64,000 nt of DNA from Symbiodinium natans (Eukaryota; Sar; Dinophyceae; Suessiales; Symbiodiniaceae): NCBI GenBank assembly GCA_905221605.1, contig CAJNDS010000422.1:1-64000 (forward strand). The letters run 5' to 3'. Below the pieces are notes generated by a model. It made no database searches. It was given only the letters and a program-made list of their open reading frames with translations, and had not been told where the DNA came from. Position 1 is the stretch's first letter; every line of letters starts with the position of its first letter. Of the stretch, positions 1 to 64,000 are shown piece after piece. A program made the position numbers and the translations under genes.

Positions 1-1
1 A

Positions 2-3000
2 ACTGAGCCTGAGGGACTGGCAGAGTTAAAGAGACATAGTCTTTCCATCTTCTCCTCGCATCCCCCCCTAGCTAGTGGCGTAGGCCAAGCCTTGCCCAAG
101 CTGGACAAAAGTAGTCTGTCCAAAGGCATAGCCTCTATAAAGCCGGAAAAGGCAGTACCGCAAGGATCTGCCCCCGCATCCATGTACCGCCTTTGTGCTT
201 CCACTGTGGCCAATAACTACTGCGACTATCTCGAAGCGGTGCCTCCGCCTCCCGCTCCGACCCATCAGGCGTGCGAGGTCACCTCCTGCCAAGGGAAGCG
301 CGAGCCTCAGCATAACACAGCACCAATGAATCCAGCCGAGCTACCCTCGCTGCCCATAACAGCCAAGTCAGCAGACCTTAGCTTCATACCCAAGCCCTCT
401 AAACCAGCCTCTAAGCCGGAGAACTTGCGACCGCTGGGCATCATTAGGCCAGATGGCAAAGGAATAGCCTCTGAGGCTAGGAGAAGACTTGACCCCCTCT
501 TCAAGAAGGCCCACTTTGCTTCCCCTCAATTTGCCTACATTCCAGGACGCGGTATCGCCGATGCCCAACTCCGGGTAATTGGCCACGCAAGGCGCGTCCG
601 TGCCATGCTTCGAGCCCGAGCACCAGACAGATTCTGCACTCCCAAGCGCACGAAGGGCAAGCCGGACCTAATCGGAGGCTTCACCTTCTCACTAGATCTC
701 TCTCAAGCTTTTGACAAAACAAGCAGAGAAGCTCTTTTGCGCTCACTAATTACTTATGGAGCCTCACCCGAAGACGTCGAGCTGGTTGCATCCCTCCATA
801 GGGAGGCCCAGTATAATCTGCGCTATGGACGAAGCCAGGAAACAGTAACCTCCACAAGAGGTATAAAGCAAGGATGCAAACTGGCCCCCTCCCTCTTCTC
901 CCTGGTCATCACGGAGGCGTTCCGGCTTATGGCCACCCACATAGGGTTCTCTCCAATACAGCAGTTCCTCACAGGCTTCGCAGATGACCTCGTAATTCAC
1001 CGAGACATCCACAACTGGTCTGATCTCTATGCGGCTCATGACATGGTTAGACTGTTACTGCACTACCTGCAAGAAGCCGGACTAGAAGTGAATTACGCCA
1101 AGTGCAACATCATGGTTAAACTGGCAGGTCGCCACGCGCAGCAGGCCAAGAAGCTCTTCAAGTCACAGGAGCTTCGCTCAGGCCGGAAGGTCACGGTCTG
1201 GAATATAGACGCACCAGAGCAGCCAAGACGGCCAATTCTGCTTTCGCATTCCTCAGTTCTTCCCCCTCTCCCCTCTCTTCCTTCCTTCGAGCTGGTAGAC
1301 TCCTTCAAGTATCTAGGAGTCATGATCAGCTACTCAAACCCGGAAGATCTTACCTATTCTTTAAGACAAGAGAGAGCGGCGAAGAAAAAGCAGACAGTGC
1401 GCAAATTCATTCACAATAAGCGCAGGACAAAAACCGCATCTAGGCTGCTTGTCTGGAGAGCCACCGTCTGGTCCACGGCCACTTTTGGCCTGGAATCCGT
1501 TGGTCTCTCAGGTAGGCGGGCAAGGGCTCTCCGCTCATGGCATGCCAGACAGGTGCGAGCGGTAACGCACAACCCTGTGCATAAGACTCGTGAAACTACA
1601 GCAGCGCTTTTTGCACGTCTGAAACTTGTCTCTCCCATTCAGCAGCTTCATGATCGCTCCGCCCAGCGCCTAGACTCTCTCCGCAAGCGCCGGAATGCAG
1701 CCCCAGCGAGTGAGGTCACCTCCTGCTCAACATCCACGCCGGCCAACGCGAGCTCTTCGCTCCTCACTCAGTCCGGCGCCTGGCCACGTGAAGATATCTT
1801 AACTATTCCCTCCACCCTGCAAACGGCGGAGGAAATTGTAGCCTCTTACAGCAAGCTGCTCAGGGAGGCCGACATTGACCCTTCTCCGGACGTGCCCATG
1901 CACACATGCTGTGGAAAGGTATTTCGTACTGCGGCGGGCCTGAGAACACACCGGACAGTCAAGCATCCGGCTCCTGTTCCGCCACCCCTTGAATTCTCAC
2001 GCCTAAAGCACTCCGTGGGAGGCCTGCCTCAATGCTCGCGCTGCCAGGCGAAATTTAAAAACTGGCATAATCTACAACAGCACGTTGAGCGCAGAGTCTG
2101 CCGACAGGCTGGTTTCAAGCTTTCTAGACCTGAGGCGGCCACTCAGGCTGACGAAGCTCCTTCCAAGGCGAGTGAGGTCTCCTCCAGCCAGGAGCTCGTG
2201 CCCTCGTCAGACTGCCGTGCTACTGCCGCACCCTCGGTCCAGCTTACCTTGCAGATGGACACAGTGCCTCTCATTTCGCGCATGCGCACCGAACTGCTGC
2301 AACAGGCCGGAACCCAGACCTTCCTCGAGCTCCTCACCGGCCACCTTGGCCAGCAACTCACCAGGACCTGTCTGCTCTGCGACTCGTGGATAGCCTCCAC
2401 GACAAAAATAGCCTTCCACCTCACAAAGAAACACGGGGCAGAATGGGACTCTTATAAAGCCTCGGCGGGGAATAACACCTCTAAGATGTATGTGCTGACC
2501 CGCCTGTCACCCTGTCCTGCCTGTGGCGTGAAAGTGGAGAGCGCCCCCCGACACACGAAGCAGTGCCCGGTCATTCAGCAATTACAACTCTTCTTCTTTC
2601 TGCACCCTGACGCCCCTCTTTCCAGAATGCACTCGTCCCTCCAACACACTCAGCTCTCACATCTCTCGCCTCCCACCTCTGGGGTTGGCGCATCTTCTCC
2701 TGCGGTCCCTAACCCCGGGCAGAGCACGACAACATCACACCAACACGCATCTCCCACACAGGCTACCCCCCAACCAAAGACGTTCCAACAGCGGACCCTG
2801 CAGGCTCCTAATCCCAGGTCCAAGCAAAGCCAGCTTCAGCGATGGTTTCGCCCAGGGAGTGCCTCCCAGGCTGCACAGCTAGGCGCAGGACCTCCTCAGC
2901 CAGCACCGACAGACCTGGATGCCTCTGCTCCGCCACCGCCTCCTGCAGCTCAGCCTATGCCACAATTGATTAATCCTCATAACTTGTGCTACGCCATTTC

Positions 3001-3748
3001 AGTCTTGCAGATGATTAGCGCTCTGAGGGAAGACCCCTCAGTGGACTGGTCGAACCTCCAACCTCTCCAGCGGGAACTTCGAGCAAGGGCCTCGCACCCA
3101 GTCTCTATTCTCGCACTAGAATCGCTCCCGCATTGTCATCCAGACTGGAGGCTTGCTAATAGGCAAAGTGATGCACTCGAGTACTTGACGTTCTTGTTGG
3201 CTAACCACCATGGCTCCCTACAAGGTACCCCCTGGAAGCGAGTCTATCATGCAGACATACCCGACTCAACTGGCTTCTCCCCCCTTCTACTAACCTTCCC
3301 GGAAGGCACCGACCCGACCAGGCTGTCCCAGCCTGACTCCCTAGCGGCGCCCCACTTAGCTTATTCACTGTCCTTTTTTGTGCACGAGTGGCACTCTCCG
3401 CATGATTCGAAGGCGGCACTGTTGTATACACCTCCTTATATCTTTGTGTCTCTGCCAAGGTTCACAAATGCCGGAGCGAAGCAGCACTGGAGACTCACGG
3501 GCTTGCAGGACGAAGTACAGCTGCCTGCATGGACCGGGCCTCACTCTCAATCTTTTGTTCGCTACAGATCCGTCTCGGGACTCTTTCACATAGGGCAGGA
3601 AGCCACCTCAGGTCATTACAGATCCTTCACCTTGCTTCCCTCTCTCCAGGTAGGTGATGACTCCAGCCCAGGCTTCTCGCCTACGAGCGAGGAACGTGCA
3701 CAGATCGGGTCAGGAGCTTACCTTTTGCTCCTCCAACGCTTAAGTTAA
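2..3748 (+). CDS. Reverse transcriptase - zinc finger - USP-type deubiquitinase fusion (5' partial)
   Basis: The frame is open from the left window edge (first in-frame ATG near 183), so the protein is N-terminally incomplete; 1,248 codons are visible, numbered from base 2. A LINE-type RT spans about residues 130-560: LDLSQAFD with Asp232, the GIKQGC motif, and the FADD catalytic box with Asp328/Asp329, followed by the usual basic post-RT region. Four C2H2-like fingers start near residues 636, 678, 790 and 838. A Pro/Gln-rich linker leads to a USP (C19) peptidase fold: Cys box NPHNLCYAISVLQ with Cys996, His box SGHYRSF with His1205, and a C-terminal AYLLLLQR like the end of USP domains. The Cys-His spacing (about 210) is short for a USP. 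Three hairpin elements pass through in frame (residues about 92, 570, 724). The RT copies element RNA; the protease role is inferred. No endonuclease is visible; it may lie upstream. Confidence 0.88.
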   Translation, partial: TEPEGLAELKRHSLSIFSSHPPLASGVGQALPKLDKSSLSKGIASIKPEKAVPQGSAPASMYRLCASTVANNYCDYLEAVPPPPAPTHQACEVTSCQGKREPQHNTAPMNPAELPSLPITAKSADLSFIPKPSKPASKPENLRPLGIIRPDGKGIASEARRRLDPLFKKAHFASPQFAYIPGRGIADAQLRVIGHARRVRAMLRARAPDRFCTPKRTKGKPDLIGGFTFSLDLSQAFDKTSREALLRSLITYGASPEDVELVASLHREAQYNLRYGRSQETVTSTRGIKQGCKLAPSLFSLVITEAFRLMATHIGFSPIQQFLTGFADDLVIHRDIHNWSDLYAAHDMVRLLLHYLQEAGLEVNYAKCNIMVKLAGRHAQQAKKLFKSQELRSGRKVTVWNIDAPEQPRRPILLSHSSVLPPLPSLPSFELVDSFKYLGVMISYSNPEDLTYSLRQERAAKKKQTVRKFIHNKRRTKTASRLLVWRATVWSTATFGLESVGLSGRRARALRSWHARQVRAVTHNPVHKTRETTAALFARLKLVSPIQQLHDRSAQRLDSLRKRRNAAPASEVTSCSTSTPANASSSLLTQSGAWPREDILTIPSTLQTAEEIVASYSKLLREADIDPSPDVPMHTCCGKVFRTAAGLRTHRTVKHPAPVPPPLEFSRLKHSVGGLPQCSRCQAKFKNWHNLQQHVERRVCRQAGFKLSRPEAATQADEAPSKASEVSSSQELVPSSDCRATAAPSVQLTLQMDTVPLISRMRTELLQQAGTQTFLELLTGHLGQQLTRTCLLCDSWIASTTKIAFHLTKKHGAEWDSYKASAGNNTSKMYVLTRLSPCPACGVKVESAPRHTKQCPVIQQLQLFFFLHPDAPLSRMHSSLQHTQLSHLSPPTSGVGASSPAVPNPGQSTTTSHQHASPTQATPQPKTFQQRTLQAPNPRSKQSQLQRWFRPGSASQAAQLGAGPPQPAPTDLDASAPPPPPAAQPMPQLINPHNLCYAISVLQMISALREDPSVDWSNLQPLQRELRARASHPVSILALESLPHCHPDWRLANRQSDALEYLTFLLANHHGSLQGTPWKRVYHADIPDSTGFSPLLLTFPEGTDPTRLSQPDSLAAPHLAYSLSFFVHEWHSPHDSKAALLYTPPYIFVSLPRFTNAGAKQHWRLTGLQDEVQLPAWTGPHSQSFVRYRSVSGLFHIGQEATSGHYRSFTLLPSLQVGDDSSPGFSPTSEERAQIGSGAYLLLLQRLS
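261..295 (+). repeat. Hairpin element H1 (inside RT ORF)
   Basis: The core GCGAGGTCACCTCCTG lies at 273-288. GGC (268-270) pairs with GCC (288-290), and an outer CCC/GGG pair is possible. It is read in frame as CEVTSC. The stem is weak. Confidence 0.6.
1705..1727 (+). repeat. Hairpin element H2 (inside RT ORF)
   Basis: An exact GAGTGAGGTCACCTCCT core at 1708-1724 has only a 3-bp stem, AGC/GCT. It is read in frame as SEVTSC, between the RT region and the first zinc finger. Confidence 0.65.
2160..2194 (+). repeat. Hairpin element H3 (inside RT ORF)
   Basis: Core GAGTGAGGTCTCCTCCA at 2170-2186. GGC/GCC closes the loop and TCC/GGA can extend it past a one-base bulge. It is read in frame as SEVSSS, between the second and third zinc fingers. 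Confidence 0.65.
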
Positions 3749-3749
3749 G

Positions 3750-3794
3750 TCCCGTTCATCTTCGTGTGAGGTCCCCTCCTGAAGGTGAACGGGA
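3750..3794 (+). repeat. Hairpin element H4, 14-bp stem
   Basis: The left arm 3750-3763 pairs over 14 positions with the right arm 3781-3794 around the loop GTGTGAGGTCCCCTCCT. Thirteen pairs are Watson-Crick and one is G.T, which would be a G.U wobble in RNA. It begins 2 nt after the RT ORF stop and ends 44 nt before the next ATG. This is the best stem in the series. Confidence 0.9.
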
Positions 3795-3837
3795 AGCGAT
3801 TTCACTCGTGATACCATGCGTGTCCTCCCCAAGCGCT

Positions 3838-4911
3838 ATGGAGCAAGCCCAGCAGGAGCTGCTGAACAACCCTGCACTATGCCAAGTGCTCTTTAAGAAT
3901 CTCCCCCATCTTGCCGCTTCATCCATGGCTGCGCGGGCATTTGGCCCTGATGAACGTTCAACGTCCAGAGAACTGGTCCCTGCTCACGACAGGGACAGGC
4001 CTCCCAAACAGCGCCGTCAGCAAAAGGACCTGGAGCAGGACGAGGAAATGCCGCCGACTCGGTTGCCCTCACCGTCCAGGAGGCCCAGGAGGACTGGTCG
4101 CCGTAATGGCTCCAGACCAAGGGCCTCGCAAAACGGTCTGCCGAAATCAAAGCAGGAGGTCAAACCAACCGCTGACCTCTTGGCCAGCATCATCTTGGCC
4201 CTGCTGAATCACGAGGATGAATTGACAGCCTTGCGATACCATCATGGATGGATCTTCTACGCCACGGTGCACCAAGCGAACAGTGTGGTTCCCTCCTTGG
4301 CACGGATCCAGCAACAGTGGAAGTCGGACCAGCCCCAGGACACCCCTGGCAAGCCCGTTCGCTACGCCCTGTTCCTCGGTCTCCTTCACGAGCTGCACAC
4401 TCGAGCCCAGGGCTTCGATCACGTCGCCTACGACAGCACGAATCAGGACAAGGAATCAGCACTTATCTCTCTACCAGGAGCACTTGCCTCCCGAGGTCGA
4501 CACCACACGGACGAGAACCCTGCCTTCTACTGGAACTACATGAGATGGGACGCCAAACAGCGGAAGGTAGTCATCGATGCCCAACGCCCTCCTCTCTCGC
4601 CCAAGGTTGTCTCCACCCACCTGGCGGCTATGCTCAAGCTAGATCAAGAACAGCTCACCAAGTTCAGGCCGTCCAGACCGCTGCGAGCCAACCTGACGGA
4701 AGAAAGGCCGGTCATCGCCTTCCTCCTGGAACTGGCCCTGACCATCGGAGACGACCATGAGGCAATGCACGCCTTTCGACTTCTAGCGAACAACTCAGTC
4801 TGGAACCTAGTGGGGGTCACCATGCGCAGGGAGGGCCTAAGACGGTCTCCACAGATGCAGACCCTCCGTGATCAGCTAGAAGCGCTGCGCACAGGAGGCA
4901 ACGAGGGCTAA
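3838..4911 (+). CDS. Unknown basic protein (357 aa)
   Basis: I do not recognise a family. The frame is open from a GTG inside the preceding hairpin, but the ATG at 3838 is preferred because it lies outside the stem and starts a plausible protein (MEQAQQELLNN). Residues about 45-110 are Arg/Lys/Pro-rich and probably disordered or nucleic-acid binding. The remainder is an alpha-helical-looking globular region with HEDELTALRYHHGWIF and a C-terminal RPVIAFLLELALTIGDDHEA segment. It is the second cistron, 89 nt after the RT ORF, with hairpins on both sides. By position it could be a Gag-like RNA-binding protein, but nothing seen directly supports that. Confidence 0.65.
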   Translation: MEQAQQELLNNPALCQVLFKNLPHLAASSMAARAFGPDERSTSRELVPAHDRDRPPKQRRQQKDLEQDEEMPPTRLPSPSRRPRRTGRRNGSRPRASQNGLPKSKQEVKPTADLLASIILALLNHEDELTALRYHHGWIFYATVHQANSVVPSLARIQQQWKSDQPQDTPGKPVRYALFLGLLHELHTRAQGFDHVAYDSTNQDKESALISLPGALASRGRHHTDENPAFYWNYMRWDAKQRKVVIDAQRPPLSPKVVSTHLAAMLKLDQEQLTKFRPSRPLRANLTEERPVIAFLLELALTIGDDHEAMHAFRLLANNSVWNLVGVTMRREGLRRSPQMQTLRDQLEALRTGGNEG

Positions 4912-4920
4912 AGTTTTCCA

Positions 4921-4959
4921 GGACACCCGAGTCGAGGTCCCCTCCTGAGCTGTCCAAGG
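4921..4959 (+). repeat. Hairpin element H5
   Basis: GGACA (4921-4925) pairs with TGTCC (4951-4955) around a core with one extra base (GAGTCGAGGTCCCCTCCT). An outer CC/GG pair is possible. It starts 10 nt after the stop of the 3838-4911 ORF. Confidence 0.75.
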
Positions 4960-5006
4960 CCCCCTGCCCTCCTGGGGGATCTAGCAAGTCACTTAGCCTC
5001 AGACAA

Positions 5007-5050
5007 CCCTCCTACTCTCGTGTAGAGGTCCCCTCCTGAGAGAACGAGGG
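5007..5050 (+). repeat. Hairpin element H6, 13-position stem
   Basis: Arms 5007-5019 and 5038-5050 pair at 11 of 13 positions around GTGTAGAGGTCCCCTCCT. The stem sequence (CCCTC...CTCTC) is unrelated to that of H4 although the core is the same. Confidence 0.85.
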
Positions 5051-5377
5051 CGCTGATAAGTCAACCTGTTTTTCTTTCTCCCTTCTCTGCCGCCTCGTGC
5101 GCACCGTGCCTGCCAGGAAAAGTCTTTTCTGCACCACAAGTCAGGCTTCAAGTGGCGTACTGACTATTGCATCGAACTGCCTTTCTCCCATTACAACTGA
5201 GGCCGAGCTACACTAACGTCAGCTGTCGACCAGAGCGAGTCACACTCCAGGCTCTCGCATTGCTTACAAGCTGAGAGACTTTCCGCCATGTGCCTGACTG
5301 AAGCCCCAACTTAACTCAGCATCAGCCGTTCTGCTCATATTGATCAGTACAGATTGTTCCTCCATCATCACCACGCC
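5051..5377 (+). other. Spacer before the small Cys-rich ORF
   Basis: No convincing ORF. A possible decayed hairpin copy sits at 5232-5255, where AGAGC and GCTCT flank GAGTCACACTCCAG. Confidence 0.4.
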
Positions 5378-5641
5378 ATGGCAACCAACCCGGAGGGCAC
5401 GATTCTTGCCATTGAGAACACCCCTGGCATTCACACCCAGCCGACGACAAGCCAGGCCAATGTCGCCCAAGCGCTGGTTAAGGCAACGGCACCTCCGCCA
5501 CCACAGTCATCATGCGGAGCAGGCTGCGACCAATGCCACAGTGCTCCATGTGTTCGACACAAGCCGGGACATCTGTGGCACTGCTGCTTCGGGTGTAGAG
5601 ACTCCTGGGCGGTGCAACAAGCCCGCTCCAGATACTGGTAG
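5378..5641 (+). CDS. Small Cys/His-rich protein (87 aa)
   Basis: An ATG at 5378 opens an 87-residue protein ending at a TAG. The N-terminal half is Thr/Ala/Pro-rich. The C-terminal half holds a dense Cys/His cluster (CGAGCDQCHSAPC, then HLWHCCFGC), which would fit a small zinc-binding fold. It sits between hairpins H6 and H7 and fills an otherwise gene-free 1-kb gap, which favours a real cistron. The family is not recognised. A chance ORF remains possible because there is no second copy to compare. Confidence 0.5.
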   Translation: MATNPEGTILAIENTPGIHTQPTTSQANVAQALVKATAPPPPQSSCGAGCDQCHSAPCVRHKPGHLWHCCFGCRDSWAVQQARSRYW

Positions 5642-5665
5642 CTATGAGCAGGATAGAGCTCGACT

Positions 5666-5705
5666 TTTTGCGACCAGCAAGTGAGGTCTCCTCCTGCAGG
5701 TAAAA
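5666..5705 (+). repeat. Hairpin element H7
   Basis: Core AAGTGAGGTCTCCTCCT at 5679-5695. ACCAGC and GCAGGT pair with one mismatch, and a TTTT/AAAA outer helix is possible past a 3-nt bulge. It starts 24 nt after the small Cys-rich ORF. Confidence 0.7.
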
Positions 5706-5883
5706 CGCAGCTATGTTCTCACAGCTGCGCGCCGTCGACCGAGCCAACAGTCTCAACTAAAACAATCTGCCCTAAATGCATGACAGCACTTAACTTATCT
5801 AATGTCTCTCCGCTCCTAAATTGCTGCACAGGCCCCACTGTCGAGCCCAGCACTCAGCCAGTCCTTGTGCATTGCTGAGATAA

Positions 5884-7770
5884 ATGTCTGACCTTACGCG
5901 CTGGCAAGATTCTGTGCTCAAAGAAGGTCCACTAGGTCTACAGCGCAGGGCACCTAGGACCATGCCCCCGCGGAAAAGACAGTCGAAAGCTTCGACTCTG
6001 CCCTCGTTCGATCTCGCCTCCAACATCTGCACAGAAGCTGATAGGCTGCTGCCTTCGAACTATGTCCCCATCTCGCATAAGAGAATGGACGAGATCAGAA
6101 ACTACCGCTGGGAGAAGGGTCTCCGTGCTATATCAAGAAGCATGATGGCCCGTCAATCGACAAGGCCGGTCTCGAGCCAGAGACAAGCGGACAAAGAAAG
6201 CAAGAGACTAGAAGAGCTGGGAATAAAAAAGCCTGGACTCACTGCAGAGGACTTAGCGGCCCTTCCTACCTCGGACGTGTACAAGAATCTCTCTTCGCTT
6301 TCCTTGATCTCGGTCGATACTTCCCGACCGGCAAGCTCCAGCGTGAGGTCGCCTCCGAGGAGCGGACACAGGGAAGCGAAAACAGAACCATCCTCCTCAT
6401 CTAAGCTCCAGGCAGAGCAGGCGAAAACCTTCACGGCAGAGCCAACACGAGAGCATGCACCGCAACCCTATGCGGGCCAAGGCGTGGGCAGGAAAGAAAC
6501 CTGCAAGGAAGAGTCGGACTCAGACATACCACCCTGGGCGGACTCGAAGAAGTCGCGCTCATCTCAGTACACCGGTGCAGGAGTTGGACAAAAGGAGGCC
6601 TTCGTCAGGCAGCCACCCCCACCTCCATCTCCTCCTGCAAGACAATCAGCTCCCGACTCAGGCCATCTTGAAGGCATCGCGCGCCTCACTTCCACAGAGG
6701 AGCTCCAGGTCGTCAATCTTACGCAAGCAGCTCCTCCTCCGCACGAGTTCCTGAACTACCCGGTGCATCAAGGAGTGATAGTTCTTCCAGCAGCCACAGT
6801 TCAGGCTCGCGTGGCAAGCAAGAAGGAACAAGACAAGGGCAAGGCGGTCATTCACTCCTTCCCCTACTCCTACCCGCAGGAATTCCCTTTGGAATTGGAT
6901 GTTCACGTGCAAGTTCGGAAATCGCAGGACGAGCAAGTCAGCATGGTTCTAAAACTGATCCGCACAGCATCCATGAAGGGCGTCACCAGAGCTGTATACA
7001 ACTTCAAGGGCGGGGAATTCTACTCGGTCTTCAAACTCTCAGTTGTTGCTCCCCAGGAAGAACAGGCCCAAGACGGACTTCAGGCTCATGAAGCGGAACT
7101 TGACTTGGCACACGTTTTCCCAGAGATGGTCCCTACGGTGGCAAACGTCTTTGCTATCCAGCTCAGAGTGGCTTCCGCGGTCAATCCCCTGGAGTTTCCC
7201 AAGTCTCCCACGCCGAGTGAGGTCTCCTCCTGGCGGGGAGACTCGGGCCCGCCGAAGTATCTCCTCATTCAGCAAGCCTACGGCATCATGGTGGAAAAGG
7301 TCCAGCCGCTGGATAACCTCCCACCGCATCTACGCCCCAGCATGGACGAGTGCTACCTGCTGATTCTCCTAGTACTCAAATCGGCGCTCCTAGGATACTA
7401 TGTACGAGACTGTGGTTGGTCCAACCTGGGCAGACGAATCTCGCCGGACTCCAGCACGGATCTGCCCTTCTTTCTTGCTCTCGACACGTCGGCCTGGCAC
7501 AAACGCACACCTCCGGCTCCTCAACAAGCCACAACTTCAACCGCAGATCATGTCCGAGGACTCTTCTCGACCCTAGAGTACCTGGCGGAGGACAAGCCGG
7601 CAATCCAGGCAGCCAAACAAGCCTTCACGCATCATCAGCGACAGGTCCCTCCTCTTGTCCAGCACTTCTTCTCCCTGCTCCGGACTCCGGTGGGCAAAGA
7701 AAAGGCAGAGAGAATCTTTAAGGACACGCCTCTGGCGCTCTCTGCTGAAGTGTGGGACGCCTTCAGCTAA
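5884..7770 (+). CDS. 628-aa protein with weak kinase-like C-terminal motifs
   Basis: The ATG at 5884 gives 628 residues. Residues about 1-300 are charged, Ser/Pro-rich and probably disordered. They include a repeated YAGQGVGRKE / YTGAGVGQKE unit and a PPPPPSPP run. The C-terminal half looks folded. Residues 507-514 read VRDCGWSN, matching the spacing of the kinase HRDxxxxN catalytic loop, and LDTS 25 residues after that Asp sits where DFG would be. LLIQQAYGIMVEKVQPLDN could be a hinge. No Gly-loop or VAIK lysine was found, so the kinase-like idea is a guess. Hairpins H8 and H9 lie in frame inside the ORF. It is the fourth cistron of the block. Confidence 0.7.
   Translation: MSDLTRWQDSVLKEGPLGLQRRAPRTMPPRKRQSKASTLPSFDLASNICTEADRLLPSNYVPISHKRMDEIRNYRWEKGLRAISRSMMARQSTRPVSSQRQADKESKRLEELGIKKPGLTAEDLAALPTSDVYKNLSSLSLISVDTSRPASSSVRSPPRSGHREAKTEPSSSSKLQAEQAKTFTAEPTREHAPQPYAGQGVGRKETCKEESDSDIPPWADSKKSRSSQYTGAGVGQKEAFVRQPPPPPSPPARQSAPDSGHLEGIARLTSTEELQVVNLTQAAPPPHEFLNYPVHQGVIVLPAATVQARVASKKEQDKGKAVIHSFPYSYPQEFPLELDVHVQVRKSQDEQVSMVLKLIRTASMKGVTRAVYNFKGGEFYSVFKLSVVAPQEEQAQDGLQAHEAELDLAHVFPEMVPTVANVFAIQLRVASAVNPLEFPKSPTPSEVSSWRGDSGPPKYLLIQQAYGIMVEKVQPLDNLPPHLRPSMDECYLLILLVLKSALLGYYVRDCGWSNLGRRISPDSSTDLPFFLALDTSAWHKRTPPAPQQATTSTADHVRGLFSTLEYLAEDKPAIQAAKQAFTHHQRQVPPLVQHFFSLLRTPVGKEKAERIFKDTPLALSAEVWDAFS
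6335..6363 (+). repeat. Hairpin element H8 (inside 628-aa ORF)
   Basis: GCTCC (6335-6339) pairs with GGAGC (6359-6363) around GCGTGAGGTCGCCTCC. It is read in frame as SVRSPPR, a different frame from the copies in the RT ORF. Confidence 0.7.
7203..7242 (+). repeat. Hairpin element H9, 11-bp stem (inside 628-aa ORF)
   Basis: GTCTCCCACGCC (7203-7214) pairs with GGCGGGGAGAC (7232-7242) as 11 Watson-Crick pairs with one bulged A, around an exact GAGTGAGGTCTCCTCCT. It is read in frame as SEVSSW. Confidence 0.88.
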
Positions 7771-7780
7771 CCTGCACTAT

Positions 7781-7818
7781 GTACCCATTTCGTGTGAGGT
7801 CCCCTCCTGAAACGGCAC
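7781..7818 (+). repeat. Hairpin element H10
   Basis: TTTC (7788-7791) pairs with GAAA (7809-7812), with CC/GG and GT/AC pairs continuing past small internal loops, around GTGTGAGGTCCCCTCCT. It starts 10 nt after the 628-aa ORF stop. Confidence 0.72.
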
Positions 7819-8070
7819 GCCGGGACAAGTGTCCGGCACAAGCATCCAAGCTACCTTTTCAACTCTCGCTAAGGCACAAAAACAAGCTGACTGGTTTTCT
7901 AGGCCGGCTCAATGCGCATTTAGCACAGCACGATGCCTGCGTGCTCTAAGACTAGCTCAGCTCAGGTCACGAGCTCACAGGCTTGGCGCTCAGTCACCAA
8001 CCCTGCTTTAGCCCACAAACGCAAGGCTGAAGTAACATCTGTGTATGTGACTCCAGTCATTTCCATCCAA
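7819..8070 (+). other. Spacer between H10 and H11
   Basis: No supported gene. Short overlapping frames only (up to about 65 codons without a good start). Confidence 0.4.
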
Positions 8071-8095
8071 TGTCGCGTGAGGTCTCCTCCTGACA
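8071..8095 (+). repeat. Hairpin element H11
   Basis: TGTC/GACA (4 bp) around GCGTGAGGTCTCCTCCT, 42 nt before the phosphatase ATG. Confidence 0.65.
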
Positions 8096-8137
8096 GCCAC
8101 TTCAGATAGGCAAATAGCCCTCTCTGCCCCCTGCGCC

Positions 8138-9046
8138 ATGGATCTGGCTGCTCCCTACATCAGGCTTCGAGGCCCGGAACACAGCGTTTGCCTTGAACGC
8201 AATGGCCTATTCAGAATGCAGGATCCGGAACCGCGGTGCAACTTCGAACCATCAATCACTGACAACAAAGCAATGGACGACATCCACGCGCAGACCCAGG
8301 CCGCCTTCTACAATCGAGTACAATGGACGACGCAAGATCACAGACTGGCATCGGAATGGAGCGCCTTGATGGCCGAGCACCCGGATCATTCCTTCCCCAA
8401 TTCAGTTGCCTACTGGCCAAAATGGGACTCCACGGTGGTGTTCCGTGATGACTACTGCACGCTGATGCTTGGCACCCAGCGCACTGCTCTTGACATATCT
8501 GAACTCAAAGCGCACCAGGTTGATATCATCGTGACTCTCAACGCATCATCGCGCTTCAGGGAGAGTTATGACACAGATGCCGACTGGCAGTTCATGTACC
8601 AAATGGAGGGCATCTCCAACTTGCGCTACCACCTCTCGGATGTGCGCATCTCTCGGAACGATCAAGGCTTCCATGATGTGGTGTCAAATCTTGCCAGAAC
8701 CTGGATCAGGATGATCGACGAAATTGAGGGCCAGGAGTGCAGCCGCACCAAACCGATGGTCATCCTGTTCCATTGTCTTGCGGGCATCAATCGCTCGACT
8801 TCTGCCCTCTGTGCCTACCTGATTGTTCGCTACCACCTCACTGCTCAACAAGCGATAGCGATTCTACTCTCGGCTAGGCCAGGTCAACGCTACTGGCAGG
8901 AAAGAGATCAATTCCCTCTCGCGCTACACTGGCTCTCCAGAGAATGCAAGAAGTCTGTTCTGGGGTACCTATGCATGGCCTGTGGAGACGCATTCAGACC
9001 GACACCAGACGATGACCCTCAGGACATGGACGACTTCGACGAGTGA
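8138..9046 (+). CDS. Dual-specificity/tyrosine-type protein phosphatase (302 aa)
   Basis: The signature HCLAGINRSTS (nucleophile Cys213, Arg219) matches the HCx5R(S/T) loop of cysteine-based phosphatases. It follows a hydrophobic strand (VILF) and precedes a helix (ALCAYLIVRYHL), the usual dual-specificity order. An upstream SDVRISRND segment could supply the general-acid Asp. The Cys is read near residue 213 because of a long N-terminal extension. The tail carries CMAC and an acidic end (DDDPQDMDDFDE). The expected reaction is phosphate removal from Ser/Thr/Tyr residues or another phospho-substrate; the substrate is unknown. The start is the ATG at 8138, 42 nt after H11. The stop codon is the TGA within the core of H12. 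A cellular phosphatase captured by a retroelement is the simplest origin. Confidence 0.85.
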   Translation: MDLAAPYIRLRGPEHSVCLERNGLFRMQDPEPRCNFEPSITDNKAMDDIHAQTQAAFYNRVQWTTQDHRLASEWSALMAEHPDHSFPNSVAYWPKWDSTVVFRDDYCTLMLGTQRTALDISELKAHQVDIIVTLNASSRFRESYDTDADWQFMYQMEGISNLRYHLSDVRISRNDQGFHDVVSNLARTWIRMIDEIEGQECSRTKPMVILFHCLAGINRSTSALCAYLIVRYHLTAQQAIAILLSARPGQRYWQERDQFPLALHWLSRECKKSVLGYLCMACGDAFRPTPDDDPQDMDDFDE

Positions 9047-9063
9047 GGTCCCCTCCTGTCGAA
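9035..9063 (+). repeat. Hairpin element H12, overlapping the phosphatase stop codon
   Basis: TTCGAC (9035-9040) pairs perfectly with GTCGAA (9058-9063) around an exact GAGTGAGGTCCCCTCCT. The core's TGA (9044-9046) is the phosphatase stop codon. Confidence 0.88.
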
Positions 9064-9326
9064 CCCCACCTTTTCCTTACGTTCTTTAGAGGCGACTGTA
9101 CTGACAACGCAAATTTGTGCAGAAAACGCGTGATACCCCTGATCATCTACATCATGCATTATTCGCTTGCAACTGCCCTCTCCTGGCTTCTGCTCAGGTT
9201 TCGCCATGCCCCGCCTCACATCGAGGATTTCGCCTCAGCCTCAACCAGCTGAGGTCATCCTGCCAAAGACACATTCAGAGCAGCTCTTTCTTCTCTACCT
9301 CAGAGCTCACAGCTCAAGCCATCGTT
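9064..9326 (+). other. Spacer between H12 and H13
   Basis: No supported gene. CTGAGGTCATCCTGCC near 9250 could be a decayed core. A 32-codon frame from 9153 is too short to claim. Confidence 0.4.
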
Positions 9327-9367
9327 AGTAGCGGCCCTGAACGAGTGAGGTTCCCTCCTGTTCTACT
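9327..9367 (+). repeat. Hairpin element H13
   Basis: GAAC/GTTC closes the core GAGTGAGGTTCCCTCCT (9343-9359). AGTAG (9327-9331) can alternatively pair with CTACT (9363-9367). It lies just upstream of the Pro-rich ORF ATG. Confidence 0.75.
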
Positions 9368-9378
9368 GCTAACTGGCC

Positions 9379-10110
9379 ATGTCAGCGCCGGAGGAAGGCA
9401 ATTCACATCGAGAAACCCGACACAGCGAAGACAAGCCCTCCAAGCGACGACATCCTCGCGGCAAGAGGCATCAGGCGGACTCAGACTCCCGTCTGATCAC
9501 GGAGGCTGACCTGGACTCTGAGGCTTCTTCCCTTCAGGATGATGACGACCTAGTGGAATCCCTGTCAAGGAGCTCCTCAAGACGGACAGCCTCTTCCCGG
9601 AACCAGCCCGCCCAACTGGCCCCAGGAGGCCCGCCTCCGCCCACTCCCATAACAACCAAGGCACTCTCGCCGGCGAACCAGGCTCAAACCGTACCCAAAG
9701 CCACCCAGCAGGCCTACCAGCCGTCGGGCCCCCCTCCCCCGACTCCGGTTCACCAGCCTTTCCAAGCGCAGGACTACTCAGGCCATAGCTCCCCTCCCAT
9801 GACGGAAGGTGCTCCCAGAACCACGGCACGTCCCTCCTCGACAAGTGGCACTTCAACGTCGGGGGCCTCAATGTCTCCCCCAGCCGCAGCTCATCCTCAT
9901 CCCGCGCAAGAAGCTGCAACGCTAGTGGGCACTTGGATCATCACTCCTGGACCGATTGTATCCCTTGCTCCTAACCCCTTCAGCCCGTGGTCCCCCCCAG
10001 CGCGCACCTCGGTACTGTCTGCCACAGGAAGCCCACTTCCTCCGGGCACAGTCCAGACCTGGATAATTACCGAAGGCCCACTTGTCCCAAGACGAGATCC
10101 GCAGGAGTGA
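9379..10110 (+). CDS. Pro/Ser/Thr-rich disordered protein (243 aa)
   Basis: The ATG at 9379 lies just after H13 and the ORF ends at a TGA at 10108-10110. Composition is dominated by Pro, Ser, Thr and charged residues, with an acidic stretch (DSEASSLQDDDDLVES) and basic N-terminal residues. Two internal repeat pairs are visible: GPPPPTP twice, and TWIITPGP / TWIITEGP near the C-terminus. No enzyme motif is seen. A scaffold or RNA-binding role is possible but not shown. Its position between two hairpin-bounded spacers supports a true cistron. The bases around its stop (GAGTGAGG) match the first 8 nt of the hairpin core and may be a remnant. Confidence 0.65.
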   Translation: MSAPEEGNSHRETRHSEDKPSKRRHPRGKRHQADSDSRLITEADLDSEASSLQDDDDLVESLSRSSSRRTASSRNQPAQLAPGGPPPPTPITTKALSPANQAQTVPKATQQAYQPSGPPPPTPVHQPFQAQDYSGHSSPPMTEGAPRTTARPSSTSGTSTSGASMSPPAAAHPHPAQEAATLVGTWIITPGPIVSLAPNPFSPWSPPARTSVLSATGSPLPPGTVQTWIITEGPLVPRRDPQE

Positions 10111-10133
10111 GGCATGCACAGAGCTCAATTTTG

Positions 10134-10173
10134 GCACTCCCTGCGAGTGAGGTCACCTCCTGCTAGGGAGTGC
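10134..10173 (+). repeat. Hairpin element H14, 11-bp stem
   Basis: GCACTCCCTGC (10134-10144) pairs with GCTAGGGAGTGC (10162-10173) as 11 bp with one bulged T, around GAGTGAGGTCACCTCCT. It starts 23 nt after the Pro-rich ORF. Confidence 0.9.
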
Positions 10174-10448
10174 ATGTGTCACTGCTTACACCTTTTCAAC
10201 CCAGCAGTATCTCAGAGACGAAATCCAGCCGCGCATCACACTGCTACCGCTGCCTAGACTTAGTCCTCGACGTGCCACACCGAAGCCATGCTCTATGCAC
10301 CGACAAGCCAAGGTGGGACGCTCTACCACAGACAAAGCCGGCTCCTCACTCTTAGTCTTCCTCTGCAGCACAAACTGCCGTAGCACAATCCAGCTGATTC
10401 GAGTTGCCAAGAACTGATAGCTTTCACCAACCCTCTCTCCAGGCTCAA
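10174..10448 (+). other. Spacer between H14 and H15
   Basis: No supported gene. Confidence 0.4.
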
Positions 10449-10480
10449 AGGCAGAAAAGCGAGGTCACCTCCTGCTGCCT
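10449..10480 (+). repeat. Hairpin element H15
   Basis: AGGCAG (10449-10454) pairs perfectly with CTGCCT (10475-10480) around AAAAGCGAGGTCACCTCCTG. It ends 25 nt before the ATG at 10506. Confidence 0.82.
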
Positions 10481-10505
10481 AGCCCCCCCTCTCAAACCCT
10501 GCGTC

Positions 10506-11738
10506 ATGTTGCATACATGCCCGTTGCTCCCGCTACGACCAGACTCATCGACGATGCCAATGAAGTCCAAGCTCGCCGCGCTGAACCTCTTCTGCAAGGC
10601 AATGCTGTACACAGGCAAGAGAACCAGTGATCCGGATGCAAACCTCTACCTCTCGGATGAGGCCAAGGGTCTTGCTCGACGTGAGAACTGTATGCTGGCT
10701 CCAACCCTGAGACTGGCAGCACGCAGCTACAACTGGATTCGACTTCTCTCCCAATCAGCTCAGCCTAATCTTCCCTTGCTGGCCGAAGCTGAGATGGCAT
10801 CCCTATTATCACCCACAGAGCCTCCCCCTCATATCAAGCACTACGAGGCGGAACGGAGCTCACTTACCTTGCAGATGATACTCGAAACGGTGCATATCTA
10901 CACTGAAGAGGAGACCATGGAGCCGGACGACTTCAAGCTAGCCGCCCTTATCATTTCCCAGACTCTGTACAATCTGGGAATGGGCGGGCAAACCGTCAGG
11001 GACATTGTCAATGGCGCTGCCCAGCATCTGCGCTGGATCCTACCCAGTGACTCCACACGAGTTCTGAACGGAATACACCTTTGTCTCTTCCCTTCGGATA
11101 TCTCGCCGTGGCCGCGAGAGGCAGACACCAATCCACATACTCAAAGTGACGAACATGCATTGGGCATCCTCGACGCAGACATTCACATGCTACAGCGAGC
11201 GTCCAAGATTTACCGGACCATGGCCATGGTCGACTTCATGGTCGCCCGAGCACGAGGAGCACGAGTGCCAGACGAAGTCTGCCCCAGCGAACCCTGGGAC
11301 GTCCTGCGACAGGATCAAGCCATGGCACTCCTTTCATATGCGGAGCACTTGACGGAACTCCATGATCTCCTGACCACTGATGCGTACCAAAAGATGCGTA
11401 CAGACCTCCGCCTGGGCAGAACCTGGCTATCGCGACCCATCACAGCATCCGAACTGGCCTCGCTTGAAGCAATATGGCACAATACCACGATACCAGAGAG
11501 TTTTGCCAAGCTACACCTCACTCTCCAGCTCAAAGGGCAAATTGCTGCACACCTTCCGGAAGACTCCAGAGCACAGGACAGACTACTTACCATACTCTCT
11601 CCCCTGGAGAATGACGTCCTGGACCAGGCCTTCCCCTGGATTCTGGCCGTTAAGATGCTCACGCCTGAGCGCAGGATGATATTCCGATATGCTCTTCTTA
11701 CGGCAGCGGGCCCCTCGGCAACAGCGCCGGTTACGTAG
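10506..11738 (+). CDS. Paralogous family protein A (410 aa)
   Basis: An upstream in-frame TTG extends the frame to 10404, but the ATG at 10506 lies just after H15 and is preferred. The protein is all-helical in appearance and not recognised. It is the most divergent of four neighbouring paralogues. Shared landmarks are DADIHMLQRASKIYR (compare DLQALRRASTIYR in B), a segment ending in RTWLSRPI (compare RKWLLRDI) and the C-terminal ILSPLENDVLDQAF then KMLTPERR (compare INPLHDDVYEEY, KMLTPPNR). Function is unknown. The hairpin after its stop starts almost at once. Confidence 0.75.
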   Translation: MLHTCPLLPLRPDSSTMPMKSKLAALNLFCKAMLYTGKRTSDPDANLYLSDEAKGLARRENCMLAPTLRLAARSYNWIRLLSQSAQPNLPLLAEAEMASLLSPTEPPPHIKHYEAERSSLTLQMILETVHIYTEEETMEPDDFKLAALIISQTLYNLGMGGQTVRDIVNGAAQHLRWILPSDSTRVLNGIHLCLFPSDISPWPREADTNPHTQSDEHALGILDADIHMLQRASKIYRTMAMVDFMVARARGARVPDEVCPSEPWDVLRQDQAMALLSYAEHLTELHDLLTTDAYQKMRTDLRLGRTWLSRPITASELASLEAIWHNTTIPESFAKLHLTLQLKGQIAAHLPEDSRAQDRLLTILSPLENDVLDQAFPWILAVKMLTPERRMIFRYALLTAAGPSATAPVT

Positions 11739-11768
11739 ACCGAGTGAGGTCCCCTCCTGGTCAGCTAC
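11735..11768 (+). repeat. Hairpin element H16
   Basis: GTAGACC (11735-11741) pairs with GGT...CTAC (11759-11768) with a 3-nt bulge around an exact GAGTGAGGTCCCCTCCT. The left arm includes the TAG stop of protein A. Confidence 0.8.
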
Positions 11769-12110
11769 TTAACAAACCTAGTCAACTTCTTTCTCACAAG
11801 AAGATCGATGACGCCTGCTGCTAACAGACAAAGGAGAATTATTCCCGCTACTCTGCGCCTCTCCCAAACACAAATCTAGACACCCCTCTCCCTCTCCGAG
11901 CAGAGCCTCAGGTCCTTAACCAGAAAGAGGGAAACACGCACCAGCGCCAGCGCCTCAGCTCTGCCCACCTTCAGCTTGAACTCTGCTGCGCAACCCTACC
12001 CCTGCAGCTTAGCCCGAGAGAGGCCTTCCTTGAATTTCACCTCCTGGTTCCTTACCTTCGGCCTAAAAGCACCAAGGCAGCTGTGTTTGCTCCGGCTAAC
12101 ATCAGAGCCT
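11769..12110 (+). other. Spacer between H16 and H17
   Basis: No supported gene in about 340 nt. Pyrimidine-rich stretches only. Confidence 0.4.
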
Positions 12111-12140
12111 TCATACGAGTGAGGTCTCCTCCTGTATGAG
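12110..12140 (+). repeat. Hairpin element H17, overlapping the start codon of protein B
   Basis: TCATAC (12111-12116) pairs perfectly with GTATGA (12134-12139) around GAGTGAGGTCTCCTCCT. A T.G pair extends it outward. The right arm contains the ATG at 12136. Confidence 0.87.
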
Positions 12141-13428
12141 CCTGACCATGGAGGCCCTCCCTCCGGTACTGAGTAGGGATAAAACCATGGAGGTGCTTCT
12201 GGAATCCCTTTTCCTCCCGCTTCCGGTCTACCCTGCATCCTCCCTGGGAGACCACGAGGCCAGCACTATACAAATGGCATCTACACGCATCCCGGCAGAA
12301 GACGCCCTCCGGCACTCGGACCGTCAGATACGCATAGCTTCCCGCACCTGCAGCTTCATGAAACTGCTCACGGAGAAGATCAACTGGAGACTGGGCGACC
12401 TTCGACTCTACCTCCCCAAGACTGCCACTCGACAGCTAGCAGCCAAACGTAAGCACGAGGAAATGATGCTCCACGAGCCTCAGGAGAACACTCTGACCTA
12501 CATTCGGCGGCGTCAGCTCATCTTCATATCTCAGGCGATCAGAGACTACACAAATGATGGCCCAGGCCAAAACTCTTTTCAGATCGAAGATGCGGAGAAT
12601 ACCGCACTTCGAATTTGGACGTACCTAACCCGCCACTTTGCCAAAGGAGAGATCAACTTTATGATAGACACCGCCTTGTCGCATCTCCACCTCCTGATGA
12701 AGTCGGCGACACCATGTCTGATGTCAAGCATGGAGCAGTCGCAGCCGTCCATGGCTCCGGGACAAGGTCAGAGTTATTTTCCCCCACATCTAGGCCTACC
12801 CGAAGACAAACACTTGGATCTCCAATACTTCGACCTTCAGGCACTCAGGCGCGCGTCGACGATATACCGAGTACAGCAGCTTCTCAAGATATCTCACTCA
12901 ACCCAGGGCGGTGAGTCGCCCATCACCAATGGCTGGCGCTTCCAGCAACAAGCGCAACACCTCGACTCATTGCCCTATGACAAGCATCTCCAGGCCTTGC
13001 TGCCACACCTCCCGGACTACCAGGACCAACTCCGAGAGAACCTGGTGATGTACAGGAAATGGCTCCTACGAGACATCACTGAAGAGGAGACGGCCTGGGC
13101 CCGTGACACACTTTTAGAGTCGGCAGTCTCGAGAGGAGAACTCCGCGAACTTTTCGAGCATGCTCTCCTCAAGCAGGTAAACCATACACTTCAGGCCAGT
13201 GCTGAGTCTCCTCACCGCGTTGATTCTACTCCGAACTTCCAAAATAGCATGGCTCTTCGCTTCTACCAAATCATCAATCCTTTACATGACGACGTCTACG
13301 AGGAGTACAAGCCGTTTGCGATCGTCTATAAGATGCTCACTCCCCCGAACCGCCAACGGGCTCGATCACTTCATCGTACTTTGTCGCACGAGAGGCACCA
13401 GTCCTTCCTTCGTCTTTTTGAACCCTAG
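12136..13428 (+). CDS. Paralogous family protein B (430 aa)
   Basis: The ATG at 12136 lies inside the right arm of H17. A second ATG at 12148 aligns better with the start of protein D. B and D are both 430 residues when counted from their first ATGs and align nearly end to end. Shared blocks include MEVLLESLFLPLPVYP, QIRIASRTCSF, AAKRKHEEMML, FISQAIRDYTNDGPGQNSFQ and LDLQYFDLQALRRAST. No catalytic signature or membrane segment is seen; the fold looks helical. Four paralogues in a row suggest repeated duplication within the element, perhaps for a structural subunit, which is inference. Confidence 0.8.
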   Translation: MSLTMEALPPVLSRDKTMEVLLESLFLPLPVYPASSLGDHEASTIQMASTRIPAEDALRHSDRQIRIASRTCSFMKLLTEKINWRLGDLRLYLPKTATRQLAAKRKHEEMMLHEPQENTLTYIRRRQLIFISQAIRDYTNDGPGQNSFQIEDAENTALRIWTYLTRHFAKGEINFMIDTALSHLHLLMKSATPCLMSSMEQSQPSMAPGQGQSYFPPHLGLPEDKHLDLQYFDLQALRRASTIYRVQQLLKISHSTQGGESPITNGWRFQQQAQHLDSLPYDKHLQALLPHLPDYQDQLRENLVMYRKWLLRDITEEETAWARDTLLESAVSRGELRELFEHALLKQVNHTLQASAESPHRVDSTPNFQNSMALRFYQIINPLHDDVYEEYKPFAIVYKMLTPPNRQRARSLHRTLSHERHQSFLRLFEP

Positions 13429-13438
13429 CCTGCTAGCA

Positions 13439-13469
13439 ACTTTGCTTGTGAGGTCACCTCCTGCAAAGT
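13439..13469 (+). repeat. Hairpin element H18, 7-bp stem
   Basis: ACTTTGC (13439-13445) pairs perfectly with GCAAAGT (13463-13469) around TTGTGAGGTCACCTCCT. It starts 10 nt after the stop of protein B. Confidence 0.88.
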
Positions 13470-13751
13470 AGAGCACCAGGTTAGCAACGTCTCTGTCTAA
13501 CTAGGACACCAGCAGCCTTTAGCAAGCCAAGATAAAGCAGCGGAAAAGTCTCCATCTCCAACTGCAGCACAGTCCCTTCTCACTAAGATCACAGCGGCAT
13601 TCTCCGGCAATGAGGTCTTTCTGCGGATAGTTGGAGCCTGCTGCAGAGCCAATGCCTCAGCCTTGGCTGATTCACCTAGTAACACATTCAAGTCTGCAGC
13701 TTTCTGCTTTCATTGAAGCTTGCCACAGCCGGGCTCAGCCTCTCCACACAG
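13470..13751 (+). other. Spacer between H18 and H19
   Basis: No supported gene. Confidence 0.4.
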
Positions 13752-13778
13752 GCTGGCCACGTGAGGTCTCCTTCCAGC
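13752..13778 (+). repeat. Hairpin element H19
   Basis: GCTGG (13752-13756) pairs with CCAGC (13774-13778) around CCACGTGAGGTCTCCTT. The stem is shifted by a few bases relative to the other copies. It ends 13 nt before the ATG of protein C. Confidence 0.7.
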
Positions 13779-13791
13779 TAGCAAACAAGCC

Positions 13792-15030
13792 ATGCCTTCA
13801 CCGTCTCGCGAGATTCTGCTCGAGATTCTCCTGAAGTCGCTCCACGTCCCACTGACCATCTACCTACCCGACGGCATCAGTGAGCACATGGCCACATCAG
13901 CCTCAGCAACAACTCATCTTGCCCCGAGGAGGCTCCTCTTCACTACAGAAGACCTTGAACGCACGGCAGAACGAAGCATGCGAGTAGCATCACGTCTCTG
14001 CAGCTTCATATGTCACTTGGATCGGTACCTGGCTTGGCGCGAGGGCAGACACACAGCCCTGCCCCTAGAGGCTAGCCCACGTATCTTGGCAGGTAAGCGC
14101 AAGCACATTGACGACGAGCAGCCTTCGACGCACCTACCCTGGAGTATGGGGCCCCTCCAGCGCCAGCAAATCATGTACCTCACCCTCATGATCCACAACT
14201 ACACAAAAGACGGCGAAGGCTCGTCGTCCTTGAGCACGTCTGAAGCTGATCAGGCTGGTGCTTTAACCTGGCATTATCTTACCGGGAAGCTCTCGCAATC
14301 AGAGCTGAATGCCATTCTGCTCCGCACTTTGGAGCAAGCCAAGGTCATTCTGAGGTCTGAATTCACTCCAGCACATCAACGGAACCTACTCCAGCTGCAT
14401 CCCCAAACGACGGCGGAGACCTGGCAAGGCCAAGCATATTTCCCCCTAGGCCTCCGGCTTCAAGACCCACATCAGCTTGATCTTGAAGAATATGATTTCA
14501 GAACGCTCAAAAGAGCATCACTTCAGCTTCGCCTACTACAACAACTGCGGACTATTACGGCCTCCACACCTACATCGGCCAGCGACCAGATCCGAGATGG
14601 CTGGGATTTCCTTGAACAAGACCGTGATCTCTCAAAGCTTGACTACGAGGACTACCACACCAAATTGGTTTCAATGATCCCGCACTATCAGGAGACACTC
14701 CGAGAGATCCTGACACTGTATCGCCTATGGCTGTCCACCCCTCTGTCCGATGAGGACTTCCATTGGGTGCGCAACCTGGTAGCGAATCAGCTACTACCTA
14801 GAGATACTCTGCATCGCTACTTCGCTGACAGTCTCTGGCAACAAATACGACACAGATATGGAGGAGACCAAGGAGATTACGAGCAGGCCCAAGGAGTCAT
14901 CACAATTCTTTCCCCGCTCCACGACCAGGTCTATGATGACTATAAGAACTTTGCTGTGGCGCTGACACTGCTCCTCGTTCGACATCGTCAACGTCTGAAA
15001 CAGACGCTAGACGACAAAATTCGGGGCTAG
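13792..15030 (+). CDS. Paralogous family protein C (412 aa)
   Basis: The ATG at 13792 follows H19 by 13 nt. It is related to B and D but clearly diverged. It shares LLEILLKSLHVPLTIYLP at the N-terminus (compare LLESLFLPLPVYP), RVASRLCSF, AGKRKHIDD, MIHNYTKDGEGSSS, LDLEEYDFRTLKRASLQ and the C-terminal ILSPLHDQVYDDYKNFA. No known domain is recognised. It is complete, with no frameshift, which argues that the copies are kept under selection or are recent. Confidence 0.78.
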   Translation: MPSPSREILLEILLKSLHVPLTIYLPDGISEHMATSASATTHLAPRRLLFTTEDLERTAERSMRVASRLCSFICHLDRYLAWREGRHTALPLEASPRILAGKRKHIDDEQPSTHLPWSMGPLQRQQIMYLTLMIHNYTKDGEGSSSLSTSEADQAGALTWHYLTGKLSQSELNAILLRTLEQAKVILRSEFTPAHQRNLLQLHPQTTAETWQGQAYFPLGLRLQDPHQLDLEEYDFRTLKRASLQLRLLQQLRTITASTPTSASDQIRDGWDFLEQDRDLSKLDYEDYHTKLVSMIPHYQETLREILTLYRLWLSTPLSDEDFHWVRNLVANQLLPRDTLHRYFADSLWQQIRHRYGGDQGDYEQAQGVITILSPLHDQVYDDYKNFAVALTLLLVRHRQRLKQTLDDKIRG

Positions 15031-15057
15031 GGACCATCCGAGCACCACAGACTTCCA

Positions 15058-15080
15058 AACGAGTGAGGTCCCCTCCTGTT
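15058..15080 (+). repeat. Hairpin element H20 (stem almost absent)
   Basis: An exact core GAGTGAGGTCCCCTCCT at 15061-15077 has only AAC/GTT to close it. It starts 28 nt after the stop of protein C. Confidence 0.65.
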
Positions 15081-15179
15081 CGCTGCACTATCTTCCCAAA
15101 TTGCGGGGAAAAAGCCTGTAGCTCCAATCTTTCCACGTCAAGCCTCACAAGCACAGCTCTTCTCGCAAAGTTTTCCCTC

Positions 15180-15215
15180 AGGTTCGCACGAGTGAGGTCC
15201 CCTCCTGGCGAACTT
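15180..15215 (+). repeat. Hairpin element H21
   Basis: GTTCGC (15182-15187) pairs perfectly with GCGAAC (15208-15213). A G.T and an A-T pair extend it to 8. The core is ACGAGTGAGGTCCCCTCCTG. It ends about 12 nt before the ATG of protein D. Confidence 0.86.
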
Positions 15216-15227
15216 CCACCTAGGCCC

Positions 15228-16520
15228 ATGGCAGACCTTCACCCCGTTCTCAGCCGTGAACAGGCAATGGAGGTACTTCTTGAGTCTCTATTCCTACCGC
15301 TGCCGGTTTACCCTACAACTCCATCTGGTGCCGCCGCAGCAAGCAATCTGGACCTGGCATCCTCACGCACCCCTGCGGGAGAAGCGATCCCACACTTGAA
15401 CCGCCAGATACGGATAGCCTCGCGCACCTGCAGTTTCTTGAAGCTGCTCGCGGAGAAAGTTCACCGGCACATGGGAGACTTGCGGCTCTACCTTCCCAAA
15501 ACCGCACCTCGAAACTTGGCCGCAAAACGGAAGCATGAAGAGATGATGCTGACAGAGCCTCGCTCTCCTACTCTGACGTACCATCAGAAGCGCCAGCTCC
15601 TCTTCATCTCTCAGGCGATTCGAGACTACACCAACGATGGCCCTGGCCAGAACTCCTTCCAGCTCGAAGATGCGGAACCTACCACCCAGCGCATCTGGAC
15701 GTACCTGACGCGCCACTTCGGCCAAGGTGAGGTGCACTTTATGATTGCTAACGCCCTGTCGCATCTGCACCTTCTCATGCGATCGTCAACTCCATGCCTA
15801 CTCTCAGGCATTGAGCAGTCACAGCCATCGTATGCTCCAGGACAGGGCTCGGACTACTTCCCTGTCAATCTTCGTCTGCACGATGACAAGCAACTGGACC
15901 TTCAATACTTCGACCTGCAGGCGCTAAGGCGAGCCTCCACAGTATACCGGGTGCAGCAGCTGCTCAAGGTCTCTTCTTCCGCCGAAGGGGCATCGCCAGT
16001 TAAGAATGGATGGCGCTTTCAACATCAGGACCATCACCTCAATGGTTTGTCCTACGACCAACATCTCCTGGCTCTGCTGCCTCATCTTACTCACTACCAG
16101 GACCAAATTCGCGAAGATTTGGTCACCTACAGGCAGTGGCTGCTTCGAGAAATCAACGCAGAGGAAGTTTCTTGGATTCAATCCTTGATCGCGGACACGG
16201 TTATCTCGCGAGGTGAACTACTGGAGCTCTTCGAGGATGCCCTGCTAAAGCAAGTCAACTCTGCATTTCAAGCTAATGCTGGTATTCCTAACCCTGAGGA
16301 TCATTCTCAAGACTTCCAGAACAGCATGGCCCTCTGCTTCTATCAAATCATCAATCCGCTCTATGATGACATCTACGAAGAGCACAAGCCCTATGCAATA
16401 GTGTTCAAGATGCTCACCTCCTCTCATCGTGGACGGCTTCGGTCCCTCCTTCGAGCTCGAGAAGCTGTCATTCTGGCGTCCCCACATCGGACAACCAGCC
16501 TGGTTCCAGTATGCGAGTGA
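15228..16520 (+). CDS. Paralogous family protein D (430 aa)
   Basis: The ATG at 15228 (MADLHPVLSREQ) is chosen because it aligns with the start of protein B. The frame is open back to 15063 through both H20 and H21, each read as VRSPP, so a longer product cannot be excluded. It is the closest paralogue of B over the whole length, with the same number of residues and the same ordered blocks. The stop codon TGA (16518-16520) is the one in the core of H22, as for the phosphatase and H12. Function is unknown. Confidence 0.8.
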   Translation: MADLHPVLSREQAMEVLLESLFLPLPVYPTTPSGAAAASNLDLASSRTPAGEAIPHLNRQIRIASRTCSFLKLLAEKVHRHMGDLRLYLPKTAPRNLAAKRKHEEMMLTEPRSPTLTYHQKRQLLFISQAIRDYTNDGPGQNSFQLEDAEPTTQRIWTYLTRHFGQGEVHFMIANALSHLHLLMRSSTPCLLSGIEQSQPSYAPGQGSDYFPVNLRLHDDKQLDLQYFDLQALRRASTVYRVQQLLKVSSSAEGASPVKNGWRFQHQDHHLNGLSYDQHLLALLPHLTHYQDQIREDLVTYRQWLLREINAEEVSWIQSLIADTVISRGELLELFEDALLKQVNSAFQANAGIPNPEDHSQDFQNSMALCFYQIINPLYDDIYEEHKPYAIVFKMLTSSHRGRLRSLLRAREAVILASPHRTTSLVPVCE

Positions 16521-16544
16521 GGTCGCCTCCAGCAAACTGAACCA
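16501..16544 (+). repeat. Hairpin element H22, 12-bp stem, overlapping the stop of protein D
   Basis: The left arm 16501-16514 pairs with the right arm 16532-16544 as 12 pairs with one mismatch and one bulge around GAGTGAGGTCGCCTCCA. The core TGA ends protein D. Confidence 0.9.
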
Positions 16545-16835
16545 TCAAATCCCTAAGTTCCTCTAGTCCGAATTCTGGACTTAATCACACCTCCAGACCA
16601 CTGCTCGCACTGCAGAAGAAAAGCCTCCATGCCTTATAATGCACAAGCGCCAGCCTGCTAAGCTGATGCCCCCCAGACTCGGCCTGCCCGCCAGCTTGCC
16701 TGCTGAGGTTGAGGACCAATCTCGCAGAGAAGTGTACAGAAGCGCAACCCGCCTGGCTACAATGGCCAGGACATCGAAACAGACCAGGCCCCGAACGAGT
16801 AGGTCACTTAATTTTCACCCTCGATGCCCGCCAAG
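16545..16835 (+). other. 3' untranslated part of the multi-ORF block
   Basis: A 69-codon basic frame (16639-16848) has no support beyond its ATG. GAACGAGTAGGTCAC near 16795 may be a decayed hairpin core. Confidence 0.4.
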
Positions 16836-16855
16836 GTGCGGGACATAACCCGCAC
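16836..16855 (+). promoter_or_regulatory. Terminal stem-loop, candidate RT recognition site
   Basis: GTGCGGG (16836-16842) and CCCGCAC (16849-16855) form a perfect 7-bp stem with a 6-nt ACATAA loop. It lies a few bases before a pentamer repeat. In stringent-type LINEs such as UnaL2, a 3' stem-loop followed by short tandem repeats is the RT recognition tail; the same role here is inferred. Confidence 0.6.
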
Positions 16856-16862
16856 ATGCGTT

Positions 16863-16883
16863 CGAAATGAAATGAAATGAAAT
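16863..16883 (+). repeat. (GAAAT)n pentamer tail
   Basis: About four tandem GAAAT/AAATG units directly after the terminal stem-loop. This marks the probable 3' end of the retroelement block. Confidence 0.75.
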
Positions 16884-17146
<263 letters not shown>

Positions 17147-17690
17147 CATATATATATTATATATGTATACTACTACTACTACTACTGGTATGTATTTTAT
17201 ATACTACCATTATTATGTATTATATATTTTAAAATTAGGTCTTAGATATTAAATATCATGTATTATATATATATATATATATATTATATCTTATTATATA
17301 CAGTATATATATGATATAATATATAGACATACATTAAATATTAAATATTATATGTTATGTTATGTATTATAAATGAAAAGTTTATATATATTATATATCA
17401 TAAACTATTATATTAATTCATATTACATTATTGTGTATTATATTCTATGTTATTGTATTATATTATTCATAATGTATCTTATATCATATGTTCAAATATT
17501 TTTTTACAATATTATATTTTCCTTGATAATATAATATATTGTATTGTATAGTACATGATATGTTATGTTAATATTAATATGAATACAATGTTCATATGAA
17601 TTTTAATATTAATATTACTATTAATATTACTATTAAGATTAACATGAATATAAATAAATAAATATAGAGATGCATAATATATTGGTCGAT
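17147..17690. repeat. AT-rich low-complexity region
   Basis: Almost only A and T, with many ATATAT and TATTAA palindromes. No gene is seen. Confidence 0.9.
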
Positions 17691-17694
17691 CGCG

Positions 17695-17960
17695 TCGCGA
17701 GCAACGTACCAAAACTCGAGTTTATGCGCCTCGAGATGCGTTTCGTGTGAGGGGGTTGTCGATCGTGCTCCGAAAATGTCCCAAAACTCGAGTTTTTGCG
17801 CCTCGAGATGCGTTTCGTGTGAGAGGGAGGGTCGTCAATCGTGCCCGGAAAACCTTTCCAAAACTCGAGGCTTAGCGCGTCGACACGCGTTTCGTGTGAG
17901 AGGGTCCTCGATCGGGTTCCGAAAACGTACCAAAAATCGAGTTTTAGTACTCGAACGTTC
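17695..17960 (+). repeat. 72-bp tandem satellite, four copies
   Basis: AAAACTCGAG (AAAAATCGAG in the last unit) recurs at 17711, 17783, 17860 and 17932, i.e. about every 72-77 bp. Each is followed in most units by GCGCCTCGAGATGCGTTTCG and GTGAGAGGG. Confidence 0.9.
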
Positions 17961-17964
17961 GAAG

Positions 17965-18057
17965 TTTATTTTCTTTTTGATCCTTTTTTATTCATTTTTT
18001 GATCCTGGGCTGCGCGATTTTTTTTGATCCTTTTTTATTTTTTTTGATCCGGCAGCC
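17965..18057 (+). repeat. TTTTTGATCC short repeats
   Basis: Four copies of TTTTTGATCC separated by T-rich linkers. They end exactly where homology to the downstream duplicated block begins. Confidence 0.8.
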
Positions 18058-18350
18058 CGAGGAGCTGGCGTCGCCGGCGTTTCATCTTCTGGCTGATCTG
18101 GCTTCTCTGTGTTCTTTTGTGAGGGTTGTTGGGTTCTATAGGACAACCCACGCACTGGCACTGGGACCCTTATTCCTGTTAAATCTGTTAAAGTGTAAGG
18201 CGGTGCACAAACAGCCACAAGACGGCGTTCCCTTTTTGCCCGAGGTTTCTCGATGTCGGCATCTCGATTCTGTACGTATTTGGCTTCCTGGCCAACGTGA
18301 GCCAAGCAGATGGGGCCAAGTGGATCGAAAGAGCCTTCGCTGAAATTTGT
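18058..18350 (+). other. Duplicated block, copy 1, with exon-like segment
   Basis: Homologous to 34,240-34,600 and 47,459-47,815. A conserved frame encodes GISILYVFGFLANVSQADG then AKWIERAFA, a possible membrane segment. Whether it is an exon of the kelch/GPS gene is unclear. The left edge coincides with the left end of the tandem duplication. Confidence 0.5.
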
Positions 18351-18544
18351 GGCCATCTTTGCCTTGCAAGGGCTTGTGGATGCTTGTGGCATTTGCCGTC
18401 GCCTCGGGGGTGCACAGTCCGACCGCAGACCGAAGATACATTTTGGATTTTGAAGGCACATGGGGCTTGAGACTCAGACTCCCTAGAGCAGTCTGCTACG
18501 ACACCTCATCAGCAGACACATGCCAGGCTCACACGGCTCAGACA

Positions 18545-18970
18545 CGTGGGCGTCTGAAGACATGACGCAAAACATCTGACGCTGCGAAGACACGTGGGCG
18601 TCAGAAGACACTTTACAAGAACACTTCCCGGGCCAGGGCATGTCCAGCAGGTGGGGAAGGCTCCTCCTCTAGAGTGAAGACACGCGGCGTCGCGAAGACG
18701 AAGACTGGCCAGCGACGTGGCGTCGCGAAGACACGTGGCGTCATCGGGCGGCGTCAACATGTGGTGTTAACATGTTTCGTCAGGTCACGAAGGCACATCG
18801 CCTCAACGAAATTGGCGCCCGCGCCAAGCAACAGAGAACTAGGGCAAGCAGCGGTGTCATCGCAGGGCGCCGGGGCCACCGGACGTGGCATCAGCACGTG
18901 GCGTCAAGAGCTCACGTGGCGCCAGGAACCCACGTGTCGTCAGCACAAAAACGTGGCGTCACCGGACGGG
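18545..18970 (+). repeat. ACGTGGCGTC-rich minisatellite
   Basis: About ten imperfect copies of ACGTGGCGTC and relatives (ACACGTGGGCGTC, GCGACGTGGCGTC). The array is absent from the matching place in copy 2 and copy 3, so it was gained in copy 1 or lost in the others. Confidence 0.8.
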
Positions 18971-19242
18971 GTCGGGGCCTTCCAAGCGTGTGTCGTGAAA
19001 ATGTGTCTTCAGGCGTCGAGCGAAATCTGCACCCCCCGGGCGACCGCCCTGGAAAGCTTTGAGGTCGTAACTTTGCATTCCAGCTGAGGCACCGGAATGA
19101 GTCTGTTACAGGATCTCGTGCTGAAGCCACTCTACTTGGTGGCTGGGCCATGTAATGATTTCTTGAGAAAATGGACATCTGAGATCTTGATAGAAAAGCC
19201 GATGTGTCGGTGTTGAGGTTGATGGAGCTGCTCGTAGCCCCG

Positions 19243-19432
19243 CGCACACCGAGGCTCTGTTGTACGCCACGGTCGCCAGCATGGTCCTGTGTTGCAGCCC
19301 AAGCGTCGGGGAGAAGATCTTGAACCAGTGGGTTCGGCAAAGCGACAACGAGTCCGGGAACGAGGACCTGCAGAACGACGGCAACCAGCTCGGGAACGAA
19401 GACTTCGAGGCAACTCGGCGCCCTAGGCCCTA
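19243..19432 (+). CDS. Exon-like segment ALLYATVASMVLCCSPS (copy 1)
   Basis: A frame encoding LLYATVASMVLCCSPSVGEK then ILNQW and an Asn/Glu/Asp-rich tail is kept in all three copies (19,243; 34,897; 57,295). It is the most conserved stretch of this part of the repeat unit. The product is not recognised. It may be an early exon of the receptor gene, since it lies upstream of the kelch exons in each copy. Confidence 0.45.
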
Positions 19433-19904
19433 GACTCTGAACCTGAAACGCATCCCAAGATGAGAGTCGAAGCCCATCTTCTTCCCGGGAAGGGTGTTTA
19501 TCTTGACGCCTAGCATTTCTTCCCGGAACCTGAAATCGCCCTAATGGCGTTTTGACTTCCCCCACATTCTCTTGCTGAGGGTTGTCCTTCGGATTTCCCT
19601 GAGGAGGGGGAGGGGGGGTGGGGCCCTCTCCAGGAAGCTGTCACCTTCGCGAGTTGAACGGGCCTTGGAGTTTGGGACTGAGGGCGCTTCAAGGCTAAGA
19701 GTATCATAAATAACCTAGTTCAGACACCAATGTAGATGCCAAAGAAGCACACAGCCTCTCTGGGCCGGGTGGTCCCCTTTCTGCGGCGCTCAGGGTCGTC
19801 GGTCAGGCCCTGCCGGGCTCTCACGCTCTTCGGCCGGCTTGTGAGGAAGATGAAGCAATAGAGGAGGTGTATATAGACTCCGTGTGAAGAGTTTCCTTTT
19901 TGTG
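19433..19904. other. No recognised coding sequence
   Basis: Aligns piecewise to copy 2 (35,070-35,560) and copy 3. No gene recognised; treated as intron or intergenic DNA. Confidence 0.4.
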
Positions 19905-19905
19905 C

Positions 19906-19994
19906 ATATGGGGGTTTACCATAAGGGGCCCCTAGTGGGTCCCCTTATATTAAGTACCCCAATAAGGCACCCCCAATATCGTAAACCCCCATAT
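19906..19994. mobile_element. Foldback MITE-like insertion (89 bp)
   Basis: Perfect 14-bp terminal inverted repeats ATATGGGGGTTTAC (19906-19919) and GTAAACCCCCATAT (19981-19994). A second inner inverted pair is ATAAGGGG/CCCCTTAT. The matching positions of copies 2 and 3 lack it and read GCGTAT, so they are empty sites. The target duplication appears to be TAT or TA. Confidence 0.8.
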
Positions 19995-22080
19995 CTGTGC
20001 GTGTACAGACGAGGGGGGCATCCTTGCGTGACTTGGGGCATGGCGCGGGCTCCTCTTGAGGAGCTCAGATCTCGTTCTACCCTACCATGGGACTTGTCGT
20101 AGGTGATACGGCTTTCTTGTTGAAACTTGCGCCAGTTCCCCAGCAGCGACAAAATGCAAGGGGGTCCCTACAAGATTTTGAATTTGTCCCTTGGCGGAAG
20201 TTCCAAGGCACAAGATGAGTTTGTGCCTAGGTAAAGCTGTGCTGTTGCCGTGCGAAGCATCCAGCCACCAAGTGGGGGTTGCTCTGCTCTCGTGTTGGCT
20301 TGAGGGGGGTTGGCTTAAAGCCAGAAGTCTCAGCCCTTAGCTGGAGAGCAATCCCCGAAATGATTTTAACAAGGCTGTCTCGGCCTCTCGTTTCTTTGAA
20401 GCCTCAATTTTGGGGTTTTGGACTCGGTTTGGACCACTGCACCAAAGGGTGGAAGAACAGTGCCATCAGCGCAACACGCTGAGCTTTGACAAAATTGGGA
20501 CAGCGAAAGGGCTCCTAGGTCCTACACAAGGGGGGTCGCACGAGTACATTGCCATGCCATGGGGGCTGGACCAGTTGCGATTCTCTCGGGGGAAGCAGCG
20601 TCTTGCTCCCGAACCCTAAGCCGCTTAAACTTCAAACTTGAGCCTCAACTCCTTGCCATTCCACACGGAACCCCCCCCCCCCTTCATCCCACAAAGCTGC
20701 AATCGTGCTCGGTGACCCTGATCTCCGAAAACACGGCAACCGTTACACCTTTACCTTTACCTCTTGCACTGCATTCTAAGCTCACGCCCCTCACTCTCTT
20801 TTCCGTCCTTTGAACATGGGGGGAAGGGGGGGGCGATGGGGGACGGCAGGAGGCCCGGTTGCCACACGATTCAGAGGGACAGTTCTCTTGGGTTCGCCCT
20901 TGGATCTGACAGGTTGAAAGATCCTCCGAAACCCGTAGAAGATAGCAACATATAGCAACATCTCCCAGTGGCCTGGTTGGAGTCGACTGGTGTCGTCGGG
21001 CAGATCCTTGGAGACAAGGTGCGGCCACCGGCTCCTCAGAAAACCACAGGAATCTGGGTTCTTCAGCCAAAGCGGTTTGCTGTTGCGTTGAAGAAGCTTC
21101 CTCCGTGAAGTTGCGAAAGCTTGAGGAACGAAGCTTGAGAAGCTTTGGAGCGAGTTTTTTTTTGGCCTCTTTAAGTACAACATACTGTAGCATTCCGCAC
21201 AAGGATTTTTGGGGTTTCTGGAACAAGACATGGCGAGCTTCGTTGCGTGCTAAGCTTTTCGCCCCTGATAGTGCCCCCTGAAGTCCCTCAAGCTTGCACA
21301 ATCGAGAAAAAATCGACACTCCTTCAGCCTTCCTGGGGCCCCGGCGACGCGATTGCATAGTCTTGAACCCTGGACCCTTGTGCGGCTGCCGTCTAGGGCG
21401 CGGGTAGGCAGCGCTGTTCTTTCCTGGAGCTCCGCGCCGCACGAAAACGGCATGCGCAAGCCAAACAGCTCATGCATCCCGATGGGGTTTCTTTTGTTTT
21501 TTGCGGTGACTTGGTCCAGTCACCCAAAGATACAGCGTGCCCTCCGCGGCACAGGCACGCAGTGTGATATGTGTTGCAAACGTTTGCGAGCCCTAGACTC
21601 CCTAGACCGACTTCAACCTGAAGGCCTCGGCCTTAAAACCTGGGAGCCCGTTTCAGCCCCTCTGCCCTCTGCCGCGATGCCCCGGCTTCTGCTGCTGCTG
21701 GTGTCTCAGTTTGTCTCAGTTGTGTCATTTTTTTGTGCCCTTCTTCGTGGGACGCCACCTTTGGGCCTCTCGGTTCTCAGCTCAGGAGATACCTGGCTTT
21801 TTTAATTCGAGGACGGAAGATCAGGGGGGAGGGCAAGCTTGCCAGAAAGGCTGCATGCAGCAATGGCTCCAAGTTCTGCTCGTCGTATCTGGGTTTGTCG
21901 GGGCAAGGCAGCCCCCCCCCCCGATCTTCCGCACGTGCAGTTTTTTTTCACGGGAGGCTGGCCGGGGCAATGTGCGGGAAAGAGCGCGGTCTCTTGAAAC
22001 TCGGTTGGGTTTTTAGCATCTGCAGGGACTTAGATGCAAAAAACCCATTTTCCTGTGGCCAGCCTCCTTGGCAGCCTTGG
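19995..22080. other. Intron-like region of copy 1
   Basis: No exon is supported. It contains homopolymer C/G runs and segments alignable to copies 2 and 3. Confidence 0.35.
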
Positions 22081-22083
22081 CAG

Positions 22084-22212
22084 TCCATGCTCCAGCTTCA
22101 GACGCTTGGCGGCGCGATGTGCGCTGTGAGACTTGCGATGGTGACGATGGCTGCAGCCAACAGCTGGGACATGGTGGAGCGCCATGGCCCGGCGTCCCGG
22201 AGTCTCAGGGCA
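22084..22212 (+). CDS. Kelch exon a (copy 1)
   Basis: Frame encodes LQLQTLGGAMCAVRLAMV then AANSWDMVERHGPASRSLR. The W(x)n GPxxR pattern is a kelch blade end. The counterparts are 37,897 and 59,665. Confidence 0.55.
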
Positions 22213-22420
22213 GCAGAGGTTGCCTTGGACATAAGGGTCAGCGATGCAAGCGGGCTTAACGCTTTTCTCTCATGTTCTCATGTGGCCTAAGAAGAGGTTT
22301 CTGCAGTGGCAGCACTTCTGTTCCGAAAGACTTGTGGCATTCTGGAGCCCTGAGTGGGGGTTGATCCGAGCTGAGCTCTCCCCCAAAGCAGGCCCAAACA
22401 CGTCATCAAGATTGACCCAG

Positions 22421-22485
22421 GTGGGCACACGATGGTCTGGGATTCAGGCGCTGATGGTGCTGGTGAAGGCTCGCACACCGGACCC
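22421..22485 (+). CDS. Kelch exon b (copy 1)
   Basis: GGHTMVWDSGADGAGEG is the GHxxVWD strand of a kelch repeat. The upstream CCCAG is a plausible acceptor. Confidence 0.6.
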
Positions 22486-22925
22486 CTGCTCTCTGAGCTT
22501 CTGATGGCTTGGGGGCTCGTAGGCTCTGTTGGTTCTTCCTCGCGCCGCCCCGAAGTAGGGAAGGTCTTTGAATTTCCACTCGCACAGTTGGACCCTGCCT
22601 GTTGTGCAACAATCTTAGGCTCGCAGTGCGTCTTCGAGGATTCACCTGGGCTCTCATTTTTCCGGCACCCCCTTGTCTGAACGGCAAGCCTCTGTGCAAC
22701 AGCACCTCAAAAGCCACAAGCCTCAAAAAAGCCGGAATGAACCCTATAAACCATTGAGACCCTGAAGCTGGGCCCTTGCCGAACATCTTCGGTTTTAAGG
22801 GGAGTTCATTCCGGTTCCAACACGCTAGGGCTGTGGGATCCTTTTTCCTGAGCTGAAGATCGTCCCACACTAGTGCCCTACACCCCCTAAACCCTTCGTT
22901 ATGGGCAGACACCGGGCCGTTTGGG

Positions 22926-23009
22926 AGGCTTCTTGATGTACGGTGGGCTGTTGGACAGCGCCATGTCTGGCGACCTGTACTTCTTCGGCGTCACCTCGCA
23001 GCTGCGCTG
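22926..23009 (+). CDS. Kelch exon c (copy 1)
   Basis: Encodes GFLMYGGLLDSAMSGDLYFF, the GG...DLYxY half of a kelch repeat. Present also at 38,591 and 63,684. Confidence 0.7.
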
Positions 23010-23300
23010 AGATGCCCCCGAAAGCCCCCATATGGTTCAGGGAGCCCAAGACCCTCGTTAGTTGATTGAATGCGCCACAATGCGCTTCTTCAACCACAAA
23101 AGAAAGAGGGCTGAGAAAATTTCAATTGGGGACGCGGGGTCTCTCAGGAGAACCCGAGTTAAGCCTCCCTAGCCCCGTAAAGCCCCAACAACCCATTCAC
23201 GCCTAAACGCTCCATGCCCACTCGGTGGTTCATGGCCAACTGGAACTGTACTCATCATCCGGGGCTTATCTGTGGGTTATGCCTACACTTATAATGGGTT

Positions 23301-23478
23301 ACCCTAAACCCTAAACCCTGAACCCTGAACCCTAAACCCTAAACTCTCAACCCTACAAGGGGTTCCTAGGTACCCTGAACCTCCATGCACAGCCTGAAAC
23401 CGAAAAACCACTCTTTGCGGCGCCGAGATTCCTGAAAGAGGGTTTAGGGTTTAGGGTTTAGGGTTTAGGGTTTAGGGC
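23301..23478. repeat. Inverted pair of telomere-like arrays
   Basis: A (CCCTAAA)n run near 23,301-23,345 and a (GGGTTTA)n run near 23,440-23,477 are about 95 bp apart and complementary. They lie in an apparent intron. Confidence 0.85.
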
Positions 23479-23914
23479 AAATCCTGAGAAGGAACCTGTG
23501 GACGCAGAAGTCTTCGGGCCCCGCGGCCTCTTGCCCTTTGGAAGGGTCCAGGGCTTTAAGACGTTTTATCGGGTCTTTAAGGAGTGTGGCAAATGTTGAG
23601 GAACCCTTCAAAAACCCCTAAACTGATGTGCTTGTGCTTGGGTTCCAAAACAGGCTCTGAGGTGAACACGGCCCCCCTTAGTCTTAGCTAGATATCCTGA
23701 GTTTCTCTGGAACATATCCATGGTAGCTGGAGTGTGTGGGTAGATGTGGTCGGTGTATGCTTTTGCTTCATCCTGCTTTTGGGTTGGTGGACTTGATCTG
23801 GGGATCAAACAGTTACGGGCCAATGTGTCCTTCAGAGTGGAACCTGCTGGAGCCTTGCCTGCTTCTGCTAGCATGAGACTCGAAGCTGATGTGCTACTGT
23901 CAGTTTTCTTCAGT

Positions 23915-23993
23915 TCCTCCAAACCTGAGGCCCGATACCGCCACTCTGCAGTGATTGACCCCACCGCCAGGGCCATGTACCTTCCGGCAGCCT
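23915..23993 (+). CDS. Kelch exon d (copy 1)
   Basis: SKPEARYRHSAVIDPTARAM matches R(Y/x)RHSAV strands of kelch repeats. The counterpart is 39,110-39,190. Confidence 0.65.
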
Positions 23994-24074
23994 TAGCAGG
24001 GGGGCTTAGGGTTTAGGGCTTTTTTCCCGAAAGCTTCAGCGAAGGGTTCTTCGGAAAAAAAACGTTCGCCCAAG

Positions 24075-24300
24075 CACACCAGCCTACCACCGCCACACTA
24101 CCATCACCACACTAATTACGCTACCACCACTACGCTACCACCACCACACTTGCATCACTACACTACCACCACCACATTACCATCACTACACTACCACCAC
24201 TACACTACCACCTTTTATCACTACACTACCACCACCACACTACCATCACTACACTACCACCACCACACTACCACCACCACACTACCATCACCACAGTACT
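24075..24300 (+). repeat. (CAC/CTAC/CATCAC)n microsatellite
   Basis: Imperfect tandem CTACCACCAC and CATCACTACA units. A second smaller tract lies at 24,890-24,935. Neither has a counterpart in copy 2. Confidence 0.9.
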
Positions 24301-24384
24301 ATCTCAGCTGCATTGCTTCTGTACGCTGTCTATTAAATTCTCTCTTATTTCTTAGGCTGGGGTGGGTTTCGCCGCGGCTAGCGC

Positions 24385-24570
24385 GATGCACCCCTCTGCG
24401 GGGATCGTGCTTGTCGGAGCGCTCCCGCTGTGCATTTTTGCGTATTCTTGAGTGGTCTGTTGAATCCTCTGCGGGTATCGTGCGTGTCGGAGCGCTCGCG
24501 CTGTGCGTTTTTGCGTATTTTGAAGCGCCACGGTGCACCCTCTTCGGGGATCGTGCGTGTTGGCATGCGA
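24385..24570 (+). repeat. Three ~70-bp tandem repeats
   Basis: CTCTGCGGGGATCGTGC...TTTTTGCGTATT recurs three times. It lies in DNA that copy 2 lacks. Confidence 0.8.
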
Positions 24571-25400
24571 AAACATCGCAAATATCATACCCAACTTGCA
24601 TGACTGGCAGGCGCACGCTCATCCCGCACGGTGCCCGTGCTCAGCTTGGCAGCCATGCTGCAGCAACTTGCTTACACTAAATTTTGAAATCCCTCAGCGT
24701 GAGCCCGTGAGCCAACCCGCTGGCTCCAACTCCGAGGTGCATGTTCCATTCTGGCAGGCGATGTCGTAGCGTTGAGACGCTTTCTGTCCATGCGCTCTGA
24801 CAGGCTGGCTTACTCGTTGACAAGGACAGTTGCTGAAGGACTTGCCAAGGAAAAGGACGTGCCGAGTCGCTGTCTGAAATGCCCTAAGTATACCACCACA
24901 CTATCATCACCACATTACCATCACCCCACTGCCATCACCTCAGCTACACCGCTTCTCTACCCTATTAAATTCCATCTTCTTTCCGTTTCGCGCTCTCTCT
25001 GCCGTCGACACCGCGTTGAGACTACACTACCGATCTACTTCTAGCCTACTACACCACACCACGGCACCACGATCACTGCACTGACAACATAACCAACTAT
25101 ACGTGTCAGTTGGAATCTTCGCACGGAGTTCTTTTGGGATAATCGGTGTCTAGTCTTTTTTTGGTTGTTTTTTGGCTTTTCTGAGCCCGAAGCCGTTTTA
25201 AAACCCTGTTTTGCTTCGGGTCAGGTTCTGCCAAGGGCTTCGGTTCTTGTTTTGGAGGCTCTTCTTGCTTCTAAAGGGGGTTGGAGTGAATATGTACAGG
25301 CACCAGGGATCATGCAGGGATCAGCACTTGCACGTGATTTTTCTGTTGGGCCTTGTTGGGATTTGCAAGGTTTCGGGCGCGAGGACCTCGCTTCGACCGG
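24571..25400. other. Copy 1-specific intronic DNA
   Basis: No supported exon. The stretch 24,040-25,150 has no clear match in copy 2 and may be an insertion. Confidence 0.35.
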
Positions 25401-25409
25401 ATGCCTAAG

Positions 25410-25480
25410 GTACATATTTGCCGGCATGAGCCTTAGCGCTGGCACGGCCAGCACCTTCGGCGACCTCCATCGTTGCCCGG
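25410..25480 (+). CDS. Kelch exon e (copy 1)
   Basis: Encodes YIFAGMSLSAGTASTFGDLH, the YxFGG...DL pattern of a kelch blade. The counterpart is 39,437-39,505. Confidence 0.5.
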
Positions 25481-25930
25481 CTCGGATTTGGAGACCTGCC
25501 TGCCGGGTAGCGGGAGGTTCCTAATGTCTGGCAGGCGGTTTTGTTCGTGCACCTGCCAGATGCTAGAATGGCAGGCCAGAACACAGATAAGATGAAGAAG
25601 CGGTTCCTTGGAGCAGTGCACATGCCACACGCCCAAATGATGCCAGGCTACGATGTGGACCTCGACTCCTGGACCACGTGTGGTGGTAATCACCATATGT
25701 TGGGTTGGGTTCCTCGAATATCAGGGCAGCCCGGCGACCACGTGCGCTGTGCATGTATCTGCGGTAAGGCTTCCATTATTGTCCTTCAACACATTTAACA
25801 GGAGGCTGCCCACAGCGGCAGAGAGAAACAACAACTCAGTACTGTGTTGATGCCCGGCATATGCAATAAACCCTCCGTAGGCCTGACTCCTTAAACCCTA
25901 AGCTTTTTGCCAACAAACAACTTTTTGCAG

Positions 25931-26062
25931 GACCGCCCTCCAAGGGACGGCAGGGCGCTCGCGGCACACGGCAGTGTGGGACAGCAGCTCCGATCGCATG
26001 ATCGTGTTCGGTGGCGTGGACGGCATGCTGAACAAGACGGGGGACGTCCTCGAGCCTTGGTA
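25931..26062 (+). CDS. Kelch exon g (copy 1)
   Basis: After a TTGCAG acceptor the frame reads SRHTAVWDSSSDRMIVFGGV then DGMLNKTGDVLEPW. This is a textbook kelch repeat (HTAVWD, MIVFGG). The counterpart 40,041-40,180 is nearly identical. Confidence 0.85.
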
Positions 26063-26177
26063 TCTAGGGGCCCGAAGCCCTCTGAGCCCTGTGCACCCTA
26101 AAAACCCCCCAAACATCTTTAACCGTGCGAAGCTCAGGAGTACGACCGATCGTCGGACTCCTGGTCCTTCCCACAGG

Positions 26178-26275
26178 TTGAGGGCCCAGCGGCGCGCGAT
26201 GGCCACGTGGCCGTTTGGGACGACACCACTGGCCCTCTTGCTGAGCTTATGGATTCTTTTAAACTGGGCTTTTGA
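26178..26275 (+). CDS. Kelch exon h (copy 1)
   Basis: After a CCCACAG acceptor: VEGPAARDGHVAVWDDTTGP, then LAELMDSFKLG. GHVAVWD is a kelch strand. Confidence 0.75.
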
Positions 26276-26370
26276 GGTTATTAGCGACGGTGGGTTCTAA
26301 GCATTTCGGGGACATCAGGTAAGTTGAGACCCCAAGACGAGTTCGAGTTGCTGAAAGCAGCTACTCCCAG

Positions 26371-26500
26371 GCGCCATGCTCATGTGCTGCGGCGTCACGT
26401 CGGACTCTGGGCAGAGCTTGGGAGACCTGTGGTCCTACGACGGCACGTGGGCCCAGCTCAGTCCATCCGGAGGCATCACCGCCCGGAGGCGCCTCATCGC
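26371..26500 (+). CDS. Kelch exon i (copy 1)
   Basis: Encodes AMLMCCGVTSDSGQSLGDLW then SYDGTWAQLSPSGGITARR. DLWSYDGTWAQL is the second half of a kelch blade. Confidence 0.8.
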
Positions 26501-27075
26501 AGAAAGCCTCCGGAAGCCTGCCCCGAAAACTCCCTAAGCCCCGAAAACTCCCCAATCCCCGGAACTAGACAAAGCTTGGAGCTTAGGGCTTGAGGTGCTT
26601 AGGGGCCTGCTCTGGAGTTAAGGGCCCCCTGACAAAGTCCCGCTTGCACCGAGCCTGGAAAGAACCCTTCTCCGAAACTCTGCAACCTTCTAAGCCACCC
26701 CTCTTGGAGCAATCGGCTCCTCGAATCTCTGCGAAGCGTGCCCATTTCCCCCCTCCCCTTCCTGACATTTTTTTCACATATGTTCATTTTATTGCACATA
26801 TGCATATATATATATATACATACATATATCTCTGTCTCTGTGTGTGTGTGGGTGGGTGTTTATGTTGTTTTTTGGGTGGGGGGGGGGATTTGGTTTTGAC
26901 AACTTGCCAACTTGCTGCTGCTGAGATGACTGTGCGATTTCGATGATCTTGCCCCATGGTGGACTCTTTTTTTGTGCCGCTTCTTTCCATTTCACACACA
27001 AGGACACAAAGAGAGTCTCGTGCTTTCAGCAGGGGGGGCGAGAGGGTCGGGGGGTCGCCGTGGCCTCTTCACCAG

Positions 27076-27240
27076 GTACGCCTCGGCAGTCTGGGATCCG
27101 CAGGCGCGTGCCATGCTGGGCTTCGGGGGACGAGAGACCCCAGAGGCGGCACTCAACTCCCTGTTCCTGCGGCCTGGCGATCAAGCTCTGCTAGATATGG
27201 CCGGCTTTGCAATGTCGGCTTTTGAAAGGGGTGCTGATTA
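27076..27240 (+). CDS. Kelch exon j (copy 1)
   Basis: Encodes RYASAVWDPQARAMLGFGGR followed by LNSLFLRPGDQALLDMA. The counterpart is 41,273-41,430. Confidence 0.7.
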
Positions 27241-27349
27241 GGCATCTTTTCGAGGAGGCTCTGAATTGTTTTGTTGGAAGTGAAATGGCAAGCAGGGCCA
27301 AGCACAGAAAGTCCCTGCAAGGTCTAAAGCTTGCGCAAGCCGAAGCGAC

Positions 27350-27485
27350 TTGCAGTTCTTCGGACATAGCTTTCCCTGCTTCTGGGATCTCAGCCTGAGG
27401 TACTCCACCAGCGCCAACAGCTGGAGCGAATACACCGTGTCGGGCGCTCCTTCTTATTTAGGCCCAGGCCGGCGGCTCTTAACGA
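27350..27485 (+). CDS. Kelch exon k (copy 1)
   Basis: Encodes DLSLRYSTSANSWSEYTVSG, a DL...Y...NSW kelch strand pair. The counterpart 42,084-42,240 keeps the frame. Confidence 0.65.
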
Positions 27486-27959
27486 TTTAAAAGGCTACTT
27501 CATGTTGATGCTATGCCGCTACGGCGACCTGCCCCGGCCTGGCCTTCCCAGCGGCAATGCAACCCAAACCGGAGATCGCAGGTGTGAAGGTGCTGTTCGG
27601 CTTGTGCCCTTTGAGTGGCTTTTTGCGCAGCTATGTGCAATCACCACCCCCAAATGTGGGAGTGGTAAAACATGAAAGAACAAGGTGAGGTTGAATGGTT
27701 GGGACGGGGGGTGTCCGCCCACTATGGTGGGTTCAAATGCCCCCTGGTCCTGATGTGCGTCCCGGACATCGGCTAGGGGGTTACCCATTCCACGCAAAAA
27801 TGTAGGAAATAAAGCGGTTGGGAGGGGATTTCTCCTCCCCATACACCTACGGCCCGAGGTTTCGGCGGATATTAAGACTAATGGTTTGTTTGCGAATCTT
27901 CATTATGAATCTTCATTATTCACCTTAGTGTGAGTTTGAGGGACGGTGCCCTGAGGCGC

Positions 27960-28135
27960 CACGGCCTGGGACCCCGTGAACAGCCACCTTTACACCTACG
28001 GCGGCTTGGAGCAGGGGCCCAAAGACTCCCTGTGGAGGTTGACTGCAACCCACACATCCGTCACCAGCACCTGCGCAGAATTTTCCGCAGGGCTTGCAGA
28101 TTTTGCTGGCTCGTTGTTACGGTGCCTTAGGTATG
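27960..28135 (+). CDS. Kelch exon l (copy 1)
   Basis: Encodes ATAWDPVNSHLYTYGGLEQG then PKDSLWRLTA, followed by CAEFSAGLADFAGSL. In copy 2 this runs straight into the Ser/Thr linker; here a frame change near 28,130 separates them. Confidence 0.75.
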
Positions 28136-28149
28136 GTCCGATGCCGAAG

Positions 28150-28860
28150 CTATCGAAACCACCCCAGGTACTGCAACTTCAACCACCGCACACACAGCTA
28201 CATCCACAACTTCTTCCTCATTGTCGGCAACTTCATCCTCAAAGAGCACCGCAACAACGGCGACCGAAGTCTACCATACTGCAACTTCGACCATAAGCAC
28301 AACCAGCAGCTCTTCAACCACAACTTCTTCCTCATTTTCGGCAACTTCATCCTCAAACAGCACTGCAACAACATCGACCGAAGTCTACCATACCACGATT
28401 ACTGACAATGCGGATGATGCCACCTCCGGTACTGCAACTTCGACCAGAAGCAGAACCAGCAGTTCGTCAATCACCTCACGCACAGCTACATCGACAACGT
28501 CTTCCTCATTCTCGGAAACTTCATTCTCAAGGAGCAGTACGACAACCCTGACTGCAACAACATCAACCAAAGCCTACCCTAGCACGAGTACGAAAACGTG
28601 GGCTCCCTTGACGACAACATGGACAAAGAATCTCCCTACCCAAAGTGCCACCCGAACGCCGTCTCGCACCGACGCTGCGGATCTGCTGTTGGGAGACCTC
28701 GACAACTCCGAAGGGGAGCTCGCGAGGCAGCTGGTAGCCACGCTGGGCAACAGCTCCAACTCGTCGGGTATCCTGGGACGCGCCCTCACGCAGTCTCACT
28801 TGGCGACCATTCAGACTCTGGCGTTGCAGCTTGGCGTTTCGGTGCGCTTCGGGCCGTTTC
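28150..28860 (+). CDS. Ser/Thr-rich linker and LLLGDLD segment (copy 1)
   Basis: An open frame of about 235 codons is dominated by Ser and Thr with repeated TSSSFSxTSSS and TTATEVYHT units, as in mucin-like linkers. It then gives LLLGDLDNSEGELARQLVAT and IQTLALQLGV, the start of the GAIN-like region. The linker is probably O-glycosylated if secreted, which is inference. Confidence 0.65.
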
Positions 28861-28919
28861 GGGGTCTTCAAGGTTCTTAGTACGATATTCAAGGTTTTGG
28901 ATGAAAGCTTGATCCCGAA

Positions 28920-29050
28920 GCACAGGGACAGCCTCGCGATCTCCGACATGAGCCGCAACGTCACGGTGCAGAGCGCCAGTGCCAGCGTGGAGGTTCCTCC
29001 GGACGTCGTGGCCCAGGTGCCAGCGGGGCCCGGTGCAGACAAGAACTCAT
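28920..29050 (+). CDS. GAIN-like exon 1 (copy 1)
   Basis: Encodes HRDSLAISDMSRNVTVQSAS then VEVPPDVVAQVP. The beta-rich pattern and its order before the GPS fit a GAIN domain. Confidence 0.6.
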
Positions 29051-29129
29051 GGAGTTCTACCATGTGTCCTTCTGTGCTTCTTTCTGAGGTACTCCAAGTA
29101 CGTGTCGCCCCCCCCCCCCCCCCCAAGTG

Positions 29130-29280
29130 CTCACAACAGGCTGCAGCAGCTGGCGGCAGCGGGCTGGTGCTGCTCAGCGTCTCGGTGGGCCTTGAAGAGC
29201 TCGGGGCTGGGCTCAACGGTTCCGAAGGAGGTGCAGGCGGGAGCACATGCGGGGGCTTCTTTCATGGTTCCTGTCTGAGG
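29130..29280 (+). CDS. GAIN-like exon 2 (copy 1)
   Basis: Encodes GLVLLSVSVGLEELGAGLNG and GGAGGSTCGGFFHGS. Nearly identical to 43,620-43,770. Confidence 0.55.
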
Positions 29281-29351
29281 GTTTGGGCATTCTAGTCCAC
29301 TTCTCGTGATTCTCGCGTTTAGTTTTCTGTGGCTTCTCTCCCGGAGGTAAT

Positions 29352-29510
29352 GCTTTGGTCTCGCGGCCCGTGAGCATCACCTTCCGTGGGCCTGATGGCC
29401 AGAGGATTCCAATGCCGTCGCTGGCACGGCCCATCGAGGTTCTGATCCTGGGAGCGACCGAAGGCTCCCGGTGTGCTTTCTGGGACGAGGAGCTCCGATG
29501 CCCTGAACAA
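29352..29510 (+). CDS. GPS-site exon 1 (copy 1)
   Basis: Encodes LVSRPVSITFRGPDGQ, PIEVLILGATEG and CAFWDEEL. CxFWD is the first part of a GPS (GPCR proteolysis site) motif. Confidence 0.75.
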
Positions 29511-29622
29511 CTCTTTCAGCTTTTAGGCGCTAGCCAGCCCCGACAGCAGTCGCTGTAGCCAAACCACAGCAAGTTGGGTTCTCAGGAAGTTTGAGCGTTT
29601 AGTTTCGGATCAAGTCCAAGAA

Positions 29623-29720
29623 AGGACACCGGCACCTGGTCGTCGGAGGGCTTGCGTGCGGTGTCCTTCCGGGACGGGGAGTTGCTATGCCAGACCTCCC
29701 ACCTCACTGCCCCTCGGCGG
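29623..29720 (+). CDS. GPS-site exon 2 (copy 1)
   Basis: After an AG acceptor: DTGTWSSEGLRAVSFRDGEL then LCQTSHLTA. WSSEG and CxxxHLT are GPS landmarks; autocleavage would fall between Leu and Thr. Two of the four usual Cys are missing (Leu after EG, and Thr at H-2). Confidence 0.8.
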
Positions 29721-29844
29721 GGCTTTGTGTTGTTTGGGGGGCTGTTCTCAAGCTCACCAAGCTCTGAAGAAGCGCTTCAAATCCCTAAATGTCCCAAGAG
29801 GGCTAAGCGCTATACCCTCAGGAAACGACCCCCAGCTGCGCCGG

Positions 29845-29950
29845 AGGTCTTTGGGGCGGTTCTGGAGACCTTCCTCCACGTGCTCCGGTGCTCCACCGCC
29901 GCGCAGGTGTTCTCTGCCGAGGGCCTCCAGAACCTCAGCAAGGGCACGCC
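29845..29950 (+). CDS. Post-GPS exon (copy 1)
   Basis: Encodes FGAVLETFLHVLRCSTAAQV then FSAEGLQNLSKG. Joined to the previous exon it gives HLTA-FGAV, the usual continuation after a GPS site. Confidence 0.65.
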
Positions 29951-30298
29951 CGGGGGGTGGGAGTCGTAGGGAATCGTGGGAACTTGGAGCTTCAGTGTGG
30001 GGTTTACCGGCTGCATGCGCTTCCGAGTTATGTCGCGCATTGGTGCATTGGTGCTGTGGGTACAGACATGGCACAAGTCCCCGAATCTCAAAGCAAGCAG
30101 GCACCTGGCCCGGCCATGCTGCTGCGATCATTACCTTCAGCGTTGCCTTGCTGAGCAGAGGGCAGAGGGCATGGTGGGGGGAAGTGCGTGGCAGAAGCTC
30201 TTCTTGTTGGCAAGGAGAAAGTAGATGCTGTAGTCGAGAAGCTAGTCAGTAGATGTCAGTAGTGGTGAAGTGGTCGCTGCAAGAGTCTTTGGATGTTA

Positions 30299-30828
30299 AA
30301 TGCAAAGCCGCGATGAAGCCTTGTGCAAGTCCGTGAAGGACATGGTGAGCACGACGAGCGTCACGAAACTGCAGCACACCGTTCGTCTTGACCGCGCAAG
30401 CTTGGACGGAGAAGCTGGCAAAGCGTGATTTGAGACCGATTGACATCTGCACCGAACCGCAGCGATGTCAAAATCCGGCAACCTGCGAAGGGTCCCGAAG
30501 CTTGAAACCCAAACCCCAAGTATCTCCGAGAAGCAATCTGAAGCAGCTTCAGGCTGTGAGATTCTGGATTGCGTCGTCTGTTCTGATGCATCACGTGTAC
30601 CAGCCCCGGAAACCAAAGAACAGCAAAGACGAAAGCAGCCCAGACGCTCCCAGGAAAATGGAAGCACAGCTGCATTTCGAACTGCAAGAGTGCCGCTCCG
30701 TTTCTTTGGTTAAACCCTCGGTGGTGCCACGAAAACAAGTGCGCACGCTTCGACTGTGCCCACTCAGACTCAGCACACAAACTGGGGCCCAGCAAAAGAG
30801 CGCTGCGGCTGCAACCACTGCCGCGGTT
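30299..30828 (+). other. 530-bp segment present in copy 1, missing in copy 2
   Basis: Contains an open segment (30,301-30,430) encoding ALCKSVKDMVSTTSVTKLQH then TVRLDRASLDGEAGKA. This looks like an exon. Copy 2 passes directly from GGATGTTA to TTTTGACGC. Confidence 0.5.
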
Positions 30829-30829
30829 T

Positions 30830-31335
30830 TGACGCCTAATACGACGGTGTACCTCACGCTGCGTGCAAACATGTGCATACGTGCATGTCCTGCTGTATGT
30901 TTCAGCCATTTCGCCTTGTCTTTTGGCTATGACCGTTGCCAGCGCTGTGATTACTCCAACGATTGGGAGTGCTGCTGGCTGTGCTGTGCTGAAAGGGGCG
31001 CCAGTTTGCTTCCACTTGCCCCCAAGGCTCTCTTCATCTGCCTGCTGTTGCTCCTGTATGCCCTACGGCTTGACAGAAAGCGGTCGCTGTCCAGGCATGA
31101 CCGCATGCCCGCATACTGTCACATACTCCAGCCCCGGATAATCCCCTATAATCCTGTTGAATCCCGAAAAGCGGTCTTTAAGCTTCGAAACCCTGCAGGA
31201 CAAGTCATACTGACCACTTTTCTCAAGCTGTGCACCTGGCACCATGGCAGGAAGCAGGTGAAGGCCGCTTTGCTTATCGAGTTGGACGCGGACAAGCAGG
31301 AGCAATCCCCGTCCCGCGCCCTCAGCCCCGAATAG
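30830..31335 (+). CDS. First membrane-segment exon(s) (copy 1)
   Basis: The frame contains APKALFICLLLLLYALRLDR, a transmembrane helix with a basic cytoplasmic end as in the first membrane span of polycystin-1-like proteins. The frame runs on to a TAG at 31,335, but splice boundaries are uncertain. Confidence 0.55.
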
Positions 31336-31589
31336 AACATATTCCCAAAATCTAGGCACGATCGGGCATTCTCGGGCACAGTAGAGCTGCGGTGAGGATG
31401 CTGCGGACGGCTATGCGGAGGAGGAAGAAGAGGAGGTAAAGGCAGAGAAGGCTGCGGACATTGATTTCGGCAAGAGTCCTGAAGCTTTGAATTCTAGTGA
31501 CTAGCGCTGTCAGGCTCGACAGCCCAGCGTGTGCCGTCAGGCTTCTTGGCAGTTGTTAAGAGCACAGAAAAGCAGAGGTTTTGCACAAG

Positions 31590-31900
31590 TTGCGTGCTGC
31601 AAGCTCTCCCAGACGGCGTTCTCAGGCCGCGGCGCGCTTGGCGTCTTCTTTCGCGTGGCTCCTTAGCCAGATGTTCGACATCCCCGACGACCTGCTGACG
31701 GAGTTGATGAATGCCAAGGCGGACTCAGCTCGAAAATGCTCGAAGAAATCCCTCCTCAGAGTCCGACAAATCCCTCAGGTGGTCACGATCAACCGCTGCA
31801 TCAGCTCTCTGCACGCCTACAAGAGCCACGCCGACCGTCAGAGCATCCGTGCAGCGGAGAGGCTGGTGGGCCACGCGCAGCTCGCCTGTTTTAAAAACAG
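31590..31900 (+). CDS. Cytoplasmic exon (copy 1)
   Basis: Encodes FAWLLSQMFDIPDDLLTELM, NAKADSARKCSKKS and VVTINRCISSLHAYKSHADR. It is present in inverted orientation in copy 2 (46,560-46,978). Confidence 0.6.
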
Positions 31901-32169
31901 GAGACAGCTCTGCGATTCAACGCGTAGTTGAATGCAGCAGTTCTCAGGGTGCAAAAAGGTTTTGGCAGGTTCGGGACGGACTTCGCCACTCATCTGAAAA
32001 TAAGATTCGGACTAAACTAACGTGAGGCCGCCTCGGCAAGCGTCCCGAGGCTTTCGAGGGTGTGCGGGAGGGTGTGGGGGGGGGGAGGGAGGGCCCAGGG
32101 AGGCAGGGTCGGGTGGTGGGTTGGGGGATTGGGGTTGGGTACCGAGGCGCCTGCAGCACTCAACCACAG

Positions 32170-32362
32170 CCAGCATGTCGGTGACCATCGAGGACTTCGT
32201 GCGGATGGACCAGACCACGGACTACAGGAGAAGCAAGTCCTTGGTTGCGAAGAACTTTTTGAACAGCTTCTGGTGCAAGCGCGTGGTTCTCCTGATGTGG
32301 GCCATGCATCCCTGGATCACCATGCAGTTCGTGAGCTTGTTCAGATCCCACGTCGTCCCCAG
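32170..32362 (+). CDS. Membrane exon MSVTIEDFVRMDQTTDYRRS (copy 1)
   Basis: Encodes SLVAKNFLNSFWCKRVVLLM then WAMHPWITMQFVSLFRSHVV. It ends at CCCCAG and is found inverted in copy 2. Confidence 0.6.
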
Positions 32363-32479
32363 GCAGATTGTCGGGATGTGTTTTTGTGTTTTTTTGTTTT
32401 TCCTCTAGTTTCCTTAATTCATTACTCTCCAGCTTGTATTGGAGGGGTTCTCTCTGTGAGGGTTTCGGGGGGGGGGGGG

Positions 32480-32580
32480 CAACCGAGGTCCGAGCCTCCC
32501 TGATCATTCTGAAGCTGGTGTCTGCCGCTTGCGCCAACGCGCTCTTCTTCACCAGCTCGGCGGCCTCTCGGCTCATGGAT
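32480..32580 (+). CDS. Membrane exon VRASLIILKLVSAACANALF (copy 1)
   Basis: A hydrophobic helix followed by FTSSAAS. It resembles the R..LI.L.....ANALFF span of polycystin-1-like proteins. Confidence 0.6.
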
Positions 32581-32649
32581 ACCCATTTCAGGGTCAGATA
32601 TTGGGGTTTGTAGGGGTTCAGGGCTCGGTTAGGGGTTAGGGCCCTTACA

Positions 32650-32765
32650 CACAGGTTGCGGCCGACGCGGACATGAACTGTGCGCCGCTAGAGACCACCG
32701 GCGAGCGCCTGCTGCGCGCAGCCATCGTTGGCATCCTCTCCGCTTGCATGGGCGACCTGCGCTCC
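32650..32765 (+). CDS. Membrane exon ETTGERLLRAAIVGILSACM (copy 1)
   Basis: Follows an ACACAG acceptor. It is the last recognised exon of copy 1. Confidence 0.55.
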
Positions 32766-32906
32766 GGTTGCACAAGAAAAGCAGACGGGTTCCGGGCTTT
32801 TGGGGCAGATGAGGGTTAGCATGAGCCGTAGTTAAGAAGAACAGCGCCTTCATCCCATAGATTTCATCGAGATTTCCGAAGAGTTTTTTCCATGATCTTG
32901 GGGCGA

Positions 32907-33962
32907 GGAACCCGTGTTTTTTTTTTGTGGGTGCTTTTTGCGTGGGTGTTTTTTTCCGGGTGAGTCCCCGCACCCGCAGCAAAAAAAAAGCGCTCTCGCC
33001 CCCTCCCCGCCGACAAAACCCCCCCTCTTTTTAAACTGTGCAAGCGTTTTTCAAAGCACTGAATCCTTCCCAAGGCCATCATGCGAACATTGTGTTTGCA
33101 AACGGTGGAGGGAGCCCTCTTTAACACCGTGCCAGCTATGAATCCTGTCCAAGCCTATCATGCGGGCGGGGGGGGGGGGGGGCTGCGCTTTTCTAAGCCG
33201 GGCAAACTTGCTTCAATCATACGAATCCTTTCCAAACCCATGATGATGCGAGCATGTTTGCAAATGGGGGGGGGGCTGCGCCCGCCCCCCCAACCCCCGA
33301 CCACTTTTTTTTTGCCGGCAAGCTTGCTTCAAAGCTTACGAATCCCTTCCAAACCCATGATGCGAGCATTGTGTTTTCAAATGCGGCGGCCTGCGCGGCC
33401 CCCACAGGAACAAAAACACTTTTGGTTGCAAGTCACATATTGAGATACCACAGAGAATTAGTTTCTCATGTATTCTTGTCTCATGTCTTCCTCATTAAAT
33501 ATCGAGGTAAACTATGACGATATAGACAAAAATAGAGAGAAATAGAGGCTTTCGGAAATATAGAGAAATAGAGGCTTTCGTATTCAAGCATAGAGAAATT
33601 AGAAAAACTAGAGGTTTTGAGTAAATGTGGAGAAAATAGAGGTTTTCATATTCAATGATAGAGAAGAAAGTGGTTTTCCTATTAAAATACAGAGAAAGTA
33701 GAGGGTTTCCATAGTAATATATAGAGAGAACAGCAAAAACGCCCCCGCACTCGCAACAAAAAAGAACGCGCCCCCGCAGCAAAATAAGAAACGCGCCCCC
33801 GCACCCGCAGCAAAAAAAGAAGCGCGCCCCCGCACCCGCAGCAAAAGAAAAACCGCAGCAAAAAGACGCGCCCCCGCACCCGCAGCAAAAAAAGGCGCGC
33901 CCCGCACCCGCAACAAAGAAGCACCCGCAGCAAAAAGCAAAACACTCTTACCCTTGGGGCGA
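32907..33962. mobile_element. 1.06-kb insertion with 10-bp target duplication
   Basis: CTTGGGGCGA occurs at 32,897-32,906 and 33,953-33,962; copy 2 has a single CTTGGGGCGA (47,169-47,178) with continuous flanks, so it is the empty site. The insert is a mosaic of minisatellites: a repeated CCAAACCCATGATGCGAGCA unit, AGAGAAATAGAGGCTTTCG units, and CGCCCCCGCACCCGCAGC plus A-run units. It has no coding capacity and no clear terminal inverted repeats. Confidence 0.85.
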
Positions 33963-34239
33963 CTTCGGAAAGAGCTCTGAGGCTCATCGTGCTGCTGGCC
34001 ATGGTGCAGCGGCGGCAGGCCCCCCCCCCCCCCCCCCCCCGATAGCTTCAAGTCAGATGGGGAAAATGCCAGGTCCTGATCCGGCGATGGACGGAAGAGG
34101 CCAAAGAGAGGCAGCTCAGGAGAATCGGGTGAAAGACTCGGATTTCGAGCCATACGAGAGTATTGGTTTGTGGGATTCTGAAACGATGGAGTAGCGAAAT
34201 GTGGGAGAGCGGAAACAGCACAGAAGCCGAATTCGGCCG

Positions 34240-34600
34240 TGAGGAGCTGGCGTCGCCGGCGTTTCATCTTCTGGCTGATCTGGCTTCTCCGTGTTCTTTT
34301 GTGAGGGTCCTTAACCCCCGCACTGGGACCCTTGCTCCTGTTAGGGGGTGCACAAAAGCACACAAGATGGTTCTGCCTCGTCATTCCTAGGGCATGTGTC
34401 TTCGCTGGACTGCAAGGTTCCTGTTTAGGCTGGGGCTTCCGTCTCCGTGGGTTGAAGCGTGGGGCTTCCGTCTCTGTCCGAGGTTTCCCAATCTTGGCAT
34501 CTCGATTCTGTACGTATTCGGCTTCCTGGCCAACGTGAGCCAAGCAGATGGGGCCAAGTGGATCGAAAGAGCCTTCGCCGCGACATTCGGTGGCCTTCGC
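34240..34600 (+). other. Duplicated block, copy 2, with exon-like segment
   Basis: Encodes GISILYVFGFLANVSQADG in the same frame as copies 1 and 3. It is followed by short CCCTAAA-like repeats (34,600-34,632). Confidence 0.5.
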
Positions 34601-34896
34601 TTAACCCTAAACCCGAAACCCGAAACCCTAAATTTGGCTTGCAAGGGCTTTTGATGGCTTTGTTTGGGTTTTTCCAAAGCTTCAGCTGGCCAGCGCATCC
34701 TGTAAGCAGTTGCTTTGAGACATTTGTTTCCTGCAGCTGAGGCACCGGGATGAGTCTGTTACAGGATCTCGTCCTGAAGCCGCTCTGCTTGGTGGCTGGG
34801 CTGGGATGAAAGATTGAGAAGAGCGTGCGAGATCCAGAAAGATACAGAGGTGTCGGGGCTGATGTTGATCTAGCTAATGTAGCTGTAGCCCCGCGC

Positions 34897-35075
34897 ACAC
34901 CGAGGCTCTGTTGTACGCCACGGTCGCCAGCATGGTCCTGTGCTGCAGCCCAAGCGTCGGGGAGAAGATCTTGAACCAGTGGGCTCTGAACGACAAAGAG
35001 TCCGAGAACGAGGACCTGCAGAACGACGGCAACCAGCTCGGGAACGAAGACTTCGAGGCAACTCGGCGCCCTAGG
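34897..35075 (+). CDS. Exon-like segment ALLYATVASMVLCCSPS (copy 2)
   Basis: Same frame as 19,243 and 57,295. Copy 2 reads ILNQWALNDKESENEDLQND where copy 1 has WVRQSDNESGNED. Confidence 0.45.
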
Positions 35076-36490
35076 TTTTTAGGCTCTAAACCTGAAACGC
35101 ATCCCAAGGATGAGAGTCGAAGCCCATCTTCTTCCCGGGAAGCGTGTTTTCTTGTTGACGCCTAGCATTTCTTCCAGGAACCTGAAATCTCCCAAATTGT
35201 GGTTCACCTTCCCCCCCCCCCCCGCCGCCCAGTTTGACCCCAAAGACGGGTTTCAGAGGGGGAGTTAAGAGGGCCTTGGAGTTTGGGACTGAGGGCGGTT
35301 CAACGCTAAGCATCATAAATGGTCAACTCTTTTTTTAAGGGACCAATTTAGATACCAGTACCGTTTCTTCTGCTGCAGAGAAGGCGCACAGCGCGCCTTC
35401 TCTGGGCCCGGCGGGGTGGTCGGGACCCTTTCTGTTGCTTTGTCGGGAGGTCAGGGTCGTTGTGTCAGGCCCCGCCAGGGTCTCACGCTCTTTGGCCGGC
35501 TTGTGAGGAAGATGACACAATAGAAGCGATGTATATCGACTCGGTGTGAAGAGTCGTTCTCCTCTGCGTATCTGCGCATGTACAGACACGAGGGAATCCT
35601 TGTGGCCGTGACTTGGGGCAAGGCGCATATCTCTTGAGGAACGAAGATGTCTTCGTTATCATACCCAGGAGTTGTACCTTCGCTTCAAGCTGCGCAGATC
35701 CGCAGATCTCTTGAGCTCAGATTTCGTCAGAAGTGGCAAGAGCAATCTCTGAGAGGGCTGCTGTTTCTTTTGCAAATCCTCCAACGTTGGAGGTTTAGAC
35801 CTTCTAGTCTGTTTCCGCACTCCACCAGAAAGGAGTAGAACGGCTGTGCCATCGGCATGGAACAGGTTCCGAGCCAGGGGCGTGCCGGTAGCTTTTCTCA
35901 GGGTTCCGACTAGGACACCCGGGCTTCCTTCAAAAAAGGAGTCTCGCGAGCACAGGGGCCATGCCTTGGGGGGGGGGAGGGTAGGGGGTAGGATGGTTGG
36001 TTATACAAAATCCTACTAAGGTTAACCTAGAGTGTTCGGTGAGGACGCTTTTAACTTCTCCGCACCTGCTATGCCTTCAGGGAAGCAGCATCGTCTTCGT
36101 CCCGAACCCTGGAACCCCCTCTCATCCTGCCTTGCACCTCCCTGCATTCTAAGTGCCCATCACGGTCTCTTCCTTGACCATGCGAGTGGGGGGGGGGGGT
36201 GTGTTATGGGGCAGGGGGCTTGGCCCGAAACTTGCAGCGGAGGCCGCGCCCTTGGTTTAGACAGTGCTGTTGCTCTGTGCCATAACAATGATATGTAAGA
36301 ATGAGAAAAATGATAATGTACTGTAGGCCTTTTTGCTCTCAGACATATGTTCCCGAATGCTCTGCAGAAGGGTTCTCGTTTTCAGGTTGGGGGTCTAGGG
36401 GTCAAGAGGTGCCCAAACGTCGTTGCGTTTGCGGACCGCAAGCCGACGCCCCGCCCCCCCAACCCCCCCAACCACCCATCAGCCCCAACC
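35076..36490. other. Intron-like region of copy 2
   Basis: No exon supported. Alignable to copies 1 and 3; includes poly-C and poly-G runs. Confidence 0.35.
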
Positions 36491-36504
36491 CCCACGACCC
36501 CCCC

Positions 36505-36790
36505 GCGTGTCATGTCTTCATGTCGTGTCGCGTCTTCGTCTTCGTGTCCCTGTGTCCTCGTGTCGTGTCCTCGTGTCGTGTCTTCGTGTCGTGTCATGTC
36601 GTATCGTGTCTTCGTCTTCCTGTCGCGTCCTTGTGTCGCGTCCTCGTGTCGTGTCCTCGTGTCGTGTCTTCGTGTCCTGTCTTCGTGTCCTGTCTTCGTG
36701 TCGTGTCTTCGTGTCGTATCGTGTCCTTGTGCCATGTCTTCGTGTCCTGTCTTCGCATCAGGTCCGTGTCGTGTCCGCGTGTGGATCCTA
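36505..36790 (+). repeat. TCGTGTCYTCGTG minisatellite (copy 2)
   Basis: Dozens of GTGTCGTGTCTTC-type units. A shorter version lies at 58,905-59,070 in copy 3 and none in copy 1, so it expanded in some copies only. Confidence 0.9.
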
Positions 36791-36904
36791 TCAGGTTTTT
36801 CTCAAATTCTCGACCGCCAGCGAAACGAGCCAAATAGCATTGTGCGCTTTTCTCTTAGTTCCCATCTCTCTTCCATGCCTATCACTGTTAATATTAGCTC
36901 TTGT

Positions 36905-37528
36905 TGTCAATGGGTTTTCCCCAACAGCGAAGCGGGTACTGGAGCGGGTTTCGGAGCGGGTTCCGGAGCAGCTACCAGAGCCGGTTCCGGAGCGGGTTCC
37001 GGAGCAGGTTCCACGGGCCAAGAACATCTGAAAAGCACGCACAATGGCTTGGGCTGGCCCTTTCCCCATGCACAATGGCTTGGCCTGGCGGTATACAAGT
37101 GTAACAGCGATGCATGCTAAGTCTTCCTGGATTCCTTGCAAGCAGTCTGCTAAGCTATGCCAGGTCTCTGTTCCATGGCACCGGGTGTGTGTTTCTTTTT
37201 TAACTTTTGTAATTCCCAAAAGCCCGGTCCGCGCGGTATTTGTGCTGTTTTTCCCAACAGCAAACCGATGGGGTCTCCAGCCCTTGGGTACTGGAGCGGG
37301 CTTCGGAGCAGGTTCTGGAGCGGAACCCGAGCGTTGCAGAGCAGGTTCTGGAGCAGGTGCCGGAGCGGGTTCCACGGGCCAAGAACATCTGAAAAGCGCG
37401 GTATTTGTGGTGTTTTTCCCCAACAGCAAACCGATGGGGTCTCCAGCCCTTGAATACTGGAGCGGGTTTCGGAGCAGGTTCCGGAGCAGGTTCCGGGGTT
37501 CCAGAGAGGGTTCTGGAGCAGGTACCTC

Positions 37529-37545
<17 letters not shown>
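36905..37545 (+). repeat. Gly-Ser-coding ~150-bp repeats (copy 2)
   Basis: Three longer units contain GGAGCAGGTTCCGGAGC-type steps and end in CACGGGCCAAGAACATCTGA. They are unlikely to be real exons, since frames differ between units. Confidence 0.8.

Positions 37546-37578
<33 letters not shown>
37530..37578 (+). repeat. (CTG)n microsatellite
   Basis: About 15 CTG units after CCTCCTC. Confidence 0.95.
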
Positions 37579-37580
<2 letters not shown>

Positions 37581-40500
37581 AGATGTCAGTTGTGTCATGA
37601 TTTGCTTGTTGTCGGGACGCCACCTTGTGCATCTCGGTTCTCAGCTCAGGAAATACCTGGCTTGTTTTACTTTTTGACGGAAGATCAGGGGTGAGCAAGC
37701 CATCGTGGGTTTGGGGCATAGAGAGGGTTCTCGTACACGGCGCAAGGCGCCCCCAATCTTCCGTGCAGTTTTGACGGGAGGCTGGCCACAATGTGCCGGA
37801 AAGAACATGGTCTTTTGGAACTTGGTTGGGTTCCGACATCTGCAGAGAGATTCCAGTTAGATGCAAATTCCGACTTCTTGGGGCTGGCCTCCTCACAGTG
37901 CTCCAGCTTCAGACGCTTGGCCGCCCCATGTGCGCCATAAGATTTGCGATGGTGACGATGGCTGCAGCCAGCAGCTGGATAAAGGTGCAGCCCACGCAGG
38001 GTCCGACTACCCGCGGTCTCAGGACAGCAGCGCAGAGGTTGCCTATGGTTGCCTTTGTATGATAAGGGGTCGTCAGCGTTGCAGGAGTGGCGGCACTTCT
38101 GTTGGATCCAAAAGACTTGGCTTTTTTGAAGCCCTGTTGGGGGGTGATCCGAGCTGAGCTAACATGCCAAAAAACGTGATCAAAACTGACCCAGGTGGGC
38201 ACACGATGGTCTGGGATTCAGGTGCCGATGGTGCCGGTGAAGGCTCGCACACCGGACCCTGTTCTCGAGTTTCTGAGGCTTGGGGGCTCGTAGGCTCTGT
38301 TGGTTCTTGGTTCTTCCTCGCGGCGCCCTCAGAAGTAGGGAAGGTGTTTGAATTTCCACTCGCGCAGTTGGACGCTGCTGTGTCCTATATAAACTGTTGC
38401 CTAAACTTCTTAGGCTCCTAGCGCGTCTTCGAGGAAACACCTGGCTCCCCATTTTCCGAAACCCCCTTGTCTGGTTGAACGACAAGCCTCCTTCATGTCT
38501 TCATGCCTCAGTGCAACAGCACCTCAAAAGCAAGGAGCCGATACTCGTCCCACACCTTAAGACCTGCATCTAGGGCCAAGAGACTCCCAGGCTTCTTGAT
38601 GTTGGGCGGCGAGCTGTCGGACAGCGCCATGTCCGGCGACCTGTACTTCTACGGCGCCACCTCGCCCCTACGCTGACATGCCCCCGAAGCCCCATATGCC
38701 CAGGGAGCCCAAGGCCCTCTTAGTGCCCTCTTCGTTGAGGAACGCGCCGGCGCGCTTCAACCAGAAAGGATGCGGATTGATTCAAAAAGGGGGGCGCAAG
38801 AAAAGAAGGCCCTCAGCCCATTCAAAGCCCTAGAATCCCTAGAAGCTCCCTCAAAGGCTCTTGAAACCCCAAAACTCGTGGGTGGAAAAGACTCAGAGAG
38901 AACTCCTGAACGCGGGGGGCCCCCAAAACAAAATCCTGAGAAGGAACCAATGGACGCTGAAGTCTTCAGGCCCCGCAGCCACTTGGCCCCTTGAGATGTT
39001 CCACTAAAGGTCCAGGGCTTTTCAGGCTTTTGAGGGTCTTGAGGAATGTTTCAGTTGTTGAGGAGCCCAGCAAAAAGACCCTGAAAGTGATCGTTTCTGT
39101 CACTTCGCCAAACCTGAGGCCCGATACCACCACTCTGCAGTGATTGACCCCACCGCCCGGGCCATGTACCTTCCGGCAGCCTTAGCATTGGGAGGCTTTG
39201 ATGGTTTTCTGCTTGGGGGGGGGGGGGAGGGGGAGGGGGGGAAAACAAAGACTGTTGGGAGTCTGGGTCTAGATGGGGCTTCCGTGTAGTTATTCAGGGT
39301 TCTTCTTGCTCCCGAAGCGGTGGGACCGATGTTATAGCTGTTAGAGTGAATACAAGTACACTGGATCATGGATCAGCATGGTGTTTTGCTGTTGGGCCGT
39401 TGGGAGTCGCAAGGGGCAGCGAGGAACTCACACTAAGGTACATATTTGCGGGCATGAGCCTCGGCAGCGGCACAGTCAACACCTTCGGCGACCTCCATCG
39501 TTGCCCGGCTCGGATCTGAAGACGTTTCGTTTGCCAATACTAGCGCTAAGCAAGCATGGCCGCTTTCCAAGTCGCGACATACATCTGGCGAGGCATACAT
39601 AGGTCTCGTACACTGATATACGACCCCCTGCCCTTTTGTTTTAAGGTGACTCGCTTTACACGAGCGCGAGTGCGCGCTTAGGGTCACTAACCAAAATGGG
39701 TGTTTGGACCATGGCACATGCCACGCACCCAAACGCTGCCAGGCTACGACGTGGACCTTGACTCCTGGACCACCTGTGGTGGTAATCACCATGTGTTAGC
39801 TTGGGTAGCCCGGCGACCACCTGCAACAAATTCAACGGGAGGCTGCCCACAGCGGCAGAGAGAAGCAAAAACTCAGTCCTGTGCTGTCTTGATGATTCTT
39901 GATGCCAGGCGTATGCAACAAACCCACCCCAAACCCTGAATCCTAAACACTAGGAATCCATGCGGAGTGGTTCGTCCAGCTATGCGGGTGCCAAAACCCT
40001 AGGAGCCTTTTGCAGAAAACAAATCCAACTTTTCTTGCAGGACCGAGCTCCAAGGACTCCCAGGGACGGCAGGGCGCTCGCGGCACACGGCAGTGTGGGA
40101 CAGCAGCTCCGATCGCATGATCGTGTTCGGTGGTGTGGACGGCATGCAGAACAAGATGGGGGACATCCTCGAGTCTTGGTATCTAGGGATTCGGCCCTCT
40201 CTAACGTGAGAAGGGTGCCGAAGTCCCAGTTTAAAGACCACCAAACCACCCTGGACATCTCCCCTGAACCCCAAACCCTGGCCACCCCTAAGCCCTCTGA
40301 GACCTTTGGGCCCTAAAAAAACTCCCCAAACTGCAGACCCCAAGCATCTCAAAACATCTCAAACCATCTCTAAACATGCGAAGCTCAGGAGTACGACCGC
40401 TCGTCGGACTCCTGGTCCTTCCCACAGGTTGAGGGCCCAGCGGCGCGCGACGGCCACGTGGCCGTTTGGGACGACGCCACTGGCCCTTTTGCTGAGCTTA

Positions 40501-42659
40501 TGGATTCTTTAGACTGGGCTGTTATGTAGTGACTGTGAGTGCCAAGCATTTCGGGGGAATCAGGCGACTTGAGACCCCAAGACGAATTCGAGTTGCTGAA
40601 AGCAGATACTCCCAGGCGCCATGCTCATGTGCTGCGGCGTCACGTCGGACTCTGGGCAGAGCTTGGGAGACCTGTGGTCCTACGACGGCACGTGGGCCCA
40701 GCTCAGTCCATCCGGAGGCATCACCGCCCGGAGGCGCCTCAACGCAGAAAGCCTCCCGAAACCTGCCAAAGCCCTCAGCCCTAATCCCTGGAACTCGGCA
40801 CAATGCTTGGGTGTAAGGGCTTCAAAGGGCTCTGGAGTTTAGGGCCCCCGAACAATGTTCCCCTTGCAAATAAAGCCCTGGTGGCCCTCGCTTGCACCGA
40901 GAGAAAGAACCCTTCTCCGAAACTCTGAAAAATCTTCTGAGCCCCTCTTGGAGCAATATCGGCTCTTCGAATCTCTTTTGCCCTTTTCGCCCCTTCCCCT
41001 TCCTGACAGTCTTCCACACTTTCTACATGTATTGCAGATATATATATATATATATATATCCACACATGTTTTTGGTATTTGGGTTATGACGAAACGCCGC
41101 CGCTGAGATGACCATGCGCTCTCGATGATCTTGCCCCATGGTGGGCTCGTTTTGTTGTGCCTTTACACTTCACACACAAGGACACAAAGAGTCGTGCTTT
41201 CAGCAGGCCAGGGGGAAGGAGGCGGGGGGCGCCATGGACTCTGTTAAGTTGATCATCAGTCAGCAGTCATCAGGTACGCCTCGGCCGTCTGGGATCCGCA
41301 GGCGCGTGCCATGCTGGGCTTCGGGGGAAGAGCGACCCCAGAGACGGCGCTCAACTCCCTGTTCCTGCGGCCTGGCGATCAAGCGTTGCTAGATATGGCT
41401 GGCTTTGCAATGCCGGCTTTTGCTAAACAAGTCACGAAAGCTAGCTCTGTGGAGCTGGCGGGAGTTGTCGTTTACCCATGCACTGGTATTCACCTTGTTA
41501 AGAAGCTTCCAGGGAAAAAAAGGGTTCCACACCTTAACAGGTCCGAAACCCAAGACTTAAGGTGGGGGTGGGGGGGGGGGCCCCCCCCCCCCCCTCCTTT
41601 AAGGTGGTTGCGCGTGGGATAAGGGAGCGCCCCCCCCCTACCACCTTCAGGTCCCCCCCCCCCACAAGGTCCCCCCCCACCCCCCCCCAAGGTCCTCCCC
41701 CGCCCCCCACAGTCACCATGCTCTGAAGGTCTGTGGTACTTTGCAGAGGTCGTACTGAACAGAGCGTCCCTGTACCTAAACTTCGTTTGCGACACGGGGT
41801 TCCAGCGGGGGAAGCAAGGGGGCTGAAGGAGTTTAGGGCTTCAGATTTCGAGTTTAGGGGTCTTCGATCTTACCTGACTAACCGGTTGAGGCATGTGCCT
41901 GAAATACGGAAAAAGCTGCGCCGGCGGCTCCAAGTCCTGCCGACTCGCTGCATGCCACCCCCCTGTGGTGACTAGCTTTCGTAGCCCCTTCTCAAGTTGT
42001 AAGCATATTTTTGAGGAGACTCTGAATTTGTTTTGTTGGAAGTGAAGTGGCAAGCAGGGCCAAGCACAGAAAGTCCAGCGACTTGCAGTTCTTCGGACAT
42101 AGCTTCCCCCGCATCGGTGCCTATAGACCCGAACATTACGGATCTCAGCCTGAGGTATTCCGCGAGCGCCAACAGCTGGAGCGAATACACCGCGTCGGGC
42201 ACTCCTGCTTTTTTAGGCCCAGGCTGGCGGCTCCGAACGCTGACAAACGGCTACTTCATGTTAATGCTGCGCCGCTTCGCGACCCCGGCCTGGCCTCAGC
42301 GGGCAACCCCGGAAATCGCAGCTGTGAAGGTGCTGTCAATCTTGCGGGCTCCAGCTTTTTGCTCGGCTTTTTGCAATCACCACCCGAAATTTGGGAGTAA
42401 AACATGAAAGAACAAGGTGAGGTTGAAGGGTGGGGAGGGGGGTGTCCGCCCACTATGGTGGGGTTCAAACGGCCCCTGGTCCTGATGCACGTCTCCCGGA
42501 CATCGGCTAGGGTTACCCATTCCAAGCAAAACAAGTTGGGAGGGGATTTATCTTCCCCATACACCTACGGCCCGAGGCTTCAGCGGATATTAAGACTACT
42601 GGTTTGAATACTAATCTTCATGATTCACCTTGATGGTCTCTCTGGGTGTGAGGGACAGT

Positions 42660-43377
42660 GCCCTGAGGCGCCACCGCCTGGGACCCCGTGAACAGTCACC
42701 TTTACACCTTCGGCGGCTTGGAGCAGCAGGGCCCCAGAGACTCCCTGTGGAGGTTGGATGCGAATATCACCAGCACCTGTGCAGAGTTTTCCGCAGGGCT
42801 TGCAGATGTTGTAGGCTCTTTGTTCTGGTGCCTGGCTTTAGATGCCACCTCAGGTACTGCAACTTCCATAAACACCACCAGCAGTTCTTCAACCACCTCA
42901 CACACAGCTACATCGACAACTTCTTCCTCATTCTCGGAAACTTCATCCTCAAGGAGCAGTACGACACTGACTGCAAAAACATCGACCACAAGCACGAGTA
43001 CTAAAACGTGGACTCCCTTGACAACAACGTGGACGAAGTATCTCCCTACCCAAAGTGCCACCCGAACACCGTCAACCACCTCCTCATTTTCGGAAACTTC
43101 ATCCTCAAGGAGCACTGCAACAACATCGACCGAAGTCTACCCTGCCACGATTACTGACAATGCGGGCCTGCTGTTGGGTGACCTCGACACCTCCGAAGGG
43201 GAGCTCGCGAGGCAGCTGGTAGCCACGCTGGGCAACAGCTCCAACTCAACGGGTATCCTGGGAAGCACCCTCACGCAGTCGGACTTGGCGACCATTCAGA
43301 CTCTGGCCTTGCAACTTGGCGTGTCGGGTCGTTTCGGGCCGTTTAGGTTCTGGATGGAGGTTTGGCTGAAGGCTTGA
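42660..43377 (+). CDS. Kelch l + Ser/Thr linker + LLLGDLD, one open exon (copy 2)
   Basis: A single open frame from WDPVNSHLYTFGGLEQ through a Ser/Thr-rich tract to LLLGDLDTSEGELARQLVAT. It shows that the kelch and linker parts belong to one protein, which copy 1 shows only with a frame change. Confidence 0.75.
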
Positions 43378-43841
43378 TCGCAACTTGAAGCGGCGCCGTT
43401 TCATTGCAGACCAGCACAGGGACAGCCTCGCGATCTCCGACATGAGCCGCAACATCACGGTGCAGAGCGCCAGTGCCAGCGTGGAGGTTCCTCCGGACGT
43501 CGTTGCCCAGGTGCCAGCGGGGCCCGGTGCAGACAAGAATCATGGAGTTCTACCATGTGTCCTTCTGTGCTTCTTTCTGAGGTGCTCCAAGTACGTGTCG
43601 CCCCCCCCCCCCCCAAGTGCTCACAACAGGCTGCAGCAGCTGGCGGCAGCGGGCTGGTGCTGCTCAGCGTCTCGGTGGGCCTTGAAGAGCTCGGGGCTGG
43701 GCTCAACGGTTCCGAAGGAGGCGCAGGCGGGAGCACATGCGGGGGCTTCTTTCATGGTTCCTGTCTGAGGGTTTGGGCATTCTAGTCCACTTCTCGTGAT
43801 TCTCGCGTTTAGTTTTCTGTGGCTTCTCTCCCGGAGGTAAT

Positions 43842-44235
43842 GCTTTGGTCTCGCGGCCCGTGAGCATCACCTTCCGTGGGCCTGATGGCCAGAGGATTCC
43901 AATGCCGTCGCTGGCACGGCCCATCGAGGTTCTGATCCTGGGAGCGACCGAAGGCTCCCGGTGTGCTTTCTGGGACGAGGAGCTCCGATGCTCTAAACAA
44001 CTCTTTCAGCTTTTAGGCGCTAGCCAGCCCCGACAGCAGTCGCTGTAGCCAAACCACAGCAAGTTGGGTTCTCAGGAAGTTTGAGTGTTGAGTTTCGGAT
44101 CTCCTGGTACGTGTTTGTCCCCTTCTTTGAACCTTCCAACAAGGACACCGGCGCTTGGTCGTCGGAGGGCTTGCGTGCGGTGTCCTTCCGGGACGGGGAG
44201 TTGCTATGCCAGACCTCCCACCTCACCGCCCCTCG
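43842..44235 (+). CDS. GPS-site exons (copy 2)
   Basis: CAFWDEELR, then after an intron DTGAWSSEGLRAVSF and LCQTSHLTA. Same two-Cys form as copy 1, so the change predates the duplication. Confidence 0.78.
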
Positions 44236-45497
44236 GCGGGGCTTTGTGTTGTTTGGGGGGCTGTTCTCAAGCTCAACAAGCTCTGAAGAAGCGCTTCAAA
44301 ACCCTAAATGTCCCAAGAGGGCTAAGCGCTATACCCTCAGCAAACGACCCCCAGCTGCGCCGGAGGTCTTTGGGGCGGTTCTGGAGACCTTCCTCCACGT
44401 GCTCCGGTGCTCCACCGCCGCGCAGGTGTTCTCTGCGGAGGGCCTCCAGAACCTCAGCAAGGGCACGGGGGGTGGGAGTCGTAGGGAATCGTGGGATTTG
44501 TGGGAGTCGTGGGAACTTGGAGCTTCAGTGTGGGGTCGATTGGCTGCATGCGCTTCCGAGTTGTGTCGCGCAACGGCGCCGGGGGCACAGACGTGGCGTG
44601 GCAGCTCCCCAAATTTCGAAGCCAACAGGCACCTGGCCCGGCCATGCTGCTGCGATCATTACCTTCAGCGTTGCCTTGCTGAGCAGAGGGCAGTGGGCAT
44701 GGTGAAGAAAGTGGCAGAAGCTCTTGTTGTTAGCAAGGAGAAAGTAGATGCTGTAGTCGAGAAGCTAGTCAGTGGTCGCTGCAAGAGTCTTTGGATGTTA
44801 GTTTTTTGACGCAGAGTACGAGACGGTGTCCCTCACGCTGCGTGCAAACATGTGCATACGTGCATGTCCTGCTGTATGTTTCAGCCATTTCGCCTTGTCT
44901 TTTGGCTATGACCGTTGCCAGCGCTGTGATTACTCCAACGATTGGGAGTGCTGCTGCCTGTGCTGTGCTGAAAGGGGCGCCAGTTTGGTTCCACTTGCCC
45001 CCAAGTCTCTCTTCGTCTGCCTGCTGTTGCTCCTGTATGCCCTACGGCTTGACAGAAAGCGGTCGCTGTCCAGGCATGACCGCATGCCCGCATACTGTCA
45101 CATACTCCAGCCCCGGATAATCCCCTATAATCCTGTTGAATCCCGAAAAGCGGTCTTTAAGCTTCGAAACCCTGCAGGACAAGTCATACTGACCACTTTC
45201 TCAAGCTGTGCACCTGGCACCATGGCAGGAAGCAGGTGAAGGCCGCTTTGCTTATCGAGTTGGACGCGGACAAGCAGGAGCAATCCCCTCCCATGCCCTC
45301 AGCCCCGAATAGAACATATTCCCAAAATCTAGGCACGATCGGGCATTCTCGGGCACAGTAGAGCTGCGGTGAGGATGCTGCGGACGGCTATGCGGAGGAG
45401 GAAGAAGAGGAGGTAAAGGCAGAGAAGGCTGCGGACATTGATTTCGGCAAGAGTCCTGAAGCTTTGAATTCTAGTGACTAGCGCTGTCAGGCTCGAC

Positions 45498-47037
45498 GGG
45501 GAGCGCAGGTCGCCCATGCAAGCGGAGAGGATGCCAACGATGGCTGCGCGCAGCAGGCGCTCGCCGAGCGTCTCTGGCGGCTCACAGTCCATGCCCACGT
45601 CGGCCGCAACCTGGGTTTAGGCGGGTTTAGGGTCTGCTGCGAATCTGCGCAGTGTAGCCGTGAATCCGTGAATCTTGTAGGATGCCGAGCGCATTTCGAG
45701 GGCTTCTGGAAGATGCGAAGGCAGTTGTGATGGGGGCATCAGCTCACTCTAGCTGCAGGGTTTCTGCCACTCTTGGGGCCTTTGGAGCTGGTGACCAAAG
45801 CCTTCACTTACAATGCCCCAAAGAGCGTCTTAAGGAGAGTTCCAAGCGCTCCGGAGGGGCTCCAAGAATCCTCCGCAAGGCCCCGACACTCGATGCTAGC
45901 CCCCCCCCAACCCTAGCCCCTACAAACCCTAGTGATTTGAGCCCCTGAATCATGGGTATCCCAATAACTTCCGAGAGAGAGGCCGCCGAGCTAGTGAAGA
46001 AGAGCGCGTTGGCAGCGGCGGCAGACACCAGCTTCAGAATGATCAGGGATGCTCGGACCTCGGTTGCCCCCCCCCCCCCCCCCCCCTCACAGAGAGAACC
46101 CCTCCAATACAAGCTGGAGAGTAATGAATTAAGGAAACTAGAGGAAAAACAAAAAACACAAAAACACATCCCGACAATCTGCCTGGGGACGACGTGGGAT
46201 CTGAACAAGCTCACGAACTGCATGGTGATCCAGGGATGCATGGCCCACATCAGGAGAACCACGCGCTTGCACCAGAAGCTGTTCAAAAAGTTCTTCGCAA
46301 CCAAGGACTTGCTTCTCCTGTAGTCCGTGGTCTGGTCCATCCGCACGAAGTCCTCGATGGTCACCGACATGCTGGCTGTGGTTGAGTGCTGCAGGCGCCT
46401 CGGTACCCAACCCCAATCCCCCAACCCACCACCCGACCCTGCCTCCCTGGGCCCTCCCTCCCCCCCCCCACACCCTCCCGCACACCCTCGAAAGCCTCGG
46501 GACGCTTGCCGAGGCGGCCTCACGTTAGTTTAGTCCGAATCTTATTTTCAGATGAGTGGCGAAGTCCGTCCCGAACCTGCCAAAACCTTTTTGCACCCTG
46601 AGAACCGCTGCAACTACGCGTTGAATCGCAGAGCTGTCTCCTGTTTTTAAAACAGGCGAGCTGCGCGTGGCCCACCAGCCTCTCCGCTGCACGGATGCTC
46701 TGACGGTCGGCATGACTCTTGTAGGCGTGCAGAGAGCTGATGCAGCGGTTGATCGTGACCACCTGAGGGATTTGTCGGACTCTGAGGGGCTTTTTGGCTT
46801 TTTTGAGGGATTTCTTCGAGCATTTTCGAGCTGAGTCCGCCTTGGCATTCATCAACTCCGTCAGCAGGTCGTCGGGGATGTCGAACATCTGGCTAAGGAG
46901 CCACGCGAAAGAAGACGCCAAGCGCGCCGCGGCCTGAGAACGCCGTCTGGGAGAGCTTGCAGCACGCAACTTGTGCAAAACCTCTGCTTTTCTGTGCTCT
47001 TAACAACTGCCAAGAAGCCTGACGGCACACGCTGGGG
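45498..47037 (-). other. Internal inversion in copy 2
   Basis: The plus strand from 45,499 (GGGAGCGCAGGTCGCCC) reads as the reverse complement of copy 1 from 32,765 back to 31,521; direct orientation resumes at 47,038 (GGGTTGCACAAAAA). The cytoplasmic exon and three membrane exons are therefore on the minus strand. The inverted intron 45,605-45,955 is longer than in copy 1. Confidence 0.88.
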
Positions 47038-47178
47038 CGGGTTGCACAAAAAAAGCAGACGGGTTCAGGGCTTACAGGCAGTTTGCATGATTGCATGAGC
47101 CGTAGTTTAGAACAGCGCCTTCATCCCATAGATTTCATCGAGATTTCCGAAGAGTTCTTTCCAATGATCTTGGGGCGA

Positions 47179-47895
47179 CTTCGGAAAGAGCTCTGAGGCT
47201 CATCGTGCTGCTGGCCATGGTGCAGCGGCGGCAGGCCCCCCTCCCCCCCCCCCCCCCCCCGATAGCTTCAAGTCAGATGGGGAAAACGCCAGGTCCTGAT
47301 CCGGCGATGGACGGAAGAGGCCAAAGAGAGGCAGCTCAGGAGAATCGGGTGAAAGACTCGGATTTCGAGCCATACGAGAGTATTGGTTTGTGGGATTCTG
47401 AAACGATGGAGTAGCGAAATGTGGGAGAGCGGAAACAGCGCAGAAGCCGAATTCGGCCGTGAGGAGCTGGCGTCGCCGGCGTTTCATCTTCTGGCTGATC
47501 TGGCTTCTCCGTGTTCTTTTGTGAGGGTCCTTAACCCCCGCACTGGGACCCTTGCTCCTGTTAGGGGGTGCACAAAAGCACACAAGATGGTTCTGCCTCG
47601 TCATTCCTAGGGCATGTGTCTTCGCTGGACTGCAAGGTTCCTGTTTAGGCTGGGGCTTCCGTCTCCGTGGGTTGAAGCGTGGGGCTTCCGTCTCTGTCCG
47701 AGGTTTCCCAATGTTGGCCTCTCGATTCTGTACGTACTCGGCTTCCTGGCCAACGTGAGCCAAGCAGATGGGGCCAAGTGGATCGAAAGAGCCTTCGCCG
47801 CGACATTCGATGGCCCCTAAACCCGAAGCCCGAAACCCGAAACCCTAAACACTTAACCCTAAACCCTAAACCCTCAACCCTAAACCCTAAACCCT
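47179..47895 (+). other. Third tandem copy, left part
   Basis: Matches 33,963-34,600, including the GISILYVLGFLANVSQ-type frame (here VGLSILYVLGFLANV), and ends in a CCCTAAA array (47,865-47,893) that was the landing site of the Copia element. Confidence 0.75.
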
Positions 47896-47901
47896 CTCGC
47901 G

Positions 47902-48103
47902 TGGCAGGAAGCTCCACAGCGGGGTTACGCAGGGCTCTCCTTTTTGCCACCAAGCAGCAACACAAAACAAGACAAGAAAGAAGGTGACTTATTGTATCTT
48001 TGCTTCTACTGTACACTATACATAATGACTTCTAAAAATAACTTGTGGGTGTGGCAGGACTCCTGTGTAGACCTTAAGCCAAACACCGCACATGACTATG
48101 AGG
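47902..48103 (-). repeat. Copia LTR (3' copy)
   Basis: About 90% identical to 56,726-56,933. Its inner edge is diverged after GAGGTTGA. Confidence 0.75.
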
Positions 48104-48179
48104 TTGAGGCAAAAGGGCAAAAGGGCATCAGCATCTTAGGGCTCTCACTGGATCCTGCGGGGATGCTTTCCCGGCAGGG

Positions 48180-48578
48180 TCAAGTGTAGCAGTGTAGCCT
48201 CTTTGAAGCAAAATGCTTCGAATATGGGTCCGGCCTCAGTCCGGCCTGGAGCACTTCCTGGGACTGCGCAGGCACAGGAGAGTCTGGGTCCTGAACGAGA
48301 ACTGTCTCAACGTCAACAACAAACCAAACGCACTCGTCAGCAAGAGACTGCACTAGCTTCAAAGCTTGCTTTTCCAGGGAATTTTCAGGCTTACGAAGTT
48401 CAGCGTCTCTAGTGAAACCCCAGTCTCTAGGACTTTGGTCAAGACCGTAAGCTGCCTTTTTCACTATGAAGAAAGTACCTACAGGCACGACTCCTTTGGA
48501 CACGAGGATGCGTGGGGGGTTTAGGGCATCATGCTCGGCTGGGTTCTCGCTCTCCGGTGCGTCCCAAGCTGCGTGCAA
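48180..48578 (-). pseudogene. Copia RT fragment
   Basis: Reads AAYGLDQSPRDWG, the Copia-type RT box (consensus LYGLxQSPRxW), after a FFIVKK strand. The YVDD catalytic box is not recognisable downstream (VDVETVL). About 130 residues remain. Confidence 0.75.
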
Positions 48579-48589
48579 ATCCGGGCAGT

Positions 48590-49195
48590 AGGATGCGCAA
48601 CTTCGTTCGGACCTTTGGAGTCCAGGGGTTCAACAAAGACAAGCTCAGCCATTTTAATGGGGCGGTTTTCGGCATCAGCTTCATCCTCCAGCTTAGCCTT
48701 TCTTCCGCAGCGCTCAAGCAACTCACGACCTGCAGCATGGCTGCCACGCGTACGCGTGGGGTACAACTCATCACCGAACCACTCATCTAGAGCGCGATCC
48801 TCTTCACTAGGATCTACAACTGAAGGCTCGTAGCCCTCGCAATCACTTGGGATGCTGGGCTCGTTCGGGCACTCGGTCTGAGGACCTCCCCGGCTTATGT
48901 CGAGCTCCTCACAAACCTCACCCAACACAACACTCCCCCGAAGTTCACTCGAGGCATCCGCGCCAACATCTGGCATCAGCGAACCCTCCCCCGAACTCGG
49001 AAGCTCATGACACTTACTCCCTCGCTGACCATAAATTCCAACTCGGGGCACTCCAGGATCGCCATCGCCGTCCAACGCTGGTTGATTGTCGGGCTCGGCC
49101 TCAACCTCCCTAGGTTCATCTGGCTCATTTCCCAAATCCACCTGACTAGTGCGCTCTTCATCAGGATTTGCCGGAGTTTGGGACTCTGCCAACAA
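48590..49195 (-). pseudogene. Acidic linker between integrase and RT
   Basis: Glu/Asp/Pro-rich frame with no motif, at the position of the integrase-RT linker of Copia polyproteins. Confidence 0.5.
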
Positions 49196-49199
49196 GGGC

Positions 49200-49617
49200 C
49201 GACCACACGCGCGTCAACAGGAACTGTGTAGACTGCTGTCAATAGGTAACGCCTACGATGACTGAGTTTTTGTACGGACCTGGGCAATGAAGCGACAATA
49301 CAAAGGCCTGTGGTGCGCGGACTCGTCTATGTTGCCTTTGGGCAGCGGTCCTGATCACACAATCTCTGCGTGTCCTGAATGCATGGTGGCCAATGTCCAT
49401 TCTTTACATGTGTTTCAAAGCTATTCTTGGAAAGTTTGAGTTTAGGGTTCCGAGACACAACGGCCTCAAGCTGAGCACACACAATGCGCAACGCACCTGG
49501 CGCCCACGCCGCCCATCGACCAGACTCCCCAACAGTGGATTGGTTTGGATCTCCCACTCCCTCACCCTGCCAACCCGGACCCCTCACACTTATGGCCAAG
49601 CGGTCCTTGACCCCCAT
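49200..49617 (-). pseudogene. Copia integrase N-terminal fragment
   Basis: FETHVKNGHW followed by CDQDRC keeps an HHCC zinc-binding pattern, and RRRYLLTAVYTVPVDA is a typical start of the integrase core. The rest of the core (DDE) is deleted, and two frames are needed. Confidence 0.65.
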
Positions 49618-49654
49618 GAATTTGCTTTAACCCCAGCAATCGCTCAACTGCTAG

Positions 49655-50458
49655 TTAACTCGGAGTGGCCCACATTGAAGGGTATCCATCTGGGGCCTCA
49701 TGCTTCATGACCTCAGGGCTCAGGTACGACTGATGAGGGTCCTGGGGATCTTCAAACAACACCCAACGTCGACTCCTGAACGTGTAGGTGCCGGCATCCC
49801 CTGCCAAGGTGCTTTCCACTGCCAACAATGCCAACATGTACGTGCGATGCAAAAGGACATCAGATTCATGCACCTGCGACTGCTGAGGGAGTCAAACCGG
49901 GCAAACCATGAACATGGGGGCCATTGCGAGCTCGAAGTGGGGGTGGACCTCCCTCCCGAAACCGACACCTAGATTTGGAACCTCGAGAAAGGGCCACAGG
50001 GCGGACCCCCGAGCGCCGCATCGACTTTCCCCGAACAAACTAACTCAGGTACCTGTACGTGAGCGGGTTCATCAGGTCTTCTTTTAGGTCGACCGACGCA
50101 CAAACACCTCCTGCAGCTGTCACGGCATCCTCAATCTGCGACTCTCTCCAGCAAACAAGTTAAGAACTACCTTCCCAGCCTTTTTGATCTTTCGCCTCAA
50201 CCTACGATTCCAGACTGAGGTCTCATGTGACTGCTCCGGCCACGCTGCGACTGCAGACCTGACATCATGTGGGATTTGGGGCCACATGCGTCCTGCAGCA
50301 ACATGCAAAGCCGAACCAACATCCCCATCAACCCGCGCTTCATAAATCAACTTGTCTAAAAGCTCAATTTCGGTGTTGCGCGCCGTGCGGATTTCGAGTG
50401 TTCGTGCACACAGGTCACTGGCGAAGCTCCACATGCGATGTTGCTCAATTTTCGGCAA
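49655..50458 (-). pseudogene. Polyprotein remnant upstream of integrase
   Basis: Broken frames include KAGKVVLNLFAGES, a segment of the type seen between protease and integrase in dinoflagellate Copia-like polyproteins (from memory). Confidence 0.45.
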
Positions 50459-50559
50459 TCAGCTTGTGTGCAAGTTTCTGAAACTCGGGGGCGTCCGGAG
50501 GTAGTGAGAACTTCAATCTTTCCGCGTTGTGGGTGAGCTAGCGCACACCTTCGGTCTGA

Positions 50560-50868
50560 CTAGTCTAGCCGGCGTCCAAGCTCGATGAGCTGTCTTAGGG
50601 AAACGATCGGCTCAGTCTCTTGGTCAGTGATAAGTGTGCCTAGTGAGTTCACCCATAGCATTGCGGAACCTGATGCGAGATTCTCTTCATGTCTCTTAAG
50701 GGCGCTCAAGTCCTCGCCCTCAAGTTTCGGTCTAAGACACGCGCTTGCGCCGGAGCCGATCAAGCCATACTTGCAACTAAGGCCCCGGCCATCCGGCACG
50801 CCCAGATGGGCTGCGTCAGATGGCTCGAAACTCCCGCGGTCGTTTTGGAACAATTCTGGCACCAACAA
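50560..50868 (-). pseudogene. Copia protease fragment with lost active-site Asp
   Basis: GLIGSGASACLRP aligns with the retropepsin box (LIDSGAT/S); the catalytic Asp is Gly here. Confidence 0.65.
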
Positions 50869-50898
50869 GCTGTAGGAACCGGTTCGTGGCCTCTTGCA

Positions 50899-51132
50899 TC
50901 ATTTGAGCGCTTGATGCTCCCAGCTGCCCCTCCCCCGAACCTGCGCTGGTGGCTTGGGCGGACTCCGTGGCGCTTGCGGCCTCAGCCTTCTTTGCGCTCT
51001 TGGTTCCCCCTTTACCCTCAACCTTGGCAGTTTCAGGGTTTTGCGGGGGCATGCATCTTTCATGTGACCAGTGCCACTACATAGAAACACCTGCCAGTTC
51101 CCTTTCCTATGGGGGCATGCGTAAACTGACAT
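50899..51132 (-). pseudogene. Gag zinc-knuckle fragment
   Basis: FLCSGTGHMKDACP keeps C-x4-H-x4-C of a CCHC knuckle, but the first Cys (C-x2-C) is lost. Confidence 0.6.
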
Positions 51133-51221
51133 CTATCAGCACAGTGACACCCAGCTTCAGTCATCCGGTGCTTGCAACCGGCTTAGGATTGCCCTTTCCT
51201 CACCTACCGCCACCCTTCGCC

Positions 51222-52490
51222 TCAGCACCCTTCCCCTTGGACTCCCCACCGCCCGGCGTGAGCAACCTTCTGTTTCTTGGAATCCTCACTCAATGCTGCA
51301 GCCTCGCGCTCGGCCAACAGAAGCTCAGCGTACTTACTGACATCCTGGTTGGGAACTTGGTCAAGCAAGTGGTTTGTCCTAAAGGTTTGAAGACGAAACA
51401 ACGAAGAGGTGGACAAATTCGGAGGATGGAGACTGTCTAGACCTTTCACCTGCAACCTCGGGTCTGGGAGATTTAGGCCAACCTCAGTCGATCGGACAAT
51501 CCAACGACGCCATTTCCTGATAGCCTTGACCGCGGCATGCGCGGTTGCGCTGCTTCCTGGGTGTGTAATGTAGTTAAGCAGCGCTTCCCCCAGGTTGGTA
51601 TTTACACATGGTCTTGTACACGATGGCAGCGGTCGAAAACAATCTAGACGTAACTATGTCCTCACGCAAATCTGCACCAACACATTTCAGCAACATGGGC
51701 ACTGCTTTCTGCTCAACCCTACTGAATCTACCGGTTTGGTGAAGTTCAACGAGGGCTTGGGGGTAAATGCCAAGTCGGTCGAGAGGTGACGCGAGTAGCC
51801 AACGCGTGTACAAATGTTTCGCCTCACGCAACGCATCTCCCCGTTGCCAGCCAATCACCTGCAGTAATACTGGAGTTAGTAGGATCATACTTGCCAAGCT
51901 GAGGAAGCTCAGGTACATACTTGATGGGTTCTTCAGGTTGAGCTCTAAGGCCTGGAAGTGGGTGTGGCCTAATTTCAGTACCTCCCGGGCTCACTGGCTA
52001 CTTGAGCCCACTGCTGACACCCTAAGGCCTTTCGAGCTGGGCTACCTCTACCTCTGTCCTGACCCCCACTGAGCACGGACTGCTTTCTTAAGAACTCGGG
52101 AATGGGTTTGGCTCACCGGGATGCAAGGCATCTTGATACAGCTGAACATAATTCTCACACCCAAAGTTACCCATGTCAATAGCTCCTGACAAGCTTGCAG
52201 CAGCTCCTCCAGATTGACGAGGCCTTTGAGGGCTTTGACTGCGAGTCCTAGGCTCTCGTCCTCGCCTTGGGTTTTATCGGGAGCGACGGGTACGAAGGGT
52301 GACCTGGGTTCAAGACCTCAGCTACGGACACGGCTCTTGCCGGTCGTGTTGGGGCCTGTTTCTCAAGATTTAATCCTTCGGGTGTGATTCGCCAGGCATA
52401 CTTTGTTCAACCACACCCGCGCCTGGAGCCTGGGCCTGGCTGGTGCGCCAACGAACTGAGGAGGAAACACAGCCTTCGGACGTGGCTCAG
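51222..52490 (-). pseudogene. Gag body remnant
   Basis: Helical Gag-like frames (QALVELHQTGRFSRVEQKAV and neighbours) interrupted by stops. It continues on the other side of the nested TIR element. Confidence 0.5.
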
Positions 52491-52799
52491 GAACACTACT
52501 TTGACGGATTTTTGGTTAGGAAACTTATAACTCCAGTTATAAACGCATTTATAAATGGCAGCGAACTCCCATTTAGCCGGCATTTATAAATCATTTATAA
52601 AACTCCCAGCGAGGCCCGGATGTGGGGGTCCAGCGAGGTCCGCGGGATGTCCAAAAAACGACATACAGGGTTGAAAAAAATTGTATTTTTCCAAAAAAAA
52701 TTCGGGCTTTGCGGGCGACACTTTTTGGAGCTACGGTCTGCACGTTTTCAGTTTTGTCACATTCCAAAAACTTCCCATGATGAATCAAATTGAATCACA

Positions 52800-53090
52800 T
52801 GAATCATCACTTAGGCGACACACGCGCGCACACACACACACGCACACACATTGCGTCGCACATGACAGGATTTCTAAATCTAAGAAAGAATCCAACACCT
52901 AACCAAGTGGGTTTACAAACCGACTTTGTACTTGCCATTCACCTATAATAGAGATGGCGTGGGCCAAAGGCAATGTTTGGCAGCAACAACAACAACGACG
53001 ACGACGACGACGATGACAAGGAGAATAAGCATAAGAATAATAGCAACAAGAACAGCAAGAACAACAGAACAATAAGAACAACAATAATTT
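52800..53090. repeat. (CA)n, (GAC/AAC)n and (AAGAAC)n simple repeats
   Basis: CA-rich tract near 52,820-52,850, GAC/AAC triplets at 52,982-53,015, and AAC/AAG-rich DNA to 53,090. Confidence 0.85.
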
Positions 53091-53231
53091 TTATAAGGTT
53101 TAGGGTGTGCTGCATGGGGACGGGGAACTCAAGCCTATTGCGACCCTATATTTATATTTGTATATATGATCCCCCCCCCCCTCACCTTCCCTCCCCTCTC
53201 CTCCCTCCCCCCGCCCCCTGTCCGCTGTGGT

Positions 53232-53632
53232 GTGGTTGCGGGTTGGTTAAAAGGTTTAGGGTTTTAGGGCTTAGGGTTTGAGAGTTTAGGGTTCAAGGTT
53301 TAGGGTTAGGGTTTAGGGTTTAGGGTTAAGGGTTTAGGGTTTAGGGTTTAGGGTTTAGGGTTTAGGGTTTAGGGTTTAGGGTTTAGGGTTTAGGGTTTAG
53401 GGTTTAGGGTTTAGGGTTTAGGGTTTAGGGTTTAGGGTGCAGGGTTCAGGGTTCAGGGTTCAGGGTTTAGGGTTTAGGGTTTAGGGTTTATTTAGGGTTT
53501 AGGGTTTATTTAGGGTTTAGGGTCTAGGGTCTAGGGTTCAGGGTTCAGGGTTTAGGGTTTAGGGCTTCAGGTTCAGGATTTAGGGTTTAGGGTTTAAGGT
53601 TTAAGGGTTAAGGTTTAAGGTTTAAGGTTTAG
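53232..53632 (+). repeat. (TTTAGGG)n telomere-like array
   Basis: A near-perfect core (53,325-53,430) with degenerate flanks (TTCAGGG, TCTAGGG). It is the plant/dinoflagellate-type telomere unit, G-rich strand pointing right. Confidence 0.95.
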
Positions 53633-53744
53633 GCGGCTGGGGGGGAGGGCATACGGGGGAGGGGGGGGAGCTGGCGAACCGAGAAATATATACACATATA
53701 AACACTGAACCTTTATAAACCCAGCCACCTCCCTTCCAAACCCC

Positions 53745-53940
53745 ACCTCACACTCCCACTCGTCCCAAACCCTAAGCCTCAAACCCCAAGTCCTGAACCC
53801 TATACCTGAAACCCTAAGACCCTAATACCCTAAAACCCTAAGTCCCAAACCCAAAAACCCCACAACCCCGAAGCCATAAACCCTAAAACCAAAAACCCTG
53901 AAAACCAAAACCTTAAACCCTATATAACCCGAAGGCCTAA
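53745..53940 (-). repeat. Degenerate (CCCTAAA)n array in opposite orientation
   Basis: ACCCTAAGxC/AACCCTAAxA units, C-rich on the plus strand, about 110 bp after the TTTAGGG array. Confidence 0.85.
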
Positions 53941-54124
53941 ATAACAGGGATCGGGGGGAAACCAAAAACCCTGTACCTTAGAAGCCCCTCCTTGAAGAAG
54001 GGGAGGCCGCCTCAACCACGATAAATCCTGAACCCCAACCTCGCTCCCGCCATAAACCGGGCGCGGGCCGGTCCCAAACTCCCACACGCCCACCCCTCCA
54101 CACGCCCACCCCCTCCCACCCACC

Positions 54125-54412
54125 CTGGCCTGGGCGTGACGCGGCCCTGACACGCCCTGACGCGGCCCTGACACGGCCCTGACACGGCCCTGACACGCCC
54201 TTGACACGGCCCTGACACGGCCCTGACACGGCCCTGACACGGCCTGACACGGCCCTGACACGGCCCTGACACGCCCCTGACACGCCCCTGACACGCCCCT
54301 GACACGGCCCTGACACGGCCCTGACACGCCCCTGACACGCCCTGACACGACCCTGACATGACCCTGACACGCCCCCGACACGGCCCTGACACGCCCCTGA
54401 CATGCCCCGTTT
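54125..54412 (+). repeat. CCTGACACGGCC short tandem repeats
   Basis: About 20 units of CCTGACACGGC / CCTGACACGCC, period 11-13 bp. They create long artefactual antisense frames. Confidence 0.92.
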
Positions 54413-54424
54413 TCGCCGTGTTTG

Positions 54425-55305
54425 CTTTTCCAACCTCCCCATCTGGGCTCTAAAAATGGGGTTGGGAATCGTGGTTTTGGGTTGTTTTGGGTTTCAGGCG
54501 CCTTTCCCAGACCCCCGTTCTGGAGCCGAGAACGTGGGTCTGGAAATGGCGGTTTTCGTTGGAAGACCGGTTCCAACCCCCCCCCATCTGGACTCCAAAA
54601 AAGGGGGGTTTTGGGTTATTTTGGGTTCCAGGCGCCTTTCCCAGACCCCCGTTCTCGAGCCGAGAACCTGGGTCTGGAAATGGCGGTTTGCGTTGGAAAA
54701 CCTGTTTCACCCCCCTTTCATCTGGGCTTTAAAAATGGGGTTGAATCGTGATTTTGGGTTGTGGGTCCAGGCGCCTTTCCCAGACCCCGTTCTGGAGCCG
54801 AGAGTGGGTCTGGAAATGTCAGTTTTCGTACTTGTTCCAACCCCACCCCCCTGGTCTGGGCTCCAAAAATGGGGGGGGGGGGATCGTGGTTTGGGGTTAT
54901 TTTGGGTTCCAAGCGCCTTTCCCAGACCCTCTCGTTGAGAACCTGGGTCTGGAAATGGCGGCTTTCGTCGAAAAACCTGTTCCAACCCCCCATCTGGGCT
55001 CTAAAAATGGGGGTTGGGAATCGTGGTTTTGGGTTGTTTTGGGTCCCAGGCGCCTTTCGCAGACCCCCGTTCTCGAGTCGAAACCTGGGTCTGGGGCGGC
55101 TTTCGTTGGAAAATGTTGGAAAACCTGTTCCAACACCCCCCCCATCTGGGCTCTAAAAATGAGGTTGGGAATCGGGGTTTCAGGCACCTTTTCCAGACCC
55201 CCGTTCTCGAGCCGAGAACCTGGGTCTGGAAACGGCGTTGGGAATCGTGGTTTTGGGTTGATTTGGGTTCGAAAGCATCCGTACCAGACCCCCCATTCTA
55301 GATTT
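54425..55305 (+). repeat. ~135-bp tandem repeats
   Basis: GGCGCCTTTCCCAGACCC recurs at 54,498, 54,631, 54,770, 54,913 (variant) and 55,049, with decayed units to 55,300. Each unit has CTGGGCTCTAAAAATGGGG and a GGTCTGGAAATGGCGG step. Confidence 0.9.
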
Positions 55306-56100
55306 GGGGGATGGGGTTCAGGGTTTGGGGTTTAGGGTTTGGGGCTGCATGGGGGTGGCGAAACCCCTTGCATGGGGGTGGCGAAACCCCAAGCCTAAAG
55401 CCCTATACCCATACAAACCTTAAGCCTTCAACCCGAAAAAAACCCTGAGCCCTAGACCATCCCATGCAAAATTTGTTATATTCACCCTCCAAGAAATCAA
55501 GCCCCTGTTTTCCTTGTAGATAAACCTTGTCCCTAATGAGGGTTTAGGGAGGGTTTAGGGCAGAGCTGTTAGCAGGGGGCGGGGGGGGGAAGGGGAGGGG
55601 GGGGGTACGGGGGGCCGAAGGGGGGAGAGCCCCAACCTAAAACAAGAACTATCATAATAAACATAGTGACACTTTAGGCGTCACGGGCGAGCCTCGTGGT
55701 GCATACAAAAGTTAAAACAAAGGCATCACGGGCGAGCCTCGTGGTGCACCATGGGCAAGCCACACGCGTGTTAAAAGACGCACAAAAATGTGTAAAACAA
55801 AGTGTCAAAACCGAGCACGGTGAAGCCAAAAAAATGACCAGGTGGAAATGTCAAAACCGAGCACGTTGAAGCAAAACATGGACGACGTGGAAATTTCAAA
55901 ACATGCTCGTGGGGCATTTATAATTACTTAGCGAGGATTTATAAACGACTTGCAAATGATTCTAAATCAGTTCACAAATAGTTAGTATGTGCACTTGTAA
56001 ATACTCTAAATGAATACAAGCGTTTGTAATTGCCCCTGCATTTATAATTGCAGTATAAGTATGTAGTGCACTTATAAACCCACTTGGCATGGTTATAACT
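55306..56100. other. Right subterminal region of the TIR element
   Basis: CATGGGGGTGGCGAAACCCC twice, poly-G tracts, a CGGGCGAGCCTCGTGGTGCA direct repeat (from 55,686 and 55,729), then AT-rich DNA with TTATAAA boxes. No gene seen. Confidence 0.5.
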
Positions 56101-56125
56101 TGACTTAGCTGGTTTATAAATCAGG

Positions 56126-56685
56126 TTATATTTGACCAATCCAAAAAACCATCAAAGTAGAGCTTGCACCTGCACACGATGACGATGCTTTGGAGCTCTC
56201 CAGCTTATCCATTCGCTCCACCAAAGACTGCTGGCCTTGCATCAGGACGGGTGGCATTGACGCCAGAGCGCCAAAGGGATCTGTAGCCACTGGCTGTACT
56301 GGAACCAGTTCGCGATCATCTTCCGCTTTGATAGCTCCACATTCCACGGCCGAAAACTCGCTGTAACCTGTCACGCTAACATGTCCAGGTGAGGCTTCTC
56401 CGGCAACTTGTGCCTCCGGTTCCTGTGGCTGTGTCGCCAGCGCAACAGGGTCAATGCGAAGTACTTCTCCTGAACACGGAGCTAGTTCGTGAGGCACATC
56501 ATCCCTCGCTGTGCTTGCTGCGGCCTCAGGAGTTTCCTGGGCTTGAGGTCCAAGCTCAGTTCAGATTCATCGCCTTCCCTTGTGGCTGCACCTCTTTCCC
56601 CAGGGTCCTCCTGCACGACCTGTTGTGCACGGCGAAACTCCTGCTGTGCCGCGTCTGACCAAAAGGGGTTCGGGAAGTTTGCCAT
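56126..56685 (-). pseudogene. Copia gag N-terminus
   Basis: The minus-strand ATG at 56,685 gives MANFPNPFWSDAAQQEFRRA and a Gln/Pro/Glu-rich region. A frame change near 56,490 is needed to continue. It is cut at 56,160 by the nested TIR element. Confidence 0.65.
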
Positions 56686-56702
56686 GGCAAGGTCTACTAC
56701 TT

Positions 56703-56721
56703 AGCGTTGGGCTCATAACCC
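56703..56721 (-). promoter_or_regulatory. Candidate primer-binding site (half initiator-tRNA type)
   Basis: On the minus strand, directly after the 5' LTR, GGGTTATGAGCCCAACGC is complementary to the 5'-half and anticodon loop of an initiator tRNA-Met (GGGCTCATAACCC). Drosophila copia uses this half-tRNA priming mode. Confidence 0.65.
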
Positions 56722-56725
56722 TCGC

Positions 56726-56944
56726 GTGAGCAGGAAGCTCCACAGCGGGCTTACGCAGGGCTCTCCTTTTTGCCGCCAAGCAGCAACACAAAACAAGACA
56801 AGAAAGAAGGTGACTTCTGGTATCTTTGCTTCTACGGTACACTATACAGAACAACTTCTAAAAATAACTTGTGGGTGTGGCAGGACTCCTGTGTAGACCT
56901 TAAGCCAAACACCGCACATGACTATGAGGTTGAATGCTTCCACA
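56726..56944 (-). repeat. Copia LTR (5' copy)
   Basis: On the minus strand it starts TGTGGAAGC. It is homologous to 47,902-48,103. Confidence 0.75.
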
Positions 56945-56950
56945 CTCGCG

Positions 56951-57178
56951 ACCCTAAACCCTAAATTTGCCTTGCAAGGGCTTCTCATGGCTTTTTTATG
57001 GGGCTTTTCCCCAAAGCTTCCTGGCCAGTGGATCCTTTAAGAAGTTGCTTTGAGACCCTTTGCTTGCAGCTGAGGCACCGGGATGAGTCTGTTACAGGAC
57101 CTCGTGCTGAAGCCGCTTTGCCTGGTGGCTGGGCCATGAAAGATTTCTTGAGAAAGGCGGACATCTGAGTCAAAGATC

Positions 57179-57180
<2 letters not shown>
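56951..57180 (+). other. Third tandem copy resumes after the Copia element
   Basis: ACCCTAAACCCTAAATTTGC then TTGCAAGGGCTT matches 34,615-34,660 of copy 2, showing that the two sides were contiguous before the insertion. Confidence 0.75.

Positions 57181-57183
<3 letters not shown>

Positions 57184-57229
<46 letters not shown>
57184..57229 (+). repeat. (GA)n microsatellite
   Basis: About 22 GA units; copies 1 and 2 lack the tract. Confidence 0.95.
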
Positions 57230-57232
<3 letters not shown>

Positions 57233-57294
57233 GATGTGTCGGTGCCGAGGTTGATGTAGCTGCTCGTAGCCGTAGCTGTAGCCCAGCACCCCCG

Positions 57295-57465
57295 AGGCTC
57301 TGTTGTACGCCACGGTCGCCAGCACGGTCCTGTGCTGCAGCCCAAGCGTCGGGGAGAAGATCTTGAACCAGTGGGTTCGGCAAAGCGACAACGAGTCCGG
57401 GAACGAGGACCTGCAGAACGACTGCAACCAGCTCAGGAACGAAGACTTCGGGGCAACTCGGCGCC
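57295..57465 (+). CDS. Exon-like segment ALLYATVASTVLCCSPS (copy 3)
   Basis: Same frame and position as in copies 1 and 2. A GTT-to-ACG-type change gives STVL for SMVL. Confidence 0.45.
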
Positions 57466-57589
57466 CCAGACTCTAAACCTCAACCCCGTCTAAAGGATGA
57501 GAGTCGAAGCCCATCTTCTTCCCTGGACGCGCGTGTTGACGCCTAGCATTTCTTCCAGGAACCTGAAATCGCCCAAATTGTGGTTTCAC

Positions 57590-57634
57590 CTTCGCCCCCC
57601 CCCCAATCCCCACCCCCCCACACCCCCCCCCCAG

Positions 57635-57668
<34 letters not shown>

Positions 57669-57695
57669 ACCCCCCCACCCCCACGCCCCCCAGCT
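57590..57695 (+). repeat. Poly-C tract
   Basis: About 100 bp of almost pure C. Matching tracts in the other copies are 10-17 bp (35,213) or absent. Confidence 0.9.
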
Positions 57696-57699
57696 TGAG

Positions 57700-59640
57700 C
57701 CCAAAAAGACGGGAGTTAAGAGGTCCTTGGTTCACACGAAGTATCATAAATGGCCAACTCTTTTTTAAGATACCAATTTAGATACGAGTACCCTTTCTTC
57801 TGCGGCAGAGAAGGCGCACAGAGCGCCTTCTCTGGGCCCAGGGGGGTGGTCCCCCTTTCTGTTGCTTTCTCGGTTGGTCAGGGTCGTTTGTGTCAGGCCC
57901 CGCCAGGGTCTCACGCTCTTCGGCCGGCTTGTGAGGAAGATGACACACTAGATGCAATGTGTATCGACTCGGTGTGAAGAGTCATTCCTTCTCCGCGTAT
58001 TTGCGCATGTACAGACACGAGGGCACCCTTGTGGCCGTGACTGGCGCATATCTCTTGAGGAACGAAGATGTCTTCGTTACCATACCCAGGAGTTCGCTTC
58101 AGGAGCTGCACAGATCTCTTGAGGTCAGATTTCGTCAGAACTGGCATGGGCAATCTTTAGGAAGGCGAACCGCCGTGTACAGCTGGAGCAATCTCTGAGA
58201 GGGCTGCTGTTTCTTTTTGCATATCCTCCAACGTTGGAGGTTTAGACCTTCTGTTTCCGCACTCCACCAACAAGGAGTAGAACGGCTGTGCCGTCGGCAT
58301 GGAACCAGGGTTCCGAGTAGCTATACCCAGGCTTCCTTCAAAAAAGGAGTCGCGCGGGTCGGGGGTAGGATGGGGTAGGTAACCTTTAACCTGTTTGGAA
58401 GATTATATGAAATCCTACTCTATATAAGAAGGTTAACTTTTTGGGCTAGGGTGTTCAGTGAGGACGATTCAAGCTAGCAGCATCGTCTTCGTCCTGAACC
58501 CTAAACCGCCGAAACCTCGAACTTGAGCCTCAACTCTTTACCATTCCAGGACCTGGAAGCTTCAGCATACTGACCAATCTAAACACCGCCACCTTTACCA
58601 AAGTGCCGCCTTGCACCTCCCGACCTGCATTCTAAGCGCCCATCACGGTCTCTTCCCTGACCATGCGAGTGGGGGGGGGGTGTTATGGGGCAGGGGGGTT
58701 GGTCACCTTGGTCTGAAACTTGCAGCGGAGGCCGCGCACTTGGTTGAGAAAGTGCTGTTGCTCCGTTCCAGAACAATGATAATAAGAATAAGAAAAATGA
58801 TGATGTATGCCTTTTTGCTCTCAGACATGTGTTCCCGAATGCTCTGCAGAAGGGTTCTCGTTTTAAGGTTGGGGGTCCGGGGGTCAGGAGGTGCCCAAAC
58901 GTCGTTGTTCGTGTCGTGTCATGTCGTATCGTGTCTTCGTCTTCGTGTCGTGTCCTTGCGTCGTGTCCTCGTGTCGTGTCCTCGTGTCGTGTCTTCGTGT
59001 CCTGTCTTCGTGTCGTATCGTGTCCTTGTGCCATGTCTTCGAGTCGTGTCTTCGCGTCATCCTCGTGTGGATCCTATCAGGTTTTGCTCAAATTCTCCAC
59101 CGCCAGCGAAACGAACCCCAGGGATCCATTCAGCGTGCCCTCTGTTGCACAAAAAACACGCCGTGTAATTTGTGTCAGCGCCAAAGCCCTCGAGGCCCTA
59201 AGCCCGACCTCGACCTGAAGACCCCGACCTAAAAAAAAGCCCTGGGACCTCTGCTTGCAGTGATGCCCCGGCTTCTGCTGGTGTACGCTGGTGTGCGAGG
59301 TGTCAGTCATGTCATGTTTTGTGCTTGTCCTTGGGACGCCACCTTTGTGCCTCTCGGTTCTCAGCTCAGGAAATACCTGGCTTGTTTAATTATTCGAGGA
59401 AGACCAGGGGGTGAGCAAGTTTGCCAGAAAGGCTTTATGTAGAAATGGCTCTAAGCTATGCTCATCGTACATGGGTTTAGGGTTAGAGAAGGTTTCGGCG
59501 CACGGCGTCCCCCGATCTTCTGCACGTGCAGTTTTTTTCACGGGAGGCTGGCAAAGGGGCAATCGGCAGGAAAGAACATGGTCTTTTGAACCTCGCTTGG
59601 TTTCCGACATCTGCAGGAGTTAGACGCAAAAAATCCGTCT
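57700..59640. other. Intron-like region of copy 3
   Basis: Alignable to 35,270-37,860 of copy 2, with a short TCGTGTC minisatellite at 58,905-59,070. No exon recognised. Confidence 0.4.
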
Positions 59641-59649
59641 CCTTGGGGC

Positions 59650-60120
59650 CAGCCTCCTCGCAGTCCATGCTCCAGCTTCAGACGCCCCTTTGCGGCGCGA
59701 TGTGCGCTGTGCGATTTGCGATGGTGACGATGGCTGCGGCCAACAGCTGGGACATGGTGGAGCCAAATGGCCCGGCTGCCCGCAGTCTCTTGGGACCGCA
59801 AAAAAAAGCAGTGAAGAGAGGCTCTGCCTATGATAAGGGTAGCGTCTTCGAAGCGGGAAAGCTTAGCGCTTTTCTCAGTGTGGCCTAGAGGTTGGGGACT
59901 TCTGCAGTGGCTGCACTTTTCTTGGGCAAAGAGCCCTCTGTGTGTGAGAGCTGTTTTCTCCACCAAAAGATGCCCAAAAACCGTGAGCAACATTGACCCA
60001 GGCGGGCACACGATGGTCTGGGATTCAGGTGCCGACGGTGCTGGTGAAGGCTCGCGCTGGACTCTGAATCTCTGTCTGAGCTTCCGCTGGCTTGGGGGGG
60101 GCTCCTAGGCTCTTAGTGCG
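59650..60120 (+). pseudogene. Kelch exons a and b (copy 3)
   Basis: AANSWDMVEPNGPAARSL (near 59,735) and GGHTMVWDSGADGAGEG (60,001-60,055) match copies 1 and 2. The next kelch exon is displaced 3.6 kb by inserted DNA. Confidence 0.6.
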
Positions 60121-60404
60121 TCTTCGAGCAAACGCCCGGACTCCCCATTTTCCACAACAAGCTTGTCTGGTTGCTTCGCGGCTTCATGCCCTCCGTGCAA
60201 CAGCACCTCCAAAGCCGCAAGCCTACAAAGCCAGAGTGAACTCTAAGCGCAAGTATTTATTTCGGGGTTGAGACCTTCTTCGGATTTGAGGGGAGTTGGG
60301 TCCGAAAAACTTGGGGTCCTTTCTACTTCTTTTTCCCCAGATAGCTTTAGCTACTAGGGGTTCTAAATAGGGCCTTTCGCGTCCGCAGCCGGCGCAGCGG
60401 GCGC

Positions 60405-60545
60405 AGCGACATGCAGCCATGCAGGTGGCGTGCAGGAGGGGGTGCTGGTGTGGGGCAGTGGAGGGGGCGCAACGGCATGCAGGCATGCAGGCGTGCAGGC
60501 GTGCAGGCGTGTAGGCACGCAGGGGGCAGGAAGCATGCAGGAGGG
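60405..60545 (+). repeat. GCATGCAGG / GCGTGCAGG minisatellite
   Basis: Imperfect 8-10 bp units, continued at 61,575-61,655 on the other side of the LTR element, so the element landed inside the array. Confidence 0.85.
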
Positions 60546-60607
60546 GGTGCTGGTGGCTTGTAGGTTGTAGGTGGGGCAGTAGGGAGTGCGGAGTCCGCGG
60601 CCGGTGG

Positions 60608-60805
60608 TGTTAGAAGTATTGATCAGATCAGCATTGTATCCACAGTGATGCGTGAGACATTGCTATGACTCATTGACTTTGGCTCAAGGTGCAAAACATT
60701 GGAGACTCAAGTGATTGATGCACAGCTTGCTTTGGTGCTTGTGATTGTTGAGCTGAGTGATTGCAGACCTGAGATCACACTGAACATTGTTCTTGTAAAA
60801 TTTCA
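60608..60805 (+). repeat. 5' LTR of the 967-bp element
   Basis: Contains TTTGGCTCAAG followed by GT at 60,678-60,690, matching the last 11 nt of the dinoflagellate spliced-leader exon plus a donor-like GT. Confidence 0.9.
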
Positions 60806-60817
60806 TGGTAGCGGAGC
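60806..60817 (+). promoter_or_regulatory. Primer-binding site
   Basis: TGGTAGCGGAGC directly abuts the 5' LTR and resembles the TGGTATCAGAGC site complementary to the 3' end of initiator tRNA-Met. Confidence 0.7.
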
Positions 60818-60864
60818 TTTGGGCGAAGCCCAGGGCGTCCGAGTAGAAATTGTTCTAGATCAGT

Positions 60865-60981
60865 ATGGCAACCTTTGGTAATTTCCAAGGATTAGGTGGA
60901 GAAATCAAGTTGTTTCATCCGCCCGTTTTCCATGGAGATTCAGACAAGTGGGAAGATTGGTCGTGGCAGCTTAAGTCTTAA
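60865..60981 (+). pseudogene. Truncated gag (38 aa)
   Basis: The ATG at 60,865 opens a Copia-like Gag N-terminus (HPPVFHGDSDKWEDWSWQLK) that stops at a TAA where the internal deletion begins. Confidence 0.7.
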
Positions 60982-61376
60982 AATGAACACTTTTAGGTTT
61001 TTGAATTAAAATATTATCATTATAATATTCTTCTTTGAAAAATACATTAGATATAAGTTTTTTTTTTTTTGAGGACCGAGACAGTCACCGTCATTGTCAA
61101 GCCAGGCAACACCATCACCATCGGCTAAAGACATTGCCTGGAAAAAAATTTGATGATTGCAACCCTCTTTGGTCATCTCGGATGTCGAGCATTTGAAGCG
61201 AAAAGACAAATGAGGCCTCACAGTGATCTGGGTGATTGCATGTCTCTGATTGACAGTTCCGATTGATTTCGTATCTTCCCTCGTTCGAATACTCGATTGT
61301 TTTCACTCCTTATGGCTCAACTGAGTACAGATCTGATTGAGATGTGGCGCAGCAAGAATTGCTGAGCCAAGGACTG

Positions 61377-61574
61377 TGTTGGAAGTATTGATCAGATCAG
61401 CATTGCATCCACAGTGATGCATGAGACATTGCGATGACTCATTGACTTTGGCTCAAGGTGCAAAACATTGGAGACTCAAGTGATTGATGCGCAGCTTGCT
61501 TTGGTGCTTGTGATTGTTGAGCTGAGTGATCGCAAACCTGAGATTACACTGAACTTTGTTCTTGTAAAATTTCA
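61377..61574 (+). repeat. 3' LTR of the 967-bp element
   Basis: About 95% identical to the 5' LTR. Keeps TTTGGCTCAAG followed by GT at 61,447-61,459. Confidence 0.9.
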
Positions 61575-61659
61575 GGTGGAGGGGGCGCAGCGGCATGCAG
61601 GAATGCAGGAATGCAGGCATGCAGACATGCAGGCATGCAGGCGCGCAGGATAATTGCCC

Positions 61660-62920
61660 TATCAATCCCAGGAAGGGGGCCTGAAACAAAAGCGCGACGG
61701 GAGGAAGCAGAGAAGCCCAAGTCTCGAAGAACAGGGGTAGGACCGAAGAGAGGATTGGCTGAGAGACAAAACACACCGCCGCCAAGATCAAAAGGCTGAA
61801 AGAAAAACACGTACGCAGGATAACAACACCGAGCGCCGCTAAACACGTGCTAAGGAACCGTCCGTTGCTCCAATTCGCAGAGGACAGGCTTTAAGGTGGG
61901 AGTATCAGGGCCATCGATCTGTTTGTGGGAGAGATGGAGGATTGCAGTGACAAGTGGTTGTAATGCGAGGACGTAGAGCAGAAGTCAAACCAAGAAGATC
62001 CAAAAAGAGGAGGGAGCGCAGTTTTGCCGGGCCTTGCCAGGCTGGCTCACGATATGGAGCTTCGCCGACGGGGATAGAAGCAAATGGAAACAGAAAATTG
62101 AAGGAGGCGCGGCGCAGTCAGGTCAGTCCAGCACGTCCTCGTCAGGTCGCGAAGGAGAAGGAGGACAAAAAGGAGAGGAGAAGGCGCAAGAGGAAAAAGT
62201 GCAAGACGATCAAAAAAGATGGAGGAGGCGTCGGAGTGAAACTGGAAGGGAACAAGCCTAGACCCCGTTTTCGAAGGTCCAAAGGTCTCGACACTCGAGC
62301 GTCAAGTTCAAGCGACGGCGCAGTGGAGTTGGACGAGGATCCGTTTTTTTTTTTTTTTCTGGACACCCAAGGACCGCTAAGCAGACCTTGAAGGGCGAAG
62401 AAAGTGTTTGGCCTACGGGGTAGGCGAGCGGACGGTGACAAAGCCGACGCAAAAGAATCACTGACGCCTTGCGCAGCAGCCGCTTTAGTCACTATAGTCT
62501 GAGGGGGTCGGATCCTGCGCAGCCTGGATGTCCTCGTACAGCGGCTCAAAGCCATCGATGGTATCCAAGCGCTCCACTTTGGATCTTGCCGAACGGATAG
62601 AGATCAGCAAGGAAAAATCCAGCAGCCTTTTCTTTCCAGCCGAAGCCAGTGCAGCTCTGGCAGAGACAAGATGCGAGAGGAAAGTAAATTGGGGGATGCA
62701 ACACCCGTGGCAGCGTGAGGCGTGGAAAGGGAAGGGAGGAAAAGGTGCCCCACGAGGCCAGGCCCTGAGTGGGACAAAGGAGAGGAGAAGGGAGGTGGAA
62801 AGAAGAAGAACCAACGAGGTGCGGGCCTCGTGTGCCAAAAAAGACAAGATAAGCCAGACCCACTTTTGCGGACATGCTTTTCAAGGAATATGGCTTCAGT
62901 CCCCTGTGTCGTTGACACAA
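61660..62920. other. Inserted DNA in copy 3, no gene recognised
   Basis: Purine-rich stretches give Lys/Arg/Glu-rich frames on plus and Phe/Leu/Ser-rich frames on minus; none is convincing. Confidence 0.35.
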
Positions 62921-62924
62921 ATCC

Positions 62925-63118
62925 TTGCAAGGACGAAGACCTGAAAGACGAACGTAGCGAGTGTAGTGTACCGTGCGATTCCAAACAATGCTCATGATGT
63001 CTGAGCAGGATCTCGAGAGGACGCCTTTCAATCATTAGCCAAACGTTTCTCATTCAAGTGCACGAGGCTTCTGATTCGGCAGTGCCAAATCATTACAAGC
63101 GCAGTGCCGTAACTGAGG
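62925..63118 (+). repeat. Direct repeat, unit 1
   Basis: Matches 63,262-63,443 (AAGACGAACGTAG, CTCATGATG, CTTCTGATTCGGCA, AAGCGCAGTGCC in order). About 75-80% similar; possibly a SINE-like family. Confidence 0.75.
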
Positions 63119-63261
63119 AGGGAAACTATGGGAAATTCCTTAACTGTATGTTCACGTGGTTTAGGAATTGACCCACTGCGGTTGGGCTTACAGGACCAGC
63201 TTTTCTGATCCCACCCGCCCGGCCCACCCTCCCGGAAAAACAGAATGTTACAGGTCCTGTC

Positions 63262-63443
63262 CTGTTGCAAGGATGAGGCCTTGTAAGACGAACGTAGTGT
63301 ATACTCATGATGCCTGAGTAGGATGCCGAAAGGACACCTGTCAATTCCAATCGTTAGCCAAGTTCCAAGCAGTTCTCATTCAATTGTACAAGCCTTCTGA
63401 TTCGGCAACGCCAAAATGTAAAGCGCAGTGCCACAACAGAGAG
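63262..63443 (+). repeat. Direct repeat, unit 2
   Basis: Second copy of the 62,925 unit, same orientation, 337 bp downstream. Confidence 0.75.
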
Positions 63444-63683
63444 GGGAAATTTCTATTTATTCTCAGAGAGCCTCTGGAGTCTTCGCCGGTGTAATTATGT
63501 TTGTGGGGTGGGGCGGGTGGTCACTGACATGCGGCTTTGGAGTTTAGGGTTTATAGGGGGCTTGACCAGATTTCTTCTCAACAGCTTCTAAGCCCCAAAC
63601 TTAGGGCTTCGAAACTCAAGGGTTTTCGTGGGGCGAGTTGCAGGTCATCCTGTGCCCTATAAGGCCCTCAGACTCCCAAGCAG

Positions 63684-63770
63684 GTTTCTTGATGTTCGGC
63701 GGCCAGCTGTTGGACAGCGCCATGTCTGGCGACCTGTACTTCTACGGAGTCTTTTCGCCCCTGGCTCTGA
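63684..63770 (+). pseudogene. Kelch exon c (copy 3)
   Basis: Encodes RFLMFGGQLLDSAMSGDLYF then YGVFSPL, matching 22,926 and 38,591. Downstream DNA is again collinear with copies 1 and 2, so the third copy probably continues past the window. Confidence 0.65.
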
Positions 63771-64000
63771 GATGCCTCCCCCAGTGCCCCCCCCCCCCCC
63801 CCCCCCGAAGTTCCCCGAAGTGCCATTTGTCCAGCGTACTGCGCCGCTTCAACCAGAAAGAATTTGAGAGTTATAGGGGGCACACGGAACTCTTAGGGGC
63901 GAACCCATTCAACGGCCGATTCAAGGCTCTTGAAAAACCCCCCCAAAACCTCCTGGCGTGTACAGAGAAAGACACAACAAAACCCCTTCTGAAAGAAGCC

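Follow-up and report, generated by a model that had tools for sequence, protein, structure and literature searches.

Hairpins with a constant apical unit and private stems along a giant multi-ORF LINE of Symbiodinium natans: candidate protein-recognition sites

The IRE, Smaug and Roquin hairpins of mRNAs present a constant loop or bulge, on stems that vary, to a single protein reader, and they occur in few copies per mRNA, in cellular genes, with loop sequences other than the one described below. Rickettsia palindromic elements and organelle double-hairpin elements are repeated hairpins that occur in coding as well as in noncoding DNA, with stems common to the copies. Terminons, which are retroelements of rotifers, carry many extra ORFs. 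They are described as very large and as containing repeated hammerhead ribozyme motifs (PMC6431247). Dispersed packaging signals, as described for MS2, STNV, enterovirus E and HBV, consist of several hairpins per RNA with a common short recognition motif (PMC8472981, PMC3593212, PMC7793301, PMC7612645); for MS2, the stem bases are described as exchangeable and specific unpaired residues as needed (PMC8472981). Stringent-type LINEs are described as having a cis-acting 3'UTR stem-loop with a bulge that is recognised by the reverse transcriptase (PMC5135761).

The host of the hairpins analysed here is a giant LINE-type non-LTR retroelement of S. natans with multiple ORFs; its 3' part lies in a stretch of 64,000 nucleotides (the window, G000:C422:1-64000) whose first base is the first base of the contig. 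Like the viral packaging signals of these accounts, the hairpins are several along what would be one RNA and hold a common candidate recognition motif; unlike them, they have a longer constant unit (about 19 nt) with a paired helix and an internal loop, they lie at ORF borders, and no capsid- or nucleocapsid-type candidate emerged from Pfam or PDB sequence searches. With stringent-type LINEs as described they share a stem-loop with a bulge in LINE RNA, presumptively cis-acting, but there the stem-loop is at the 3' end, whereas here 22 are spread along the coding body, the last some 340 nt short of the probable 3' end. Terminons are likewise giant retroelements with repeated RNA motifs, but they are described as combining a Penelope-like reverse transcriptase with hammerheads; this element has an APE-type LINE reverse transcriptase, and Rfam at gathering thresholds gave 0 matches in the window. 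The fixed apical part on variable stems resembles the IRE, Smaug and Roquin hairpins, which differ in copy number, loop sequence and gene type. Occurrence in both coding and noncoding DNA recalls the palindromic mini-elements, but the stems here are private to each copy, with no stem sequence common beyond the core, and identification as such a mobile mini-element was rejected for that reason. The earlier note knew of no described system like this one; the architecture does have precedents, in protein-recognition hairpins, and it is the setting, a giant LINE, that is new.

The core pattern C-GNGY-GAGGTCNCCTC-CTG occurs in 22 copies (starts 275 to 16519), as does the 12-nt core GAGGTCNCCTCC in the window at up to one mismatch, all on the + strand; an 18-mer at up to three mismatches has 19 matches, again all on the + strand (271 to 16532), against a chance mean of 0.27. 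With two mismatches the 12-nt core also matches on either strand and in the remaining 47 kb; none of these matches is within three mismatches of the 18-mer, and a covariance model of the 22 copies, searched against the window, adds no site at E up to 1. The earlier count of 22 copies in the first 16.8 kb and none in the other 47 kb is thereby borne out. Closed by a C-G pair, the apical unit continues with an internal loop (GNGY/CU) and a GAGG/CCUC helix, which a UCN triloop caps. Its asymmetric internal loop (GNGY/CT in the DNA) is kept in nearly every copy, and the GAGG..CCTC seed is present in all 22, with one G.T at 13763.

The gene set of the element in the window consists of a reverse transcriptase ORF and nine further ORFs, all, like the hairpins, on the + strand; hairpins are named here by core start, with their spans in brackets. 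The 3' part of ORF1 (2..3748) encodes a LINE reverse transcriptase, C2H2 zinc fingers and a ubiquitin-hydrolase-like domain (Pfam RVT_1 2.6e-23; zf-C2H2 4.1e-5 and UCH 1.2e-4, both just below Pfam's cutoff). The endonuclease part of ORF1 is off the contig; a related protein, P0002 (1805 aa; PF03372 and PF00078), is 95% identical to ORF1 over the window part and has the APE-like endonuclease PF03372 N-terminally, which together with RVT_1 in the window places the element among APE-type LINEs. ORF1 contains hairpins 275 (263..297), 1712 (1700..1734) and 2174 (2162..2196), each with a weak inner stem of 3 bp, and its stop is directly followed by 3768 (3750..3795), with a 14-pair stem including one G.T. 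ORF2 (3838..4911; 357 aa, no Pfam match) is followed 23 nt past its stop by 4934 (4922..4956) and then by 5025 (5008..5052), whose stem is 5 bp, a 3x3 loop and 5 bp; 42 nt past the stop of ORF3 (5378..5641; 87 aa, cysteine-rich by eye) lies 5683 (5671..5705). Inside ORF4 (5884..7770; 628 aa, nothing over the Pfam cutoff) are 6345 (6333..6367), with a GCTCC/GGAGC stem, and 7219 (7203..7248), with a 12-pair stem and one bulged A; 7796 (7784..7818) lies 26 nt past its stop. ORF5 (8138..9046), a dual-specificity phosphatase (Pfam DSPc 7.4e-10), is preceded 59 nt ahead of its ATG by 8079 (8067..8101) and has its TGA stop within the core of 9045 (9033..9067). ORF6 (9379..10110; 243 aa, proline/serine-rich by eye) lies between 9347 (9335..9369), 32 nt ahead of its ATG, and 10149 (10134..10172), 39 nt past its stop and with an 11-pair stem.

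ORF7 to ORF10 form a family of paralogues, A to D. ORF7 (A; 10506..11738), a distant member with 26% identity to ORF10, is flanked by 10461 (10449..10483), 45 nt ahead of its ATG, and 11746 (11734..11768), 8 nt past its stop; ORF8 (B; 12136..13428), 71.6% identical to ORF10 in DNA over 1157 columns, by 12121 (12109..12143; 15 nt ahead) and 13450 (13438..13472; 22 nt past); ORF9 (C; 13792..15030), 32% identical to ORF10, by 13763 (13751..13785; 29 nt ahead) and 15065 (15053..15087; 35 nt past, with a weak stem of 3 bp). ORF10 (D; 15228..16520; 430 aa) follows 15194 (15182..15216) by 34 nt and has its TGA stop within the core of 16519 (16501..16547), which has a 12-pair stem. Short GAAAT repeats and then a trinucleotide microsatellite mark the probable 3' end (16864..16883). 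The sole PDB sequence match of the ORF10 family profile, 6xns (C3_crown-05), is not credible (E 0.049). Besides the reverse transcriptase and zinc fingers of ORF1, no credible nucleic-acid-binding domain was found by Pfam in the nine ORFs scanned or by PDB sequence searches with ORF2, ORF4 and the ORF10 family. The element is multicopy in the 759 Mb genome, in which ORF10 has 98 scored matches, ORF8-type paralogues counted in.

The arms of a hairpin pair with each other far better than with those of other copies: the own-arm pairing total is 252.5 against 113.7 +/- 13.2 for re-paired arms, and 0 of 20,000 re-pairings reach it. The four long stems cited previously (3768, 7219, 10149 and 16519) are present. 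The earlier statement that arms are complementary at most sites thus holds for the pooled set but not site by site, since the own-arm score ranks among the best 5% of re-paired arms at 10 of 22 sites and among the best 13% at 16, and only 3 bp adjoin the core at 275, 1712, 2174 and 15065. The covariation score is 0.335 against 0.107 +/- 0.020 in shuffles (0/500), and slid partners reach at most 0.181, but two of five measures are not clearly above shuffles; pairs changed on both sides number 7 against 6.8, and pair types 28 against 23.5 (19/500).

Genome-wide, exact core copies number 266 + 236, against 0 for a reversed-pattern control; 99 of 100 core places listed have another listed place on their own contig, and the stretches fetched around genomic cores are copies or relatives of the element; the core is thus no dispersed repeat without stems. 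Of the two outcomes that the earlier note gave as refuting its reading, this one and an arm complementarity no better than in shuffled flanks, neither was observed. Contig C155 carries a collinear family, most aligned pieces of which are 56-71% identical in DNA, with 14 cores, whose own arms are likewise complementary (0/20,000); at 12 of the 14 sites that match between the window and this family, own arms pair better than swapped arms (exact P 0.0006). Among element copies aligned at >=78% identity, with the loop N excluded from the core, third codon positions differ at 1/253 in the core and 2678/38,051 elsewhere (7.0%), noncoding positions at 32/2430 and 1005/18,417, and GAGG at 0/565; paired arm positions differ at 63/2389 (2.6%) and unpaired ones at 168/2717 (6.2%). 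Selection thus acts on the nucleic acid itself: core third positions hardly ever change, and paired arm positions vary less than unpaired ones. Most stem changes among individual close copies are nevertheless uncompensated (60 distinct events: 5 Watson-Crick, 11 G.U, 18 A.C, 26 other). Pairing is maintained through two-sided changes between hairpin copies and between families; this is not evident between close copies. Of the two origins proposed in the earlier note, a selected structure or an insertion mechanism, the former is favoured by the pairing of changed arms on C155, the frozen third positions and the slower paired arms, although the cores may have arisen by insertion.

These observations are best explained, with a probability of roughly 0.43, by hairpins that a protein recognises in the assembly or self-recognition of the element RNA. 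The element would carry a family of at least 22 cis-acting, sense-oriented hairpins, each presenting the constant apical unit on a stem whose sequence is free; this unit, on element RNA, would be bound by a protein of the element or of the host; and through the many dispersed sites the element would identify its own very long RNA and assemble it, in RNP assembly or cis-preference comparable to dispersed packaging sites of RNA viruses. The main task of the stem would be to hold the unit up, so that its sequence could drift in pairs. Copies lie in protein linkers as well as at ORF borders. The one-way orientation of the 22 copies, and of all cores within each of 20 genomic stretches, argues against a symmetric double-stranded DNA site, which needs no polarity, and copies inside ORFs, one of them (7219) with a 12-pair stem, point to binding rather than cleavage or termination. 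Counted against a binding role are the lack of a candidate binding protein in the Pfam and PDB searches, the uncompensated changes, the two covariation measures close to shuffles, the antisense folding energies, the larger number of A.C (35) than G.T (18) in permissive stem alignments and the weak inner stems within ORFs (3 bp in three of five). A pure packaging role also does not require clustering at ORF edges, which counts against this explanation.

That clustering speaks for the main rival, possible but rather doubtful, in which hairpins past stops and ahead of starts would regulate translation (termination, reinitiation, shunting) or show where mRNAs end when a polycistronic transcript is processed. 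Cores lie within 42 nt of 10/10 stops and 15-70 nt ahead of 7/9 starts, at cut-offs of 40 and 75 nt the observed counts are reached by 0.25% of circular shifts for stops (9) and by 0.12% for starts (7), and 14 of the 15 copies that start in noncoding DNA are at an ORF edge, as are 29% of noncoding positions (P 4e-7), all these cut-offs having been picked after the distances were seen. A stop within the core recurs at the matching ORF5 stop on C155 and at ORF10 stops in L086 and L087. However, five of the 22 copies are inside ORFs, away from borders, one of them (7219) with the joint best stem score, and a sixth is predicted from P0002 in the endonuclease part; at all such places a processing or termination signal would break the gene. 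No U-run is visible by eye downstream of the hairpins, and the ATGs of ORF3 and ORF4 have no nearby core (353 and 201 nt).

The hairpins are unlikely to act instead as antisense RNA or as single-stranded DNA, by cDNA fold-back in reverse transcription or replication. Of the two RNA strands, antisense gives the more stable fold at 15/22 sites (sense at 6, a tie at 1), the sense minimum-energy fold holding the core helix at 19/22 sites and the private stem at 18/22, and own and re-paired arms separate about equally when A.C, the antisense G.U, is allowed (z 12.0) as when G.U is (z 13.2). Neither this comparison nor the A.C and G.T counts show a preference of wobble pairs for the transcribed strand. 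The energy differences are weak evidence, as part of them probably follows from the asymmetry of the core itself; the overlap with ORF starts and stops fits a sense-strand, RNA-level role, and no recombinase domain was found among the nine ORFs scanned with Pfam. Sense RNA is the presumed folding strand.

Less probable again is a functionless selfish or mutational origin, in which small palindromic units insert, or fold-back during reverse transcription copies one flank inverted around the core. The fold-back seed is there in every copy, and the ORF1 segments look inserted, since related LINE proteins without the peptide signature show gaps or shorter linkers at these places. Templating would nonetheless tend to erase the internal loop, which persists; insertion alone fails to explain the frozen third positions, the slower paired positions and the ORF-edge placement; and ongoing templated repair is not seen, because pair-restoring double changes are nearly absent between close copies. 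That the core is merely a protein motif or a chance repeat can be dismissed: it reads as EV(T/S)S in one frame at the three ORF1 copies and 7219, but in another (VRSPP) at 6345, 15/22 copies begin in noncoding DNA, and the chance expectation, the re-paired arms and the third positions contradict it.

A bolder form of the protein-recognition reading, which we advance tentatively as somewhat unlikely, is an RNA address code of the element's own, with the apical unit at nearly every gene border and in linkers read by an element protein, perhaps of the ORF7-ORF10 family, so that an RNA of >16 kb could be recognised, counted or packaged in a virus-like manner. How LINE proteins choose their own RNA is described as an open question (PMC5135761). 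Work on this choice mostly uses a single 3' stem-loop or a poly(A) tail. Here each element offers 22 parallel versions of the unit, and with the many copies of the element and one or more diverged families this makes binding rules directly testable. If the protein-recognition reading is true, a non-LTR element can hold dispersed, virus-like recognition sites together with a gene set far larger than usual.

The first 16.88 kb of the window, which opens at base 1 of contig G000:C422, are the 3' part of a giant retroelement on the plus strand. ORF1 (2-3748) runs off the contig edge and encodes a reverse transcriptase plus, both slightly below the Pfam cutoff, C2H2 zinc fingers and a ubiquitin-hydrolase-like domain; a database relative of 1805 amino acids (P0002), 95% identical to the part of ORF1 in the window, possesses an endonuclease domain (PF03372) too. 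Among reverse transcriptase relatives bearing a source name, the best-scoring are from Symbiodinium (P0014, P0018), which makes a dinoflagellate the probable host; weak matches are named Ixodes and Culex. Nine further plus-strand ORFs start at ATGs 3838, 5378, 5884, 8138, 9379, 10506, 12136, 13792 and 15228. ORF5 (8138-9046) is a dual-specificity phosphatase by Pfam, carried by the LINE alongside the ubiquitin-hydrolase-like domain of its reverse transcriptase protein. ORF7 to ORF10 (A-D, 10506-16520) are tandem paralogues of one family, in which ORF7, ORF8 and ORF9 are 26-66% identical to ORF10, and ORF7 and ORF9 lie far from the ORF8/ORF10 pair; the family is multicopy (98 scored matches of ORF10 in the genome, ORF8-type included). 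Short GAAAT repeats (16,864-16,883) probably mark the end of the element; directly past them lie an (ACT)n trinucleotide microsatellite and an AT-rich stretch, then 72-bp tandem repeats (16883-17945); internal TTTAGGG-type, telomere-like arrays of up to 55 units occur at 23301-23477, 47815-47895 and 53253-53633. Ten ORFs outside the element gave a single Pfam match (GPS, below cutoff), the window matched no Rfam family and contained no dinoflagellate spliced-leader relic (by pattern search), and viral contigs contained no relatives of the element's proteins. Other LINE families of the genome, e.g. at G000:C1841:66717-71531, have long open reverse transcriptase frames related to P0005.

The element carries 22 copies of a short core, with starts from 275 to 16,519, every one in the sense orientation. 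The count made in the earlier note, with no copy elsewhere in the window, holds: a covariance model of the 22 copies run over the window adds none at E up to 1, and the 18-mer at up to three mismatches has 19 matches where chance predicts 0.27. The copies align without gaps over 35 columns, of which GAGGT, CCT and the C after CCTC are invariant and four more positions nearly so; the unit is C-GNGY-GAGG-TCN-CCTC-CT-G, and in 17 of 22 copies the private stem is closed by its outer C and G. The VRSPP peptide of P0002 predicts a 23rd core in the endonuclease part, and DNA copies of this core are present in three other genomic stretches (L068, L071, L081).

The arms flanking each core, private to the copy, are complementary to each other, as claimed from the sequence at the outset: own-arm scores sum to 252.5, compared with 113.7 +/- 13.2 for re-paired arms, and none of 20,000 re-pairings reaches the total, and 10 of the 22 sites, taken singly, rank among the best 5% of re-pairings. 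Once the structure is specified, 77.3% of cells are paired versus 63.5% in shuffles (0/500). The stem covariation score is 0.335 versus 0.107 +/- 0.020 in shuffles (0/500) and at most 0.181 with partners slid by 1-3 columns; two of five measures have no clear excess, namely changes on both sides (7 versus 6.8, 398/500) and further pair types (28 versus 23.5, 19/500). RNAalifold recovers the four core pairs and no other, as is expected of stems that differ in bulges and share no sequence; of the 22 individual 53-nt sense folds, 19 contain the core helix and 18 the private stem (all but 7796, 8079, 9045 and 15065). Swaps between paralogues inside the window go in the expected direction in 4 of 4 cases (P 0.25 for either set of two).

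In the genome (759 Mb, 2543 contigs) the exact core occurs in 266 + 236 copies, compared with 0 for the reversed pattern, and among 100 core places listed, 99 share their contig with another listed place, which is not the behaviour of a stemless dispersed repeat. Of 22 genomic stretches sampled, the first 20 each have all their cores (at most one mismatch) oriented alike. A region of contig C155 is a collinear relative of the element (DNA identity 56-71% in most aligned pieces), and its 14 cores have their own arms, again complementary (134.0 versus 73.0 +/- 10.4, 0/20,000). At 14 sites matched between the two (10461 with 86028; 10149 and 86885 dropped), own arms beat swapped arms at 12 and lose at 2 (275 and 5683; exact sign-flip P 0.0006). 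The match 16519-90328 rests on order, and leaving out 16519 gives 11 of 13 (P 0.0012). The pairing 10149-86028 with 10461-86885 (15 sites, 13 positive, P 0.0002) was rejected, as the alignment puts 86885 inside an ORF. Thus a site retains its stem as its letters change, and this is also so for the hairpin that spans the stop codon of ORF5, the phosphatase. A third family, on contig C791, goes in the expected direction at 4 of 5 sites (P 0.094), and at 4 of 4 when compared with C155 (P 0.0625).

Core matches at 23 loci of viral contigs (16-mer pattern) and 12 loci of prokaryote genomes (18-mer), a single match at each, look like chance. These 35, selected for the core, were used as a control set for the covariance model and score 17-30 bits, versus 23-42 for the 22 window copies (the training set); outside the training set, 13 of the 14 C155 cores are recovered at 13.5-34.9 bits. 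The ranges overlap, and therefore the model reads mainly the core and gives no separate proof of stems.

Constraint on the letters was examined by aligning nineteen stretches to the window (L066-L086 minus two C155 stretches; C155 and C791 excluded), with an identity floor of 78% (27 segments) and the loop N excluded from the core. In these comparisons, which are non-independent trials given the common ancestry of element copies, noncoding core positions differ in 32 of 2430 cases versus 1005 of 18,417 for other noncoding positions, third codon positions in ORFs in 1 of 253 within the core versus 2678 of 38,051 elsewhere, and noncoding arms in 63 of 2389 paired versus 168 of 2717 unpaired positions. 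GAGG differs in 0 of 565 and CCTC in 13 of 594. The loop base N (e.g. 281, 1718, 3774) is variable (20/148 noncoding comparisons, 13.5%, versus 5.5% for ordinary noncoding positions in the same alignments). Dropping the floor, or raising it to 90%, leaves the pattern unchanged; looser alignments admitted some partly paralogous segments of 71-72% identity (L069, L074, L086), but the differences persist at the 78% and 90% floors. A contrary figure comes from first codon positions, which vary more inside the 10-nt arms (9.7% of 340) than elsewhere (2.9%). Compensatory change was not found between close copies (cores with at most two mismatches; matching of divergent copies rough), in which stem changes are mostly uncompensated (distinct events: 5 Watson-Crick, 11 G.U, 18 A.C, 26 other).

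Tests of which strand folds favoured neither strand or tilted to antisense, so folding of the sense strand is putative. Allowing G.U or A.C makes little difference (z 13.2 versus 12.0), A.C exceeds G.T in permissive alignments (35 versus 18), and at 15 of 22 sites folding is more stable on the antisense strand.

Copies cluster at ORF edges, consistent with a model in which the hairpins act as signals between cistrons. All 10 stops have a core start between -1 and +42 nt from them, and 7 of 9 ATGs have one 15-70 nt upstream, the exceptions being ORF3 (353 nt) and ORF4 (201 nt). At cut-offs of 40 and 75 nt, chosen once the distances were known (9 stops, 7 starts), random placement does as well in 0 of 20,000 trials for either, and circular shifts in 0.25% and 0.12%; 14 of 15 noncoding copies are at an ORF edge, versus 29% of noncoding positions (P 4e-7, with cut-offs likewise chosen afterwards). 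A TGA within the core is the stop codon of both ORF5 and ORF10. This punctuation model is alive, but copies inside ORFs oppose a purely intercistronic role, as they do cleavage or termination; three copies in ORF1 coincide, at the peptide level, with gaps or shorter linkers in related LINE proteins that lack the peptide signature.

The earlier note knew of no described system of this kind. Searches on dinoflagellate LINEs with hairpins, giant multi-ORF retroelements, conserved-loop/variable-stem elements and palindromic elements returned no prior description of element or motif among the best-ranked open-access matches. The unit does resemble known hairpins. Its constant apical part, tolerance of any stem, single orientation and constraint at the nucleic-acid level have the look of a protein-recognition hairpin. 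For MS2, a review states that stem bases are exchangeable, specific unpaired residues are required, and additional low-affinity sites are scattered along the genome (PMC8472981). Stringent-type LINEs have a reverse transcriptase that must recognise a 3'UTR stem-loop (PMC5135761). In view of this likeness and these precedents we favour dispersed recognition sites for the element RNA, with a putative binding protein, which may serve assembly or self-recognition of that RNA.
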